From assembly GCA_019925105.1 (NCBI GenBank), contig JAHGAU010000013.1, forward strand, positions 682,001-746,000: a stretch of DNA of 64,000 nucleotides, given 5' to 3'. The position numbers and the translations under genes were made by a program. This stretch comes from Niebla homalea. Taxonomy: Eukaryota > Ascomycota > Lecanoromycetes > Lecanorales > Ramalinaceae. The stretch's first letter is position 1; every line of letters starts with the position of its first letter. Positions 1 to 64,000 of this stretch are shown in pieces. Below the pieces are notes generated by a model. The model was not told the DNA's origin and searched no databases. It saw only the letters and a list, made by a program, of their open reading frames with translations.

Positions 1-1122
1 GTTTAAAGTCGCCAGTGAGGGCTTTGGCCACTCTAGTGGTGGGATCTGCGGACGATCTGCCGGTCAAGATAGCCTCTATCTGCTTGGAGCGAATACCCAA
101 CGATGGATTCACCGTGGCGCCAGTGTTGACAGACCAGTAGTACACTGGCTTGCAGAGCAGCAGCCGTATTTGCTCGACGTTCGCAGGGAGCTTGGCCAGA
201 GGGTACTGTTTGGCCATCTCCACGCCGCGAGCCTTGTCCTCCTCGCTCCCGGTGTGGCTTCTGAAGGTCATCGTTGGAGCAGGATGGTATTCCTTGAATT
301 GGATGATGACCTAGGAAAATCATATTAGTATTGTACGTCAAACTGTTAATTAAAGTAGGTATTGCACGTCGAGCTGCTGATCAAAGTAGGTATTGCACGT
401 CGAACTGTTAATCAAAGTGCGTATCATACGTTGAACTGCTGATCAAAGTACGTATTGTACGTGAAATTGCTGATCACATTACATATTGTACGTTGAGCTG
501 TTGATCATGGTACGTATTGCACGTCGAGCTGCTGATCACGGTGCATATTGTACGTCAAGTTGTTAATCACGGTGCGTATTGCACGTCGAACTACTGATCA
601 CAGTGCGTATTGTTGCTGATAAAAAAAACCTAAATAGATTCACTTACTTTCATGAATTGCTCCTCTGCGGTCGGAGCTTGATCTGGTGGCTCATTGCATA
701 CCCAGTTGAACTGCTCTTTGGCAATGGTCATGGTACACCAATGACCTGCTTGCTTCTGCGTCACAACGATGACGCCTGGGTAAGTAAATACGGTAGTTAG
801 TTTTTTATGGAGTCTAAAGATGAAGTTTTATAATGATAGAAAGTCACTTACCATTGTCGAACTCGACCGGGAGACTCTTCAGCGTGTAACGGTCTTGTAT
901 TGGCTGCCAGGATACATTGTCTGCTGCATTTCGAACTTTATATTCAAAACGAGCATGATCACATTTAATCCTGGTGACGGGGACTGCGGGCCTATGTAAA
1001 GCTCAGACGCATTTCATCCACATGAAAGATTAGGAGTCATGCTATATTACTTACTGGGTTTGCTTGGCTGCCGGTGCCTTGGAGGAGCTTGGAGTGGGAG
1101 TTTTGCTGGTGTTTGACGCCAT
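1..1122 (-). CDS. Unknown lineage-specific protein, 3' part outside window
   Basis: I do not recognise this protein. The ATG is at 1122-1120 and the exons read 1122-1055, 991-852, 775-648 and 310-1, continuing off the left edge. All three introns have GT donors and AG acceptors and keep phase. The N-terminus is Ser/Thr/Pro/Lys-rich and low in complexity, followed by a soluble globular region with Trp and Cys but no clear membrane segment (about 215 codons are visible). The third intron (647-311) is filled with a 31-bp minisatellite. Upstream, four copies of the 23-bp palindrome found before genes in this block lie at 1190-1329, read in the sense direction of this gene. The gene is divergent from paralogue A at 1830. 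I am confident it is a gene because the reading frame survives four exons; its function is unknown. Confidence 0.65.
329..617. repeat. Intronic minisatellite, 31-bp unit, about 9 copies
   Basis: Nine diverged units of 31 bp follow each other, each starting TATTGTACGT or TATTGCACGT and containing a variable CTGCTGATCA-like segment. The tract fills almost all of the third intron of the minus-strand gene ending at 1122 and stops about 30 bp before the donor. Units differ by several substitutions, so the array is not a recent expansion. Confidence 0.8.
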
Positions 1123-1189
1123 CACCGCGACTGAGAGGGATGAGAGAAGCGAGACTTAGGGAGGAGAAGGAGGGGATGATTGAGTGAGA

Positions 1190-1329
1190 GAGCCTTGCAA
1201 TACACTTGACTCGGTGGGAAGATGGAAAGATGGAAAGAGCCTTGCAATACACTTGACTCGGTGGGAAGAGGGGAAGAGCCTTGCAATACACTTGACTCGA
1301 GGGGAAGAGCCTTGCAATACACTTGACTC
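1190..1329 (-). repeat. Array of four 23-bp palindromes, sense to the 1122 gene
   Basis: Copies are at 1190-1212, 1237-1259, 1276-1298 and 1307-1329. Read on the minus strand each is arm GAGTC, core AAGTGTATTGCAA, arm GGCTC. As RNA the arms pair with one G:U wobble. The spacers are CT-rich in the sense direction. The array lies between the ATG at 1122 and the shared promoter region, so it is probably in the 5' leader. Confidence 0.85.
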
Positions 1330-1343
1330 GGTGGGCAATGTGG

Positions 1344-1626
1344 AGAATGTGGATGTTTGCTTGAATCTCTCATTCGTCAATCTTGGTGATGGTGGAGAGA
1401 TCAAAACACGGTGGGTCACGAGAGGTACACCTATGTGGGTGGTTGTGGTGAATGAAGGCTTGGCACACTAGCGTGGTAATGTGACCCTCTAGCGTGGCAA
1501 TACACAACCCACAAATCCGCTTCCAGTCTCTTTATACAAGATCAACATATCCAGGTTTTCTACCTCTGCCCTTTACAAGTCTGCCAAGACGGCGTGCTGC
1601 AAGCCCCTACCATTTCACTGCCCACC
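1344..1626. promoter_or_regulatory. Shared bidirectional promoter region
   Basis: This 283-bp segment separates two divergent palindrome arrays and must hold the promoters of the minus-strand gene starting at 1122 and of paralogue A starting at 1830. A TATA-like CTTTATACAAGATCAAC lies near 1529-1545 in plus sense; its ACAAGATCAAC part recurs near 4038 upstream of the 4514 gene. No other motif was recognised. Confidence 0.4.
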
Positions 1627-1770
1627 GAGTCAAGTGTATTGCAAGGCTCTTCCCCTCGAGTCAAGTGTATTGCAAGGCTCTTCTCCTCTTCCCCTCTTCC
1701 CCCCGAGTCAAGTGTATTGCAAGGCTCTCTCACTCAATCATCCCCTCGAGTCAAGTGTATTGCAAGGCTC
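1627..1770 (+). repeat. Array of four 23-bp palindromes, sense to paralogue A
   Basis: Copies are at 1627-1649, 1658-1680, 1705-1727 and 1748-1770, identical in arms (GAGTC/GGCTC) and core to the 1190-1329 array but in the opposite orientation, so both arrays are sense to their own gene. Spacers such as TTCCCCTCTTCCCC are pyrimidine-rich. I see no ATG between about 1600 and the start codon at 1830. Confidence 0.85.
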
Positions 1771-1829
1771 TTTCCATCTTTCCATATTTCCATCTTCCCC
1801 TACTTGCAGCACGCTTGTCGCTTTCCACA

Positions 1830-3799
1830 ATGGCAGCCCAAGCACCACCCCAGCGCTCCATTCCAGCCAAGAGAGTGCCACCAAAAAAGGCAGACAATAA
1901 GGAACGCCTCATCTACCACCAACGACAAGACGATGCCCACCTAGCGATTTCCCGAGATGGATCCTACTTGGCGATTGCAGACTCGTGGATGGACGACGAC
2001 AAGATCACGGCCAGGCGGAATCGGAATCCGGTGCCACCCCTTAACGTGCAGGGGCTCTGGATTGACAGGTCAGTCTCAATTGCCACAAGCACCCCTCTTC
2101 TAATCTCAGCTGCCATAAACACCCGCTTTCTAATCCTATCTACTATCCCCTTTTATCTTAGTGACTCTTGATTGTCCACAAAGCTTAATCGAGGCCGGAA
2201 TTATCGCTAATACTATAATAGGTCCGGCATCAGGGTTGAACAGCATGGTAATCGTTATGACAATAATACTCCCGAAGCTGCAAAGCGCATCTGGACGACC
2301 CTGTTTCGGATGGCATATGTTAAGTCTATCTGCGTCGGACAATTTGAAGTTAACGTACCGTCTAAGGAGAGCCCGGAACCTGGTGAGATTCAAACCCCGA
2401 TCGTTGTACCGATGATCGAACTCTCCTTCCGATATGAAGTTCGGCCCCTGGGTAAAGGTAAGTCTCGTTTCAATTCCTATGCCCTCTATTACATAAAGTA
2501 GCATTAATTCTATGATCTCAAGGTACTACCGTGGATAGTGTCATGGATGATGTAGAAGAGTCGGCAACGGCTCAGGCTACATCCGGATCTACCATGGATC
2601 TTAACGAGGGTGTATCAGGCGCAACCGATCCCTCGATGGGTCAACCAGAGCTTTCCTTCAACCTGCCTGTGGATCAAGCCGATCCTTCCTTTGACCTTCC
2701 TGCGGATGAAGACGATCCTTCCTTTGACGTGCCTCCTCTCGGTCAAGCCGACCTTCCTGCGGGTCAGCATACTAATGACGGTGAGATGGAGCCTTTCCAG
2801 TCCGAGGACCCTCAACAATTTCCCCTCGCCAATGCATTCAACGACATGCCTGATTCGGGCTTCGAGGTTCGCCTCCAATTCCGCAATCCTCGTCCTAATC
2901 GAGGGGTGTCTTGGTGGTTCTGGCCAGCGGCCTTTGGTCTGCTCGCTGGTCTTGATACTTACCAAGTCACCACCAGCAAGAATCAAAATGACGCTCAGCT
3001 CAGAATGCAACTTGGACAATGGATCCAGGCTTGGGGCAGCACATACCCCCATGCCACTTTCGCACGCCAATCCCAGCAGGCAGACGGTATCGAAAGGTGG
3101 GCAATGACCAGCCATCCCACGTGAGTCAAACCCCATTACAAGTCGAACATCATCACAGTCTAGCTCAAGGCTGACCAATTTACAGGGACTTTCCAAATCT
3201 GATCGGTTGGAACGACCCCTCCGCCCTCTCCAACGCCCCCCCTGCGCCCCCAAAGACTCCGAAACGATCCTTGGAGGAGAGCAATGCCCCATTCAAGTAC
3301 GTATCTGTTGTGCTTTGCGAAGAATTCCTACATACAGCAAATAAGTTTCCAATCTGTTCGACGATTTGATTATGGTTTGCAACAAATTTTCCTATGTAGC
3401 AAATGAGTTTCAAACCTGTTCAATGAATCGATCATAATATGCCAGATACTGACTTCGTCTGTTTGTGATGTGCGTAGTGAGGCTGACTGGCGGGGTTTGC
3501 GCCTGGAGAAGAGGGCAGAGATCCAGTCACGCGAGCGCAAGATTGTGCAGGAGGAGAGGGAGAGTCGGGCTGAGATGGAGGATCTCACTGAGCGACTTCA
3601 GAAGGCCTCTGTCCGACAACGAGAGACCGCCAGACACCGTGAGGCTCTCGAAGACGACAAGAGGCTCTACCAGGAGCAAGATGACGTCCTCATTGCTGGC
3701 AGCGCCGAAGGTGTGAAAGAGGGGCCGAGTGAGAAAAGGCAGAGGCAGGGCGACGAGGTGGAGGAGCAGGTGAAGGATGTGGAAATGTCGGGGTCTTGA
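1830..3799 (+). CDS. Paralogue A of a lineage-specific family (501 aa)
   Basis: Function unknown. Exons by splice signal and phase: 1830-2068, 2222-2457, 2523-3120, 3186-3296 and 3478-3799, giving 501 aa. The protein is clearly paralogous to the minus-strand gene 13933-15934. Shared blocks include RDGS..A/P and an NV.GLWID motif at the end of exon 1, RVEQ plus IWTTLF in exon 2, a RPLG motif, and a long block in exon 3 with PLA.AF.D.P and WPAA.GLLAGL. Between the RPLG and WPAA blocks lies an acidic stretch with repeated SFDLP/DDPSFDVP units; B has a DDN tract there instead. The C-terminus is a charged, probably coiled-coil segment (about residues 400-475). No catalytic motif, signal peptide or membrane helix is evident. 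Start chosen at the first ATG after the ATG-free leader; an open frame continues upstream through the array but has no ATG. Confidence 0.75.
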
Positions 3800-4006
3800 T
3801 TTGTCATTTTCTTTTTTCATGGCGGCAGTCTACTGTCAAGGGTTTGTTCTTTTGCTTCTATGTTATGTTCTCTCTCACATGCTATTAAGAAATCATTGCA
3901 ATAAAGAATAGATCTTGCCATGCATCTATGGAGAAGCTTCTGAGTAGTATCTCTTAAGGTATATCCGAATAGTTTGTAGGTCGAACACTCTGGGGTTGGG
4001 CGTAAC

Positions 4007-4050
4007 GGCTTGGCATCTTTTCTCACTACCCACACAAGATCAACTCTTCA
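4007..4050 (+). promoter_or_regulatory. Promoter block shared with the orphan array at 19.9 kb
   Basis: GGCTTGGCATCTTTTCTCAC followed by TACCCACACAAGATCAA lies just upstream of the nine-copy palindrome array of the 4514 gene. The reverse complement of 19923-19954 matches it over about 32 bp with one or two differences, again directly upstream of a palindrome array. A shared position before two arrays suggests a core promoter or transcription-start module; that role is inferred. Confidence 0.5.
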
Positions 4051-4103
4051 ATTTTGTATTGCAAGACACCCTCATCACCTTCCCCTCATCACCCCTCCCC
4101 CCC

Positions 4104-4420
4104 GAGCTGAGTGTATTGCAAAGCTCCTCGAGTCAAGTGTATTGCAAGGCTCCCCCTCACCCTCGAGTCAAGTGTATTGCAAGGCTCTTCCCCCCTTCCC
4201 CTCGAGTCAAGTGTATTGCAAGGCTCCCTCATCACCTTCCCCTCGAGTCAAGTGTATTGCAAGGCTCCCTCATCACCTTCCCCTCGAGTCAAGTGTATTG
4301 CAAGGCTCCCTCATCACCTTCTCAGAGCTGAGTGTATTGCAAAGCTCCCACATCACCTTCTCAGAGCTGAGTGTATTGCAAAGCTCCCACCTACCTAGAG
4401 CCGAACGTATTGTAAAGCTC
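4104..4420 (+). repeat. Array of nine 23-bp palindromes upstream of the 4514 gene
   Basis: Copies at 4104, 4130, 4165, 4204, 4245, 4286, 4325, 4364 and 4398, each 23 bp. Five have arms GAGTC/GGCTC; three (4104, 4325, 4364) have GAGCT/AGCTC, so both arms changed together and pairing became perfect Watson-Crick. The last copy (4398-4420) is degenerate. Several spacers repeat CCCTCATCACCTTCCCCTC, giving a higher-order unit of about 41 bp. No ATG is seen from about 3935 to the start codon at 4514. Confidence 0.88.
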
Positions 4421-4513
4421 CGTCTATCGAGCTTGATACTCCGCTTCACGCCTTCTTCTCAACGTTGACACTCCACTTCACGCCTCACCATCTCCGGGAC
4501 ATCTTTGCTCGAC

Positions 4514-6481
4514 ATGGCAAACCACCCAAACGTTCAGGTGCTAGTCCCCGCGACTCAGGACGCTACCGCAGGTCCAGTCGATAGCATTGCCTCTTCTCAG
4601 CGCGCCATCGATGAAGAATTGGCTAATAGTGGAGGGATGCGCCCCCCACAGTGAGTTTGAATACTTGTCTGGATGTTTTGTCGCCGTTTCACATATGGAT
4701 CAGAACCCTATTGAGGCTGGGCTACCTATTATTCTGATATAACAGGCACGTTTGCTAATATTATTACCCCTTTTTGCCAGGTTCAAAACGACGGGTGAAG
4801 CTTTTAAGATCCCGCAGGCCGTTAAACCACAAGAGCCCGACGTGCTCCAATCACCAGCTAAACCAAGCGTCAGTCCAATTCTCAAGCATTCTACTTGCCC
4901 CAGACTCTGATACTCACACTCTACCTCGCCTAGGTCTCAACGAGGCCGGAGCCAGATGATCCGCTGCAAGACAAACACCAGGTGAGAATGTTGGAGGCCT
5001 TCGGCTCCTCGGACTATGTAGGCCTACAGGCGTGCATTTACCGGATGGCGTGCCATCGTTGTGACGCTCGTGATCCCCCTCCGAAGTCCTACCAGCTGAT
5101 CAAGGAAGATTACGATACTGGACGATGTCACGTTTACCAGCTGCTCTATCTCCTGCCGCCTGCAGTCATCCGGTCCGTCATCCAGAATACTCTGCCGTAC
5201 GACATCCTCCGCGATCAAGACATGAAGACCTTTTTCGACGAACGCATGGAGGTAAAGGTCCCCACTCCTTGTGCTGGAGTGTACGTGCAGTGGATCTGCC
5301 ACGATTATTCACCGTTGCTCGACTCCACCATCTCCGAGAAGGACGGGAGATTCTTCAATTCTACTCAAATCCAAAGGATGCTCGAATTGGTGGAGTGCTA
5401 TGTGGACAACTCGGCGGCCTCCAGGGCTACCAACGACAGCGTGGACAGGGCATTCAACCCGATGTGGCAGTCAAGCGGAACCGGAGACCGCGCCGTAACC
5501 ATCGCGAGCGACACCGCTCTGAAGATCCGAGATTGGATCAAGGTCGTCAGACGCCAATACTGCGCGAACATTGACCCTCAGAAAGCCCATGATGCCTTCA
5601 TGCGAACGCCGATGGAGGTCGGGTGGGCTCAAGACGTACCCAAGCGTATCGAGCAGCACAGGTATGCCGCCGCCACCCCGACGTTGCTGTACCTTGTGCA
5701 AGCAATCAAGAAGAAGGAACAATGGCAACGAGCCAGCAAGCATCACGCACTCTTGTTCCCCGTCCCATATGCAGCCGACTCGCCCTTGTATGCGGTTGCA
5801 GAGATCCTAGGATCGATACTCTGCTCCTCCTATCATTTTTATGGCGGCTTCAATGCCCATCTCGCTGGAGGCTCCAACACGGTCACCCTTCAAGACGACA
5901 ACGATGTCTGGTACACCAGTGAATTGTTCTTTTCTCAACGTCTGAGGTGGGGAGGCCATATTAACACCGAGCTCCTTGCCATCAAGAAGAACTTTAGTAT
6001 CCTGGCCAATGCTCGAAAATTGCTGCTTCTCCGGAAGGAGCATCAGGAGGCGAAAGCTGCCTATGATGCCAAGGTCGGGGAACGAGACCGATTAGTGGAG
6101 CGCATGGTCGAGCTCAACCAGACCTGCCGCCGTCTGAAGGATGCGGCTCATGAGAGAGACCGGGCGGAAGCTCAATTGGCCTCCCAAGCTGGCCGCGAAC
6201 CGGAGGAAAAGATTCCTGGCATCCCAAATTCAGTCCTGGAAGAAGCCGACAGGCTGGAAGAAAAGAAGGAAATTTGGGACCTAGTCAATTCTTGCCGCGA
6301 ATCCAAGGATGAGACGTTCGAAGACGACATGATAAACCAGCTCGCCGACGGATATGATAGTGACCTTCTTGCCGAGGCCATGCAAGAGTATGACGAGGCA
6401 GATCAACGGCGCTTACAGAGGAGAGAGGAGCTCTGGAATAGTCGCAGAGAGGGGAAGGGGGGTCAAGAGACTCGTGAATAG
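4514..6481 (+). CDS. Unknown protein with C-terminal coiled coil (590 aa)
   Basis: I do not recognise this family. Exons 4514-4650, 4781-4868 and 4934-6481 are joined by two GT-AG introns in phase and give 590 aa. The first 90 residues are Pro/Ser/Gln-rich and disordered. Residues about 100-430 form a globular region rich in Tyr, Trp and Cys (a YRMACHRCDARDPP segment near residue 100, then QWICHDYSPLLDS). Residues about 430-500 are heptad-like and charged, typical of a coiled coil, followed by an acidic tail. No signal peptide or membrane segment. The gene follows the nine-copy palindrome array and lies in the same block as paralogues A and B, which also end in coiled coils, so a shared complex is conceivable but unproven. 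The acceptor at 4933 is the least certain boundary. Confidence 0.65.
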
Positions 6482-7211
6482 TGAGTGCAAGTAGAGAAGG
6501 GCTGGTGAGGGAGAGGGGGGGAGGAGAAGGGGAGAAGAGACTGCAGCGCAGCGTACACCAGTCTGAGTTCTTTCATAATTCTTCACCACTGCTCGAGCTT
6601 GTTTTAGAATGTCTGACTAGTACTGTACATAATACATTACCACCATGTCTTATTGCAGCAAACGTGTGTAATGCTCCTACTGATCCGTTCTGGCAGGATT
6701 TTGATTTCATATCAAGGCTGACTCACTAGTTATTCATCCCAAAATCTCCCTTATATACCCGTGAATGCCACCTTTTACTCGCAGTCCCCGCGTGACTGAA
6801 CAAAGCCGGTGTAAATGCTTGTATATATTACGAATTGCCCAAGATTCACCGGTTGTCTATATCACAATGCATGCAACCTCTGGACATTGACTCATATAAT
6901 TCATCTTGCCGAATTGCCCAAGATTCACCAGTTGTCTACATTAAAATCCATGCAACCTCTGGACGTTAGTTCATATAATTCATCTTGCTGAATCTTGTCG
7001 TATCTCACAGTTACAGAGATTGTACTTGGTGCATGGCATCGCGACCTGAATAGAGCAAGAATGGTAAATACATATGCTAGACTCGATTGGTCTGCACGTG
7101 ATTTTCAACCTCTGGCCTTGGAAGAGATTTTCCTGGCTTCTCCTGAATCATCAAGAAGCATTTGATTGAGTAAATGACGAGCTCAATCATCTTACCACTG
7201 TAGCACCCACC
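6482..7211. other. Intergenic region with a 79-bp tandem duplication
   Basis: No coding potential is seen. Two 79-bp copies lie at 6832-6910 and 6911-6989, both starting GAATTGCCCAAGATTCACC and ending near TCATATAATTCATCTTGC, with about 10 differences. The rest is AT-rich 3' flank of the 4514 gene and the upstream region of the 7478 gene. Confidence 0.7.
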
Positions 7212-7351
7212 GAGTCAAGTGTATTGCAAGGCTCTTCCCCTCGAGTCAAGTGTATTGCAAGACTCTTCCCCTCTTCCCCTCGAGTCAAGTGTATTGCAAG
7301 GCTCTTCCCATCTTTCCACCTTCCCACCGAGTCAAGTGTATTGCAAGGCTC
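7212..7351 (+). repeat. Array of four 23-bp palindromes upstream of the 7478 gene
   Basis: Copies at 7212-7234, 7243-7265, 7282-7304 and 7329-7351. Three have arms GAGTC/GGCTC; the second has GAGTC/GACTC, a perfect Watson-Crick pair. Spacers are CT-rich. A tract of CTTCTTTCTTGTCATTCTTC repeats follows at 7380-7465 before the ATG at 7478. I see no ATG between about 7180 and 7478. Confidence 0.85.
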
Positions 7352-7477
7352 TCACATTGTGCTCATAGTCAAGCTTCTCGTCATTCTTCCTCTTCTTTCT
7401 TGTCATTCTTCGTCATTCTTCCTCTTCTTTCTTGTCATTCTTCGTCATTCTTCATCTTCTCTCTCCATTTTGTAACG

Positions 7478-10209
7478 ATGCCTCTTCAAAGTAGACAGGC
7501 TAGCAGGGACAATATCAAGAAACATATGAGACAGCTCCGTCAGCGCAGTCAATCATTCGCCGAGAAACAAAATTCTTTCACAGCTGCGGCCGAGACGTCC
7601 TACCCTGGTGTTCCTGCCAATGAACTCCTGACCCGTATTGAAAATGATGCAAATCAGAGTGGGTACCATGAGCAGTACAGGAACTACTTTCTGGGGAAGA
7701 CGAACGAAGTCGCCAATTCGATCCTGATCCATGAGGACCGCATTGAACGCGTGGAAGCAAAGGCAAGCCGACTTATTTCATTTTTCTGTCATTTCCTCTT
7801 GCCAGAGCTCTCCATACTTCCCTTTGCCATGCCAGAGCTCTCCATACTTTCCCTTACCATGTCATGTTGCAATGTCTGAGCATGACAAATTACCAGCCAC
7901 CCTGCTACGCATTTTCGCAACGTAGACATCCATATTGATTGCATCGATGTATCAAATTTATATGTATTCCATTCTAGGTAGCAAGCAAGGAGATGCAGTT
8001 GGAGCTCGCCAAAAACGAGAACAAGGCCCGCGCCGTTGTCGACAATATTCTTGAGCTGGCAGACAAGAACAAGGCCATCGACCAAGCCCTTTTCAAGCAC
8101 TACCACCAAGAGTCTCCCGAACTTGCGATGCAGCCAGACGTCGTAAAGCAATGGCAAGTGGATATTGCCAACATCCAAGCCAGTATCGACGAATGCAAGC
8201 CTCAGATCGTCGACACCATCCTGAACAAGGTCAATGAGAATATCAAGAAAGATTGTCCTTCTTTCGAAGAGAAATACATAAAGCCCTTGAACACCATCAT
8301 AGAAGCGTTGCAAAAAACTATTGTTAGGCTGAATCACGACTTGGACGAAGCGGAATGCAAAGCTTCAACGCTGGAAGAAGCCCAAGACAAAGTTCGGATC
8401 GAACACATCGATGCTCTGGCTGCTAAGGATAGTGAGATAACTCGAGTTCTTCAGGGACAAAGTGAAGCGGCCCAATCTGTTACCCAAACCAGCCTAGCCG
8501 AAGCACTTAAAAAGCTGCAAGCGTCTAACGAACAAGCATTGGACGCTCATCAAAGAACGATGATTGAGCAATTTGAGAAGCTTACCGGAACTTTACCTGA
8601 TATGGTTAAGGATCTCGTTACATCTAGCCAGGTAGCCCCCTCGACCCAGCAACCCGTCGCCACTCATGTACCTGCTGCTCCATTTACCACAACCGTACAA
8701 TCACTGAAAAGGCCAAGTGCCATCCTCGACCATCAGCCCATGTCGGGTGCCGCCTCGCCCATTACTGCTCAACCCTCGCCGCCCCCGAGAAAGACCCAGC
8801 GAAAGCGGCTTAATAGGGAAATACCGAGTGAACGGCCAGCCCAGCGCAATCGGACATCCCTGTCGCACTCGATATCACAGATCTCCAGTGCCAATCGAGC
8901 TGTCCTACCTCATCACTTCTTGGATACAACGGAGATTCTCGGTGATGAGGCGGAGACTCAAGCAAGCAGAAGTCAGGCACTAGGCGAGCAAAGTGAAGGG
9001 CCGGTGGGAGCGTACGTTGAAGTATGTTGATCCGAAACTTAACTTCATTTCAAAGTTGTCCAATATCAACGTCTAACGTATCGTAGGAAGTAAATCTGCT
9101 CCTCGAACAAGTGGGGCTAACGTTGAATGAGGGGGACTTGGCTGAGGTCAGGGGCATTTGGCGTTGGAAGTCCTTTGCTGGAGACTTTGCGCAGTCGGAC
9201 AAGGAGCACGTGATGAAGAATCTGGCAACGTGTGTCCAGAAGAATGATCAAAAATGTCAGGCAGTCAAGGTACTAGCGAGTGCAGCCCGGTCTCTTGATC
9301 CTGTTTGCCTGGTCGAGGCCTGGAAGAAGCAGAAAGGCCGGTTCCCAATGGTCCTTTCAGACCTCGACCAGCGTGAGGCTGTAGCATGGGATGATTCGGA
9401 GAGGTGTGATAGATGTCGGAAGTATGACAATCCCTGTATCAGGGTCAAGAACGTGGAACGAGATGGGACGGATTGGCTGGAGATGACCAAAAGGTCAAGT
9501 ACCACTTTCGACCATCGATCCGTATCGGGCGCCGCTCTGCCCATTGCTTCTCCACCCCCACCGCCCCCGAGTGACTCCCAGGGAAAGCAACTTAGTGAAG
9601 AAACAATGAGTGAACGGCAAGCCCGGCGCAACCGGATATCCCGTTCTGATGAGATAGAAGAAGGTAAGCAATGTGCCGCGCCTAACCATCAATCCAATGA
9701 GGTATGTCTAAACAAAATCAACGGACATTCAAAAGACACGATCGTACTACAGGCCAATATTACTGACGTGACCATGAACACAGGAGATTGATGAGCTCAT
9801 GAAGGAGTTGCCGCCTGATCTGTGGGCAAATGAGTCAGAGTTGCCCCGTGTTCAAAAATTATGGGGCCTGATGTACTTTGACCCCGTAATCACGCATGAG
9901 GATAGGAAGTACCTGATGACGCATCTGGTCACAGCCATCAGGAGGAAGGTGAAAAAGGGCAATCCGAACCAGGCGGAAGTCAAGCTGATGCATGCCGCGA
10001 ACGCTCCTGACCCTGTTTGTTTGATTGAGGACTGGAGGAAGCAGAAGGGGACGTTTCCAGTGGTGGCGGGGCCGAACGAGTCCGAGGTTATTGATGGTTC
10101 TGGGAGGTGTAACTTGTGCGCTGCTGCAAAGGATCGCCCATGTTTTAGGGTCAGGCGGATTAAGGGCAGCGATTCCCTGTATCTTACAAAGCGTAGTGTT
10201 ACAGACTAG
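7478..10209 (+). CDS. Coiled-coil protein with two tandem cysteine modules (789 aa)
   Basis: Function unknown. Exons are 7478-7762, 7978-9021, 9087-9701 and 9784-10209 (789 aa). The first intron is best read as GC-AG (AAG|GCAAGC, acceptor CTAG at 7977); it keeps phase 0. Residues about 80-290 are a long charged coiled coil. The C-terminal half is an internal duplication: a Pro-rich linker with a DH..(V/M)SGAA core and an SER.A.RNR motif, followed by a module of about 130 residues, then linker and module again. Each module carries DPVCL(V/I)E.W(R/K)KQKG.FP and ends in C-x2-C-x6-C (first Cys near residues 549 and 756), then RV and TKRS. The spaced cysteines could bind a metal or DNA; this is inference. 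A four-copy palindrome array lies upstream. Confidence 0.72.
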
Positions 10210-10700
10210 TTGCACACTGACGGGTTCGGGAGCAGAGACATTTCCCCGTAGGACCGGAGCGTGGGTGGGTTAAGAGGATTTACTGTTACTAACCCCTACT
10301 TTTGACCTTTATATCAGAGTATCCATCGGTGTTTCAACGATGGACAATGTTGTTTTCCAAATTTGGTTAGCGGAGAGCACGCTAGACATTGAGTTTTCAG
10401 TCACATGACCAGGAGTGGAGGGTGTGAGAAATGATTCCGTGTTTCAACGGTGGACAGGATAATTATTCCCAATCTGGTTAGCGTAAATTTCTCATTTGTG
10501 GTGCAGATATCTTGTCGAGCTGGCGGTGGGCAAAAATAGGGGTAATGCCATGTACCACTATGGACAAGAGAACCGCACCATAACAACCGCGCACCAAAAA
10601 TCAATCCCGCCCCCAAAAAGAAACGATCCGCTCTGATGTCTAGTACAGCTACATTGTAGATTTCAGATAGTTGCTCTTTTGTACATATTGAATTCTATTC
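10210..10700. other. Intergenic, convergent 3' flanks with an imperfect duplication
   Basis: This is the space between two convergent genes. A segment near 10329-10380 (TGTTTCAACGATGGACA ... TTTGGTTAGCG) recurs imperfectly near 10438-10490 (TGTTTCAACGGTGGACA ... TCTGGTTAGCG), a period of about 110 bp. No coding sequence or RNA gene recognised. Confidence 0.5.
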
Positions 10701-12200
10701 TTACACACTGCAGGCTCTCGGCCGCAGCTGCGGAGCAGCTTCGAACTCCCCAACGTCCTCGGAGTCCTCCAGCTGAGCTGGCCGGTCCTGTCGAGCCTTG
10801 TCGCGGATGTTCTCCCATCTGCCGATGTTCTTTGCGTTGCTAGTCAAGTCGACGACGCTTAGACTGTCCGAGAAGCCAACCGGTTCGGCGTCCCATTCAT
10901 CGACTTTGACATCCTCCACCACCTCGGGCGAATCAAGGTCATCGCGACTGTCCAGCCAGGATTCGATAAACCCAATCATTGCAGGCTTGAGCACAGATCG
11001 ATAGCCACCCTCGGGATGCTCGCCGTCACGGTAACTCAACATGGTAACCTGGCTATCACCATAGTATGACTCCTGGCCCCAACCGTCGTCGAAAGCTCCC
11101 AGCTCTTCAGCCTCCTTGCGGCGTTGATCAAGGTCGTTCTCCTTGTCGATGAGGTTTGAAGTGAGCCACATGCCTTGCTTCAATATCTTTCGGTCGAAGA
11201 CTGACTGTGAACAACCCGCGGCTCCATTCTTGAGGGCTTCCTCGAAGCCGCGCAGTTGCATTGCTGAGTAGTACTCTTTGCGATTGAATTCCCTCAACAC
11301 CCCTTCATACGCAACCCCAGCCGCCCAGTAATTTTCCCGAGCTTCCCGAATGGCTTTTTCTTCATCGCTGATCTCGGGCTCTTGGGGCAAGTCATCGGCA
11401 GGAACGTCGTCTTCTTGGAGATCCTGTTCATTCGGTTGGGCTGGTGAGTCCGAGGCTCCTCCATCTGAAACAGACTCCTCGTATTCTGGCACTTGCTGCA
11501 GAGCAGCAGCCTTCATCGCGTCCTGGAGTGTACGTTGGATGACGATCCTGTAATGCTTGATGGTATGTTCAAGTGCATTGATGTGGTCGTGCAGAAGCTC
11601 CACTTTCTTCTCTAGCCTCTCGACGTCCGCACTCGTTTTGGTCGTCTCCTCCGACTCCTCGGTTTGCTGGCTTCCCTTGGAGGATGTATTCCGTTTGTCG
11701 TCGGTCCCGATTCGAGCTTTCAGATCCTCAAGCCTTCTCTGCACTCGTTTCAAGGTCTCCTCTTTAGTCGAGCGCATCTGATCAGCTTTGGCGAGGTCTA
11801 TCTGCGCATAAGCCATTTCTTCTGTGATGAACATGGCAAAACACGGTTTGCCGCGTTCGTCTTGCTTTACAAAAATCCTAGCGTCCTCTTCCTCTGTCCA
11901 GTCTGCTTCTTGGATTGAGGTTCCTTCATGGCTCGGAGATCTTTGGAGCTCATCTTCGTTGTTTTCGGATTGAATCTCGGATTGAATCCCTGCGTCAACA
12001 CAAAAGGAATCATTGGAATGATTGTTCTCGACCGTCAAAAGTCGGACGTCATCATCGTAGGGGTTGGCGGAACATGATAATGTCCGCTGTGGGTGTCTCA
12101 GGGGGGTTTGGTGACCCAGACGGAAACGTGCAATGTCGCGGACAGTATTGAAGGCCTTCTCGTATACGATTCCAAGCAGTCTTTTGATAGGGACCGGCAT
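10701..12200 (-). CDS. Acidic coiled-coil protein of unknown function (499 aa)
   Basis: A single uninterrupted frame from ATG 12200 to the stop at 10701 encodes 499 aa. The N-terminal 30 residues are basic and amphipathic (RLLGIVYEKAFNTVRDIARF), which could be a targeting segment. Residues about 120-240 are a charged coiled coil, followed by an acidic Ser/Asp/Glu/Pro-rich stretch, a region with conserved-looking Trp and Tyr (residues about 300-400), and a C-terminal part containing DEWDAEPVGFSDSLSVVD. Large acidic proteins of this general composition, with a W-D-x-E and DS(I/L)SVVD-like tail, are frequent among unclassified predicted proteins of Dothideomycetes; I offer that resemblance from memory, not from a search. 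It has no palindrome array upstream. Confidence 0.6.
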   Translation of the reverse strand: MPVPIKRLLGIVYEKAFNTVRDIARFRLGHQTPLRHPQRTLSCSANPYDDDVRLLTVENNHSNDSFCVDAGIQSEIQSENNEDELQRSPSHEGTSIQEADWTEEEDARIFVKQDERGKPCFAMFITEEMAYAQIDLAKADQMRSTKEETLKRVQRRLEDLKARIGTDDKRNTSSKGSQQTEESEETTKTSADVERLEKKVELLHDHINALEHTIKHYRIVIQRTLQDAMKAAALQQVPEYEESVSDGGASDSPAQPNEQDLQEDDVPADDLPQEPEISDEEKAIREARENYWAAGVAYEGVLREFNRKEYYSAMQLRGFEEALKNGAAGCSQSVFDRKILKQGMWLTSNLIDKENDLDQRRKEAEELGAFDDGWGQESYYGDSQVTMLSYRDGEHPEGGYRSVLKPAMIGFIESWLDSRDDLDSPEVVEDVKVDEWDAEPVGFSDSLSVVDLTSNAKNIGRWENIRDKARQDRPAQLEDSEDVGEFEAAPQLRPRACSV

Positions 12201-12676
12201 ATTTCCTACACTTGCTGGACACCGATCCAAAGTAAAATGGAGAGAATTGAGTAGAAAATGCAGGAAGAGTGTGACTAAATCAAGGGTTCAAGGAAGGTAT
12301 AGATAACAAAGTCCGCTTCTTGCTCGATACTTTTCCTTGGGCAAATATCGAGATCCTTTGTTCACTGATTACACAGTATGCTTTGTGTCCAGCAGGTGGT
12401 AGGGTCATGAAAGGGCCTTTGTTCTTTGCTCAACAAGGACCTCCAAGGTGCCAGGGGAAGGTCCATCATTGTTCACATATTGCTCTCTCTGTCCCTTTGA
12501 ATGTGACATTGCAACCTAACAATGGTGTATCTTCCTTTTGTCAAGGAGGCACGACACTGTCACTGGAGATCCTCTCACTCTTATTACTTTGAAATGGTCT
12601 ACGATATCTCCTTGGTCCAGTCTCACAGGCACCCTGAACTTGACCAGAATACAATATCATATCTCTATCCACTCAA

Positions 12677-13507
12677 ATGACGAATTTGAAGACGAGCAAA
12701 GGCAAAAGCAGCCAACCCGCACCAAGCAAACCTGATGCCAGCAAACCCTTTACCAGTAATGCCTACCGAGCCCTAGCTGCTGAAGCGGATGAGCTCGACA
12801 TTTCCAAGCTGAGCTTTACTGACCAGCAGCATCATAAGCCAAAGGATTTTGCGAGCTACAATGCTCCTGAGAACTCGGGGGTATCCCGAGCTGCAACGAC
12901 GACCAATTGGCGAAAGCCAGACCCCCGGCCACCGCGAGGGTTTCCGCCGGCCTACAATCCTCAAAAGGAGTATCAAGGGCTTGATCCTGCGAGAGCAACT
13001 GTAATGACACGCGAGACTTGCGTAGTTGGTAAGATCTTTCGGGCTGCCGTCCATGAGCCGGACATGTCTGACATGCCAGGCTGGGGAGGACAGATGGATG
13101 ATTCGAAAACGTGTGTGACTCATGCCGGGGCCGTCTACTCGAAGGTCCGATGGCTCATCATCGTAGCCGTCTATGAGAACCACTACATGGCGATCCCTCT
13201 ATACACACACAATGGAAAGGGCTTGCAAAACAAGTCTGAAGAAGCGAAGCGCGAGTACTCCTCAATTCGTGACCTCCGCCTGAGACGCGGTGGATTTGAG
13301 AATCTGTCTATGAAGAATGTGGTCTTGGACGCAAAGATGTTCGCCAACACAACACTGCTTTCCTCGAAGACAGTCGCACACTGGACCGCACCTCTCCAGA
13401 GGAAGTTTGGCTTGTATGTGGAGGAGCAAGGCATACTCGCACCAAAGTCAGCTGAAGGTATTACCGAGGCCTGGTTGACGAAGATGAAACCCATGAAGGC
13501 CAAATGA
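12677..13507 (+). CDS. DUF6590-like protein (276 aa)
   Basis: A single exon from ATG 12677 gives 276 aa. After a disordered Ser/Pro/Lys-rich head (residues 1-110) comes a compact domain of about 150 residues: VVGKIFRAAVHEP, then VRWLIIVAVYENHYMAIPLYTHNGKGL, a ...SIRDLRLRRGGFENL segment, and SSKTVAHWTAPLQRKFGLYVEEQG near the end. This order of a (F)xxGKVF start, a hydrophobic VVV core, an IPIxTYxGxG-like loop and a late ...KVxxxGxL element matches what I know of DUF6590, a domain of unknown function common in filamentous ascomycetes. No enzymatic role is known to me. Part of this gene (about 13108-13175) has a degenerate copy at 18283-18403. Confidence 0.6.
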   Translation: MTNLKTSKGKSSQPAPSKPDASKPFTSNAYRALAAEADELDISKLSFTDQQHHKPKDFASYNAPENSGVSRAATTTNWRKPDPRPPRGFPPAYNPQKEYQGLDPARATVMTRETCVVGKIFRAAVHEPDMSDMPGWGGQMDDSKTCVTHAGAVYSKVRWLIIVAVYENHYMAIPLYTHNGKGLQNKSEEAKREYSSIRDLRLRRGGFENLSMKNVVLDAKMFANTTLLSSKTVAHWTAPLQRKFGLYVEEQGILAPKSAEGITEAWLTKMKPMKAK

Positions 13508-13932
13508 AAGAAGGATGATGGCACTTGTGAAGATATAGCATGATAGAGGACCGAGTATAGGAACAGAGGCGGGCTGGGGCTCATTTGACTAGATATGATA
13601 GCATGGCTCAATGTGGTCAAGTCCTGGCAGCGACATCAGTCACCATGTACATTCGATCCACCTAGTCTAGGTCTAGCAATCTCAAGCTGCCACTCTGAAT
13701 GTCAAATGAAATCTATCCCAAGTCTCGAGCCTAAGGTCTTGCATCCTAGACTTGTCCCTGAGCAGCTTGTAGGACAGAATGCTTGGGTACACAAAGCAAT
13801 AGAATCCCCGGCTCCTTTACTACGCACCATGACCTGTTGATAGCTTAGCTGAACAATCTCTCGCAATTCTTCGTACTACATTAAATGATGTTTAGGATTA
13901 GATATGGATCACTTGATGCTAAACTCTCTGCG
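13508..13932. other. Convergent intergenic region, nothing recognised
   Basis: This stretch holds the 3' flanks of the DUF6590-like gene and of paralogue B. No conserved reading frame, repeat or RNA gene is seen. Confidence 0.5.
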
Positions 13933-15934
13933 TTATGTCTTGCGGTCTTTCCTAGCCCGCTCCTTCTCCTCGCGCTTTGCAATACGCGCCAAGGTGTTCT
14001 CACGCCTACGCCTGGCTTCGTCCAGTAATCTGGTAAGCTCTTCTATACTCCGATCGTCCTCCCTTATTTGTTGGTAAAGAGTAATCAGGTCCTCCTCCTC
14101 CTCCTCCTCCTCCTCCTCGGGACTCTTGGGGGGGTTGTCGGCGGCAGGCTGTGAACTGGTGAGATCTGGGGTCCAACGAATCAGACCTAGTCCCCTTGAG
14201 TGGTTCTGCCATGCTGGGGGAAGGCTAGTGGGAGGCTGGAGAATGGTGGTAGGAGGCGGGAGACGGTGAGGTAGGGTGGTGATAGCGATTGAAGCTCTTT
14301 CGCTAGCGGCCATATCCTAATGAAAATGTGTGATTAGCATTGAGTTTCATGGCACAATGTAATATTAAGCTAGTACTGTATAAAGACAATATCTTAGTAC
14401 TTACCTTGGGACCCTTGGGCAAACGTGGATTGGCAACAGCGTCTGGATTGGCTCGCATTTGCCATCTGTTGGCGTCGAGCGGCCCTTGTCGAAGCATCTG
14501 AGTGAAGGTCGCATATGGGAACAGGTGGGCTCTACTCCCATAACGCTGGATCCAGGTGTCCAGGTCCCAGGTAAGCTGTTCCTTGGTGTGCTTGGCTTTT
14601 GATGCTACCCAGTAACTCTCGAGACCAGCGAGCAAACCACAAGCTGCAGGCCATAGCCACGTGGACGTTGAACGTTTAACAGGCCTGTAAAGCCTGATGC
14701 GGACCTGGAAAGTGTTTGGAAGATCATCGAAGGCTTTGGCAAGGGGATAGTCCTGGGGCTGGATGGGCTGAGTGGGAGCTGGGTCAGCCATGTCTTCACA
14801 TTCCTTGATCCAATCGACATCTTCACAGTATTCTTCACCCCAATCGGGTTCTTCAAAGTAGGCTACAGACAGGTGTTGATTAGTATGTACTACTATCTTC
14901 TCAACTTCTTATAGGGGTCAGGATGCTTACACGGACTTTCCACGATAGGGCAGTCTTGATCTGGCCCCGATGATGCCTCAGGAGCTTGCTCTGTAGACCC
15001 CTCTTGAATTGGGGTTGGGTGACTAAACTCCTTCGGCAGTTCTGCCTCCTCTTCCTTCGCCTCGCCCATCTCCTTCACCTTGTCGTCCTTGCCGTCGTTG
15101 TCGTCGTTGTCGTCGTTGTCGTCGTTGTCGTCGTTGTCGTCGTTGTCGTCGTTGTCGTCGTTGTCGTCGTTGTCGTCGTTGTCGTCGTTGTCGTCGTTGT
15201 CATCGTTGTCGTCGTTGTCGTCGTTGTCGTCGTTGTCGTCGTTGTCGTCGTTGTCGTCGTTGTCGTCGTTGTCGTCGTTGTCGTCGTTGTCGTCGTTGTC
15301 GTCGTTGTCGTCGTTGTCGTCGTTGTCGTCGTTGTCGTCGTTGTCGTCGGAAGGTTCGGAGTTGGGAATGTTGCTCTCACCAAGAGGTCGACCCCTATAT
15401 GTGAACCTGATGTCGATGAGCGGCGACATCTTTCCTTTATATGCCGGAAATTGGGACTCTGCAAGGCGAATGAGCGAGACATGCTGCCTTTCGAACAGTG
15501 TTGTCCAAATGCGTTCAATGTCGGTCAGAAGTCTCTTCTTGCCGGCGTAGTTGCCGCCATGCTGTTCGACTCTGACGCCTATGCTCAGATGTTAAGCAAT
15601 GCAGGAACGAAGCATAATGACGGTGATAGCACTCACCCGAGCTAGTGAAGAGGTTAGTTGATCAACACAACGAGTAGTATTTTGACAAAGGGAAATATAA
15701 TTGTGGTACTCACGCGTCGATCCACAAACCCTCTACATTGAAGGGCACGGCATGGCCCCCCGCGTTCTGGTTTGGCCATGATTGAGGGATAGGAACCCAG
15801 CTTCCATCTCGAAAGATGGAGAGCTCGGCATGTGACGCCCTTACATGGGTAACTTCCAACTCCCAGCTATTGGTGGTGACAGTGGGATGTCGCTTGGCTG
15901 GAATAGCACTACTGGATGTCGATTGTCCGGCCAT
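13933..15934 (-). CDS. Paralogue B of a lineage-specific family, with DDN tract (571 aa)
   Basis: Function unknown; paralogue of 1830-3799. Predicted exons: 15934-15714, a 5-nt micro-exon 15651-15647, 15578-14931, 14862-14405 and 14316-13933, together 571 aa. The micro-exon restores the phase and the local SG.RVEQ sequence seen in paralogue A, which has a single intron there. Shared blocks: FRDGS, NVEGLWID, IWTTLF, RGRPLG, YPLAKAFDDLP and WPAACGLLAGL. After the RPLG block B carries about 29 DDN repeats (15350-15094), replacing the SFDLP repeats of A. An acidic YFEEPDWGEEYCEDVDW stretch follows, and the last exon holds a Glu run and a basic coiled coil ending in KDRKT. Six palindromes precede it at 15992-16262, sense to the gene. 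Confidence 0.72.
15094..15350 (-). repeat. Coding 9-bp minisatellite encoding Asp-Asp-Asn, about 29 copies
   Basis: On the plus strand the unit is GTCGTCGTT repeated about 29 times with a single variant (CATCGTTGTC near 15200). In the frame of paralogue B it encodes DDN. Near identity across the tract shows recent expansion or constant slippage. The array is open in all frames of both strands, so the other frames (poly-Val, LSS, TTT) are artefacts. Confidence 0.9.
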
Positions 15935-15991
15935 AGTTGTCGCTCCTTGTCAAGCGTGCAGCAGGTTGGGGGGGGAGAGGGAGGTTTTAGA

Positions 15992-16262
15992 AAGCCTTGC
16001 TTGATGCTTGGCTCGAAGAGAGGGAGGTGGGTTTGGGAAAGCCTTGCTTGATGCTTAGCTCGAAGAGAGAGGGGGGAGAGGGAGGTGAAAGCCTTGCTTG
16101 ATGCTTAGCTCGAAGAGAGAGAGAAGGAGGTGGAAAGGGGAAAGCCTTGCTTGATGCTTAGCTCGAAGAGAGAGGGGGGGAGAGGGAGGTGAAAGCCTTG
16201 CTTGATGCTTGGCTCGAAGAGAGGGAGGTGGAAAGGGGAAAGCCTTGCTTGATGCTTGACTC
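15992..16262 (-). repeat. Array of six 23-bp palindromes, second subtype
   Basis: Plus-strand copies start at 15992, 16039, 16089, 16142, 16193 and 16240; each is arm AAGCC, a 13-nt core TTGCTTGATGCTT, and arm GGCTC, AGCTC or GACTC. Length and the AGCCTTGC start match the first subtype, while the second half of the core differs. Spacers are purine-rich on plus (GAGAGAGGGGGGAGAG), so pyrimidine-rich in the sense of paralogue B. No CAT (antisense ATG) occurs between 15935 and about 16400. Confidence 0.85.
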
Positions 16263-16515
16263 GAAGATGTTTGGTGTTTTGAGGGCAACTGCAGCACGCT
16301 GATTCGGAGGGCTTCGATGGCGAACAAGAGATATCCAGAAGTACTTGCAGGGAGAAAGAAAAAGCCGATCTTGGTTGTGGGTTTTTTTGACTACGCTAGA
16401 GTGCCAAGCATCCGTATCGTACCTGATATCACAAAATATATCTGTGAATTGTTTTGATTCCCTATCATCACCACAATTGAACAAGGAAAGGAGAATGACA
16501 GCCACCGATATCTTA

Positions 16516-16710
16516 GAGTCAAGCATCAAGCAAGGCTTTCAAAAAGCTACCTCTCTCTTTTGGAGCCAACCATTAAGCAAAGCTTTCCAAAATCTACCTT
16601 TCTCTCTCTTTCTCTCTCTTCTCCTCTCTCTCTCTAAGCCGTACACTCCGCAGGTTTACCAACATTACCTTCTCTCTCTCTCTCTCAGAGTCAAGCGTTG
16701 AGCAAGGTTT
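16516..16710 (+). repeat. Three degenerate palindromes and CT tract in plus orientation
   Basis: Copies at 16516-16538 (GAGTC/GGCTT), 16563-16585 (GAGCC/AGCTT) and 16688-16710 (GAGTC/GGTTT) are separated by CTCTCT tracts. They look like a decayed plus-sense leader array, but no intact gene follows; only a possible cold-shock-like remnant is found near 17.1-17.4 kb. Confidence 0.65.
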
Positions 16711-17090
16711 TCTTTACTTTTCTCTCTCTTTATCCTCGTTACCTGTCTCTCCTTCTACCTTATCACCAACATCTCCTTTCATTCAACCACGTTTGGGATG
16801 AATTCAAAGATATGAAACATTAATTGAATGGGAAACTTACGATTTTGGCGGGACCCTACCACGCCCTCATTGTAATTGTTTAGGTTCGTCAACGAGTGTG
16901 CCCAATAAGATTCAGTAAAACTCAGCGCTTACTCCTCTTCTTGCTTACTTATCAAGCTTCAGCAGAACGATACTCTCACAATCAACGAACCAAACATACC
17001 CGAGGGCCAAGGATTTATAACGAATTAATAATGCAGGCGGAAAGAACCCCTCTCGAATGGAATGATAAAGCTGTACCCGTTAGTGGGTTG

Positions 17091-17440
17091 CTACTCCGTA
17101 GGATCGAAGTAACTCTCGACTTTGCTACAATGGACTCCGGTAGTAACGCGACCCACACGAGCAGGATCTTCTAGGCGGATGTCTTTTGTGAGAGGGCCTT
17201 TTGCTCCTTCCTCGCACTTGAAGGAGACGTCCATGCCTTTTCCCAAAGCGATACCGTTATTTTCCTTATCGAAGACCATGGCTTCTTGTCCGAGCTAGAA
17301 GACCCGGACCAGAATGGGGACATCGAGCCCCACACCAAAGTCTCTTTCATCGTCGCCCCTGCTCGCAAAGGCGTCCAAGCCGTCGCAGTCAAGATTGCAG
17401 ATCCCGGATGCGATTTTGGACAGCTTGTTTCAATTCGACC
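17091..17440. pseudogene. Two opposed cold-shock-like gene fragments (tentative)
   Basis: On the minus strand 17279-17091 encodes a 62-residue fragment with ALGKGMDVSFKCEEGAKGP, resembling the second half of a cold-shock (CSD) fold. On the plus strand about 17255-17420 reads HGFLSELEDPDQNGD and then KVSFIVAPARKGVQAVAVKI, again CSD-like, including a GF element. Each lacks the rest of the domain (the FGFI RNA-binding strands are poor or absent) and they point in opposite directions. They may be remnants of small CSD genes. The similarity is weak and judged by eye. Confidence 0.25.
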
Positions 17441-18120
17441 TTGTCCGTATCCACACGGGTGCTAAGGTCATATATCATCTCATTCTTGAAACGATGGTTT
17501 GGTAGACTTTTTTGTTCGCAATACAATGGACTTGGTGATTGGTTTCATGAGATTGTCAACATTGCTTTGATAGATGTCTGGGCTCCTTGAATAACGCTGG
17601 GAATGGATTCTTGCCTGGAGTGTCCAGGATCAGTAATCACGTGATGCGTCTCGGCAGAGTGATGCATGGGGGTATTCCGCGGTTGTCTTGGCAGTCTCCG
17701 CACTGAAGACCCTGTCGCATAAAGGCCTACCAAACAGCCTTTTGTTAACGGTAATACAGGTGCATCGGTGTATAGGGTACTTTGAGTATACGGTTATCAA
17801 ACGGCCCTTTGGATGGACACAAATACGGTCGTTGTCACGGTGTAATTAGACAAGCATTGTGGTAGACTCAATACAAGTGATTCGGCTTACTCCCCATTCC
17901 CCCTGCACCCTGCACCCATTTGCGCACGCATATTGCATCAAATTCAAAGTCTGAATTCCAGTTTCAGGATGCGAACCAACTGCTCTACTCAGAGGAGGTA
18001 GATAAGGCTATGGCAGCACTTCAAGGCATGCCGTCTGTAGAGATGAACCAAAGGAAACCCACAATGTAGCAGAAGTATCCAACTACAAACACAATGTCAG
18101 TGAGAAATTTGGATAGGGGA
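17441..18120. other. Non-coding stretch, nothing recognised
   Basis: Fragmented short frames only. No repeat of the block's families is seen until the single palindrome at 18121. Confidence 0.4.
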
Positions 18121-18143
18121 AAGCCTTGCTCAATGCTGGACTC
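18121..18143 (-). repeat. Isolated palindrome copy
   Basis: One 23-bp unit with arms AAGCC and GACTC and core TTGCTCAATGCTG stands alone, in the same orientation as the 18638-19890 array. It may be a remnant of a longer leader. Confidence 0.6.
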
Positions 18144-18282
18144 TGGGTACTATTGATGATGCCTTTGCAGATGAACATGCACGGTATGGGTTCTGCAGAT
18201 CACAATGCTGAAGAGAAAAGAAATCACGGCCCCGTCATCTCATCCTCCTCATTGCCCTTGGGCTTTTTCCCAGCCCGCTCCT

Positions 18283-18403
18283 TCTGCTAATGTGTGTGAC
18301 TCATGCCGGGGCCGTCTACTGGGAAGTCCGACGGCTCATCATCGTAGCCTTCAACACAAAGACCCAAATAGGTATACCTATGGTGACCCGCTGTATCTTC
18401 TAA
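18283..18403 (+). pseudogene. Remnant of the DUF6590-like gene
   Basis: From 18290 the plus strand repeats positions about 13108-13175 of the DUF6590-like gene nearly exactly: GTGTGACTCATGCCGGGGCC, then CCG/GGCTCATCATCGTAGCC with few differences. The translated fragment reads THAGAVYWEVRRLIIVAF and goes on with IGIPMV where the intact gene has MAIPLY, then stops after about 38 codons. No start codon or remaining domain is nearby. Protein-level similarity beyond the DNA match suggests a second, diverged copy that was truncated. Confidence 0.6.
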
Positions 18404-18637
18404 CCTTCAATTGCGCCCCAGAGCCTCCAGCATCTAAATAGACGGACCTGTATGCCAATCTTTCCAAATACATATAACATGCCCTGATTTCGACCTCCAA
18501 GCAGATGAAAGCCAGCCATCCCTGGGGAAGAGCAATGATATGTATGTTTCCATTGATAGTTATGCCTGACCACATTGAAGCATTGAGTAGCGACAAATAC
18601 TATCGTGGGAACCAGCAAAGATTGCTGATTGATCAAA

Positions 18638-19890
18638 AAGCCTTGCATTACACTCGGCTTTTGGAATGAGGAAGCCTTGCTTGATGCTCGGCTCTGAGTG
18701 GGAAAGAAAAGGGGAAAGCCTTGCTTGATGCTCGGCTCGAAGAATGAGGAAGGGGAAAGCCTTGCTTGATGCTCGGCTCGAAGAATGAAGAAGGGGAAAG
18801 CCTTGCTTGATGCTCGGCTCGAAGAATGAGGAAGGAGGAAGCCTTGCTTGATGCTCGGCTCGAAGAATAAGGAGGAGGAAGCCTTGCTTGATGCTCGGCT
18901 CAAAGAAAAGCTTTGCAATAAACGCAGCTTTGAGAAAGCGTTGCACTCAACCTTAAGAAAGCCTTGCATAGACTCGGCTTTGGAAAGGCATTGCACTCAG
19001 CTTTAAGAAAGCCTTGTAATACAAGCAGCTTTGTGAAGGAGGAAGCCTTGCTTGATGCTCAGCTCGAAGATTGAGGAAGGAGGAAGCCTTGCTTGATGCT
19101 CAGCTCGAAGATTGAGGAAGGAGGAAGCCTTGCTTGATGCTCGGCTCGAAGAATGAGGAGGAGGAAGCCTTGCTTGACGCTCGGCTCGAGGGGAAGCTGC
19201 GTCTATTGCAAAGCTTTGAGAAAGCTTTGCACTCAGCTTTAAGAAAGCCTTGCAATACACTCGGCTCGGGTGGGGAAAGCTTTGCAATAGACGCAGCTTT
19301 CAGAAAGCGTTGCACTCAGCTTCAACAAAGCCTTGCAATACACTCGGCTCCGGTAGGGGAAGCTTTGCAATAGACGCAGCTTTCAGAAAGCGTTGCACTC
19401 AGCTTTAACAAAGCCTTGCATAAACTCGGCTTTGGAAAGGCTTTGCACTCAGCTTTAAGAAAGCCTTGCAATACAAGCAGCTTTATGAACGAGAGGGAGG
19501 GAGCCTTGCAATACACTTGGCTTTGTGAGTGAAGGAGCCTTGCGATACACTTGGCTTTGTGTCGGAAAGAGCCTTGCGATATACTCGGCTTTGAGAAAGC
19601 TTTGCACTCAGCTTTAAGAAAGCCTTGCAATACAAGTAGCTTTATGAACGAGGGGGAGGGAGCCTTGCAATACACTTGGCTTTGTGAGTGAAGGAGCCTT
19701 GCAATACACTTGGCTTTGTGTGTGAAAGAGCCTTGCGATATACTCGGCTTTGAGAAAGCTTTGCAATAGACGCAGCTTTGAGAAAGGCTTGCAATAGACG
19801 CAGCTTTAAGGGAGCCCTGCAGTACACTGAGCCTGAGAAGGCTTTTGTGATACACGCGGCTCGGAGAAAGCTTTGCCATTACTCGCGGCT
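18638..19890 (-). repeat. Giant palindrome array, about 40 units
   Basis: Units follow one another with few gaps. Subtypes seen on plus: AAGCC...GGCTC with core TTGCTTGATGCTC (clustered 18670-18902 and 19041-19186); AAAGCT...AGCTTT with core TTGCAATAGACGC; AAAGCC...GGCTTT; GAGCC...GGCTTT with core TTGCAATACACTT; and a shorter AAAGCTTTGCACTCAGCTTT. One unit at about 19192-19215 is inverted. A four-unit higher-order repeat is visible at 19500-19790. On the minus strand the array reads as a leader fed by the promoter block at 19923-19954, but no intact coding sequence follows below 18638. Confidence 0.85.
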
Positions 19891-19922
19891 CTGAGGTGTA
19901 AAAGTTCAAGATGAGGTTTGAT

Positions 19923-19954
19923 GTTGTGTGGGTAGTGAGAAAACATGCCAAGCC
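19923..19954 (-). promoter_or_regulatory. Promoter block upstream of the orphan array
   Basis: On the minus strand it reads GGCTTGGCATGTTTTCTCAC then TACCCACACAAC, matching 4007-4038 almost exactly. It lies about 35 bp before the array, similar to its placement at 4 kb. It probably drives leftward transcription through the array; that is inferred from position only. Confidence 0.5.
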
Positions 19955-20098
19955 TTTTGGCGCTAACCAACAACAGTTAGCATACTTACAAATGCTTGGC
20001 AAACCCCACTTCCATGCCATCATTTACCATCCTGGCACATCAAGTCCTTCTTCGCCCAGACATCCCCATGAATAACTTGCAAGCACATTGACAGCAAG

Positions 20099-20521
20099 AT
20101 GTCGGATGCCTATACGAGAGAGTCGTGTGTTCTAGCATTCGCCTTGAGACTAGTACTCTAGCTTACCCACCTGCAGGCAGAACAACTCTCGACTCGATGA
20201 ATTATCCAACAAAGTATCCGCCCTCCGGGGTGTGACAATCAACATCTACGACAATGCGCGCAATCAGGAGGTCATCGATAGCAGCGTATGTTGGCACACC
20301 ACGTCGATTCCTGAGCAGCACGATCTGACATTTTCCCTTCTTGTTCATAGTCAGAGGTCTTCTCCTCCATGTCCGGCAGCATCAAAGGCTCAGCGCAAAG
20401 GCTGGGGCGCATGGCGCAGAGTGGCAACAAGATTGCCATCTTTAAGCTAGCCGGCATCATCATCGCCGTGGTTGTTGTGCTGTGGTGGTTGCTGAGCTGG
20501 GCTTTTGGTGGATCCAGGTGA
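20099..20521 (+). CDS. SFT1: SFT1/Bet1-type Qc-SNARE (100 aa)
   Basis: A small tail-anchored SNARE acting in Golgi traffic. Exons 20099-20121, 20177-20285 and 20351-20521 join in phase to give 100 aa. The N-terminus MSDAYTREQNNSRLDELSNK runs into a SNARE helix (KVSALRGVTINIYDNARNQ, then VIDSS, SEVFSSMSGSIKGS, AQRLGRMAQSGNK); the central polar-layer residue expected in a Q-SNARE would fall in this helix. Residues about 78-96 are a single hydrophobic anchor (LAGIIIAVVVVLWWLLSWAF) ending in GGSR. Size and layout fit yeast Sft1 (97 aa) and its filamentous-fungal orthologues, where the ALRGVTI.IYDNAR segment is characteristic. It marks the edge of the housekeeping segment, only 145 bp from the leftward promoter block. 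Confidence 0.85.
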
Positions 20522-20535
20522 AACCAGTTGATGTT

Positions 20536-20628
20536 GGCGGGAGAATGCTTGGTGGGAGAATGCTTGGCGGGAGAATGCTTGGTGGGAGAATGCTTGACGG
20601 GAGAATGCTTGGTAGGAGAATGCCTGGC
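20536..20628. repeat. 15-bp tandem repeat, six copies, in the SFT1 3' flank
   Basis: The unit GGTGGGAGAATGCTT or GGCGGGAGAATGCTT recurs every 15 bp starting 15 bp after the SFT1 stop codon. It is probably in the 3' untranslated region. Confidence 0.85.
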
Positions 20629-20879
20629 GAAGAGAAGCCATGGTGCAAGAAAGGCATCACAGGTCGCGTCGGCGGTCATGTTCTCGAGGGCAAGGGACAC
20701 CAACGACTGGGGACGTTGACACTGGTAATGCTACGCTGCATTGACCAAGCAACGATGAGCATTTCAATGCCTGGCGAGCGAAAATTCGAGGGACTAGAGG
20801 AGCAGGAGAACGTGATGGATATCTATGGATGGCCTGAGTCTGCAAGAATTGCTTACTAGCACATCAGTTGAGGGGCAGG

Positions 20880-20949
20880 ATGGCTTGTGCAAGAGTATTC
20901 TCATGGCTTGCGCAAGAGTATTCTCATGGCTTGCGCAAGAGTATTCTCA
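20880..20949. repeat. 23-bp tandem repeat, three copies
   Basis: Units beginning ATGGCTTG(T/C)GCAAGAG recur at 20880, 20903 and 20926 with almost no difference. The sequence is unrelated to the palindrome family despite the same length. Confidence 0.85.
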
Positions 20950-21136
20950 AGGCGACGACAGCAGCTGCGAGACACACATTACGCAGAGAACTGTGACACA
21001 TTTTGCATACTAGATTCTGAGCCCCAATTTGAGCTAGATGAGTGCAGCTTTATAGCTAAATATGTATGCAGCTCTTGCACAGTCCCGTGCATCATTATGT
21101 GCTCTGCTATCGATCAATGACGACTTCAACTAGATG

Positions 21137-23026
21137 CTACTCCCAGACGTTGGAGAACAGATCATCTCCACCTCCAAATCCCCCGCCTGCTCCTCCGCCT
21201 GCTCCCCCGCCTGCTGGCTTCGATGACGTTGCGGGTGCTTTGGGAGGGTTGGAAGCTGCAGGAGTGACTGGGGCAGCACTACTCCATCCTCCAAAATCCT
21301 CATCGGGTGTGACCTTTGGTGGGGCTTTTGGTGCGCTCCCCGATCCAAGATTGAATGAAGATTGGCCCGCAGCGGTATCTGAGCCTCCCCAAGCAGAAAA
21401 ATCGTTGGCCAAAGGCATGGGAGGCGCTGTCGTGGCGGGTGCTGGAGCGACCTGCGGCTTTGAAGGCTGAGGCGGTGCTGGCTCGGGGGTTGCCCATTCA
21501 TTGGCACCCCAAGGATCAGAGCCAGACATTCCACCAAATGTTGATGCGCTACTAGGTTGGGCAGCTGGTGCTGATTTCGGTGCTGGTTGGGTAGTAGGGG
21601 CAGGGGCAGAGAGGTTGAAGGCTGATTTGAGATTGATCGAAGCTTGTGGAGGCGCCTGCTTGGGCACTGGAGCAGGTGCTGGGGGGTTGTTCATATCGAA
21701 AAGGTCGAGGGAAGTATTCTTTGCTGTGCTGGTCGGCTTAGCTGTGCTGGTAGGCTTAGGCGGGGTCGATGGTGGATCTGAAGCAAAGCTAAAGTCACCA
21801 AAGTCGTTTGAATCCAAAGGCGATGGCTTTGGCAGTACAGACTGCGGAGCTTTTGATGCGGTCGAGGATTTTGCTGTGTGTTTAGGTCCTGCATCGAAGA
21901 AGCCCCCCCCGCTTAGTGGGGGAGATGTCACTTGTGGGGGAAATGTCAGTTGTGGGGGAGACGTCACTTGGGGAGACGTCACTTGAGGCGGTGCGACGGA
22001 TGATCGTTGAGGCATGGGGTTACTGAAATTGGCAAATGGGTCCGACTTTGCTGGCCGAGGTGGGTTTGCAGCTGGAGGGGACCCTGTTGAGTTGAAGCCG
22101 AGGCCGCCAAAGGCATCATCGAGGCCTCCAAGGCTAGACTGCTGAGCAGGGGGTGACTGCATGCCGCCGAAAGAACCCTGTCTGTCATGCTTTGTGCTTG
22201 GTTGCGGCTTCGGAGCAGAGGCATACAAGGAGAGTATTGATTGCTTTAGATCCGGCCTCGAAGGAAGTGTAGAGCCTGTAGGTGTTGACGCCGAACTTGA
22301 GGGCCTGGCTGAGGTAGTCGCCGGTGGGCCACCAAAGAAGTCAAGACCTAGCAGAGAGTCCGAAGCTTTAGTGGGCTTCGGTGCAGCGGCTGCCTGGGGT
22401 AGAGGTGCTCTAGAACCGGGGGTATCAGTTGTGCTTGGTCTTGCAGGCGGTTCGGGAACATCGCCGAAGAGATCGATTGGTTGTGACTTCTTGGGCGGAG
22501 GTGGAACTGGCTGACTCGAGGTAGAAGAGTTTCTCTGAGATGTAGCACGGTCCAGCTTGGCTTTCTCCTGTACAACATTGAGTGGCACGTCATCATCGCC
22601 GTCTGCATCCAGCGATGCGGGATCAGGCATTGGACCATCCATCACCCATCGTTTGGACTCATACTTTGTTCGTATGAAGTTCTCAATCTTCGCTTCTGAT
22701 GGGACGTGACCCTCGGCCAATTTCGATTCCCAGTACTTATTGGCTCTCACATTACCCCAACGCAATACGCTCTGGAGTTGCTCGTCGGTCCAGGCGTCCA
22801 AGTCCACTGATTTGACTCTACTGATGTGTGTTCCCATACCGCGATGTATTCCTGAACACCGGATGCAAACAAAGACACCCAGATTCCAACTGGCCCATCT
22901 TGGGTGCTTGTTTCGCTTGCAATCGGCGCAACTTTTGTTCGCATCAAGCTTCAACAAGATCTTGATCGTCTGCTGATTTGCAGCAGCTCGCTCCTGAGCG
23001 GCAGTCGGTGGTGCACGTCTTGACAT
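21137..23026 (-). CDS. AGE2: ArfGAP, AGE2/SMAP type (629 aa)
   Basis: GTPase-activating protein for Arf GTPases in trans-Golgi and endosomal vesicle traffic. One exon, 629 aa. Residues about 10-130 are the ArfGAP domain: the zinc finger C-x2-C-x16-C-x2-C (CADC ... FVCIRC, residues about 33-58), followed at once by SGIHRGMG, which holds the expected arginine finger, then HISRVKSVDLDAW. The rest is a long disordered Pro/Ser/Ala/Gln-rich tail with FGG, DPF and W-containing motifs likely to bind clathrin or adaptor proteins, ending in DDLFSNVWE as is usual for fungal Age2-like proteins. The QVTSP segment near 21900-21980 is a short internal repeat. Divergent from SmD1 with 274 bp between starts. 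Confidence 0.88.
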   Translation of the reverse strand: MSRRAPPTAAQERAAANQQTIKILLKLDANKSCADCKRNKHPRWASWNLGVFVCIRCSGIHRGMGTHISRVKSVDLDAWTDEQLQSVLRWGNVRANKYWESKLAEGHVPSEAKIENFIRTKYESKRWVMDGPMPDPASLDADGDDDVPLNVVQEKAKLDRATSQRNSSTSSQPVPPPPKKSQPIDLFGDVPEPPARPSTTDTPGSRAPLPQAAAAPKPTKASDSLLGLDFFGGPPATTSARPSSSASTPTGSTLPSRPDLKQSILSLYASAPKPQPSTKHDRQGSFGGMQSPPAQQSSLGGLDDAFGGLGFNSTGSPPAANPPRPAKSDPFANFSNPMPQRSSVAPPQVTSPQVTSPPQLTFPPQVTSPPLSGGGFFDAGPKHTAKSSTASKAPQSVLPKPSPLDSNDFGDFSFASDPPSTPPKPTSTAKPTSTAKNTSLDLFDMNNPPAPAPVPKQAPPQASINLKSAFNLSAPAPTTQPAPKSAPAAQPSSASTFGGMSGSDPWGANEWATPEPAPPQPSKPQVAPAPATTAPPMPLANDFSAWGGSDTAAGQSSFNLGSGSAPKAPPKVTPDEDFGGWSSAAPVTPAASNPPKAPATSSKPAGGGAGGGAGGGFGGGDDLFSNVWE

Positions 23027-23300
23027 CCTGGAGATTCACTCGATGACATTAGCTCAAGAGCACACTCTTTGAATGATGAAGCTGGAGAAGAAGATGATTG
23101 TCTACCTGAATTGTTCCCGATCGAGTTGAGACAGAGGTATGGCACTAGCGTGGGGTTAGAGCGGATTGAATACACAAAAATACACAGAGGTCACAGCACG
23201 TATTCCATAGACTTCACTGTTTCTACAGATGATTGAGATGATTGACGACATAAACAGTCTAACCTCGTCTTGAAGTTCCCATACACTCCAACGGGTCAGG

Positions 23301-23826
23301 ATGAAGCTCGTCAGGTAAGCTCAAGTGCGTTGGACTATTGGTATACGCTGAAATATGCGACCCAAAGGTCTTCGCGGTACAACGACGCTGACTCTGTTTT
23401 CATAGATTCTTAATGAAATGCGCGAACGAAACGGTCACTATCGAGCTCAAGAATGGTGCGACCGCTTTGTAAATAACGATTGAGCCTTCTCTTACGTATT
23501 TCCCAGGCACCATCCTCCATGGCACAATTACCTCCATCTCCCCACAGATGAACACGTCCCTCCGGGCAGTGAAGATGACCCCCAGAGGTCGCGATCCAAT
23601 CGCTCTCGATACTATAAATATTCGCGGCTCGACAATCAGATATTACATTCTTCCCGACAGCCTCCCACTGGACACATTACTCATAGACGACGCGCCGAAG
23701 CCGAAGAACAAGGCTAGAAAGGAACAAGATCGCGGCGGTCGAGGAGGCCGGGGAGGTGGAAGAGGCAGGGGTAGAGGAGGAGGTTTCAGAGGTGGGAGAG
23801 GGAGGGGTGGAGGAAGAGGTTTCTAG
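23301..23826 (+). CDS. SMD1: U snRNP core protein SmD1 (127 aa)
   Basis: Core spliceosomal Sm protein. Exons 23301-23314, 23406-23455 and 23507-23826 join in phase and give 127 aa, starting [20 protein letters not shown]. The Sm fold is complete: Sm1 with the KNGT.L.G.I segment and [10 protein letters not shown], Sm2 with [15 protein letters not shown]. The C-terminus is the Gly-Arg tail ([19 protein letters not shown]) known in SmD1 as a target of symmetric arginine dimethylation. The first exon is only 14 nt, typical of highly intron-split Sm genes in filamentous fungi. Confidence 0.93.
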
Positions 23827-24070
23827 GAGCCTGAAAGACAGCAAAGTCTCAAAGTCTTTAATAATTGTCACTCATCATGTACTCAGCCATTGGACAGGCC
23901 ATGGAAGAAATCAGAAGGCCCTCTTCCAGGTTAGATCGGCAGATACTGAGTGTGGTCTAGTACCACATGGTTCCATAAGAACATGCTTCATGATGGGAGG
24001 AATCCCGATCAAATAGGAGTACCAAAATCTACGAACAGAAGAGTATTATATCTCTGAACGAAGAATTTGG

Positions 24071-24862
24071 CTATGGATATCTGTTGTTGCGACTGACTCT
24101 CATGATGACGAGCTTCTCCCATCCAGCCTGTTTTCCTGACTTTCCTACAATGTCTGCGGACCAAGAAAGCCCCCAATTTCTGATCCTTTTCATGATAACC
24201 TCAGGACGATTCTGATGGCATAGCAAAATGTACGCAACTCCTCGTTCCTTGTTCAAGACATCAGGCAGCTCGCCTAGGAGCCTGTTTGTGACTTCCATGC
24301 CTTCTTTGCCGCCTGCATATGAAAGAGACAAAAGGTGAGATTCGTCCCAAACTCCACCTTCCACGAATGGAGGCACTTCTTCGGATGGCACATACGGTGG
24401 GTTGAACAGCAGTACATCCACCATTCCAGGTCGAAATGGACTTGCCAGGTCTGCTTGCATGATTGCCAACAGCTGACCCTCACTCAGCTGACCCTCACTC
24501 CCCAGCTTGTCCATTTCAAAACCCCCACTGGGTTTCTTTGTGCATGCTCGCCTCACTGTCTCCTGGGTAGCCTCGCAGGCTAAGCGATTGACATCGCTTC
24601 CAAATGCAAGCACATCAGACCTTCCGAAAAGCTTCTCCGCCTGCGCGCACAAAAAAGCCAGAATGACGCCAGATCCTGTACCAACCTCAAGCACGACTGG
24701 TGGGCCTTGGTCAGATGCATCACCTTCACGAGATCCAAATCTTTGGGTTAAATATTCTATCTCGGAAGTGGAAGACAAGGTATCCAAAAATAGAAACGAA
24801 TCTTCCGACGGTTCATATATCCGGTGTGTGTCTACATGACTTGTCGAGGGTGTAGGTAGCAT
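24071..24862 (-). CDS. MTQ2: eRF1 glutamine methyltransferase catalytic subunit, MTQ2/HemK2 (263 aa)
   Basis: S-adenosylmethionine-dependent N5-methylation of the Gln of the GGQ motif in translation release factor eRF1, normally with Trm112. One exon, 263 aa. Motif I VLEVGTGSGVILAFL lies near residues 57-71, the acidic loop GSDVN near 90, and the hallmark NPPY (LLFNPPYVPSEE) near 149-160. The N-terminal YEPSEDSFLFLDTL segment is characteristic of the HemK2/Mtq2 clade rather than of bacterial-type PrmC. The sequence between motifs contains a short duplicated SEGQL element. Divergent from SDHAF3, 231 bp apart. Confidence 0.9.
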   Translation of the reverse strand: MLPTPSTSHVDTHRIYEPSEDSFLFLDTLSSTSEIEYLTQRFGSREGDASDQGPPVVLEVGTGSGVILAFLCAQAEKLFGRSDVLAFGSDVNRLACEATQETVRRACTKKPSGGFEMDKLGSEGQLSEGQLLAIMQADLASPFRPGMVDVLLFNPPYVPSEEVPPFVEGGVWDESHLLSLSYAGGKEGMEVTNRLLGELPDVLNKERGVAYILLCHQNRPEVIMKRIRNWGLSWSADIVGKSGKQAGWEKLVIMRVSRNNRYP

Positions 24863-25093
24863 AATAATGGTAACATTGCATTCCCCCCTTTAGTTTTAAC
24901 GACCAAGGGGCAGAAAGAGGGACGAGGACAGAGGGACCGAGGACAGAGTAATGAGGAAATACGATGTGAGGTTCTGCCTCGCCTATTACGGCTAGGCTGT
25001 TGCTGCAGAATGACGTAATCTAAAGATTCTCATGATAGCTCCAAATCAAATCGATTCATTCGATCCAATGTATCATTCTCCATTCACGCCGCA

Positions 25094-25638
25094 ATGAGGT
25101 TGTCCGTCCGTCTCCTCGCAACTCCAACAGCCGTAGGCTCTACCCAAGGCCTGAAGCCCGCTCCAGTGGCGTTACTTCCACCAATACCCCTCTACCGCCG
25201 CCTCCTCCGCACTCACCGGAAATTCCTCGACAAGGACATGCGCGTGTTTGGCGATGAATATGTCAAGAGTGAATTCCGCGCTCATCGGAACGTGGAGAAC
25301 CCCATGCACATAGTCTGTCCCACCTCAGTCTTTCAGTGTTTGTGCTAGAGCTGTATGTCCCACTCTGATCCCGAGCTAATCAGCTTCATCTTCTCCGCAG
25401 ATCGGCTTCCTGACCGAATGGCAAATGTACGCGCAAAAGATCGAAGGCGATTCATGGAAGGATGAGAAGATTGACAAGGGCAAGATTGACAAGATGAGCG
25501 GTTCGTCGCGGCCCTCGGAGTGAGCGCTATGTCAGGTTATACTGATGCGAGGAGGTAGATCAGCAACTTGGACAGCTGCATGAGCTCATGCAAGCTCTAC
25601 ATAAACAGGGGCAAGAGGGCGGTGAGGACGGTCCTTGA
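25094..25638 (+). CDS. SDH7: Succinate dehydrogenase assembly factor 3 (ACN9 family, 132 aa)
   Basis: LYR-family mitochondrial chaperone that protects the Sdh2 iron-sulfur subunit during complex II assembly. Exons 25094-25312, 25401-25500 and 25559-25638 give 132 aa. The N-terminus is Arg-rich without acids, as in a mitochondrial presequence ([12 protein letters not shown]). [14 protein letters not shown] holds the LYR motif, followed by [25 protein letters not shown], then [19 protein letters not shown], which matches ACN9/SDHAF3. The tail is Gln/Leu-rich. Both donors (GTCTGT, GTTCGT) are weak, so the junctions rest on phase and family fit. Confidence 0.85.
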
Positions 25639-25689
25639 ACATCAAGTCCCATGACGCAGTGAATGGGACCCTGCCGATGATCGGTCTGT

Positions 25690-25960
25690 GTGCTCCAGCG
25701 TCATGCTCCGCCCGGCAGGGTCTGTACGACATTGCAGAACGACGATGGACGATGAATTGACTCTCAAAAGAGTGAATGGAATTGCAGACAAGGACGACCA
25801 GCACATGTGCTCCCAAGTCATCTTACCCCGAGAGGCGTGTTTGTACGACACGGCAGAGCCAGCGACACTGGAGTGAACACTGGGAGATGAATTGGAGTCC
25901 ATGAGTGAATGGAATTGCGACTCATAGAGGACCAGCACCCCTGCAGCAACGTCATCCTCC
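25690..25960. repeat. Old imperfect direct duplication
   Basis: A segment around 25720-25810 (GTCTGTACGACATTGCAGA ... GAGTGAATGGAATTGC ... GACCAGCAC) recurs at about 25838-25940 (GTTTGTACGACACGGCAGA ... GAGTGAATGGAATTGC ... GACCAGCAC) with many changes. It lies between two plus-strand genes; no function apparent. Confidence 0.55.
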
Positions 25961-26132
25961 TGTGCAAGTAGCTCTGGGCCACAACACTACGGATTCTGGA
26001 CTGTGGCGGCTCACTTGGCCTACATATCTCGTCTTACCCAACCCTTATCCTCCAGGGGTTCGGACAGACCAACTCAAGCATCTATCGCCGAATAGCTCAG
26101 ATCATCTCGTCAATTAGCATCACATCGGCAGT

Positions 26133-26579
26133 ATGTGCAGAGCAGCCTTCCACACCTCCCCCTCCTGCCCCCACTCCTGGGCCGTCCTCGAACAGCCCTG
26201 CAAAGAAGGTCGCAACTTCAACACCTGCCCGACCTTCTACAATGGCATCGTCCGACCGAAATGGCAAATGCAGACCACGCTCGCGACGCCGAACAGTTGT
26301 CCAAAGTGCGACAAGGAGAATGATTTTGACGGTGATTTGACTATTGATCGTCAGTCAAAACTTCAATGGATAGGTACTGACGGGGCATGTTCGCCAGGGG
26401 CAGAGCTACGCATGGTTGGGAAAGTCGTGGACGGCTGGCGTTGCGGGGTGGCGGGACCGAGCCAGATTGCGCCGGGTTTCGATTGGGCCCTGACCAGTAG
26501 GGGCGATCTGATCAGGAGGCCGAAGCTGAAGCCAAAGCAGCCGGCGATGCAGGTGCAAGTCTGTTGTGCGATTATGTGA
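26133..26579 (+). CDS. Small Cys-rich protein with C-terminal CaaX box
   Basis: An uncharacterised small protein of a type common in filamentous ascomycetes. ATG 26133; an unspliced frame gives 148 aa. The segment between 26332 (GTGATT) and 26397 (CCAG) looks like a 66-nt in-frame intron, because removing it joins DFDG directly to AELRMVG; the spliced protein is then 126 aa. Conserved-looking elements are SCPHSWAVLEQPC, then NTCPTFYNG and a CPKC pair that may bind metal. The last four residues, CAIM, form a CaaX prenylation signal, preceded by another Cys. Membrane attachment by a lipid is therefore plausible (inference). Confidence 0.65.
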   Translation: MCRAAFHTSPSCPHSWAVLEQPCKEGRNFNTCPTFYNGIVRPKWQMQTTLATPNSCPKCDKENDFDGDLTIDRQSKLQWIGTDGACSPGAELRMVGKVVDGWRCGVAGPSQIAPGFDWALTSRGDLIRRPKLKPKQPAMQVQVCCAIM

Positions 26580-26840
26580 AGGTTGGTATGTGGGACGGGA
26601 AGTTGAGAGCTGGGAAGAGAAGTTGAGAGCGAGTGGATATGCATTGGGCTGAAGGCGTCAATTAGGCGTGGAAGATTTGTTCATCATGCTCATGCCTTTT
26701 GTCAAAGGGGCCAATTGCATCAGTGAGTAGGTTACATGGACTCTTGGACGGGTGATGCAATATTCTGAAACCTTCCATCCTCCAGAAATCTGTACAAGTT
26801 TGTTGCAAGGAACAGAGGTATATAGCCGACTCTGACAAAT

Positions 26841-28596
26841 TTATACAACCTGTACAATCTCATCGTTCGACCATCCTTCCAGCACCTTCATCTTGACATG
26901 CAGGCCCTTTGCAGGTTTACTGGTGATGCCGCCATTGATCTCGAACTTGCCCTTCATACAATCCTGAAGCTCAAACTCGAATCTGCCCACTATAGCAGCT
27001 AGGAGACAGGCAAACTCTGCTTTTGCAAAAGCCTGGCCGATGCAGCTCCTTGGCCCATGGAGGAAAGTCATGAAGCTGAAGTTGCTCTGGGCACCTCCGC
27101 TGTTGGCTTTGCCAGGTCCCATCCAGCGGTCCGGATTGAAGGTTGCGGCGTCGGGTCCCCACATGTCGACATTCATGTTGATAGCTGTGATGGGTATGAT
27201 GACGACGGTGTTTTTGGGTATGCGTACGCCCATTAGGTGGGTATCATGGGCGGCGACACGCAGGGTGATGGGTACTGGTGGGTAGATTCGAAGAGCCTCG
27301 TTGCAAACAGCATGGAGGTAAGAACACGGCTCGAGCATTGAAGACGTCATCTGGACGTCGGAATCGACGGATGGCAACATTGTGCGGACTTCGTCTCGTA
27401 GTCGGGTCTGCATCTCCGGGTTCTGACACAGGAGATAGATGGTCCAGATCATAGCGGTTGCTGTAGTCTCATGGCCCGCCAAGAGGAAGGTCATGAGCTG
27501 GTTGACCAATTCTTCGTCGGTGAAGCCGCCTGATTCCAGCGCCACGGAGAGGATGTCGAGCTCAGTGCGCTTCTCCTCGTTGAGCATCTTCACTTTCTTG
27601 TCGCCTATGAGTTTGCGGCAGACTCTCTTCACAGTGTCGGAAGCTTCAACGATGTTGTTGTTCTGAGCTACTGGAATCGCACGAAGGATTGCCGGCGGGA
27701 TCACCAAGCTCAACAATCCTAATACCCTGGCGGATCGTGATGGACTCATGAGCTTGCGATAAGTCTTGTTCAATTCGTTTTCTGGGTCATCCAGGGAGTT
27801 GAAATCCCTCCCCATACCTGCCGTTCCGATGATATCGAGAGCTGCGCGTGATACCCAATTGCCCAATTCAACATTTGCGACCGAGGACTTTTCAGTCGAG
27901 TGCTGGGTCTGCTGCTCAAGTTCTGCGGTGAGCTTCTGGGTCAATTTCTTGGATTTCTCCCAGAATATGGGATAGAGATCCTTGACATGACGATACGCGA
28001 ATGCTGGCATCATGGCCTTCCGTTGCAGCCTGTGCTCCTCGCCTTCTGCAAGCACAAGACCGACGCCCAACACCCTACCTAACCCAGTCCTCAATTGAGG
28101 GGGCTTTTTGAATTCATAGCTGCGGTGTGTCAAGACCTCGGCCAGCATCTGAGGATTGGTGGGAACGACTCGTTGCGCATTCAGAAACGTCTTGTACGTG
28201 ATCAGACCATCATTAGGAATGGTGTTCGCCCATTCCACCTGTGGGAGTCCGGTTGGCTCGTCGAGAATACGTCGGAATTGGCCAGCGAAGAACGAATTAC
28301 CCTGATAACAGCATTCAGCTCTACTGTCCGTGGATGCTTAGTGCACTGGACCATATACTCACGGACGGCTCGGGAAGATGTCTGAGCGGTGAAAAGAATC
28401 GGGGATATATGATGACATTGTATGTAAAAGCTACCAGATTGCTTGCGATGAAGAGGACAGGAAACGTTTTGAAGTATGAAGAATCGAGGGAAAATGCAGG
28501 GGCAAGCTGAACAAGCGCTACAGTAGATCCCAAAGAGAAGAGAGTGAGGGAAGTCCAAGATGTAGCCATCTCACTGGCGAACCCGTCACTGTACAA
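26841..28596 (-). CDS. Cytochrome P450 monooxygenase (564 aa)
   Basis: Haem-thiolate monooxygenase, substrate unknown. Exon 1 28596-28363, intron 28362-28302 (GTGAGT...CAG), exon 2 28301-26841; 564 aa, or 555 if the second Met is used. Two N-terminal hydrophobic segments anchor it in the ER, followed by a Pro-rich hinge LRHLPEPS. All P450 signatures are present: I-helix LLAGHETTA near residue 350, ExxR (EALR) near 410, a PERF-like NPDRW near 465, and the haem loop FLHGPRSCIG near 489-498 with its Cys ligand. No biosynthetic gene cluster surrounds it (neighbours are housekeeping genes), so a stand-alone metabolic or detoxifying role is more likely than a secondary-metabolite one. Confidence 0.92.
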
Positions 28597-28599
28597 ATG

Positions 28600-29068
28600 A
28601 CTCTGGTTGTCTTCAAGCTATTCTTCGTGTGTATCGAGACCAGAATACTCGCACCTAAGACTACGAGGAGTGAATGGAAAGACAGGAAGGAGGGAAAGAG
28701 ATGAGGGGAAGAGATGAAGAGTAGGTCGAGGCATGCCACGCTCCAAGTAGAAAGGGTTGCCTCCTGTGAGACAAGATCCCCAGTGGCGGGTCATGGCTCA
28801 GCGTATTCGGGTGTCGGAGGATGGACATCCATTTTGCTCCGCCCTTAGCAATGCCAAGTCCACCTAATCCAGAAATCGAGAGGGTGTCACGACGCTACCA
28901 ATCATAGTGTCTGAATAGCGTCTCCCAAACTTACATAACACGTTGTCGCTCAGGGAGGGTGGTCAGCATTGACGATATAGCATCACATGAATTGCGATAG
29001 GAGTTGCACAATAGCATAGACGAAGATGTTGTATACTACAGCAATAACTATACAGATCGTAAATGACA
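28600..29068. other. Intergenic region upstream of the P450 gene
   Basis: It holds the P450 promoter and the 3' flank of EMP65. No additional gene or repeat is seen. Confidence 0.5.
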
Positions 29069-31897
29069 TTACCATATCCGTTTGGCCACCATACTATATC
29101 GTTCAACTTCCCCAAAACCGTCTGCGGTGCCATTACGCACCTTCTCCTTCTCCCTTGCTTCACGCTCTCTCAATTTTCTGGCCCCTTCTGCATCATCGGC
29201 ATAGATCCATCTCCGCTTATCTTCGTCCACCTCAACGACTCCCCATCCTCCCAGTCTCCGCCCGTCTGTGTGTGTGCTGGTGCTCTCGCGCTGTTTCATG
29301 GACCTATATCTTGAACGCGCAAAGGACAATAGAATAATGCCGAGGAGAAGCTTGACGAAGAGGAGGAAGAGAAAGAGTAGGAGTAGTGTTGTCAAAGGTA
29401 GCAAGAATGGGAGAAGTAGGTCGAGTAGATGGGAGGGATAGGTAGCGCTGGTATCGGGAGCTGTGCCGTAAAGCGCCCGCTGAAACAGATGGTCGATATG
29501 TGCCAAAGCCGCTGTAGTAGAGGGTGAAGTGGCGGCGGATTCGGTGGAGAGAGACGTAGCTGTGGATGCAAGGGGCGGCGGCATATGTGTGGCGATGAAC
29601 ATATGGTACGTCTGTACTGATGCACGAATGAACAGGCAAGCTAGCGGTATGACTGGGAGTCCCAATCTGCGGGTGAGGTTGGGGTCGGCAAAAGCGTTGG
29701 AATAGTAGTCTTTCGCCAGTATGTCCAGAAAGCGGCCGTAGATGGCAGGTTTGACGTTGTTGAATTTGGTGATGTATGCGTGCTTCAGCCAGTCGACGAG
29801 CATTTCGGAGCCCAGTACCACGAAGAAAGGTGCCAGAACCTGACCGGTCCCGGCAGGGAAGAGGGTGAATGAGCTGGGTAAGATTGACATGTTAGAAGCT
29901 GAAGCTGGTCCGTCAGTCCGAGCACTGCTGAAGAGATGAAAGTTGAATCCTCCAGTCTCGATGATGTTGCGGGAGGCAATGATCAAGAGCATCAGCCAGA
30001 GCTGGAAACGCTCCACCACATCAGCGCAGGTTAGCTGGAAGAGATTTTCTTTCTCGAATCTCTTGAAGACGGTGGATTTGATCTCAACGAACTGATTGGA
30101 TAACAAGAGAGTGAGCAAGGCGTTGGAGTAAGAGTTGACAGCAACGTTGAGCGTGATGACCTGGTAGAACAAAGCGGTGGCGTGCACAAGATTGTACGCC
30201 AAAGCCAGCGTGAAAAGCCAGAATGGTCGGAGGATTTTACTGCGCCCATCGGCTTTCCGTTCCAGTGATTCCTTTGAAAATAGACACTCGAGTACGTCCT
30301 GACCCAGGGCTGAGAACAGTCGGTCGCAGACCTCAAGCACGTTGTAGATGACATATAACTTGATGGCAGCTTGTCCTCGGATGCCATGGTACATTCTGCT
30401 AGCATCAAAGTACATCAAGACAGTGCAGCTCAGTATTATCAAGAGTCCCTTGAGGATGTCCGCTTTATGATCTGGGGACAAAGCAGAAGGTGTAGATTTG
30501 GTCCTGCGGTGCTTTGCAGCGGATGATTTTCGATGCTTGTGATGTATTTGTGCGTGCGCAAGCTCTGAAGGACGTTCGGCCAGCGGTGCTGCAACTACGG
30601 CAGTCTCAAAAGCCATCTTCTCCCCCCCTGATGTTGAGCCTGTTGATACAACAGCACTCCCTCTACGCTGCCGCTTCCACATCCTGCGGGATCCTGCGTA
30701 GATGAATCCAGCAAGGTATCTCATTTCCTTTACTAGATTGTAAGCCCATGAGGACAGCAGGATCGTCAGTGCCTTGATGAAGCGCAAGGGCAAGATAGTG
30801 AAGGTATAGAGCCAAGCATCCATACAGGCCAAAGCACCGAACCAGAGGATTTGTTCCAGTTGTGGAGGAAGAAGCATGAAATTCTTGAGTCGTTCAATCT
30901 TGACTCGCGAAGACTCGTAAGGAAAGTCACTAGTAGCTGAAGGATGTATGTATAAAGGCGAAGGGCGGTCAGATGATAATTCGAGTTGTAGATGAGTGGG
31001 CAGTGATAATGGCGGGATTGGCATTGATCGAGGCATTGGGGACGCCTCCGGCCCATCCATTGGAGACCCCTTGCCCAGGGTCTTTGAACTATCAATTCTT
31101 AGGTGTGCAGGAGTGTGTCTCGTCTGCCTTGTGCTGTCCTTGGCAATGGTGGATGACTTGGACGCTGAGAGACGCCTGCGCAGGACAGGCGTTGAGAAAG
31201 CACGGCCTGCCGAAGTCGGTCTTGATACTTGTTCGGTGTCGCGGCCGCGGGCTGGAGTGAAGACCTCAGGGAGCTCCTCAGCGATACTGGGCTGTTGATC
31301 AGCGGCCGTGCTTGCTCTTCGCATTTCCGATTGAGAAAAAATAGCATCTCGCCGAGTGCTCCTCGATGCATCTGCTGTCGTTGCTCTTATGCGACCATTC
31401 GGAACTTGATACCCTGATCTAGTTGACTCATCCTGTGGTGATGCCTGTGGCGGTAGAGACTGCTCTGACGAGGTCAGATCTAGAATCTGTTTTGGCGACA
31501 ATTTCAGGACTCTTTCCTCAATAACATCCCGCTCTTCACCTACTGGCGAATTCTCATCGTCTTCGTGTCCGCCATTCGGGCGCCTGGAAGCTGAGCTCGT
31601 GAGCACCTGAGCTCCATCACTGTCCCCAGTATCTCTCTGAATACTCTCTTCCCTCACAATCTGCTCAAGATTATATTGTGTCACAAAGTCAAGCTTTATT
31701 CCATTCCTTAGGTCGTCCACAGACACCGGTGGAAGAGGAGTCTCTGGTGGCGAAGACAGGCCATAAGTTCTTGCGGTCCTGATTGGTGGGGGATCTGATG
31801 CTTGAGGCGGCTTTCGAGATATGCGAGTTGGGGACTTGGTGAAGGGTTCTTTGTCTGGTGGAGTTGCGCTGTCATGGTAATGCTCTATGGAAGGCAT
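29069..31897 (-). CDS. EMP65: TAPT1/Emp65-family ER membrane protein (942 aa)
   Basis: Member of the TAPT1 (DUF747) family; in yeast Emp65 works with Slp1 in the ER to protect soluble proteins from degradation. One exon, 942 aa. The first 330 residues are disordered, Ser/Thr/Pro-rich. The membrane part begins with LLPPQLEQILWFGALACMDA near residue 340 and has about seven hydrophobic segments. The family core includes LLIILSCTVLMYFDASRMYH, the nearby IKLYVIYNVLEV(C/A)DRLF, and VEIKSTVFKRFEKENLFQL, which is highly diagnostic. A long low-complexity loop precedes the last helix cluster, and the tail is Lys/Arg-rich. Divergent from the asparaginase-type gene, about 290 bp apart. Confidence 0.88.
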   Translation of the reverse strand: MPSIEHYHDSATPPDKEPFTKSPTRISRKPPQASDPPPIRTARTYGLSSPPETPLPPVSVDDLRNGIKLDFVTQYNLEQIVREESIQRDTGDSDGAQVLTSSASRRPNGGHEDDENSPVGEERDVIEERVLKLSPKQILDLTSSEQSLPPQASPQDESTRSGYQVPNGRIRATTADASRSTRRDAIFSQSEMRRASTAADQQPSIAEELPEVFTPARGRDTEQVSRPTSAGRAFSTPVLRRRLSASKSSTIAKDSTRQTRHTPAHLRIDSSKTLGKGSPMDGPEASPMPRSMPIPPLSLPTHLQLELSSDRPSPLYIHPSATSDFPYESSRVKIERLKNFMLLPPQLEQILWFGALACMDAWLYTFTILPLRFIKALTILLSSWAYNLVKEMRYLAGFIYAGSRRMWKRQRRGSAVVSTGSTSGGEKMAFETAVVAAPLAERPSELAHAQIHHKHRKSSAAKHRRTKSTPSALSPDHKADILKGLLIILSCTVLMYFDASRMYHGIRGQAAIKLYVIYNVLEVCDRLFSALGQDVLECLFSKESLERKADGRSKILRPFWLFTLALAYNLVHATALFYQVITLNVAVNSYSNALLTLLLSNQFVEIKSTVFKRFEKENLFQLTCADVVERFQLWLMLLIIASRNIIETGGFNFHLFSSARTDGPASASNMSILPSSFTLFPAGTGQVLAPFFVVLGSEMLVDWLKHAYITKFNNVKPAIYGRFLDILAKDYYSNAFADPNLTRRLGLPVIPLACLFIRASVQTYHMFIATHMPPPLASTATSLSTESAATSPSTTAALAHIDHLFQRALYGTAPDTSATYPSHLLDLLLPFLLPLTTLLLLFLFLLFVKLLLGIILLSFARSRYRSMKQRESTSTHTDGRRLGGWGVVEVDEDKRRWIYADDAEGARKLREREAREKEKVRNGTADGFGEVERYSMVAKRIW

Positions 31898-32189
31898 AGG
31901 TCCGAGGAAAGAGAGCTATTCATCGCGCTACTATTGGGCTCAAACTCATCGTTATGCTGATCAGAGAAGCCGAGTCAGTCACAGGTAGACGTTCCACTCA
32001 GATGTCAAGCCCAGATTGGCGGGAAGAATGTGGGAGCCAATCCTGAATAGCGGCTGTTGCAGGCTGAGGTGTCGTTGCAGGCGGATCCGGCCCGCTGCAG
32101 TGGGGCTGAAGACATTGTTGTGGCCAATTGGGGCATCTTTCCTCTACCGCAAATTATCATATCATACTAACTAGTCTGCTGCTGTGATC

Positions 32190-33822
32190 ATGGAAAAGCA
32201 TCCAACAAATAATATAAAAATGGTGAAGCCTCGCCTGATCATACACGGTGGTGCAGGCAATATCACGCCGGCAAATCTGCCAGCTAGTTCGTGGGCTGTG
32301 TACAAGGCCAATCTTTTGAAAATCCATCAGTCCACGAATGAGCTGCTCCAAAGGGGTGTCTCAGCGCTGGACGCTGCCACTCATGCCGTCACTTTGTTTG
32401 AAGACTGCGAGCTCTTCAATTGCGGGAAGGGTGCTGTAGGTAACGTGCGAAGTCGATGACAAGGATGATCGAATGGCTCATTAGTAAAGGTCTTCACAAG
32501 GAATGGTACAAATGAATTGGAGGCTTCAGTAAGACTGATCATCATTTCATGCTTTTTTCTCTCTTTGCTCTCATGGCACTCCAAATCAAAATTTTGTATC
32601 ATACTTGATGCCCGTTTTATCATCTCAAATCGCTCTATCATATTGTTGCAGAGCTTTATCTTGGTTCAGTCGAAATGGTAGTAGAACAAAACTCGCAGCA
32701 TCATCTCGTCCCAAATTGCCATCCTTCCAAATAATATAGAAGCACCAGAATACCCCTCCCTAATCTTCCTCGGTCCAGGTAATGACCACAAAGGGCTACC
32801 ACAAACGAGCCTGTGCCCTCGTCCTCTTGAAACGGGTCAAAAACCCCATCCTCCTTGCGCGTGAGATGCTCATCCGGGGTCAAATCGATGGCAGCGGTGG
32901 CGACAATGGCGGTGGATCAGGCGATCCAGCAGGAGGTTCCGGAGGCGCCCAAGGCCACGTCTGTATTGGCGGAGAAACGGCGGAACGGCTCGCAAAAGAA
33001 TGGGGGCTGGAGATGGTGGATGAGAAGTATTTCTGGACGAGGAAGCGCTGGGAGGAGCATTTGAGGGGCCTGCATCAGGAAAGGGAGGAGGGTTCTTTGA
33101 GGGATCACGAACATCTGGGTATGGGTAATGGAGACGGCTGGGATGGGAAAGAGTATCTACCGCAAGGAACAGTTGGCGCAGTCGCTCTGGACCAAGATGG
33201 CACAATCTGTGTGGCTACGAGTACGGGCGGCTTGACCAACAAATTATCCACACGCATAGGCGACACACCTACGATTGGCGCTGGCTTTTGGGCGGAGCAA
33301 TGGGAGGAGGTTCCGCCACCGCTATCTCCATCCTGGAGCGCCCGCAATACAGCCCATTCACTGTCTCAAGCCATCGAGAACGCCATCAGCATTCTAGGTG
33401 ACTGCTTGCCTGGCGAAGGGATCGTCCAATACCACCAGATAGCCGAAAAGGATCCTGACTCCGACCCTCCAAAGCACATCCACGCCTTGGCTCTGTCCGG
33501 TACGGGCAACGGCGATTCCTTCCTGAAGCTGTGTGCAGCACGTACAGCTGGTGCAATCGTTCGCTTCTCGAACACGCTTCCCCAACGCACGCTCGCAAGC
33601 GCTGCGAATCAGATAGCGGGACCAGGAGGAGAGCTGCAGCAGAGCGCGGAGGATAGGTGGGGAAATGGAGAAGGGGAAGGTGGGCTTGTTGGTATTGAGC
33701 TGGTTGGTGGGGCAGGAAAGATAGTCTGGGATTTCAATTGTGGCGGATTGTTCCGATGTTGGGAAGACAATCGAGGGAAAGTGCATGTAGGTGTATTTCG
33801 AGAAAGTGAAGTCGTCCCTTGA
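32190..33822 (+). CDS. Asparaginase/taspase-type Ntn hydrolase (442 aa)
   Basis: Threonine N-terminal nucleophile hydrolase, self-cleaving, of the asparaginase-2/taspase family. Exons 32190-32435, 32490-32528 and 32779-33822 give 442 aa; the middle exon is only 13 codons (FTRNGTNELEAS). Visible signatures: LIIHGGAGN at residue about 15, NCGKGAVF at the first junction, the cleavage and nucleophile site GTVGAVALD with Thr near residue 226, TSTGG, and RIGDTPTIGAGFWA. A Gly-rich insertion and a HKRACALVLLKRVKNPI segment distinguish it from plain bacterial asparaginases and resemble the fungal subgroup often named threonine aspartase. Substrate (Asn, isoaspartyl peptide or protein) cannot be decided. 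A second possible start is at 32220. Confidence 0.85.
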
Positions 33823-34051
33823 GGTTCAATCAGTGAAGGGAAGATGAAGATCCTCATCAGGCTTCCCGTCCAGGGACTCAGCAGTAGTCTTCATTGCCAA
33901 TCCAGATGCTTTGCATTCGCTTAGATCGCCAAATATTCGCTTCTCCAGCCAATATCATTGAGTGGTGTGATATCTATTCTGCTTACTTACCAAATTTCTC
34001 AAGATGTAGGTACAATTCATTGAAATACATTGAAGTGAATCAATACCTAAC

Positions 34052-34324
34052 ATGACTCCACAAGGTACACGTAAGGATCGATCTTCAAGCGGGACTCACG
34101 CAAGCCACCCCCAGACGCCACACCGTCATCCCCACGTGGCCCCCACAGATGTGATACATACCAATCCCCACTCTCCGCACATTTACTTTCCCAATCCCCC
34201 CTCACCGGCGCCCGACCCAACCTCTCAACCCTCACTCAACCACCACAACTACGCCCCCAAACATTCCCACCACCACGCATCCGCTCTTTTTTTTCCAGCC
34301 CACCCACACAACTCCGAAAACTAA
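34052..34324 (+). other. Possible upstream ORF abutting the next gene
   Basis: A 90-codon ORF, rich in His, Pro and Ser, starts at an ATG at 34052 and ends with TAA at 34322-34324, immediately before the ATG at 34325. The region is C-rich and low in complexity, so the open frame may be fortuitous. If transcribed with the downstream gene it would act as a long uORF. Confidence 0.2.
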
Positions 34325-34963
34325 ATGCCCTCCCGCTCCAACCCCAACACCCCCTCGTCCTCCAAACGCAAGACCTCCGCCATCCGGAAGCGCAACCGGC
34401 AAAAGACGCAGCGGGACCGCATCGCCAAGAGCACTGGCCGCGCGGCTCCACGCACCAGCCAAGAATTGAGGCAGGCGAGGCCGTTGAGCGGCAAGAAGGC
34501 GAGGAAGGTGGAGAGGAAGGCTGGGTATGATGCGAAGCGGATATTGGAGGAGGAGCGGAGGAAGGGGGAAGTGGAGATGAGGGATTGGAGGGGGAGAGGA
34601 GGTGGTGCTGGTGCTGGTGGAGATGGGGATGGAGATGACGATGGAGATGGAGATGGAGATGGAGATGGAGATGGAGATGGAGATGGGGGGAGAAGATGGA
34701 TCTGGGGGAGGTGGAATGAGGGGACGGTGCACTATCAAAAGACTGGTGAGAAGGCTCGAGAAGGAGCAGTGATATGTGAGGACGAATTCACTCCACGGCG
34801 GTCAGGAGCATGGACAAAGATTGATGATTTGCACCAAGGCTATGTAAGCTTCCGCTCGATTACTGATATTGAAAATGTTTCACTGACAGGCGGAGACTCA
34901 ACAGCTAGGTCGCGTGGTTCTCAAGCATTCTCTCCTTGTTTTCATGCCGCTGAAAAGCTGTGA
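34325..34963 (+). CDS. Basic nucleolar-type protein, possibly Alb1-like (about 212 aa)
   Basis: Start ATG 34325. The first 95 residues are very basic and contain PLSGKKARKVERKAGYDAKR followed by an EEERRKGEVEMRD segment, reminiscent of Alb1, a ribosome biogenesis factor of pre-60S particles. That match is from memory and is weak. A Gly/Asp tract encoded by a GATGGA hexanucleotide repeat (34624-34688) follows. The C-terminus is uncertain: a GTAAGC donor at about 34843 and a CAG acceptor near 34890 could splice in phase and extend the frame to a stop near 35024; the unspliced frame ends at 34963. Confidence 0.4.
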   Translation: MPSRSNPNTPSSSKRKTSAIRKRNRQKTQRDRIAKSTGRAAPRTSQELRQARPLSGKKARKVERKAGYDAKRILEEERRKGEVEMRDWRGRGGGAGAGGDGDGDDDGDGDGDGDGDGDGDGGRRWIWGRWNEGTVHYQKTGEKAREGAVICEDEFTPRRSGAWTKIDDLHQGYVSFRSITDIENVSLTGGDSTARSRGSQAFSPCFHAAEKL

Positions 34964-35085
34964 CGCTAAATTACAAAGGGTGACGGTGAGTGCTTCGTTC
35001 AGACGCAGACAGACAGGTTTTTGAAGCCAACTCGTAAAGTTTGGTGTTGATCATGAGTGGGATGAGGCGTTTCGACCAGAGAGCA

Positions 35086-38000
35086 CTAGATCAGACATTT
35101 CCTGTAAAGATCAATTAGTTGCAGGCTGTGGAAGCGAAAAGCGAAAGACCTACCGATCACCACCATGAACCTAAGCCGGCCATCTTTACCTCCTCTTCCT
35201 CCAGAGCTGTTCCCGGTGGAAGTCTCGGCACCATCAAGGCCATGTATACCATCATCAAGAACCATGGTGCTGCTCTTCCAGCCCCAGCTTTGACTGAAAT
35301 TGAAGAGGTCGGGCGCGCTTTCGTACACACTGAGCATTCTGCCACCCCTGCTTGGACTATAGATCTTAAAGTAGGTCTTGATCGTGGGTCGGCCATCGAC
35401 ATAAGCGGGAATGGTTGGTACCGAGTCTTCACTTTTGGAAAAATCCCTGTTATTGTACATGGCGTTCTCATTCTCGCTGTCTGAGTTGGGTCCGTTGATG
35501 AGGTTATGACTGTAAGGATGGGCTCCTGGCGTCGTTGGTGTCTGAGAAGATTTGGTCAATGAGGAAGCTTCACTGTTGTTGTTAGCTGATCCATGGCCCC
35601 CCAGAAGATTTCGAATCGCTGTTGCGCGGGAAGGTTGATCGGGCGTGACGAGGGTCGCATCCGGATCTGCACTTGAATTGTTACTGTCCTCGTCAAGATA
35701 CTCGCCCCTGGACTGGCGTCGATGGCGGTGACGTCGGATGAGCATCTCGACCTGCGAGTCAATGCTACTGCTTTGGTGATGTTGACGATGCTCCTCATGA
35801 CCATCCTTGTCTTTCGCACGGTGAAGATAGACGCCCAATTGCGTGTTTTTGGCCGTTTCCACTTTCTGGATGTACACGTTCCACAGCGATCCGGCATACC
35901 AGACGGTCCGTGAGTAGACTCGTTTCTTCTCTTTCAAGTTGCGTGGATTTGGGAATTCGGCGGCGAACCTGAATGGAGGATAGTTGGAATAGGAAATAGG
36001 AGGTACGGCATCGTTCCGATCAGTTGTGGTTGGGCGCTCATTACCAGAGGCCGTGAAGTCTGAAGCCCACTGTACGTCCACGGGGTCGATGGACGCGGAG
36101 AGGCGGGAGACGTATGGACGATTGGTGCTAGGAAGAGCGTACAGAGCAGCGTCTGGGCTTCCACCCATGATCGAAGTTGAATCCAGATTTGGGATCCAGA
36201 ACTTTCTCGGTTTGGCGTTCCCATCCCAGCTACCAGACTCGATCTCGTCAGGCTCTCGATCTTCAGTTCCGGCTACATCACGCTCCTTGCCCTTGATGCT
36301 TGGGGCGTGCAGAGACTGAGTATGTTGCAAGCTGTCTTCTTCCTGACCATCTTCAGCATCCTGGCTCAAGCCTAGTTCTAGATCCAACTCTCGCGCATTG
36401 ACGACACGCTGCCGGAGCTCCATCTGCATCCAGAGAGCGTCGTTGATCACCTTCTCTGGCATGAGGGGAAGTCCGAGAACATCTCGTTGTCCACGAATTT
36501 CCTTCAACCGCTCAAAGCTAAGGTGAACATAGTGTATCCCCTCATCTAGGAGTACTAGCAGGGCAGCAATGTCTGGATAAGTGTACAGTGCAAGCCAAGG
36601 GTCAAAGGCCTCAGGGACGCGGCCACTGAAGGAGTTTTTCCTGTACACCGAGTCGAAGCGTATAGCATGCATTGCTATCGTGTCCGCGGGTGCTCGTTTG
36701 GGCTTGAGGTTATCCTCCAGAAGACCAGCTTCGGCCGCCCGAGCCTTCAATTTCCGATCAAGTACCTTTTTGGCGACCAGGAACCGCTGCCATTCGCCTT
36801 CGACGAAAAACCCGTCACCTCCGATGATCTCACGGGCGATTTCCCCAGACACACCATCCCAGAAGCGAATTGGCATTTCCCAACCTTCACGACAGAGCAT
36901 TGCTTTGGCAGAGGCTAGGATACGATCTCCGTGCTTGCCATAGTAGTTGTTCGTGACGAGCTTGATCAGGGAGCCAAGCCTCGCAGTCGACATCTGACGA
37001 AGGATGGAATTGACGCTGGCTTCGATGAGATCTGGCATCTCCAACCAACAGCCGGTGGCAAACAGTCCAATCGTCTCCTTGTCCTCCTCAGCATTGACGT
37101 GGCAGCCATAGAGGCGCTTCAGTGCCAACTCGAAAGCCGACTGCGTGATGTTTGTGTCAATCTCGTCCGGATGCAGGGTCATCTCCTTGGCTGAGCTTTC
37201 GAACCACGGTTCGGATAAGGCTGAGGAGAAGAAGGGGGCTCGATCCAGCAAAAGCCGGTGCAGCTGGTAGGAAGTGCTAAAGGCATGGATCGTGATATCT
37301 GAATGCTTGCCGCTGAGAAGGCCCCGATTGTATAGATGATGAGGCAAAGGCGCCGTGTTCGAGGCCGTAGACCTAGTATAAGCGGTCCCACTAGAGGTGC
37401 GTATATAAGATGAATGTCTGGACACGACAGGGGTCGTCTCTGGCCCAGCAAAGAGTCTAGTCAAAGTTGTAGGAGTGGTCGATCCTCTGATATCAGATGC
37501 CAGCAGATTTCCATTTAATGCAGAAGGGTCGTCAATGTCTTTTTCCGCCCTGGGCAGCCTGCCCTTGCGGGAATTGGATGGGCCATCGTGGTAATGGACG
37601 GACCGTCGACTTACAGCACTGTTGGATCCAGTCAAGGCTGATAATGGGAGGGCGGACTGTATCGGAGGTGGTGAGCTCATCGAGGCTCGTGCCTGGTTGG
37701 AGGATATGGAGGATGTTGGAGGTCCCGAGGAGAAGATGGATCGGTTGGGCGTAGTGAACAGAGTAGGCTGCCCTGTAGATTGTGCTCGATCATGGAGCTG
37801 GGTTGGCACTGCAAGGTCAAGTTCTGGTGCAGCAGTGGATTGCAGCTGGACAGCTGGTCTGGGAGAGAAGATGGTTCCTGTTGCAGAATGTGAAGGGTCG
37901 ATGGGTTGGAGAGAAGGAGAGTTCCTGCCGGAGGTGGAGGAGGGAAAGGTCCATGTGGGAAAGCGTGAAAGCGGCGAATTGGATGTATGATCGTTCATAT

Positions 38001-38139
38001 GTTGTGAGGCATTGTTTGAGCTTGGTTCGGGGGTAAAAGCTGGTGCTTGTGATGCATGTGACCCTGATGAGTGGCTCGAGCTGTCACGCTCCTCTGACAC
38101 TCTATCGTCTGAGTTCGAAGACATGCCTAGGAACTTCAT
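35086..38139 (-). CDS. BTB/POZ-domain protein (about 1000 aa)
   Basis: BTB domains mediate dimerisation and often recruit Cullin-3; the specific role here is unknown. Start ATG 38139. About 280 disordered Ser/Thr/Pro-rich residues precede a BTB domain (residues about 285-400: LLSGKHSDITIHAF, YQLHRLLLDRAPFFSSAL, and a C-terminal helix LFATGCWLEMPDLIEA). A BACK-like helical region and a conserved-looking globular part follow (DTIAMHAIRFDSVYRKN; FRFAAEFPNP...VYSRTVWYAGSLWNVYIQKV), the latter resembling a MATH/TRAF-type ligand domain. Near the 3' end a GTAGGT donor at 35153 and a CAG acceptor at 35102 would splice to end the protein in VVIGNV at 35091; the unspliced frame runs to 35086. The spliced form is preferred. 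Confidence 0.78.
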   Translation of the reverse strand: MKFLGMSSNSDDRVSEERDSSSHSSGSHASQAPAFTPEPSSNNASQHMNDHTSNSPLSRFPTWTFPSSTSGRNSPSLQPIDPSHSATGTIFSPRPAVQLQSTAAPELDLAVPTQLHDRAQSTGQPTLFTTPNRSIFSSGPPTSSISSNQARASMSSPPPIQSALPLSALTGSNSAVSRRSVHYHDGPSNSRKGRLPRAEKDIDDPSALNGNLLASDIRGSTTPTTLTRLFAGPETTPVVSRHSSYIRTSSGTAYTRSTASNTAPLPHHLYNRGLLSGKHSDITIHAFSTSYQLHRLLLDRAPFFSSALSEPWFESSAKEMTLHPDEIDTNITQSAFELALKRLYGCHVNAEEDKETIGLFATGCWLEMPDLIEASVNSILRQMSTARLGSLIKLVTNNYYGKHGDRILASAKAMLCREGWEMPIRFWDGVSGEIAREIIGGDGFFVEGEWQRFLVAKKVLDRKLKARAAEAGLLEDNLKPKRAPADTIAMHAIRFDSVYRKNSFSGRVPEAFDPWLALYTYPDIAALLVLLDEGIHYVHLSFERLKEIRGQRDVLGLPLMPEKVINDALWMQMELRQRVVNARELDLELGLSQDAEDGQEEDSLQHTQSLHAPSIKGKERDVAGTEDREPDEIESGSWDGNAKPRKFWIPNLDSTSIMGGSPDAALYALPSTNRPYVSRLSASIDPVDVQWASDFTASGNERPTTTDRNDAVPPISYSNYPPFRFAAEFPNPRNLKEKKRVYSRTVWYAGSLWNVYIQKVETAKNTQLGVYLHRAKDKDGHEEHRQHHQSSSIDSQVEMLIRRHRHRRQSRGEYLDEDSNNSSADPDATLVTPDQPSRATAIRNLLGGHGSANNNSEASSLTKSSQTPTTPGAHPYSHNLINGPNSDSENENAMYNNRDFSKSEDSVPTIPAYVDGRPTIKTYFKIYSPSRGGRMLSVYESAPDLFNFSQSWGWKSSTMVLDDGIHGLDGAETSTGNSSGGRGGKDGRLRFMVVIGRSFAFRFHSLQLIDLYRKCLI

Positions 38140-38740
38140 GGAGAGAAGATAGCTGAGAAGGGTGCTCTTTAGATAGCACCCGTCTCCCAGAGTCGATCAA
38201 ATGATAGTTTCTAGTTGAACAGATTGCATACAATGAGGGCAAAAGGAATAATGCAGGATGAGGCAGCAGGGTAAGGTAGGGGTCATCCCTCGGATGTGTC
38301 AATTTGGGGGCGGCATTCTCCCCCCGCACCCTGCGTCTTTTATGAGAGTTAGGGGCCCAAAAGGGTCTTCTTCACAGTTTGCCGAGACCCAATCAGTACT
38401 TGTTCCGTATGCTTCGGTTTGCTTTGCTGAGCTTTCTACAGCAGTAGGGTCGCCCCACCTGCCCCGCCTTCCTAACGACCTACCTAACCAATCGTGGCAG
38501 CCTGTATCCGCAACAAGCCTTTGCCGCTCCTGGCCGCTCAAGCCGCTGAAGATGGATGAGGTACAACAGTATCTCATTTTAGAAGTTTGTTTAAATTGGT
38601 GCGGATGATGGCGGGATGGTGGGATGGTCCAGCCTAATGCAGTGTGATGGATAATTGACCATGGCCCGGAAGTTGTTTGAGTCAATTCTCCTGCTGTCTA
38701 CTTTATCCTGCTTGCCCCATACATGATACAAGTCAGGTAA

Positions 38741-40380
<1,640 letters not shown>

Positions 40381-40913
40381 TGAGGCTGTCATAGTGGCCC
40401 TTGTGGCCTTGGCTTGGAAATATTATCCCAAAGTGTTCGGCCTTAGCTTAGCAGCAACGTACATTCAAATAAAACGTTTGGTACAAAATCTTGAGCACCA
40501 TGAGAGTAAGTGCATTAAAGCAGGTTTATCACCGACAGCAAGAGTATCATGCTGAAACTAGAATGGCGGATGGCGAATGGCTCACTCTTCCACGCCAAGA
40601 GAAAAAGCAGTCCTTGATTAGGAAATTGCTGCCGAGCCAAAATTCCCATTAGCATCATCTTCAGCATCGCCAATCTGAAGCTCCTCCAACCCACGCCCCA
40701 CAATATTTCGACGCTCACTTGAAATCTCGCTGCCAATGGCCTTCTCCCAAAACTACTAGTATACTGATTCGTATTTGCTTTCGCCAACTGTAAACACCAT
40801 CATCCTCTCCGCCACTTCCTTCGCCTCCTCCATCTCCTACATCTCCTACCCCCCTGGAATATCGACCCGCCCCCCCAACATCCGCATCTCTCCTTCTACA
40901 GTAACCTCCAACA

Positions 40914-41596
40914 ATGGACCACGCTCGCGATCCCTGCCCCTGGGTCGCTCTCAACGACTTCGGCGGTGCCTTCTGCATGGGTGGCATCGGCGGCGCCGTC
41001 TGGCACGGCATCAAGGGCTTCCGGAACTCTCCCCACGGCGAACGGAGGATCGGCGCGCTCACGGCCATCAAGGCGCGGGCGCCGGTGTTGGGCGGCAATT
41101 TCGGGGTCTGGGGAGGCATGTTCTCGACGTTCGATTGTGCGGTCAAGGGCATACGGCAGAAGGAGGATCCGTATAATGCTAGTACGTTGGTCTTGTGCTT
41201 TGGATCTTTCCCCTTCCCCCCCCTTTCCCCCCCCTTCCCCCTGCCTGGATGGGGGGACCTTGGGTGTGGGAGGTGCTGGACCTGGTTTGCTGACTTTGAG
41301 AAATCAGTCGTTGCGGGCTTTTTCACGGGGGGTGCGCTCGCGATCAGAGGGGGGGCGAGGTCGGCGCGGAATTCGGCAATAGGATGTGCGTGTCTGCTGG
41401 CGGTGATAGAAGGAGTGGGTATTGGATTCCAGAGAATGATGGCAGATAATACGAGATTAGATGTAAGTGCCGCTATCCCGGGCTCGCTCTCATTTCCAAT
41501 TGCCATGTTGCAATGCTGACGGAAAACTACACTCAGCTTCCACCACCTCCACAAGCTCCATCATCACCTGCTTCAGAGGGTGCTATGGTTGCATGA
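40914..41596 (+). CDS. TIM17: TIM23-complex subunit Tim17 (160 aa)
   Basis: Inner-membrane translocase subunit for matrix-targeted preproteins. Exons 40914-41181, 41308-41462 and 41537-41596 give 160 aa. The start [20 protein letters not shown] matches Tim17, including its N-terminal acids and Cys10-type position; then [49 protein letters not shown] and a third/fourth helix pair [15 protein letters not shown]...[16 protein letters not shown]. Length and four hydrophobic segments are as in the family. The tail is Pro-rich. Confidence 0.93.
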
Positions 41597-41857
41597 TTAA
41601 ATTCGCAGAGCTTCTCCACTCAGCCGACTTCGGCTTCCTTACGGTCTGATCTAGGGATTGCGTGGCGTTGAAACTGGGGATCAATATAGGCTGGGATGCT
41701 GCATAGCGGGATCAGATGCTTCCAATGTACTATAATGCATCATTCAAGGATGACGCTACCAAGCGAGACACAAATCACAATGCATAGATGTCCTCATTGT
41801 GTGAGAAATATTCTTCAAAAGATTCCTATCATTTACATCGGCTTCTGACCATCAATC

Positions 41858-43223
41858 TCATTGAGTCATTGTTCTGAGTGGACTTGGTCGTTTGATCATC
41901 TGCTTTTCATGTCGATTTGTCGACCCGGCTGTAGAGCCTCTGTCTTTCGACGCTGTTCTGGACGAGCTGGCTTCTGAGGAGCGTGTCTTCGAGCCAGACC
42001 GTGAGGTATGTTTCGAAAGATGTTCACTGCCACTTCCTGTATTGCTCGTCTTCGACTTCCTCTCCCTCTTGGAATCTTTTGGCAGATACCTGCCTTCTTC
42101 AAGATTCAACCTGGACAGAGCTACAGCTCCTGGAGTGATGAACTCCCCCTCAACGCTGGTCCCAATACTAGACGCCTGCTCTTCTGCTATTCCTCGCCTC
42201 CAGTCCTCGATGCGGTTGATATCCGCAGGGACTTCGAGCATCTCCACCATCCCGGGATCATCATTGGCCTGCGCCTCTCTGATCTTCTTGATGACCTTGA
42301 AGCCTCCAAATGCCACAATGGTGATGCCCATAGCAACTCCTCCTGCGACGAGAAATTGTGGACTGGCAAGCAAGCTGAAGACGGCAGGAGCGCTTCTGCC
42401 TATGTTGGCCAGTGTCGACGGTGCCAGCTTCTTTGCGATTTTGCTGATCTCCGCCAAGGTCAGCGCGACTGCTGCCATGACTTCCGGGTTCCTCTGTAGC
42501 ATGGCCATTGTCTTGGCGGCCGAGTGATGGAGGCAGTCCGCTTCTTCCAATAGCCGCTTCGCTGTACCCACGAGACCTGTCAGCTCCTGCTCTTCGGCAT
42601 CGGGTAGCTCGCCATATGCCAGGTCCATGTCGACAGCAGGGGATGCTGGAGAAGTATGGGATCGAGGAGGAAGACCAGGACGCCTGACAAGCTTGAGATC
42701 GTCTGGCCTTGCAGAAAAGCTGCGTTGAATGCCAGGAGAGGTCGGGACAGAGCGGCTCGACATTTGCTGTCTCATGTGGGAGTTCGGGCAGGGTTGGGAG
42801 ATGTCCTGCGACCAGCGGCTCTTCGAAGAAGGAGATATGGGGCTTGGTGAGGTCGGAGTAGCCTTTGGTGATTGAACAGACCGCCGTCGATCTTCGAGGG
42901 AGCGTCGCCTCTCGCTGCCATGCTGATGTGAGCTCGAATGTCTTCGTGACCGGGATCGAGAGTCATCATCCCCCAGGGTGAAGGTCTTGACTCTTCTCGG
43001 AGACGGTCTTCCGTCCCTTCCATAATTCCGCTCGGCAGCTAATTCTGCCTTCCGTTCCTTGTAGGCAGCTTTGGCTTCCTTCCAGACGCTTACAATATGT
43101 TTGGTCTGTAGTCATTGTCAGAAACAAGTACATGAACAGGGTTGATATTGAGAAGCTTACAGAGTTGACGGCTTTGCCCGATTTATCCACCACAGTGACC
43201 ATTTGAATCAGTTGTGCTGCCAT
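41858..43223 (-). CDS. Unknown protein with one membrane segment (436 aa)
   Basis: Exon 1 43223-43161 (MAAQLIQMVTVVDKSGKAVN...), a 55-nt intron, exon 2 43105-41858; 436 aa. The N-terminus continues HIVSVWKEAKAAYKERKAEL. This start recurs in unnamed proteins of filamentous ascomycetes as far as I recall, but no function is known to me. Residues about 50-150 are Arg/Ser-rich and disordered. A helical region follows (about 175-240) with EISKIAKKLAPSTLANIG, then a hydrophobic segment FLVAGGVAMGITIVAFGGF near residue 265 that may cross or insert into a membrane. The C-terminus is Ser/Lys/Arg-rich. Divergent from DUG2. Confidence 0.7.
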
Positions 43224-43795
43224 AGTTGACAGGAAGTACGTGGGTGTAGAGTAATAAATACGCAGGTTGGGTCTGAGCACAAGCAATGAAAACTGCACGG
43301 CAATCAAACGTGATGGTGGGTGTTATTACACATTGGAGGATTCAGAGAGACGAAAAGGTTTTGCACGGAAAGAGAATAAGATGGGATTCACGTTAACAAA
43401 GCTGGTCTTATCTTATTGTTGGGAGCTTGCCCACGGTATTTGCCTCCACTCATAGATCGAGCCACAGCAGCATGCCTGAAGTCACTTTTGCATGACTGGA
43501 GAACCGAGGCGGTGGCTCAATATTAGCCTTTAGGTATCAATCACACTGCGGTGGCGCCCGTTGAAAGTGTCTTGATGTCTGGACGAAATGCCGCTATTGG
43601 TGTGAAATATTTGGGCCATGCGCTGGCGGGCACCAATGCAGGAACGGCGCCGGAATTCAGCGAGAAAAGTTGTGCAAAGCTCACCTGAAAAGGCCAAAAG
43701 GGTTTATCATATGACCAAGATTGACGTGGAAAGTGTGCACAGCCTGCCCGGAAAGATATCAAGATTTGAACACTAAAAGTATCCGGCTAGAGTAT

Positions 43796-46696
43796 ATGGC
43801 TCTTTCTCCCTTTCGATCATCGCCCACAGTCAATGAACGTGATCACTGGAAAGGCTCAGAGCCCAATAGACATGGCAATGGGAATGGGTCTGACCGTCAG
43901 GCGTCAGACAATCCGACGGCAGCGTCGACCATGAATGAGCGAAAGCCAGGACTGCTCCATGGACTCAAGTCCGAGGCTTCCATCCTCTCCATTGCTATAT
44001 CCGAATCCCACATCTATGCCGGCACTCAAGATGGACTTTTGCTGGGTTGGGCGTTGCGAGCGTTTGAACAGTTGGAGCCCGTACAAGCTCATCGAGATAG
44101 CCTGCTCAGTCTGTCCCTATCGAAGGATGGCCAAATGCTTTTTTCCAGCGGTGGGGACGCCATTGTCAATGTGTGGAACACCGGTACACATCCACTACAC
44201 CGTTTGTATTCCATCTACTCGATATATGATGTGGGTGATGTCTTCTGCGTTGTCTATTCTTCAAAAAAGCAAACAGTCTACCTGGGGGCACAGAATACAA
44301 GCATCCAGTGGTATGACTTCTCCGAAAAAGATCAAACACCCGACCCTGATCCAAGCTCGCACCCTTTTCATCGTAATCATAAATTCTTTGACTCAAAGGG
44401 TCCGGGTGGAAAGAGCACCCCCAGGTCCCGGTCACCTGACACATACCAAAGTCTTGGTGGACAGGATCTAGAAATCGGCAAGAACAATATTGTCCAGTAT
44501 GCTCATTTTGGATATGTTCATTGCATGCTCATCGCGCCGAACCTGAATACCAAGCGATACAGTGGCGAGACATTGATATCAGGGGGAGGCGACGGATCTA
44601 TCAAATTATGGCCAATGGATCCGTCTCGGGGAGCGATCACAACGCTGGAAAACGGTGATGCATCTGTCCTCAGCCTAGCTCTCGATGATGTCTTGCTCTA
44701 CAGCGGTAAGCTCGAAGGTGATATTGATGTCTGGGACTTGGAGACCTGCCAACAAATTCGAAGGATCAAGGCATCTGCTGCCGATATTCTGACCATCTCA
44801 GTGGGTCACGATTTAATATTCGCGGGAACCTCAGAGAGTACAGCAAAGGTTCGAGGACATCACTATCGAATGCAGAAAGCCAATATTAACGGAGATAGAT
44901 TTTGAATCGTCATCACACTGCTGTGTGCGAATGGCGCGCCCATGATCGTTTGATCCTTGCCTCCGCTGCAACATTATATAACAGGAAGGATCTATATATT
45001 ACTGGTGGCAACGATGGATGTGTCTCCTTATGGGACATCAGTGGTTTCTGTGATCGACCCGCCAAGGCGAGTATCACCAGCGATGGTGAGCACCCTTTCT
45101 GTCTCTTTTGCATTTGGCGTGACTGAAGGTTCATCTGTAGAGGAGCTTGTCAACACCCTGAGCAAGTTCATTTCCTATCAGACACTGTCATCAAAAGAGC
45201 AATATGCTACCGACTGTCGCCGGGGTGCATCGTTCTTACGCAATCTGTTCAAACGCTTTGGAGCGGAAACAGAACTGCTCAATACAAATGAGCAGAGAAA
45301 CCCAATCGTGTTCGCTCGCTTCTCTGGAAAGAGGACCAAAGCTGGCAAGCATAGGAGTACTCTGTTCTATGGCCACTATGACGTTGTGCCAGCGGAGAAT
45401 GAGACCCGGATTTGGAAATCTGATCCTTTCGCTCTACAAGCTACCAATGGCTTTTTGTACGGACGAGGAGTGTCAGACAATAAAGGCCCTCTCTTGGCTG
45501 CCTTATACGCTGTAGCTGACATTAAAGATAAGCTGGTGGGTTCCGACATCGTATTCCTCGTCGAAGGTGAGGAAGAATCCGGCTCACGGGGCTTTGCGAA
45601 TGCCGTTCGTAAAGCGAAAGGCCTGATAGGCGAGGTCAATTGGATTCTCCTTGCGAATAGTTACTGGCTCACAGATGACATTCCGTGCCTCACGTATGGA
45701 CTACGAGGCGTGATACGTGCCACCCTTGAACTCAAAAGCCGAAACCCAGATCTACACAGCGGCATGGATGGTAGTCGTTTGCTGAAAGAGCCAATGCAGG
45801 ACCTTGTCGCCATTCTTGCGAGTCTCACAAAGGAAGACGGGAGCGTTGGCATTTCCGGCTTCTACGACCGCATCCCACCAATCTCCAAGGATGAAGACGA
45901 ACGCTACGAGGTGGTGACTAGAAGCCTGCTTGAGCATAACCCTCACCTGGGCAAATTTCAAGACGTCAAGGCCTCGTTTCAAACGAAATGGCGAGAGCCT
46001 TCATTGACCATTCACCGAATAAACCATTCGGGATCTGCAAGTTCTTCTATCATCCCTCACATTGCAAAGGCCGATATTTCAATCAGACTTGTCCCGAATC
46101 AGACCACGCAACAAGTCTTCTCGCAATTGGAAAAGCACGTCGCAACGTGTTACGAAGGCCTGAGATCGTCCAATGAGATGGTCTTCAAGCTCGAGCATCG
46201 GGCTGAGCCGTGGCTGGGAGACCCTAAGAACCAGCTCTTCAAGGTGCTCGAGGAGGCAGTCTCTGATGCTTGGGCTGGCGTTCCTTCACAGCTGACTGCA
46301 CCAGCATCCTCGAAAACTGTAGTCTCTGATCGTAAGTTGCCAGGCCGAGGGTCAAAGACGAGAACCGGAACGAAGAACAAGTCTCCAACCTTGACGACGA
46401 GTATTTTGTCAACGGTAAGTCCGCCGACATCGCCGACCGGGAAAGAGAATGAGCGCCAGACAACAGGAAGGAGCACTACGAAGGCTGAGCGGCGAAAGCC
46501 TTTGTACATCCGCGAAGGTGGCTCGATTCCAGCAGTTCGATTTCTGGAGCAAGAATTTGACGCGCCGGCAGCGCATCTGCCGTGTGGACAGGCCAGTGAC
46601 AATGCCCACTTGGACAACGAAAGACTCCGCCTCCTCAACCTGTACAAAAGCCGTGAAATCTTCAGGAGGGTCTTCCAGGAGCTCAGTAGGAGCTGA
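43796..46696 (+). CDS. DUG2: Glutathione-degrading DUG complex subunit Dug2 (935 aa)
   Basis: Part of the Dug1-Dug2-Dug3 pathway that breaks down glutathione. Exons 43796-44848, 44899-45085 and 45129-46696 join in phase: 935 aa against 878 in yeast. The first half is a WD40 propeller (SILSIAISESHIYAGTQDG, SLLSLSLSKDGQMLFSSGGD, GGGDGSIKLWP, GGNDGCVSLWD). The second half is an M20 metallopeptidase: metal ligands in YGHYDVVP (near residue 495), GRGVSDNKGP (near 530) and EGEEESGS (near 560), with a dimerisation domain between and the closing HLPCGQASDNAHLDNERL motif. The WD40-M20 fusion is the family hallmark. The last quarter contains a Thr/Lys-rich low-complexity insertion before the terminal motif. 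Confidence 0.93.
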
Positions 46697-46865
46697 ATCT
46701 GTTGTATTTGATTACGTCCGGTAGGGTCTGCAAACATCGCAGCTCACTGACAAGACAGCGAATCATAGGTCCAAAGACGGACTCAAGCGTCGACTGATGT
46801 CTTGCCGTAGATGCATGATGAAATGAGCATTAAGACACCGGGTACAAGAAAACCCGCTCGAATGG

Positions 46866-47355
46866 TCAGACATCTTCGGTCTTATAAACCTCATATGCAG
46901 GTTCTTCGTATGGGTGGGAGCTAGTAGAACAGATCAGAGACTTATCCATCCATGGAATAAGACAAGAGGGTGACTGACTTCTTGAGAGCATCAACGGCGG
47001 CGAGCATGACTTGTCTGCCAACGCACAATGTCTCGACCTTCATTACCTCTACGACCTCGACCTGACCAGGTTGCCCAATATTGGGCGAAGCGCCATCCCC
47101 CGGTAAGAATTGCTCCTGCCCTGAAGTCTGGAAGCAGACAAGCGAGTACTTTCCCCCAGGGTATGAGCCGGCTCCTATGATGAAACAATTGTGAACTGGT
47201 TTCCTAACCGAATCGCCAACATGAGGACCATGTGGACAAGTCTAATTTAGCATTGACGTACCCTTAGCGAAGATGGCCGATTTGCAGGCCTCTAAGTGTG
47301 CATGGGGCACGGTGAAGACAAGCTTGTATCTCGGCTCGGCTGGGGCGATGGACAT
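46866..47355 (-). CDS. Small NIF3/CutA-like fold protein (114 aa)
   Basis: Exons 47355-47262, 47174-46979 and 46920-46866 give 114 aa. The start MSIAPAEPRYKLVFTVP is a beta strand followed by a helix (HLEACKSAIFAKGAG), then GGKYSLVCFQTSGQEQFLPG, EVVEVMKVETLC and the terminal SHPYEEPAYEVYKTED. The HPYEEPAYEV signature and order match the stand-alone version of the domain inserted in NIF3/YqfO proteins, a ferredoxin-like fold distantly similar to CutA1. Its biochemical role is not established. The 5' splice site of the second intron (GTCAGT) is suboptimal. Confidence 0.82.
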
Positions 47356-47887
47356 GATGTATATTTCAATCAGATCTCTTAAAGCAGCTCAGTTTCGAAT
47401 GTTGCTGAGACGTTTTGAGTACGAATCGAAATAGATCCGAGTGCTCCTGGCCCCCTGCCGCCGCTCCAAAGCCTGAAACTCTGGCCTCCTCCAGCCGCTA
47501 AGGAATACTTGTCTCTAGGGTCAAGGTGAGGCCGTGAGGCGTGGCGGCGTGCTCAGCCGCGTGGTCAATACCAATTACCAAATAGCGGTGCATCTCAGGC
47601 TTGACATGACGTGCAACTCATGGGCTGCGTTCGCCATCACCATGAAGGAGAAAGTAGTATATTCAATGCCGATTCACCCTTACTCCATCGGGAGTTGCCC
47701 CACTCAATTAGTGTCCATTCTTGGGGGCCCTCGGGCTGGTGAAGCCGGAGCTTACGACAACGATTCAGATGAGCTCATTACTTGGACATCCTCGACTTCC
47801 TCTTTCTCTATTTCTTGCTTGTCATCCTCTACATCTTCAGTGTGATCCCATTGTAATACTCCCTTACCATAGAACGATACGGCCATC

Positions 47888-48779
47888 ATGGCTGTCAAGA
47901 TGATGTCTCTGCCAGCGGATACTCGTCGAGCATTGGGCGACCATGACCGAAGGTGGCGCATTCACTTCGGCATTCGAGCTTTGGCGGCCTTCTTGGCATT
48001 CATAGGCATGATCATATTCGCTGCGACTGTGCATCAATCAACAGAGTACTATGGTGGCAATGATTGGGTTGATGGATTCCCAATTGCACCGGTAAGCTGT
48101 TGATGCTTTCCCTTTTTCCTTGACGATGGTGGCGATTGAGTTTCCGCCCCCCCCATGCGATCCTAGTCTAATCATCCTTCTGCCCATGCGCCGCACGAGG
48201 CTGAGCTAACATGGTGACATTCGAAATGTACAGTTGATTATATCGTGGATCTTCAACTCCTTTCTCATTCTCTTCACTCTCTATCACCGGCAAGGTCGGC
48301 CTATACACCCTGCATGGGGGCTGACAGCCGACCTCCTCGTCTGGGGACTCGCTGTCCCGGCAATCGTCTTCTCCGTGGGTCTGGGGTGGTTCTGGTGGTG
48401 GCAGCCGGTGGAACTCGAGTTCGGCGGTGATTTCGCCTGCAACAATTTGTACAACTACTGGAGCGAGCCATGCAATCCCTTGATATACAAGCTGGGCAAG
48501 ATGGAGATCGCGGCCAATGTGTTCCTCGGCCTGGTCCTGATGATGCATTTCTACCTATTCGTGATGGCGTGCATCAAGACGCACAAATGGAGGATGCAGA
48601 AGAAGCGCGAGGGCGCTACAAGGAGGAACATTGAGTTGCAGTATCATCGGAGCCCTGAAGAGCATGCAAGGAACCAGCCACCTCCGCCAGCCTACACGCC
48701 AAGTGCAGGGAGCGGCAGGGATTTGGAGCAAGGTGGAAGTCCAGTCAGTCAGGATGAGAATGTCGTCAAGTACGCATGA
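47888..48779 (+). CDS. Four-helix membrane protein, MARVEL-like (249 aa)
   Basis: Exons 47888-48091 and 48234-48779 give 249 aa. Hydrophobic segments: residues about 29-50 (LAAFLAFIGMIIFAATVH), 70-87 (IISWIFNSFLILFTLY), 101-125 (LLVWGLAVPAIVFSVGLGWFWWW) and 160-180 (ANVFLGLVLMMHFYLFVMACI). Between helices three and four lies a loop with two Cys. The C-terminal 65 residues are cytoplasmic-like, with a PPPPAYTP motif that could bind a WW domain or Nedd4-type ubiquitin ligase. The layout resembles fungal MARVEL-domain proteins, though sequence alone does not prove it. Divergent from the NIF3-like gene. Confidence 0.72.
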
Positions 48780-49331
48780 TTTGAGATGAATTTGCTTGGA
48801 AGAAAATGACTGGCATTGAATTCTGGTGTTGGTGGCAGGAAATACGGGGGGGGGCCGGCCAAGGGCACACGGGAAATGGAAGAATAACGAAGTTACATGT
48901 ACAAAGACAGACCTCTTTACCAATCTCGGTTCCCACCTGCATCAATGCTGACTGTTTTTGCGCCAGTCGTTGTACTGCCCAAAGTTTGGTTTTGCATTGT
49001 GATTTGTGTGAAAAGAAAAGGAAAGTGTGGGCTTGTGGCACGCCTGTCCCGTATGTTGTATGATTGGCTTGATAGGTAGCCTGATAGGTAGTCTGTACAG
49101 GGCTCGGGGGCCCTAGCGTGGACCCCCCCCCATGCTGATCCCTGCACCTCCATCTTCACCCGCAATTCGCAAAACAGCGAGGTTAGTCGGTCAGACCGAC
49201 ATAGTATCTAGACCTGCCAGAATCTCCCTGTTCACCCAACTAGAGGCCGTAGCAGTCGGTGGTGACTGTTCATCATACCATCATGTTGCAAACCTGAACC
49301 AATTTGGACCGTATGTGTCACTGAGCAGATA

Positions 49332-51638
49332 ATGCCGTCCTCAGCTGGCACCATGGTTCCTTCCAGCCCCAATGTGGAACCACGAGCAACCTCCCCTGCC
49401 TTGGTTTCGACAATCAAGATTCTCTTGCTTCTTGTTGCTCAACTCCCTCTGCTTCATGCTTCGCCCCTACGCTTTGGAGCTCGTGCCGCTGAAGACGAGC
49501 CAATGCCCTCCCATGGACTAAAAATATGGATCTACCTGGCTGTCGCCATTGCTCTGGTACTTCTTGGCGGGGCCTTTGCAGGCTTGACGATAGCCTTGAT
49601 GGGACAGGTGAGATGAGCTACTCGAAGCCTAGTCTTGGGGGTTGCTAATGATCCCCCAGGATGAGATCTACCTGCAAGTCATCAAAACATCTGGGGAAGG
49701 ATCCGAGAAGAAGCATGCCGCCAAAGTTCTGCGACTGCTCAACAGGGGGAAGCATTGGGTGCTTGTGACGTTGCTGCTGGGGAACGTCATCACCAACGAG
49801 ACCCTGCCCATTGTGCTCGATCGATCGCTGGGAGGAGGCTGGCCAGCTGTCCTGGGCAGTACAGTCTTGATCGGTACGTATGCATGCAAAGCTTGATATT
49901 TACAGGTAGACTGAATTGAGAGCCAGTCATCTTTGGCGAGATCATTCCACAGTCAATTTGCGTCCGCTATGGCCTGCCCATTGGTGCTTGGATGTCTCCT
50001 CTCGTCCTCGTCCTCATGTACATCCTCGCACCCGTTGCATGGCCAACAGCAAAGCTCCTGGACCGAATTTTAGGGGAGGATCATGGGACGACTTACAAAA
50101 AAGCGGGCCTCAAGACCTTGGTCACGTTGCACAAGAGTCTAGGTGCTGCGGGGGAACAGCTCAACCAGGACGAGGTGACTATCATCAGTGCCGTACTGGA
50201 CCTGAAAGCGAAGCCGGTGGGCAATATCATGACGCCTATGGATGACGTCTTCACCATGTCCGCCAACACGGTACTTGACGAAAAGACCATGGAGCTGATT
50301 CTTGGAGCCGGATATTCCCGTATACCCATCTATGCACCGGAGAATGATCAGAATTATGTCGGCATGTTACTTGTCAAGATCCTCATCACCTATGATCCCG
50401 AGGACTGTAAGCGGGTCAGGGATTTTGCTCTCGCTACCTTACCTGAAACCAGGCCTGAAACCAGCTGTCTTGACATTGTCAATTTCTTCCAAGAAGGTAA
50501 ATCCCACATGGTCCTGGTTTCGGAAGATCCTGGAAAGGACCATGGAGCCGTCGGAGTGGTGACGCTCGAAGATGTAATAGAAGAGCTCATCGGGGAAGAG
50601 ATCATTGACGAATCTGATGTATATGTCGATGTTCATAAAGCCATCCGCCGCATGAATCCTGCACCGAAGAATAAAGTGCCCAAAGGAGAGGTTATCACGG
50701 ATGTGGATGATTCTTTGGCCGACGGAAATGAAAATCTGATTGAAATCGACAGCGATAAGGATCCACGTGAAGCATTGCAAAGGCATCATACCGTAGATGG
50801 TCGCGCGGCCAAGCCGAATGGTGCAAGCGCAGAATTGGCCACATCGCCCAAACCCAGAGGAGATCTATCTCGCCGAAAGTCATCCAGCTTCCAAGCCCCC
50901 AGTGAGCACGAGAGCATCCAACCGAAACCCATGAGTGCAGAGATGCGCAAGCGTTTCGAGCATCTTGGCCCATCCAATCTCGCAAGTCGGCCAAAAACTA
51001 CACGCTACAACACCGTCAAGATCAAGCCAGGCCAAGGGAGTTCAAATGCTGACGAGCCAACTGCGAAACCCCGAGATGCTTCCACAACGCCGAGGAGTTC
51101 CTTCGCCGCCCAGGGAGGCGTCGGAGCAGGCCTGGTCAACTCCGCCGGCAAGGATGCCAAGGATGGTGTACTGGCCGTTCAGGCAGGCTATGGCAGCATC
51201 CCCACATCTCCATCGCCCGCCAGCCCCAAACCACTCAAGAAGGACAGACTAGCTCCTCCAGCAGACAACCACCATAGAAGACCAAGCAATCACTCACGCA
51301 CCGACTCACAATCTACTGTAGGGTCCATGCATTCAGGCATGAAATCGCCCGTCTCGCGATCGAGGTCGAATAGGGGCACCGCCCGGTCCGGGAGTATCAC
51401 CGAGAACATCATCGATGCGGGAGGCTTCAAGAAGACGGTGCTGGAGATGACGAGCAGTAGCGAGGATCCTGAGGGGAGTAATGGTGCGAATGCGAAGAAC
51501 GGTGGGGAGCGGTCGGAAGGCGATGAGGGAGGGAAGGAGAACGAGAGGCAAGATGGAGGTGGTGGGGGCAAGAAGAAGAGGAGAAGGAGGAAGAAGAAGG
51601 ATGGAGGGGAGGATGAACCATTGCTCGGAGTGAGGTGA
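49332..51638 (+). CDS. MAM3: CNNM/DUF21 family transporter regulator Mam3 (733 aa)
   Basis: Vacuolar or organelle membrane protein linked in yeast to metal and magnesium homeostasis. Exons 49332-49607, 49660-49873 and 49927-51638 give 733 aa. A signal-anchor or leader precedes the DUF21 domain ([56 protein letters not shown]) with three or four helices. A CBS pair follows: [40 protein letters not shown], then [20 protein letters not shown] and [17 protein letters not shown]. The C-terminal 250 residues are disordered and end in a basic Lys/Arg-rich stretch. An upstream weak frame was rejected; the ATG at 49332 gives the expected leader. Confidence 0.9.
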
Positions 51639-51899
51639 GGGAATATTGGTGTGTAGGCATTGAATGTGTTTTGCCACAAAAAAAAAGGAAAGAAAAAAAA
51701 CAAAAGAAATGGTTCGCATGGCACTAAAGGGGCTCAACAGAACATGTTATAGCTAGTAGCATACATTCCTGGCTTCTGTATAACCACTCCTAGAAAGGAA
51801 CATTGCCTCAAGAAGCTATCCTCCACCTGTCAACGAACAAATCACTTGCAGTACATCTGGGGGTATCACATGAAGAACGCTCACAGATAACAAACGCCA

Positions 51900-54863
51900 T
51901 CACTGTACAACACCATTCTCCTCCACCTTGATTTCCTCGCCCGTCCCATTCAACACCTCCCCCACCCAATCCATCTGCACCACACTAACGCCCCTCGCAT
52001 AGGGCCGGTTCGTGAACACAAACTCGTTGTACATCAGACACTCCACCTGCCGCCCAAACAGCACACTGCTCGGGTGGATTCCCACTTTCTGCCCACCGAT
52101 CAAGGTGGCGTAGCCCCCAAACCACCCTCCTCCACCCACTCCTCCTCCTCCACCCCTTCCTCTCCCTCCTCCTCCTCCATCGGCATTGCTTTTCCGATTC
52201 GCGGAACCTGAGCGCTCGTCGCCAGTAGCTCGTACGGGAAGCGCACAATTCGTGGCGAAGCCTACCAACAGCGCTCTCAACACGCGCGCTTCCTTTTCGG
52301 CGGGGAGGTGATGGCCCCCCGCAGTGCCATTGCCATTGCCATTGACATTGCCATTGCCATTGACATTGACATGTCCATTGGAAGGTGGAGGAGTGGTGGG
52401 AGGGGGGCCAGGGGGCAGACGGAAGATGTTGCGGAGTTGCTTCCGCACGTCCAGCACGGCGCGCATGGCACGGTGCGATACTGCGTGTCTGACGCACCAC
52501 TCCTTGCGGTCGGTGGACGCGGCGAGGTAGGCGCGGATGGTGGCGAGGAGGGTCAGGTGGTCCCCCGAGCGGGCATGGAGGGTGGAGCGGGCGAATGCGG
52601 TGGTGGTGGTGGTGGCCTCGGTGTCGACGTCCTCGCCATCAGCATCGGAGATGTTGGTGTTGCCGTTGGATAGGTTGAAGGACTGGTTTTTGAGCGGGAG
52701 GAAGACATTCTCCACACTCAGGCAGGCGATGATGTCGATGACTTCATCCACGCAATCGTATTTGGGATCTTCCGCAGCGATCAACGCGCGGCTCAGATTG
52801 GCGGATAAAGGGAGCGCTGCCATGCGTCTCCCCACAGAAGTGATATTACCAGAATTGGTAAGGGCACCGAGCTGGTAGATCAGCAAGAGCGCCTTCTCCA
52901 GCGCTTCCCTCGATGGCGGTGACAGGAATGGGAACGTCGTCACGTCACCAACTCCTCTGGCTTTCAGTGTTAGGATCGCCTGGCTGAGATCGCAGCGCAG
53001 GATCTCGGGCACGGAGTTCTGGGCTAGGTCGAAGTAGGTCTGCTCCATGTACAGGCGGTAGCATTTCCCCTCCGCTTCACGTCCCGCCCGTCCGGCGCGT
53101 TGGATAGCGGAGGAGCGGGAGATGGGCTTGACGAGTAGAGAGTCAAGACCCAGGCTGGAGCGGAACTGCTTCATCTTGGCTTTGCCGCAGTCGATCACAA
53201 AACGGACCCCAGAGACAGTGACGGAGGTCTCGGCGATATTGGTGGCGAGGATGACTTTGCGGGTGTTTCGAGGGGTAGGAGCGAAGACTCGCTGTTGGGC
53301 GGATTGGGGGAGGGCAGCGAAGAGGGGGAGGACGAGCATATTGGGCACGGAAGCGGGAAGACCGGGGATGTGTTCGTTGAGAAGAGACTGGAGGGATTCG
53401 ACAACCTCTTGACCGGTGAGAAAGACGAGAATGTCCCCTGGACAAGGCTCGGAATGGTGGATTTGGATGATGGTGCGCAGTGAGGCGTCGACGAAGTCGG
53501 GGACAGGGGCAGGTGTGTAATGGATGCTGACGGGATGTTGGCGGCCTTGGATGTAGCACGTTGACATGTTCGAAGGTGGCTCATGGACGGTTGCGATGCT
53601 CTTTGGCGAGACCTGTTCATGATTAGCAATATCTGCGCTGCTGACTTTGACATCCTCTTCCATCGCATCGGTGCCATTCTTTTTGACGGTCTGCTTGACA
53701 GGCTCTGTCTTCTTATCATCGTCCGAAGAGATACCCGACCATTCGGACTCGGACTCGGACTCGGATTCGTCTTTTGTGATTCCATTAGCTTGCTTGACCC
53801 CGTTGATCCCATTCGCCTCGTTGCCCCCGTTGACGCCAGTGACTGTCTTGCCGTGCGGAGTCTCAGCAAAGAATTCGACTAGCTTCTCAACCTCAGCTGT
53901 AGCACTCATGACCACAACCTTCAAGCCTACGCCACCCCTCTCCTTCAGTCCTTGCCCGTCCACCACCATGCGTTGCAGAAAGCCGAGGACGAGATCCACG
54001 TTGCACGCCCTCTCATGCACCTCATCTACAACTACAGCCGAATACTGCTTCAGCCATGGATCCCTCAACATCTCCTGCAACAACATGCCCTCGGTCAAGA
54101 ATTTCACCTGGGTGGACGGTCCCGTTGAATTGTCAAACCGTACAGAATACCCAACCTTGCTCGCTGGACCATTCGACCCCAGTGGCGTTCCCATCTCTTC
54201 GGCGACTCGTCTCGCCAGTGTGATGGCTGCCACTCTCCTCGGCTGCGTGATTGCAATGCAGCCGCCAACTCTGGGACCGTTGCTGTTCTTCTTGGGATGG
54301 GATCTGAACCATGGTTCTTGTACCAGCATTTGCGGTATCTGTGTGGACTTGCCGGAACCCGTCTCGCCGACTAGCAGGAGAATGTCATTGGTTCGAAGGG
54401 AGTGCCGGATGGATTTGACGTGGGACCAGATCGGGAGAGCTTTCCGCTGAGGCCAGAGAGCCTGGGCGCGCTGTTTGAGGTTGTCATGTGGTTTCAACGA
54501 GAGCTGAGGTCGTTGACTAGGTGAGGTGAGAGGTGAGGGAAGAGCAGCCTGATGTGGGGATTTGTTCTGTGCTTGGGCTCCCTCTTGGGTCGATTCGTCG
54601 TCTCGAGGAGTCGGGGGCCGTTTCGAGGCTGATCGTTGATCATTTTTGGCGGACGATGTTTGCCCGTATACTGGCACTTCCTTCGCAGAAGGTGATCTGT
54701 GGCGTGTATGTGTCTCGATCTCGTTTGACTGGCGTTTACGTTTCTTGCCCTTGGGGGCGGACTCGTCGGTCTGAGGGGAAGGGCATTTCTCTTTCTCAGT
54801 CGATGCATCTTCTTCGAAGCGGGTGAGCACCCTCTCGGGCATTTGGAAACACGCCTTCACCAC
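51900..54863 (-). CDS. DHR2: DEAH-box RNA helicase, Dhr2/DHX33-like (987 aa)
   Basis: ATP-dependent RNA helicase; yeast Dhr2 acts in nucleolar 18S rRNA maturation. One exon, 987 aa. A disordered, basic N-terminus (residues 1-130) precedes motif I GETGSGKST (near 165), DEVH (near 278), SAT (near 317), ATNIAETSVTV, and motif VI QRAGRAGR (near 587), then winged-helix, ratchet and OB-fold regions. Motif II reads DEVH rather than DEAH. Compared with yeast Dhr2 (735 aa) there is an insertion of about 100 residues after motif III (Ser/Glu repeats and Asn/Gly repeats) and a second low-complexity insertion near residue 830, encoded by a 6-bp repeat at 52324-52380. These lie outside the core motifs and should not abolish activity. 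Confidence 0.82.
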   Translation of the reverse strand: MVKACFQMPERVLTRFEEDASTEKEKCPSPQTDESAPKGKKRKRQSNEIETHTRHRSPSAKEVPVYGQTSSAKNDQRSASKRPPTPRDDESTQEGAQAQNKSPHQAALPSPLTSPSQRPQLSLKPHDNLKQRAQALWPQRKALPIWSHVKSIRHSLRTNDILLLVGETGSGKSTQIPQMLVQEPWFRSHPKKNSNGPRVGGCIAITQPRRVAAITLARRVAEEMGTPLGSNGPASKVGYSVRFDNSTGPSTQVKFLTEGMLLQEMLRDPWLKQYSAVVVDEVHERACNVDLVLGFLQRMVVDGQGLKERGGVGLKVVVMSATAEVEKLVEFFAETPHGKTVTGVNGGNEANGINGVKQANGITKDESESESESEWSGISSDDDKKTEPVKQTVKKNGTDAMEEDVKVSSADIANHEQVSPKSIATVHEPPSNMSTCYIQGRQHPVSIHYTPAPVPDFVDASLRTIIQIHHSEPCPGDILVFLTGQEVVESLQSLLNEHIPGLPASVPNMLVLPLFAALPQSAQQRVFAPTPRNTRKVILATNIAETSVTVSGVRFVIDCGKAKMKQFRSSLGLDSLLVKPISRSSAIQRAGRAGREAEGKCYRLYMEQTYFDLAQNSVPEILRCDLSQAILTLKARGVGDVTTFPFLSPPSREALEKALLLIYQLGALTNSGNITSVGRRMAALPLSANLSRALIAAEDPKYDCVDEVIDIIACLSVENVFLPLKNQSFNLSNGNTNISDADGEDVDTEATTTTTAFARSTLHARSGDHLTLLATIRAYLAASTDRKEWCVRHAVSHRAMRAVLDVRKQLRNIFRLPPGPPPTTPPPSNGHVNVNGNGNVNGNGNGTAGGHHLPAEKEARVLRALLVGFATNCALPVRATGDERSGSANRKSNADGGGGGRGRGGGGGVGGGGWFGGYATLIGGQKVGIHPSSVLFGRQVECLMYNEFVFTNRPYARGVSVVQMDWVGEVLNGTGEEIKVEENGVVQ

Positions 54864-55322
54864 GACCCTACTGTCCCAGGTTCTTTAGCAATATGGAAAC
54901 ATTTCGACTGGGATGAAGTGGATGAAAAAAGCTGACATGACGTAGTATTACTGGCAGAAGATTTCACGATGCTGCGATCTAAAACGTTGTACAGTGAATC
55001 ACTAAGCGAGTCCCAGTCCCATGGCTTCATGCTCCGGGCGGCCAGTCCCTCGGTCCCTACCCGAGAGTTCCGCAGCTGCCGCTTTTGCCCGCACCCCAAG
55101 AAGCCTCCCCTCGTCCGTCCGATAATTTCCTCCCACAAGTACGTTATACAATCTAGACAATAATCCTTGATCGTAATCAAAAGCTGCGAGTCATGACTGC
55201 CATCCATCAGCACTAGCCTGGGTCTTCGGTCATCCTACAGGATCGTTTTTGCTAAATACCTGATTTCTTCCATCTTGGAACCTGCAAAATGTCAAATCTG
55301 ATGAGCGCTTGACCCAACAACC

Positions 55323-56052
55323 ATGCGCCCCACAGATCCCCGCCCATTAACCACAGGTCACGAGAGTGGACCCGAATCACCCTTTCCCATTCGTCTGTCA
55401 GGCCCAGTGATAGAGGGTTTTGGGCGTGGCAGCAAGGAACTCGGCATCCCGACTGCGAACATCCCTTTGGCAGGACTAAGCGTAGGTGGTCATGAGGACG
55501 TAGACAGTGGGGTCTACTATGGCTTTGCAGGTGTGAGCATTGACGCACACGGCAATGCAGTCCAGCCTCCAGAGGATGGCAGTGGGGGTGTGAAGGGAGG
55601 GGTCTGGCCCATGGTCATGAGTATTGGATTCAACCCGGTTTACAAGAATGAAAGGCGAAGTGTGGTAAGTGATTGCATTTACATCTTTCCTGCTTTTTTT
55701 TTTGCGGCGGAAATGAGCCTTTTTTCATTGCCAGCCGAGAAATCCAGAGAGCCAATGCATTAGTGCATACATGCGCCAGCAGCTTCCGTGTCATGCTGAA
55801 ACTTCATAGGAGGTCCACATCCTCCACTCTTTCCCCAACGACTTCTACGGCGCACGCATGAATCTCCTCATCCTTGGCTTCATTCGTCCAGAGTACGATT
55901 ATGTTAGCAAGGAGTCTCTGGTCGAGGACATTCGATTCGACATCGAAGTTGCCCGCCGCAGTCTCACCAGAGAGACATATGCGCCGTACAGGCACGAATC
56001 CTATTTGCTCCAATTCCACGGCGAGGGTCACGAGAATGCTGTAGCAAGTTGA
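55323..56052 (+). CDS. FMN1: Riboflavin kinase (194 aa)
   Basis: ATP + riboflavin to FMN + ADP, first step of flavin cofactor synthesis. Exons 55323-55664 and 55810-56052 give 194 aa, as expected for the monofunctional eukaryotic enzyme. Motifs: [20 protein letters not shown] holds the G-x-PTAN nucleotide and Mg site; [29 protein letters not shown] with the conserved NPxY/F and a glutamate at the exon junction that should be the catalytic base; [24 protein letters not shown]; and the closing [17 protein letters not shown]. Divergent from DHR2, about 460 bp apart. Confidence 0.92.
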
Positions 56053-56443
56053 AGCGGGCGAGTGTTGGGTTTTTTTTTCTCTCTTTCTTTCTTGAGTGCC
56101 TTAGCCCCGGCAGAGCTTTACGAACACGGCCGATAATTTCCATCCTGCACGCAATGACGTGCCGATTCTTGCCACCTTGGTCTCGGAATATTGGTGGCTA
56201 CCTGCATGACGACGTATTGTTGTAAGGGGCAAGGCAGCGAAAATGAAAGCTGGATAAAATGTCCCAAATGGGTTTGCCCTATATTATATACAACGAAACC
56301 GTGAGGTCTGAGGGTCGGGCATGAAAAGAAAGGATATCCGTGGGGTATTCATCTAGACGGCGCTGCATATAGACGGCGCCAATTAAACACCCAGGCCTTG
56401 CTGGCGGTGGAATGAAAGTTTGAAGATGTCGCGCGGCGTCATG
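56053..56443. other. Convergent 3' flanks of FMN1 and ERT1
   Basis: No coding sequence. A T/CTTT-rich tract follows the FMN1 stop codon; a short duplicated GACGGCGC element is present near 56358-56380. Nothing else recognised. Confidence 0.5.
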
Positions 56444-58747
56444 TCATATACAGGGCAACACCTGAGCAGACTCGTTAGACACAAGGTTGGGAATTTTTTC
56501 ATAGGCACAGGTACCTACATTCATGACGAATAGCATAGGGATATCGAACACATCCCGTTTGACAGTCCAACAAAGCATACACGCTATTTTCCCATTTTCC
56601 TGCCCAAGTGATTGCATGGCCGCTTCACCTCGCGCCCCCAAAGTCTTCAGGTCGTTATCGGGATTTGACTGCGACCCAGTTTCATCCTCCAGGTCTTCAT
56701 TAATGCTTAAATCCTCTGCCGTTTGATATTTTAGAAGTTTGCAGGGCGTTATGGCCGTTCCTCTAGAATCCCCAAATGCCAAATGAGCGTAGTCGTCAAA
56801 GAAATCGCAGGCACTTTCGTCGTCTAAAAGATTGATGATGTTCACCGGCCCATCTACCTTGTGTTCTGCCGTTCGAGGAGTGTTCTGTCCGCCACGAGAG
56901 GAAGCCGTTGCGCTGGCGAGACCAGAGGAGTCCCCACCCCTATGCACATTCAGAGAGGAGTCCCCACCCCTATTCACATTCAAATTGGGAGTTTTCCCCG
57001 TGAGTACGTCCTTGCTCCATCCGGTCAAGATGCTAAACTCTTTGCCGGCAGCAACAACCTCTCCCGTGCGACGACAGATGATGGTTGGGGTTCCAGTGTT
57101 ACTGATGACCTCCTCAAGGCCCCAAAGAGTACGCTGAAGGCACTTCTCCATGAAAATCAGGTCGTCCCGATCGAGTCTCATGGTGCACGAGATGAAAGAC
57201 GGCCGGATCGCTGCAAGCGCCTTTGCAATATGTGCTGTCTTCCGGGGAGAAAAGCGGCCTTGAATAATGGCAGTCAGGCTGTGAAAGCCCGCCGTGTAGG
57301 AATAGGGTTGATTCACGGTGTTGTATACATCCGACGGATTGCGATGGCGACGGGCTGTTAACGTCTGTTCGGTCGTGATAGGTGTAATCTGAGATTTGCA
57401 AGCTGCTGAGGTCGGTGGGGGTTTTGTTGGTCGATTGCGAGTTTGCGGATTGTGGTGAGTTGGCGATTGATGCTGTGGATTCAGATTAGTGTAAGTATTC
57501 GTCATTGCGGTACCGGCCTCGCGTCCCGCGTTCGTACCTAGCGGGCTGGATCCAGATTTGGGACTGGGGTAAGCGCTCGATCCTATTGCAAAAGCCTGGG
57601 GAGCCTCCTGCTTGATTGTCCGATCCAAGTTCTCCCGATGCTGAAGACTCGGTTGAGAACTTCCAGTCTCGAATTTGACCTTTTGTTGACCATCTTTGGT
57701 CCACGATGGGACACCTTGACTCTGTGCGTAGGGGAACTGCTGAAGGTCCACTGGACTGGGTGCAAACGAGTTTGTGGCGGTATTTGGGGTGTAGCTCCCG
57801 GTGCCTGAATGGAATGCTGCGGTGCTTTCGCTTGGCGGGCTGTTCGTAATCCCAGATGACAAGGTGCCAAGCATGCCGAATTCGGCGGCGCCAAAGCGAT
57901 TGTCAAAATTGAGGTTGTCCAAATAGTCGGTGTCAAAATTCCCAAATACTTCCGGAGCAAATCCAGGTTGGACAGACTCGGCGGGCATTGGGAATCGATG
58001 GCTTCCGTAGTTGGATAGAGACATGGGTTGCTGAGCAGGACCAAGGTTGTAATTGGGGGGCATCACACCAGGATGGTTTCCAAAAGTTGGGGGGGTCGCG
58101 GTCAAAGGAGGGAGGTTGTTGTTGTTGTGCGGGTGCCGACAAAGGGAAGGATATGGAGCATAAGGGGAGGGTCCCCCAAAGGGCGCCCGATGCATACCTC
58201 CAGGGAATTCGGGAAAGTGACGGTTAAGGGGATTTTGATTACTGCTCACTGGGGGACGGCCTCGAGTACCAAGTTCCTGTGTTAGAGCTTCAGCTGGTGT
58301 GTCTGCTAGATATTTCGCTTTTTTTCGCACGCCATCTTTGCATATGTGAGAACAACCACGTTTGACACATCTTGAGCACGGGCGCTCGTCGCCTAGATGG
58401 CACAAGGATAAGCTGTCTGTGATCCGCAGGGGGACCGAAGGAGGGATAGCAAAAGCGGTCCCAGACTTACCACAGGTGAGATGGGCTACTTGGCATGGCC
58501 TACAAGCGCGCTTTGCCTTCTTACGCTTCTCCCTGTTGGGATCGCTCGAAGACTTCTTTCCCTGGCCAGCAGAAGATTTGCGACGGACGCCGGCGGCATC
58601 AGAAATTCGAGCCATGGTATCCGATGTTTGACTATCGGTTTCATCGGCAGAAGAATCCGAGGCAAGTCTGGAAGATAGATCTTCCTCCTGGTCTGAAGCC
58701 ATCCTTATATTCTGTGAATTCAATGCAGCGTCGGTTAAAGCTGTCAC
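56444..58747 (-). CDS. ERT1: Zn2Cys6 gluconeogenesis regulator, Ert1/AcuK family (722 aa)
   Basis: Transcription activator of gluconeogenic and respiratory genes. The frame looks continuous, but two stretches are in-frame introns: 58470-58393 (78 nt, GTAAGT...CTAG) interrupts the zinc cluster after its third Cys, and 56518-56462 (57 nt, GTAGGT...TCAG) sits before the final VLPCI. Spliced protein: 722 aa. The zinc cluster is C-x2-C-x6-C-x5-C-x2-C-x8-C at residues 82-110, followed at once by the family sequence DGVRKKAKYLADTP. A long Gln/Pro/Ser-rich middle part precedes a PAS-like domain (GLEEVISNTGTPTIICRRTG...EFSILTGW) and a C-terminal VKRDVFDIPMLFVMN element. All fit AcuK/Ert1. An unusually long upstream region (58748-60177) may hold regulatory leader sequence. 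Confidence 0.88.
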   Translation of the reverse strand: MTALTDAALNSQNIRMASDQEEDLSSRLASDSSADETDSQTSDTMARISDAAGVRRKSSAGQGKKSSSDPNREKRKKAKRACRPCQVAHLTCGKSGTAFAIPPSVPLRITDSLSLCHLGDERPCSRCVKRGCSHICKDGVRKKAKYLADTPAEALTQELGTRGRPPVSSNQNPLNRHFPEFPGGMHRAPFGGPSPYAPYPSLCRHPHNNNNLPPLTATPPTFGNHPGVMPPNYNLGPAQQPMSLSNYGSHRFPMPAESVQPGFAPEVFGNFDTDYLDNLNFDNRFGAAEFGMLGTLSSGITNSPPSESTAAFHSGTGSYTPNTATNSFAPSPVDLQQFPYAQSQGVPSWTKDGQQKVKFETGSSQPSLQHRENLDRTIKQEAPQAFAIGSSAYPSPKSGSSPLGTNAGREAGTAMTNTYTNLNPQHQSPTHHNPQTRNRPTKPPPTSAACKSQITPITTEQTLTARRHRNPSDVYNTVNQPYSYTAGFHSLTAIIQGRFSPRKTAHIAKALAAIRPSFISCTMRLDRDDLIFMEKCLQRTLWGLEEVISNTGTPTIICRRTGEVVAAGKEFSILTGWSKDVLTGKTPNLNVNRGGDSSLNVHRGGDSSGLASATASSRGGQNTPRTAEHKVDGPVNIINLLDDESACDFFDDYAHLAFGDSRGTAITPCKLLKYQTAEDLSINEDLEDETGSQSNPDNDLKTLGARGEAAMQSLGQENGKIACMLCWTVKRDVFDIPMLFVMNVGTCAYEKIPNLVSNESAQVLPCI

Positions 58748-60177
58748 TTGGCCCGACTAGCCGTCCGGTAATGGGGCAGACAATGCAAAAGACAAGCCAA
58801 CAGTTTCTCTCCCACTCAAGCACTGGCCAATGGCGGGAAGTTTAAATTACAGCGTGATCACCTGCAGAGTGCCTGTAGGGTAGCCACTGCTGTGGAATGC
58901 CTAGCGGTGCCCGCTTATCGTGCGTATAACTAATTAGGGATCGATGGAAAGATTTCTGGCGCAGGCGGATGGCATCGTCTGGCGATCGTGGACTTGGATT
59001 CAGAATGATTGGTATTCGGCGTATCTTCACAGGTAGGCCTGCCGGATAATAGCTAGTCAACCTTCACTGGGGTACTTTCTTGTGTGAAAGTGACGTAGGT
59101 CAACCGAGAGGGCCAACAAATCATTGTCGAGAGGCCGGTCTTGGATGGTAGACAAACGGATAGCAGCAGAGCAGAAGAGAGTCGAATCCCTTTTTGGTGT
59201 GGTGGGCTGGTGGGGAAAATGCGGCCTGACAGCGAGTAAGGCTCGAGACTTTGAAGCTTGAATGAATCCTCGGTGGAGCATGAGACGTCTCGATCTGACT
59301 CTCCAGTATGGGAGAAAATGATAGGTACAATGTAGGCGCCGCAGATCCACGGTCTGATAGGTAAGTATTCTTCCCACTGTCGCTATGGCAATGCAATCGT
59401 CATTATGCCATGCTTGAAGCAGACTTGGAAATGTGCCGTTGCAGTGATGCTAGTCCATATTGCCGCCGCCATTGTTTCAACGGTCGTTTGTTAGCGTACC
59501 GTATCGGTCAGTAGCGTCACTTTAGAGTAGTGGATGATCGGCCACCAACGGGTAGGTAAATATGCGCAGAATAATTAGCAGCTTCTTCTTACTTTACACT
59601 AGGGCGTATCATCATCCTTTCCACGCTAGCAGCTTTCATTACGGGGGATACATCTACCTCGCCCGGGCGACAGAGGCAACAACTTGTGATCAATGCTTTT
59701 GGACTTGACCCCACCAGCTACGGTGACACTGCGGTGACACCTGGATGTCAAGGCGGGCCCTGGAATGATCATTGCATTTTCTGGAGACCGTTTCATGTCA
59801 TGGGAAGCTGCGTTTTGACACCGACTTTAATGTAGGTTATTCCAAATTCGCCTACGACTACCATACCTGATGTGTATGATAATGCAGGACCAAACGTCTC
59901 CTTATTTCCTCTTCCATTCCAGCTCGTCCCCCCACCACCGACTAGACCCTCCCGCTAAATACTGTGCATGCATTTTACATGATATGCCCTGCAGGCGCGC
60001 CCAACGATGAAATCATGCATATCCCACCTTTGCTCATCCCGCAGCGAACTTTGAAGTGCCCCCCCGTATGTTTTTTCCATATTTGAAAACTATGTACCTG
60101 TTCCTTGCCATTAGTGCGATGCGGTTTGGGAAGGGAAGACGGCTGTAACGCGACGCGGCTGCTCAATGCATCCCTCG
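58748..60177. other. Long intergenic region upstream of ERT1
   Basis: About 1.4 kb without a recognised gene. It lies upstream of ERT1 on one side and at the 3' end of the MFS pseudogene on the other. Only short frames with no conserved features were found. Long leaders are common for metabolic regulators in filamentous fungi, so it may be regulatory. Confidence 0.4.
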
Positions 60178-62782
60178 TTCAATCTTGATTCAACTCACGG
60201 GAAAGGTGCCATAAGCCTGGCGAGAAAGGCCAACAAGCTGTGAGCCCACTGGAATCACAGTCTCTCGTACACCGCAAGGGTAGATCATCAGCGCTAACCT
60301 CGAGCCGAATGCCGGCCTTAGCTGGCCAGGGGCCACTCATTTTGTACCCCAAACAGGGGGAAAAAGCGGCGGCGAAAGACGATCTGATCATGTCAGGGAG
60401 ACGGCACGGCCGACGGATAGGCCTGTAATCACCTCGCGAAGCTATTGGCAGCAAAGCGCACTCGCTGCGTGAAGTGGGTAGGCGTCTACCAAGAAGGTGA
60501 AGACCGCGGAAAAGACCAAGAGCATCCTGCATGGGTACTCAATTAAGACTAGACCTCCACAGATGGGGTTCGTCAAACGAAAAAAGGACCTACCCAGCTG
60601 CGAAAACACCACTTTCAACGATGGGCACTGTGCGATGGGGACGAAAATCAATTTCGCAGCCAAGGCTTGTGGCTTAATGGCTGTGCACCTACCTATCCAC
60701 TTTGGAGCACATGTTGGGTAAGCGATCTTGCTCCTGCTTTGAATGCAGCGCTTCGCATCGTGAAAATGCAAAGGAGATTGCGATGTGATGGAGCTGCCTT
60801 AGATTTGCCAAAGTGTATGCTATGATACGGCATAGTGGGAGAGGCACAGTCGAATGAGATGGAAGAATACTCACATGGACTGAGGGATACGTCGTCCACG
60901 CGAACCTGCAGGGTCGTCAGACTAGTCAGGGTTAATCCCCGATTCGCTCTCACCAGAATAATCCGATGGGCACCAGAATGCCTCCTAGGATCGCAGGTGG
61001 CAGCCGATATTCCGGGTCAGATCCACCAGGCTCGCCCCCTTGTTACTCTCTCTGTCGCAGTAAGCTGAGGTACTTTCGATGCCAATAGTGATCTGACGAG
61101 ATCGCCAGCAATGCTCCTATCAATAAAGCCGATGAACGCCATCCCTACCTGCCACAGCTCAAAGCCATGATTGTCGCGGAAGACCACCTCGAAGGCACCA
61201 AAGAACAGGTAGAGGATGCCTAGGAGGAGAGCCGAGAACAAGCAGAGGTTCAAGCACACTGGCTCCAGAATCAACAGCAGATAGGGTCGATAGCACGACC
61301 TGATGACAGTCTGAGTGATCGACCGGTCGATGAGCTCGATCGGTGCCTTCCACGGCGCGTCATCGGTGCGCTTTCGCAACCGTGCTGCCTTCTTACGTAA
61401 TAGGACCGGGCTGTATGTTTTCGGGACCAACCCTATGATCAAACCCAGCTGTACCACTAACCAGATGATAAGGACGTAGAATGTCCAAAGCCTGTGGCTC
61501 CCGTTTCGGGTGAAGCTGTTGGCATCAGGATAGAGAGTAGGCCTACCAGGTCGTGTACTGGTTGATGAACCCCACCACTAACGGGCCTACTGGGAGTCCG
61601 ATGAAGGGTGATGCTGTGAAGATCATCATGGGCGCTTGCAGCTCGTCCCGAATGAACATCTTGCCCCAGTTTCAGCCTACTAAAAACCCGGTTGGACACC
61701 TCCTCACTCACATCACCCACACTACCACCTGTCATGATAAGCCTTGGTAATCCTATCAAACCCACCCAAGCTTGCAGGAACTTACCAGCTAGACTGAGGA
61801 ATGCGCTACCAGCCACACCACCTAAGACGCGGGCGATGAACATGGTCGCGATGCTTTGGGCGACAGCGCATGGAACCACCCAAATCAAGAAGAACATGAA
61901 CCATATGATGTATATCGGCCTCCTTCCGTAGAACTAAGTCTCCACAGTGAGCGGACTGGCTTTTTGAATAGGCCCACTCGTTCCTTGGGATACACACCTC
62001 CGATAACGGGCCGAGGACCTTGCAATGCCGGTCAGTGACCATTGACGGGTAAAGCCAGGCCGATGTAACCTATCATTGGTCCAATACTCAGACTAGACAT
62101 GCCTTGCAATCAGACTTGCTTCTCTCAGACTTTATCGCTGGAACGACAACCGGGTTTGAAACTCTCACTTACCCCCATCACGAACAAAGACAAGCCTAGC
62201 GTTGCGATCACGGTACTCACATGGAACGCCTCGGTTATCGGTTCCTAGGTCAAAGTATACATGGATGAAGTGCAAGTTCTGTTGTGAGGAACCCTGGATC
62301 AGCTAGGTCGTTCGCCAAAGCAGGAACGAGGCACGATCTCTTATCCAAGGGACGAACTCAAGATCGAGTGACTGACACGCAAGTACTCCCCGCCGAGACA
62401 ATCAGCACGACCCCCACTTCTTACCATTGCTCATGTTCTTCGGATTCATTGGGTCTTCACTGCCATCTCACTGTACCTCGAGATGCTTTCCCTCGCCATG
62501 GCCATGGCCCGCTTCCTCATCCTGGGGAGGAGCATCTGACTCGTGGCGGATGCATGCAAGGCCAGGGCCATCCCCGTACGATCGTGTGTTCTCGAGATCC
62601 AGGGCCGGCCGCTCTGCATGCTGGATCGAAGATGCTACCGTGCTGTGTCTGGACAGATCCATCCAATCCCCAGCGCTAGCCCCCTTCCCATCTGCGTTCT
62701 CAGCTGCTGACTTGCTGCACCTAGTAATCTCCGGTATGCGTGCAGAGCCTGTCAAATCAATAGCGCCATCACCGTTGGCCAT
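60178..62782 (-). pseudogene. Decayed MFS drug/polyamine-type transporter
   Basis: Read on the minus strand, pieces of a complete 12-helix DHA1-type MFS transporter follow in order: a DPMNPKNMS element near 62440, TEAFHVSTVIATLGLSLFVMG (62250-62180), PLSE, FYGRRPIYIIWFMFFLIWVV, AVAQSIATMFIARVLGGVAG, an AGG..GD element, ASPFIGLPVGPLVVGFINQY, LWTFYVLIIW, then loop and C-terminal helices ending AHSLLAFLARLMAPFP near 60190. Splice sites between pieces are mostly good. Lesions: a +1 shift near 61120, an in-frame TAA at 61045-61043, extra bases in short runs near 60453, 60361, 60356 and 60340, and a frame break near 62415. Several lesions across the gene indicate a pseudogene; homopolymer errors could explain some but not the TAA. 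Confidence 0.7.
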
Positions 62783-63624
62783 AGAATTTTCCTCGCTGCC
62801 ATCGATTGACTTTGTGGCTGCAGCTGACACGTCTAAATATAGTAAAATCGAAGCCTGAAGGCCTTGGTCGATTGGCCGGTCTCGGCTGCGACAGGTGTTG
62901 AACCACGTCAACAGGGCACGACTGGACGAACTCTAACCTGCAAGACGTATGAAAATTTCTGTTAGTGATAGAAGTGACGGGAGCAGGGGGCCAAATGGAC
63001 TTTTGCCACCGTATTTACATAAACCCACCCCCCTTTTCCGCAGCGAGCTACTTCAAAAAAGCTCTCGCAGCATATGCACCAACAGAGGACGGTGGAGAAA
63101 GAATCAGATTGTATTTGAGATAGAGACAGCTCCCGGCCTCTTCTCCTCTCCCCCAGCAGTCAGTCGCTAGTCAGATTTGCTTGCTAATCCGTCCCCGGCA
63201 AGCCTGCTAGGTTCACGCGTAAAACGATATCATGGACATGACGCATCTGGAGACCCTCGGCCTCGGGAAGGCCGGCACGTTGGAGACCGTTGGAAGCTTG
63301 AGCAAAGCCTAAAGATGGCGCGCAGCATACCCGGCGTAAAGCCGAAATAATCATCAAGACGCTATCACAGGCATGGAATGGACATCGGTGGTGGGGTGAG
63401 ACAAGGAGGTGGTGGAAGAAGTGTGAGAAAATTCTTATGTACACAGTTGGAGGTCGTCCAAGGATGACATGTACATGGGACGGAATCCGATCAACCCCCA
63501 GTCATAACGTCGTAGCCCCATGTGCTGCCAAGAGAGGGCGGATCATGGTGGCTCCCAGGATCATGGCTCCAAAATCTGGACTTTCGTTCGGTATCAGTAT
63601 GCTGAAAAAGTTTCGTTCCAAGAT
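62783..63624. other. Intergenic, nothing recognised
   Basis: Only short frames. It includes the region upstream of the MFS pseudogene and the 3' flank of the gene entering from the right edge. Confidence 0.4.
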
Positions 63625-64000
63625 TCAGAATCTTGGCGGACGATATGTTGAGGGCGCTGCCCGACTCTCATTATTCACTCTTCGACCATTCAAAGGCCCG
63701 GGACCTGGACCCGCCGTGGCCGGTCTGAAAGGTACGAATGCCTGCTGTCCTGGTGGTGGGTTAGATGCACCGTAAGCATCGTAGATGGTGTCGTCGTACA
63801 TGCCTGCGCTCTGCGCGGCGGCGGGCGCAGTGCCTGACCGTTGGGGCACATGGGCTTCGCCAAAATAGTCTGTTGGGGGTGGGGCGGGTCGATATTGTTG
63901 GGGTTGGGTGAAGTTTCGGTGCTGACCTGTTGGAAATGACGGGTTGAATGGTGTGTAGCTACTCGCGTTCGATGATGGAAGCGGTGGAGGATTGAGGCTT
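63625..64000 (-). CDS. 3' end of a Pro/Gln-rich protein, continues beyond window
   Basis: On the minus strand the frame is open from the window edge (codon 63999-63997) to the TGA at 63627-63625, 125 codons. The sequence is Pro, Gln, Ser, Tyr and Gly-rich (SSYTPFNPSFPTGQ, QQYRPAPPPTDYFG, MYDDTIYDAYGA, RPATAGPGPGPLNGRR) and ends STYRPPRF. It looks like a disordered C-terminal tail; the family cannot be named from this part. Confidence 0.55.
   Translation of the reverse strand, partial: SLNPPPLPSSNASSYTPFNPSFPTGQHRNFTQPQQYRPAPPPTDYFGEAHVPQRSGTAPAAAQSAGMYDDTIYDAYGASNPPPGQQAFVPFRPATAGPGPGPLNGRRVNNESRAAPSTYRPPRF

Follow-up and report, generated by a model that had tools for sequence, protein, structure and literature searches.

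Tandem palindromic repeats stand just before the start codons of several genes in the window, by which we mean the whole 64,000-nucleotide stretch of Niebla homalea DNA analysed here, and the question is whether they are control elements, read as RNA or as DNA, or the product of local repeat growth. The repeated unit is an imperfect palindrome with arms at positions 1-5 and 19-23, inner pairs 8-16 and 9-15, and a nearly fixed A17-A18. The T1 unit is GAGTC-N13-GGCTC; the T2 unit, found in array E, is GAG[CT][CT]AAGCATCAAGCAAGGCTT. The arrays and the genes of the cluster are as follows.

1-1122, minus strand: 5' portion of a gene for an SF1 helicase (AAA_11/AAA_12), continuing left into the adjoining stretch L027
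328-613, minus strand: unrelated 31-bp tandem array inside an intron of the helicase gene (intron by eye)
1190-1329, minus strand: array A, four T1 units, 67 bases before the ATG at 1122(-)
1627-1770, plus strand: array B, four T1 units, 59 bases before the ATG at 1830
1830-3799, plus strand: gene, function not assigned (end by eye)
4104-4420, plus strand: array C, nine units (five T1, three GAGCT..AGCTC and one with an A8-T16 double change), 93 bases before the ATG at 4514
4514-6481, plus strand: gene of a family without a Pfam match
7212-7351, plus strand: array D, four T1 units, one of them GAGTC/GACTC, 126 bases before the ATG at 7478
7478-10209, plus strand: gene whose product has a coiled-coil-like part and a C-terminal Cys-containing domain in duplicate; Pfam gives no family above cut-off
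13933-15934, minus strand: gene, extent from open reading frames, by eye
15992-16262, minus strand: array E, six T2 units, 57 bases before the ATG at 15934(-)
16516-16710, plus strand: orphan array F, three units, two decayed, no intact gene seen downstream
18121-18143, minus strand: lone T2-like unit
18638-19834, minus strand: giant array G, made up of 28 sense 23-mers together with shorter variants and a single inverted unit (19194-19216)
C13:661970-662137: array of four units near a Nup159/214-like gene
C23:116450-116556: array with three hits in the degenerate scan, 86 bases before the ATG of a short open reading frame

A preliminary description had placed sense-oriented arrays just upstream of five genes, together with the giant array, and these positions were recovered; the orphan array F, the lone T2-like unit, the Nup159 array and the C23 array are additional to it. 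Tandem units lie between gene and upstream flank in all five cases, as in a promoter or leader minisatellite (4-9 units each), and the same arrangement occurs again at C23, a locus that played no part in defining the pattern. All 27 units of arrays A-E are 23 bp long and sense to their gene, with a unit-to-unit spacing of 26-53 bp and, by eye, no helical phasing. The uniform length and the rule that orientation follows the gene hold in these arrays but not in the giant array, which contains five 20-mers on its sense strand, 22-bp variants and the inverted unit, and which is antisense to the nearest gene (plus strand, about 20100). On its sense side lie relics of cluster genes and no intact gene. 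A coding role for the giant array was rejected, as its open sense frames are accompanied by unit spacings that are not multiples of three. The Nup159 array sits between two divergent genes, with ATGs between array and start, the nearest at -125. The proposed common core TTGCAA belongs to one subtype only; the core common to the subtypes is GCAA, and G15-C16-A17-A18 are among the least variable positions.

When the genome was searched for such units, as had been suggested, a degenerate pattern allowing up to one mismatch gave 76 matches against nine for the reversed pattern, and 58 of the 76 fall in one 40-kb stretch. The matches divide into 57 in the window, one in the Nup159 array, three in the C23 array, one each on C5 and C16, and 13 scattered. 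The T1 pattern with up to three mismatches matches 23 times (reversed control 0), and the T2 pattern 21 times (control 0); outside C13, C5 and C23, a single exact unit stands alone in 50.6 Mb. The array units score 18.5-33.1 bits, and the best score after shuffling the 104-kb context five times is 14.4; the matrix was trained on the very sequence that it scores. Matches outside the arrays reach 19.4 bits (8343, within a gene) and 18.3 bits (57391) in the real sequence; these two, and a weak unit of 14.2 bits that follows the giant array (19840-19862), were left out of the unit set. The arrays are genuine and occur almost exclusively in one neighbourhood. The exact T1 unit was not found in viral contigs.

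The two strands of the units differ in their capacity to pair. In the 33 distinct units, 91.3% of 231 cells are paired on the sense strand, where RNAalifold gives the 5-bp arm helix without the inner pairs, compared with 77.1% and no consensus fold on the antisense strand, which suggests a strand-specific fold of the units on the sense strand. The T1 unit folds at -4.4 kcal/mol sense and 0 antisense, and T2 alone folds on both strands (-8.3 sense, -9.2 antisense). The stability of T1 is ordinary (z -1.5; an equal fold in 19 of 200 shuffles). Transition-type non-Watson-Crick cells (64 units, seven pairs) comprise 95 G.U against 10 A.C, an excess that falls to 17 G.U against 7 A.C changes on the tree of units.

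The arms had been described as co-varying under selection for pairing rather than for primary sequence. The listed arm states do exist; however, arm covariation is weak and does not exceed chance as it would in a structured RNA element, its score being reached by 42, 14 and 52 of 500 shuffles in three tests. The antisense alignment does no worse than the sense alignment against its own shuffles (25 of 500; 9 of 500 for changes on both sides). Selection for pairing over primary sequence is not borne out as stated either, given the near-constancy of G15 to A18, the 52 of 500 shuffles and double changes in just 5 of 231 cells; one of the units with a double change (4398, array C) retains the inner pair 8-16 as A-U. 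A broken pair occurs in 1 of the 27 units of arrays A-E and in 19 of the 43 other units (P 0.00025 by Fisher's test, on units that are not independent).

The 22 spacers of arrays A-E (391 nt) contain no G and 34 A, while in 20-mers rich in pyrimidine from other parts of the window the A:G ratio is 592:497; at C23, one of two spacers contains G. In the complete leaders the mean probability of the unit hairpin is 0.01, 0.11, 0.08, 0.01 and 0.62 for A to E, against 0.20, 0.09, 0.17, 0.16 and 0.40 with random four-letter linkers between the same units. The unit hairpins of four of the five arrays are out-competed in the full leaders, and since random linkers raise hairpin probability in A, C and D, the native linkers are no aid to folding there. 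Avoidance of upstream ATGs was considered as a separate sign of a leader, with a first Mann-Whitney P of 0.00075 (C23 included; six against 14 control starts, unverified and taken from the open reading frame list) and token-shuffle values of 0.023 (dinucleotide) and 0.002 (mononucleotide). It was set aside because GAT, the permuted triplet, occurs almost as seldom (2 vs 0), so that the scarcity follows from G-poor linkers.

Taken together, these observations lead us to favour, tentatively, a locally evolved, block-copied and orientation-locked cis-regulatory array that is transcribed in the mRNA leader and acts at the RNA level. The 23-bp imperfect palindrome would have arisen at the 40-kb locus and grown in tandem along with C/T-rich linkers, and entire array blocks would then have been copied before neighbouring, mostly unrelated genes, on the same strand toward the gene. 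The array, or its 3' part, would be transcribed within the leader, its sense-strand units forming small hairpins or pairing modules recognised on the GCAA side by a putative binding protein; modules recognised in this way would bring the cluster genes under common, copy-number-dependent control of translation or mRNA stability. A more specific form, in which hairpin arrays on G-free linkers constitute an RNA regulon recognised by a cluster-encoded protein, for example the product of the array-bearing UPF1-like helicase gene, with control spread by copying of leader blocks, seems improbable. We slightly prefer the RNA level to DNA sites. Alternatively, the units may be clustered candidate sites at which a transcription factor, dimeric or asymmetric, would bind the promoters of a lineage-specific, co-regulated gene cluster, a possibility that we take seriously without thinking it probable. 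The arms are symmetric and make up a dyad, spaced by an unvarying 13 bp in arrays A-E, though the giant array also has shorter variants; the conserved GCAA fits a base-reading protein, and having 4-9 sites in the roughly 410 bp ahead of the ATG is a common promoter layout. C/T-rich strand bias occurs near fungal transcription starts, and orientation would be explained if the copied block also brought a directional C/T-rich core promoter. A symmetric dimer, however, leaves both the nearly fixed A17-A18, which lacks a matching T6-T7, and the 91% against 77% strand pairing unaccounted for, and the unit spacings of 26-53 bp in arrays A-E show, by eye, no helical phase. Speaking against the leader reading, the median leader of Cryptococcus neoformans is 105 nt (PMC7049704), so a large share of each array could sit upstream of the transcription start.

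Neutral growth, in which a slippage-prone or hairpin-primed palindrome spread in a rearranging locus and took its place and orientation from the few ancestral blocks copied, is rather unlikely, with several observations in its favour. Arrays A and D share 97% identity across 148 bp though their genes are unrelated; since the blocks in front of unrelated genes are almost identical copies of one another, the orientation of the arrays rests on few events, amounting to five or six independent targets and, by our own estimate, a chance of between roughly 1 in 16 and 1 in 32. The largest array stands amid relics of cluster genes with no intact gene lying to its sense side, the linkers do not promote folding in three of five leaders, and other locus-confined tandem families lie close by (L027 1999-2736 and window 328-613). 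Against it stand the G-free linkers in all five gene-linked arrays, the recurrence at C23, and the intact pairs of the gene-linked units, which are also recent copies. Remnants of a foldback or MITE-like mobile element, inserted many times as 23-bp pieces, would account for copies on C5, C16 and C23 but are very unlikely: the C5 copy brings along exon and flank similarity to the 15934 region and is therefore a segmental copy, the lone exact unit is the only one outside C13, C5 and C23, the 13 scattered matches compare with nine in the control, and an unsystematic look around the arrays noticed no longer element with terminal repeats. If the arrays function, unrelated neighbours have been brought under one control through a copied leader or promoter block, and the genes offer a natural series of 4, 4, 4, 6 and 9 units usable for dose tests; should the arrays be neutral, they illustrate clearly how misleading orientation and matched arms can be in tandem repeats.

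The iron-responsive element is a leader hairpin bound by a protein, and a short hairpin with conserved sequence in the 5' leaders of several mRNAs would act likewise; here there are many copies per leader, and Rfam gave no match at E up to 1 over window positions 1-22000. Bacterial REP elements are many-copy short palindromes between genes. So are the palindromic repeats of Volvox organelle genomes (PMC2670323); compared with both, the present units are nuclear and orientation-locked, stand in tandem and scarcely occur outside one locus. Promoters with variable tandem repeats offer a further parallel in their tandem units just upstream of genes, a copy number that varies between genes and a possible dose effect (PMC3899988). 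Our units differ in being imperfect palindromes whose fold is specific to one strand, in having linkers free of G within the gene-linked arrays, and in being common to several unrelated neighbouring genes. Structured elements in the untranslated regions of fungal mRNAs are alike in their proposed RNA structure; they were found through cross-species covariation (PMC8216456), while the units described here show weak covariation, are repeated in tandem and are known from one genome only. No described fungal element of this kind appeared among the literature matches listed, in which subscription literature is thinly covered.

The genes behind the arrays are for the most part unlike one another. 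They had been described as a co-located family, and this applies to the paralogs at 1830 and 15934; no relation was found for the other three. Pfam matches above cut-off in the cluster proteins are limited to DUF6590 for 12677(+) and the helicase domains, the latter in L027 exons (AAA_12 7.4e-26, AAA_11 5.7e-10) of a gene that we take to be UPF1/DNA2-like. A suspected homology, by eye, between the helicase N-terminus and the 1830/15934 domain received no support (1% probability in hhalign with a two-sequence profile). The C-terminal exon of gene 7478 has no homolog in public data. The gene 4514 family has 15 homologs there (28-46% identity) and one decayed copy on C23, and no relatives in viral and prokaryote contigs. 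Its main exon has no relative among PDB sequences better than E 0.12, and its AlphaFold model (pLDDT 73, pTM 0.59, 16 sequences) no neighbour among PDB structures at E 0.001 or better. Further tandem families confined to the locus also occur near the arrays, in L027 and in the helicase intron; the 31-bp unit of the latter folds at -7.0 kcal/mol (z -2.2).

The 23-bp imperfect palindromes reported in the preliminary description were recovered at each of its arrays (A to E and the giant array G), and further sites were added in the 50.6 Mb genome (52 contigs), where the window is C13:682001-746000. Genes with introns and the neighbouring Nup159 and proteasome genes are consistent with a fungus, by impression perhaps a basidiomycete.

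Arrays of 23-bp palindromic units (window coordinates unless a contig is named; added sites are marked)
1190-1329, minus strand: array A, 4 units
1627-1770, plus strand: array B, 4 units
4104-4420, plus strand: array C, 9 units
7212-7351, plus strand: array D, 4 units
15992-16262, minus strand: array E, 6 units
16516-16710, plus strand: orphan array F, 3 units (added)
18121, minus strand: single unit (added)
18638-19834, minus strand: giant array G, 28 sense units
C13:661970-662137: array near a Nup159/214-like gene, 4 units (added)
C23:116450-116556: array on contig C23, 3 units (added)

Units of arrays A to E and G score 18.5-33.1 bits under a matrix that was itself trained on this sequence, and the maximum in five shuffles of the 104-kb context is 14.4 bits; two non-array matches in the real sequence score 19.4 and 18.3 bits with this matrix. 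A degenerate pattern allowing at most one mismatch has 76 matches in the whole genome, versus 9 when read backwards. Most of them (58/76) fall in C13:661-702 kb, and the remainder comprise the C23 array (3), one match on C5, a lone one on C16 and 13 scattered singly, which is about the control level. The C5 match is embedded in a piece similar to the region of gene 15934 (genes are named by their starts), flank included (81% over 268 bp). The C23 array, which took no part in defining the pattern, lies in sense, with an ATG 86 bases after the end of its last unit and a 193-nt leader free of any other ATG. The ORF behind it has only about 50 codons and, judged by its sequence, may be a relic; a possible decayed copy of gene 4514 lies 9 kb from the array.

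In arrays A to E orientation follows the gene, as had been described: 27/27 units face their gene. The independent targets number only five (the helicase gene, the 1830/15934 pair, 4514, 7478 and the C23 ORF), a figure that rises to six if Nup159 is included, and uniform orientation by chance has a probability between roughly 1 in 32 and 1 in 16. Targets rather than units are counted here because the arrays probably spread by copying of whole blocks: A and D match at 97% over 148 bp, spacers included, in front of unrelated genes, the giant array and array C have a 37-bp upstream stretch in common, and A, B and D have a common 5' edge, CCCACCGAGTC. The C13:661970 array sits between two divergent genes, facing the Nup159/214-like start (PF16755, 9.3e-52) 231 bases downstream, with a proteasome beta start (PF00227, 5.7e-35) about 280 bases away on its other side. 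On the sense side of the giant array are relics of cluster genes only; on the other side the closest gene is SNARE-like, and the array is antisense to it. This gene may be Bet1-like; searches of Pfam and PDB sequences gave no match for its product. Downstream of the gene is a 23-bp tandem repeat with CTTGCGCAAG (window 20880-20953).

The proposal that the arrays precede a co-located gene family holds for two of the five genes, 1830 and 15934, whose products are paralogs (43% identity over 111 aa), and not for the other three. Gene 1122 encodes an SF1 helicase (AAA_12, 7.4e-26) with no detectable relation to this pair, and 7478 carries a duplicated Cys domain. For the family of the 4514 product there is no Pfam match, and scoring of the best 7,994 candidates gave at least 15 homologs in public data. 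One homolog of this family (P0008) and one of the 15934 family (P0016) have the same figure for longest contig, 56,622, which suggests, without proving, that the two genes are neighbours elsewhere too. The unit scan found no array at two further genes, 12200(-) and 12677(+), which lie between array genes. The family of window 4988-6481 and P0001-P0015 is about 500 aa long; no Pfam family was found for it, and PDB searches gave neither a sequence relative nor a fold match. Stretches at C15:187787-188111 and C23:125635-125853 match the helicase and 4514 genes but are interrupted by internal stops, and are possibly decayed copies. Within gene 15934, a 9-bp repeat in thirty copies (window 15080-15349) codes for a long Asp-Asp-Asn run.

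A single unit folds into a 5-bp and a 2-bp helix, separated by a 2x2 internal loop and capped by a loop of 5 nt, and RNAfold yields exactly this structure for subtypes T1 (GAGTC-N13-GGCTC; -4.4 kcal/mol, z -1.5) and T2, which makes up array E (-8.3 kcal/mol, z -3.2); the reverse complement of T1 is unfolded (0) and that of T2 folds (-9.2 kcal/mol). Among 231 cells from 33 distinct units, pairing is 91.3% on the sense versus 77.1% on the antisense strand, and RNAalifold of these units gives the arm helix, without inner pairs, on the sense strand and nothing on the antisense. G.U cells outnumber A.C cells by 95 to 10 in 64 units, an excess that drops to 17 versus 7 changes on a tree of the units. 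The arm covariation previously proposed failed its test: 42, 14 and 52 of 500 shuffled alignments reach the score, the antisense alignment performs at least as well (25/500), and double changes occupy 5/231 cells. Nor did selection for pairing rather than primary sequence stand, since positions 2, 3, 7, 15-18, 21 and 22 change at most once on the tree and primary sequence thus counts at least as much. Pairs are broken in 1/27 gene-linked and 19/43 other units, a comparison affected by the recent copying of the gene-linked units from one another. The probability of the unit hairpin in whole leaders is 0.01, 0.11, 0.08, 0.01 and 0.62 for A to E, versus 0.20, 0.09, 0.17, 0.16 and 0.40 with random linkers; in A, C and D, therefore, the native linkers give separate hairpins no advantage.

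In arrays A to E, 22/22 spacers are free of G on the sense strand (0 G and 34 A in 391 nt), whereas pyrimidine-rich stretches from the rest of the window show an A:G ratio of 592:497. Spacers of other arrays contain G (F, 7/126 nt; Nup159 array, 2/76; giant array, 62/553 nt, shortened units included; C23, one of two spacers). The ATG-free stretches ahead of the five array-gene starts measure 251, 351, 586, 304 and 477 nt, and that at C23 224 nt, compared with 14-273 nt for 14 unverified control ORFs and 125 nt for Nup159. Their length follows from the G-free linkers, as the permuted triplet GAT is nearly as rare as ATG (2 versus 0).

Taken together, the asymmetry between the strands, the linkers devoid of G, the position and the orientation in sense argue for an element that is read from its sense strand. 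An RNA leader module is the simplest form of such an element, and we tentatively adopt this reading. Position and constant spacing are explained nearly as well by a candidate cluster of DNA sites within a block-copied promoter, which we regard as possible with slightly more doubt. The transcription start may lie on either side of the arrays, given the median leader of 105 nt in Cryptococcus neoformans (PMC7049704). A third possibility, somewhat less probable, is that a slippage-prone palindrome multiplied neutrally while the locus rearranged; the other locus-confined tandem families nearby argue for it. Among the matches listed from the open-access literature, none describes such an element.

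Directly left of the window, C13:672001-682000 holds about twenty 37-bp tandem units (1999-2736 of that segment), whose ends are palindromic (CAGTCA...TGACTG) and which contain TTGCAA inside; an ORF at 3104(+) lies some 370 bp downstream of them. This array accounts for 20/23 genome matches to the unit; the other three are lone and carry 3 mismatches. A 31-bp tandem array within an intron of the helicase gene (window 328-613) contains 7/7 genome matches to its pattern, and on the gene strand a single unit has a folding energy of -7.0 kcal/mol. Tandem units of 32 bp at 415-671 of the left segment, with ends that by eye appear palindromic (AGCTAT...ATAGC), lie 3' of a gene, not 5'.
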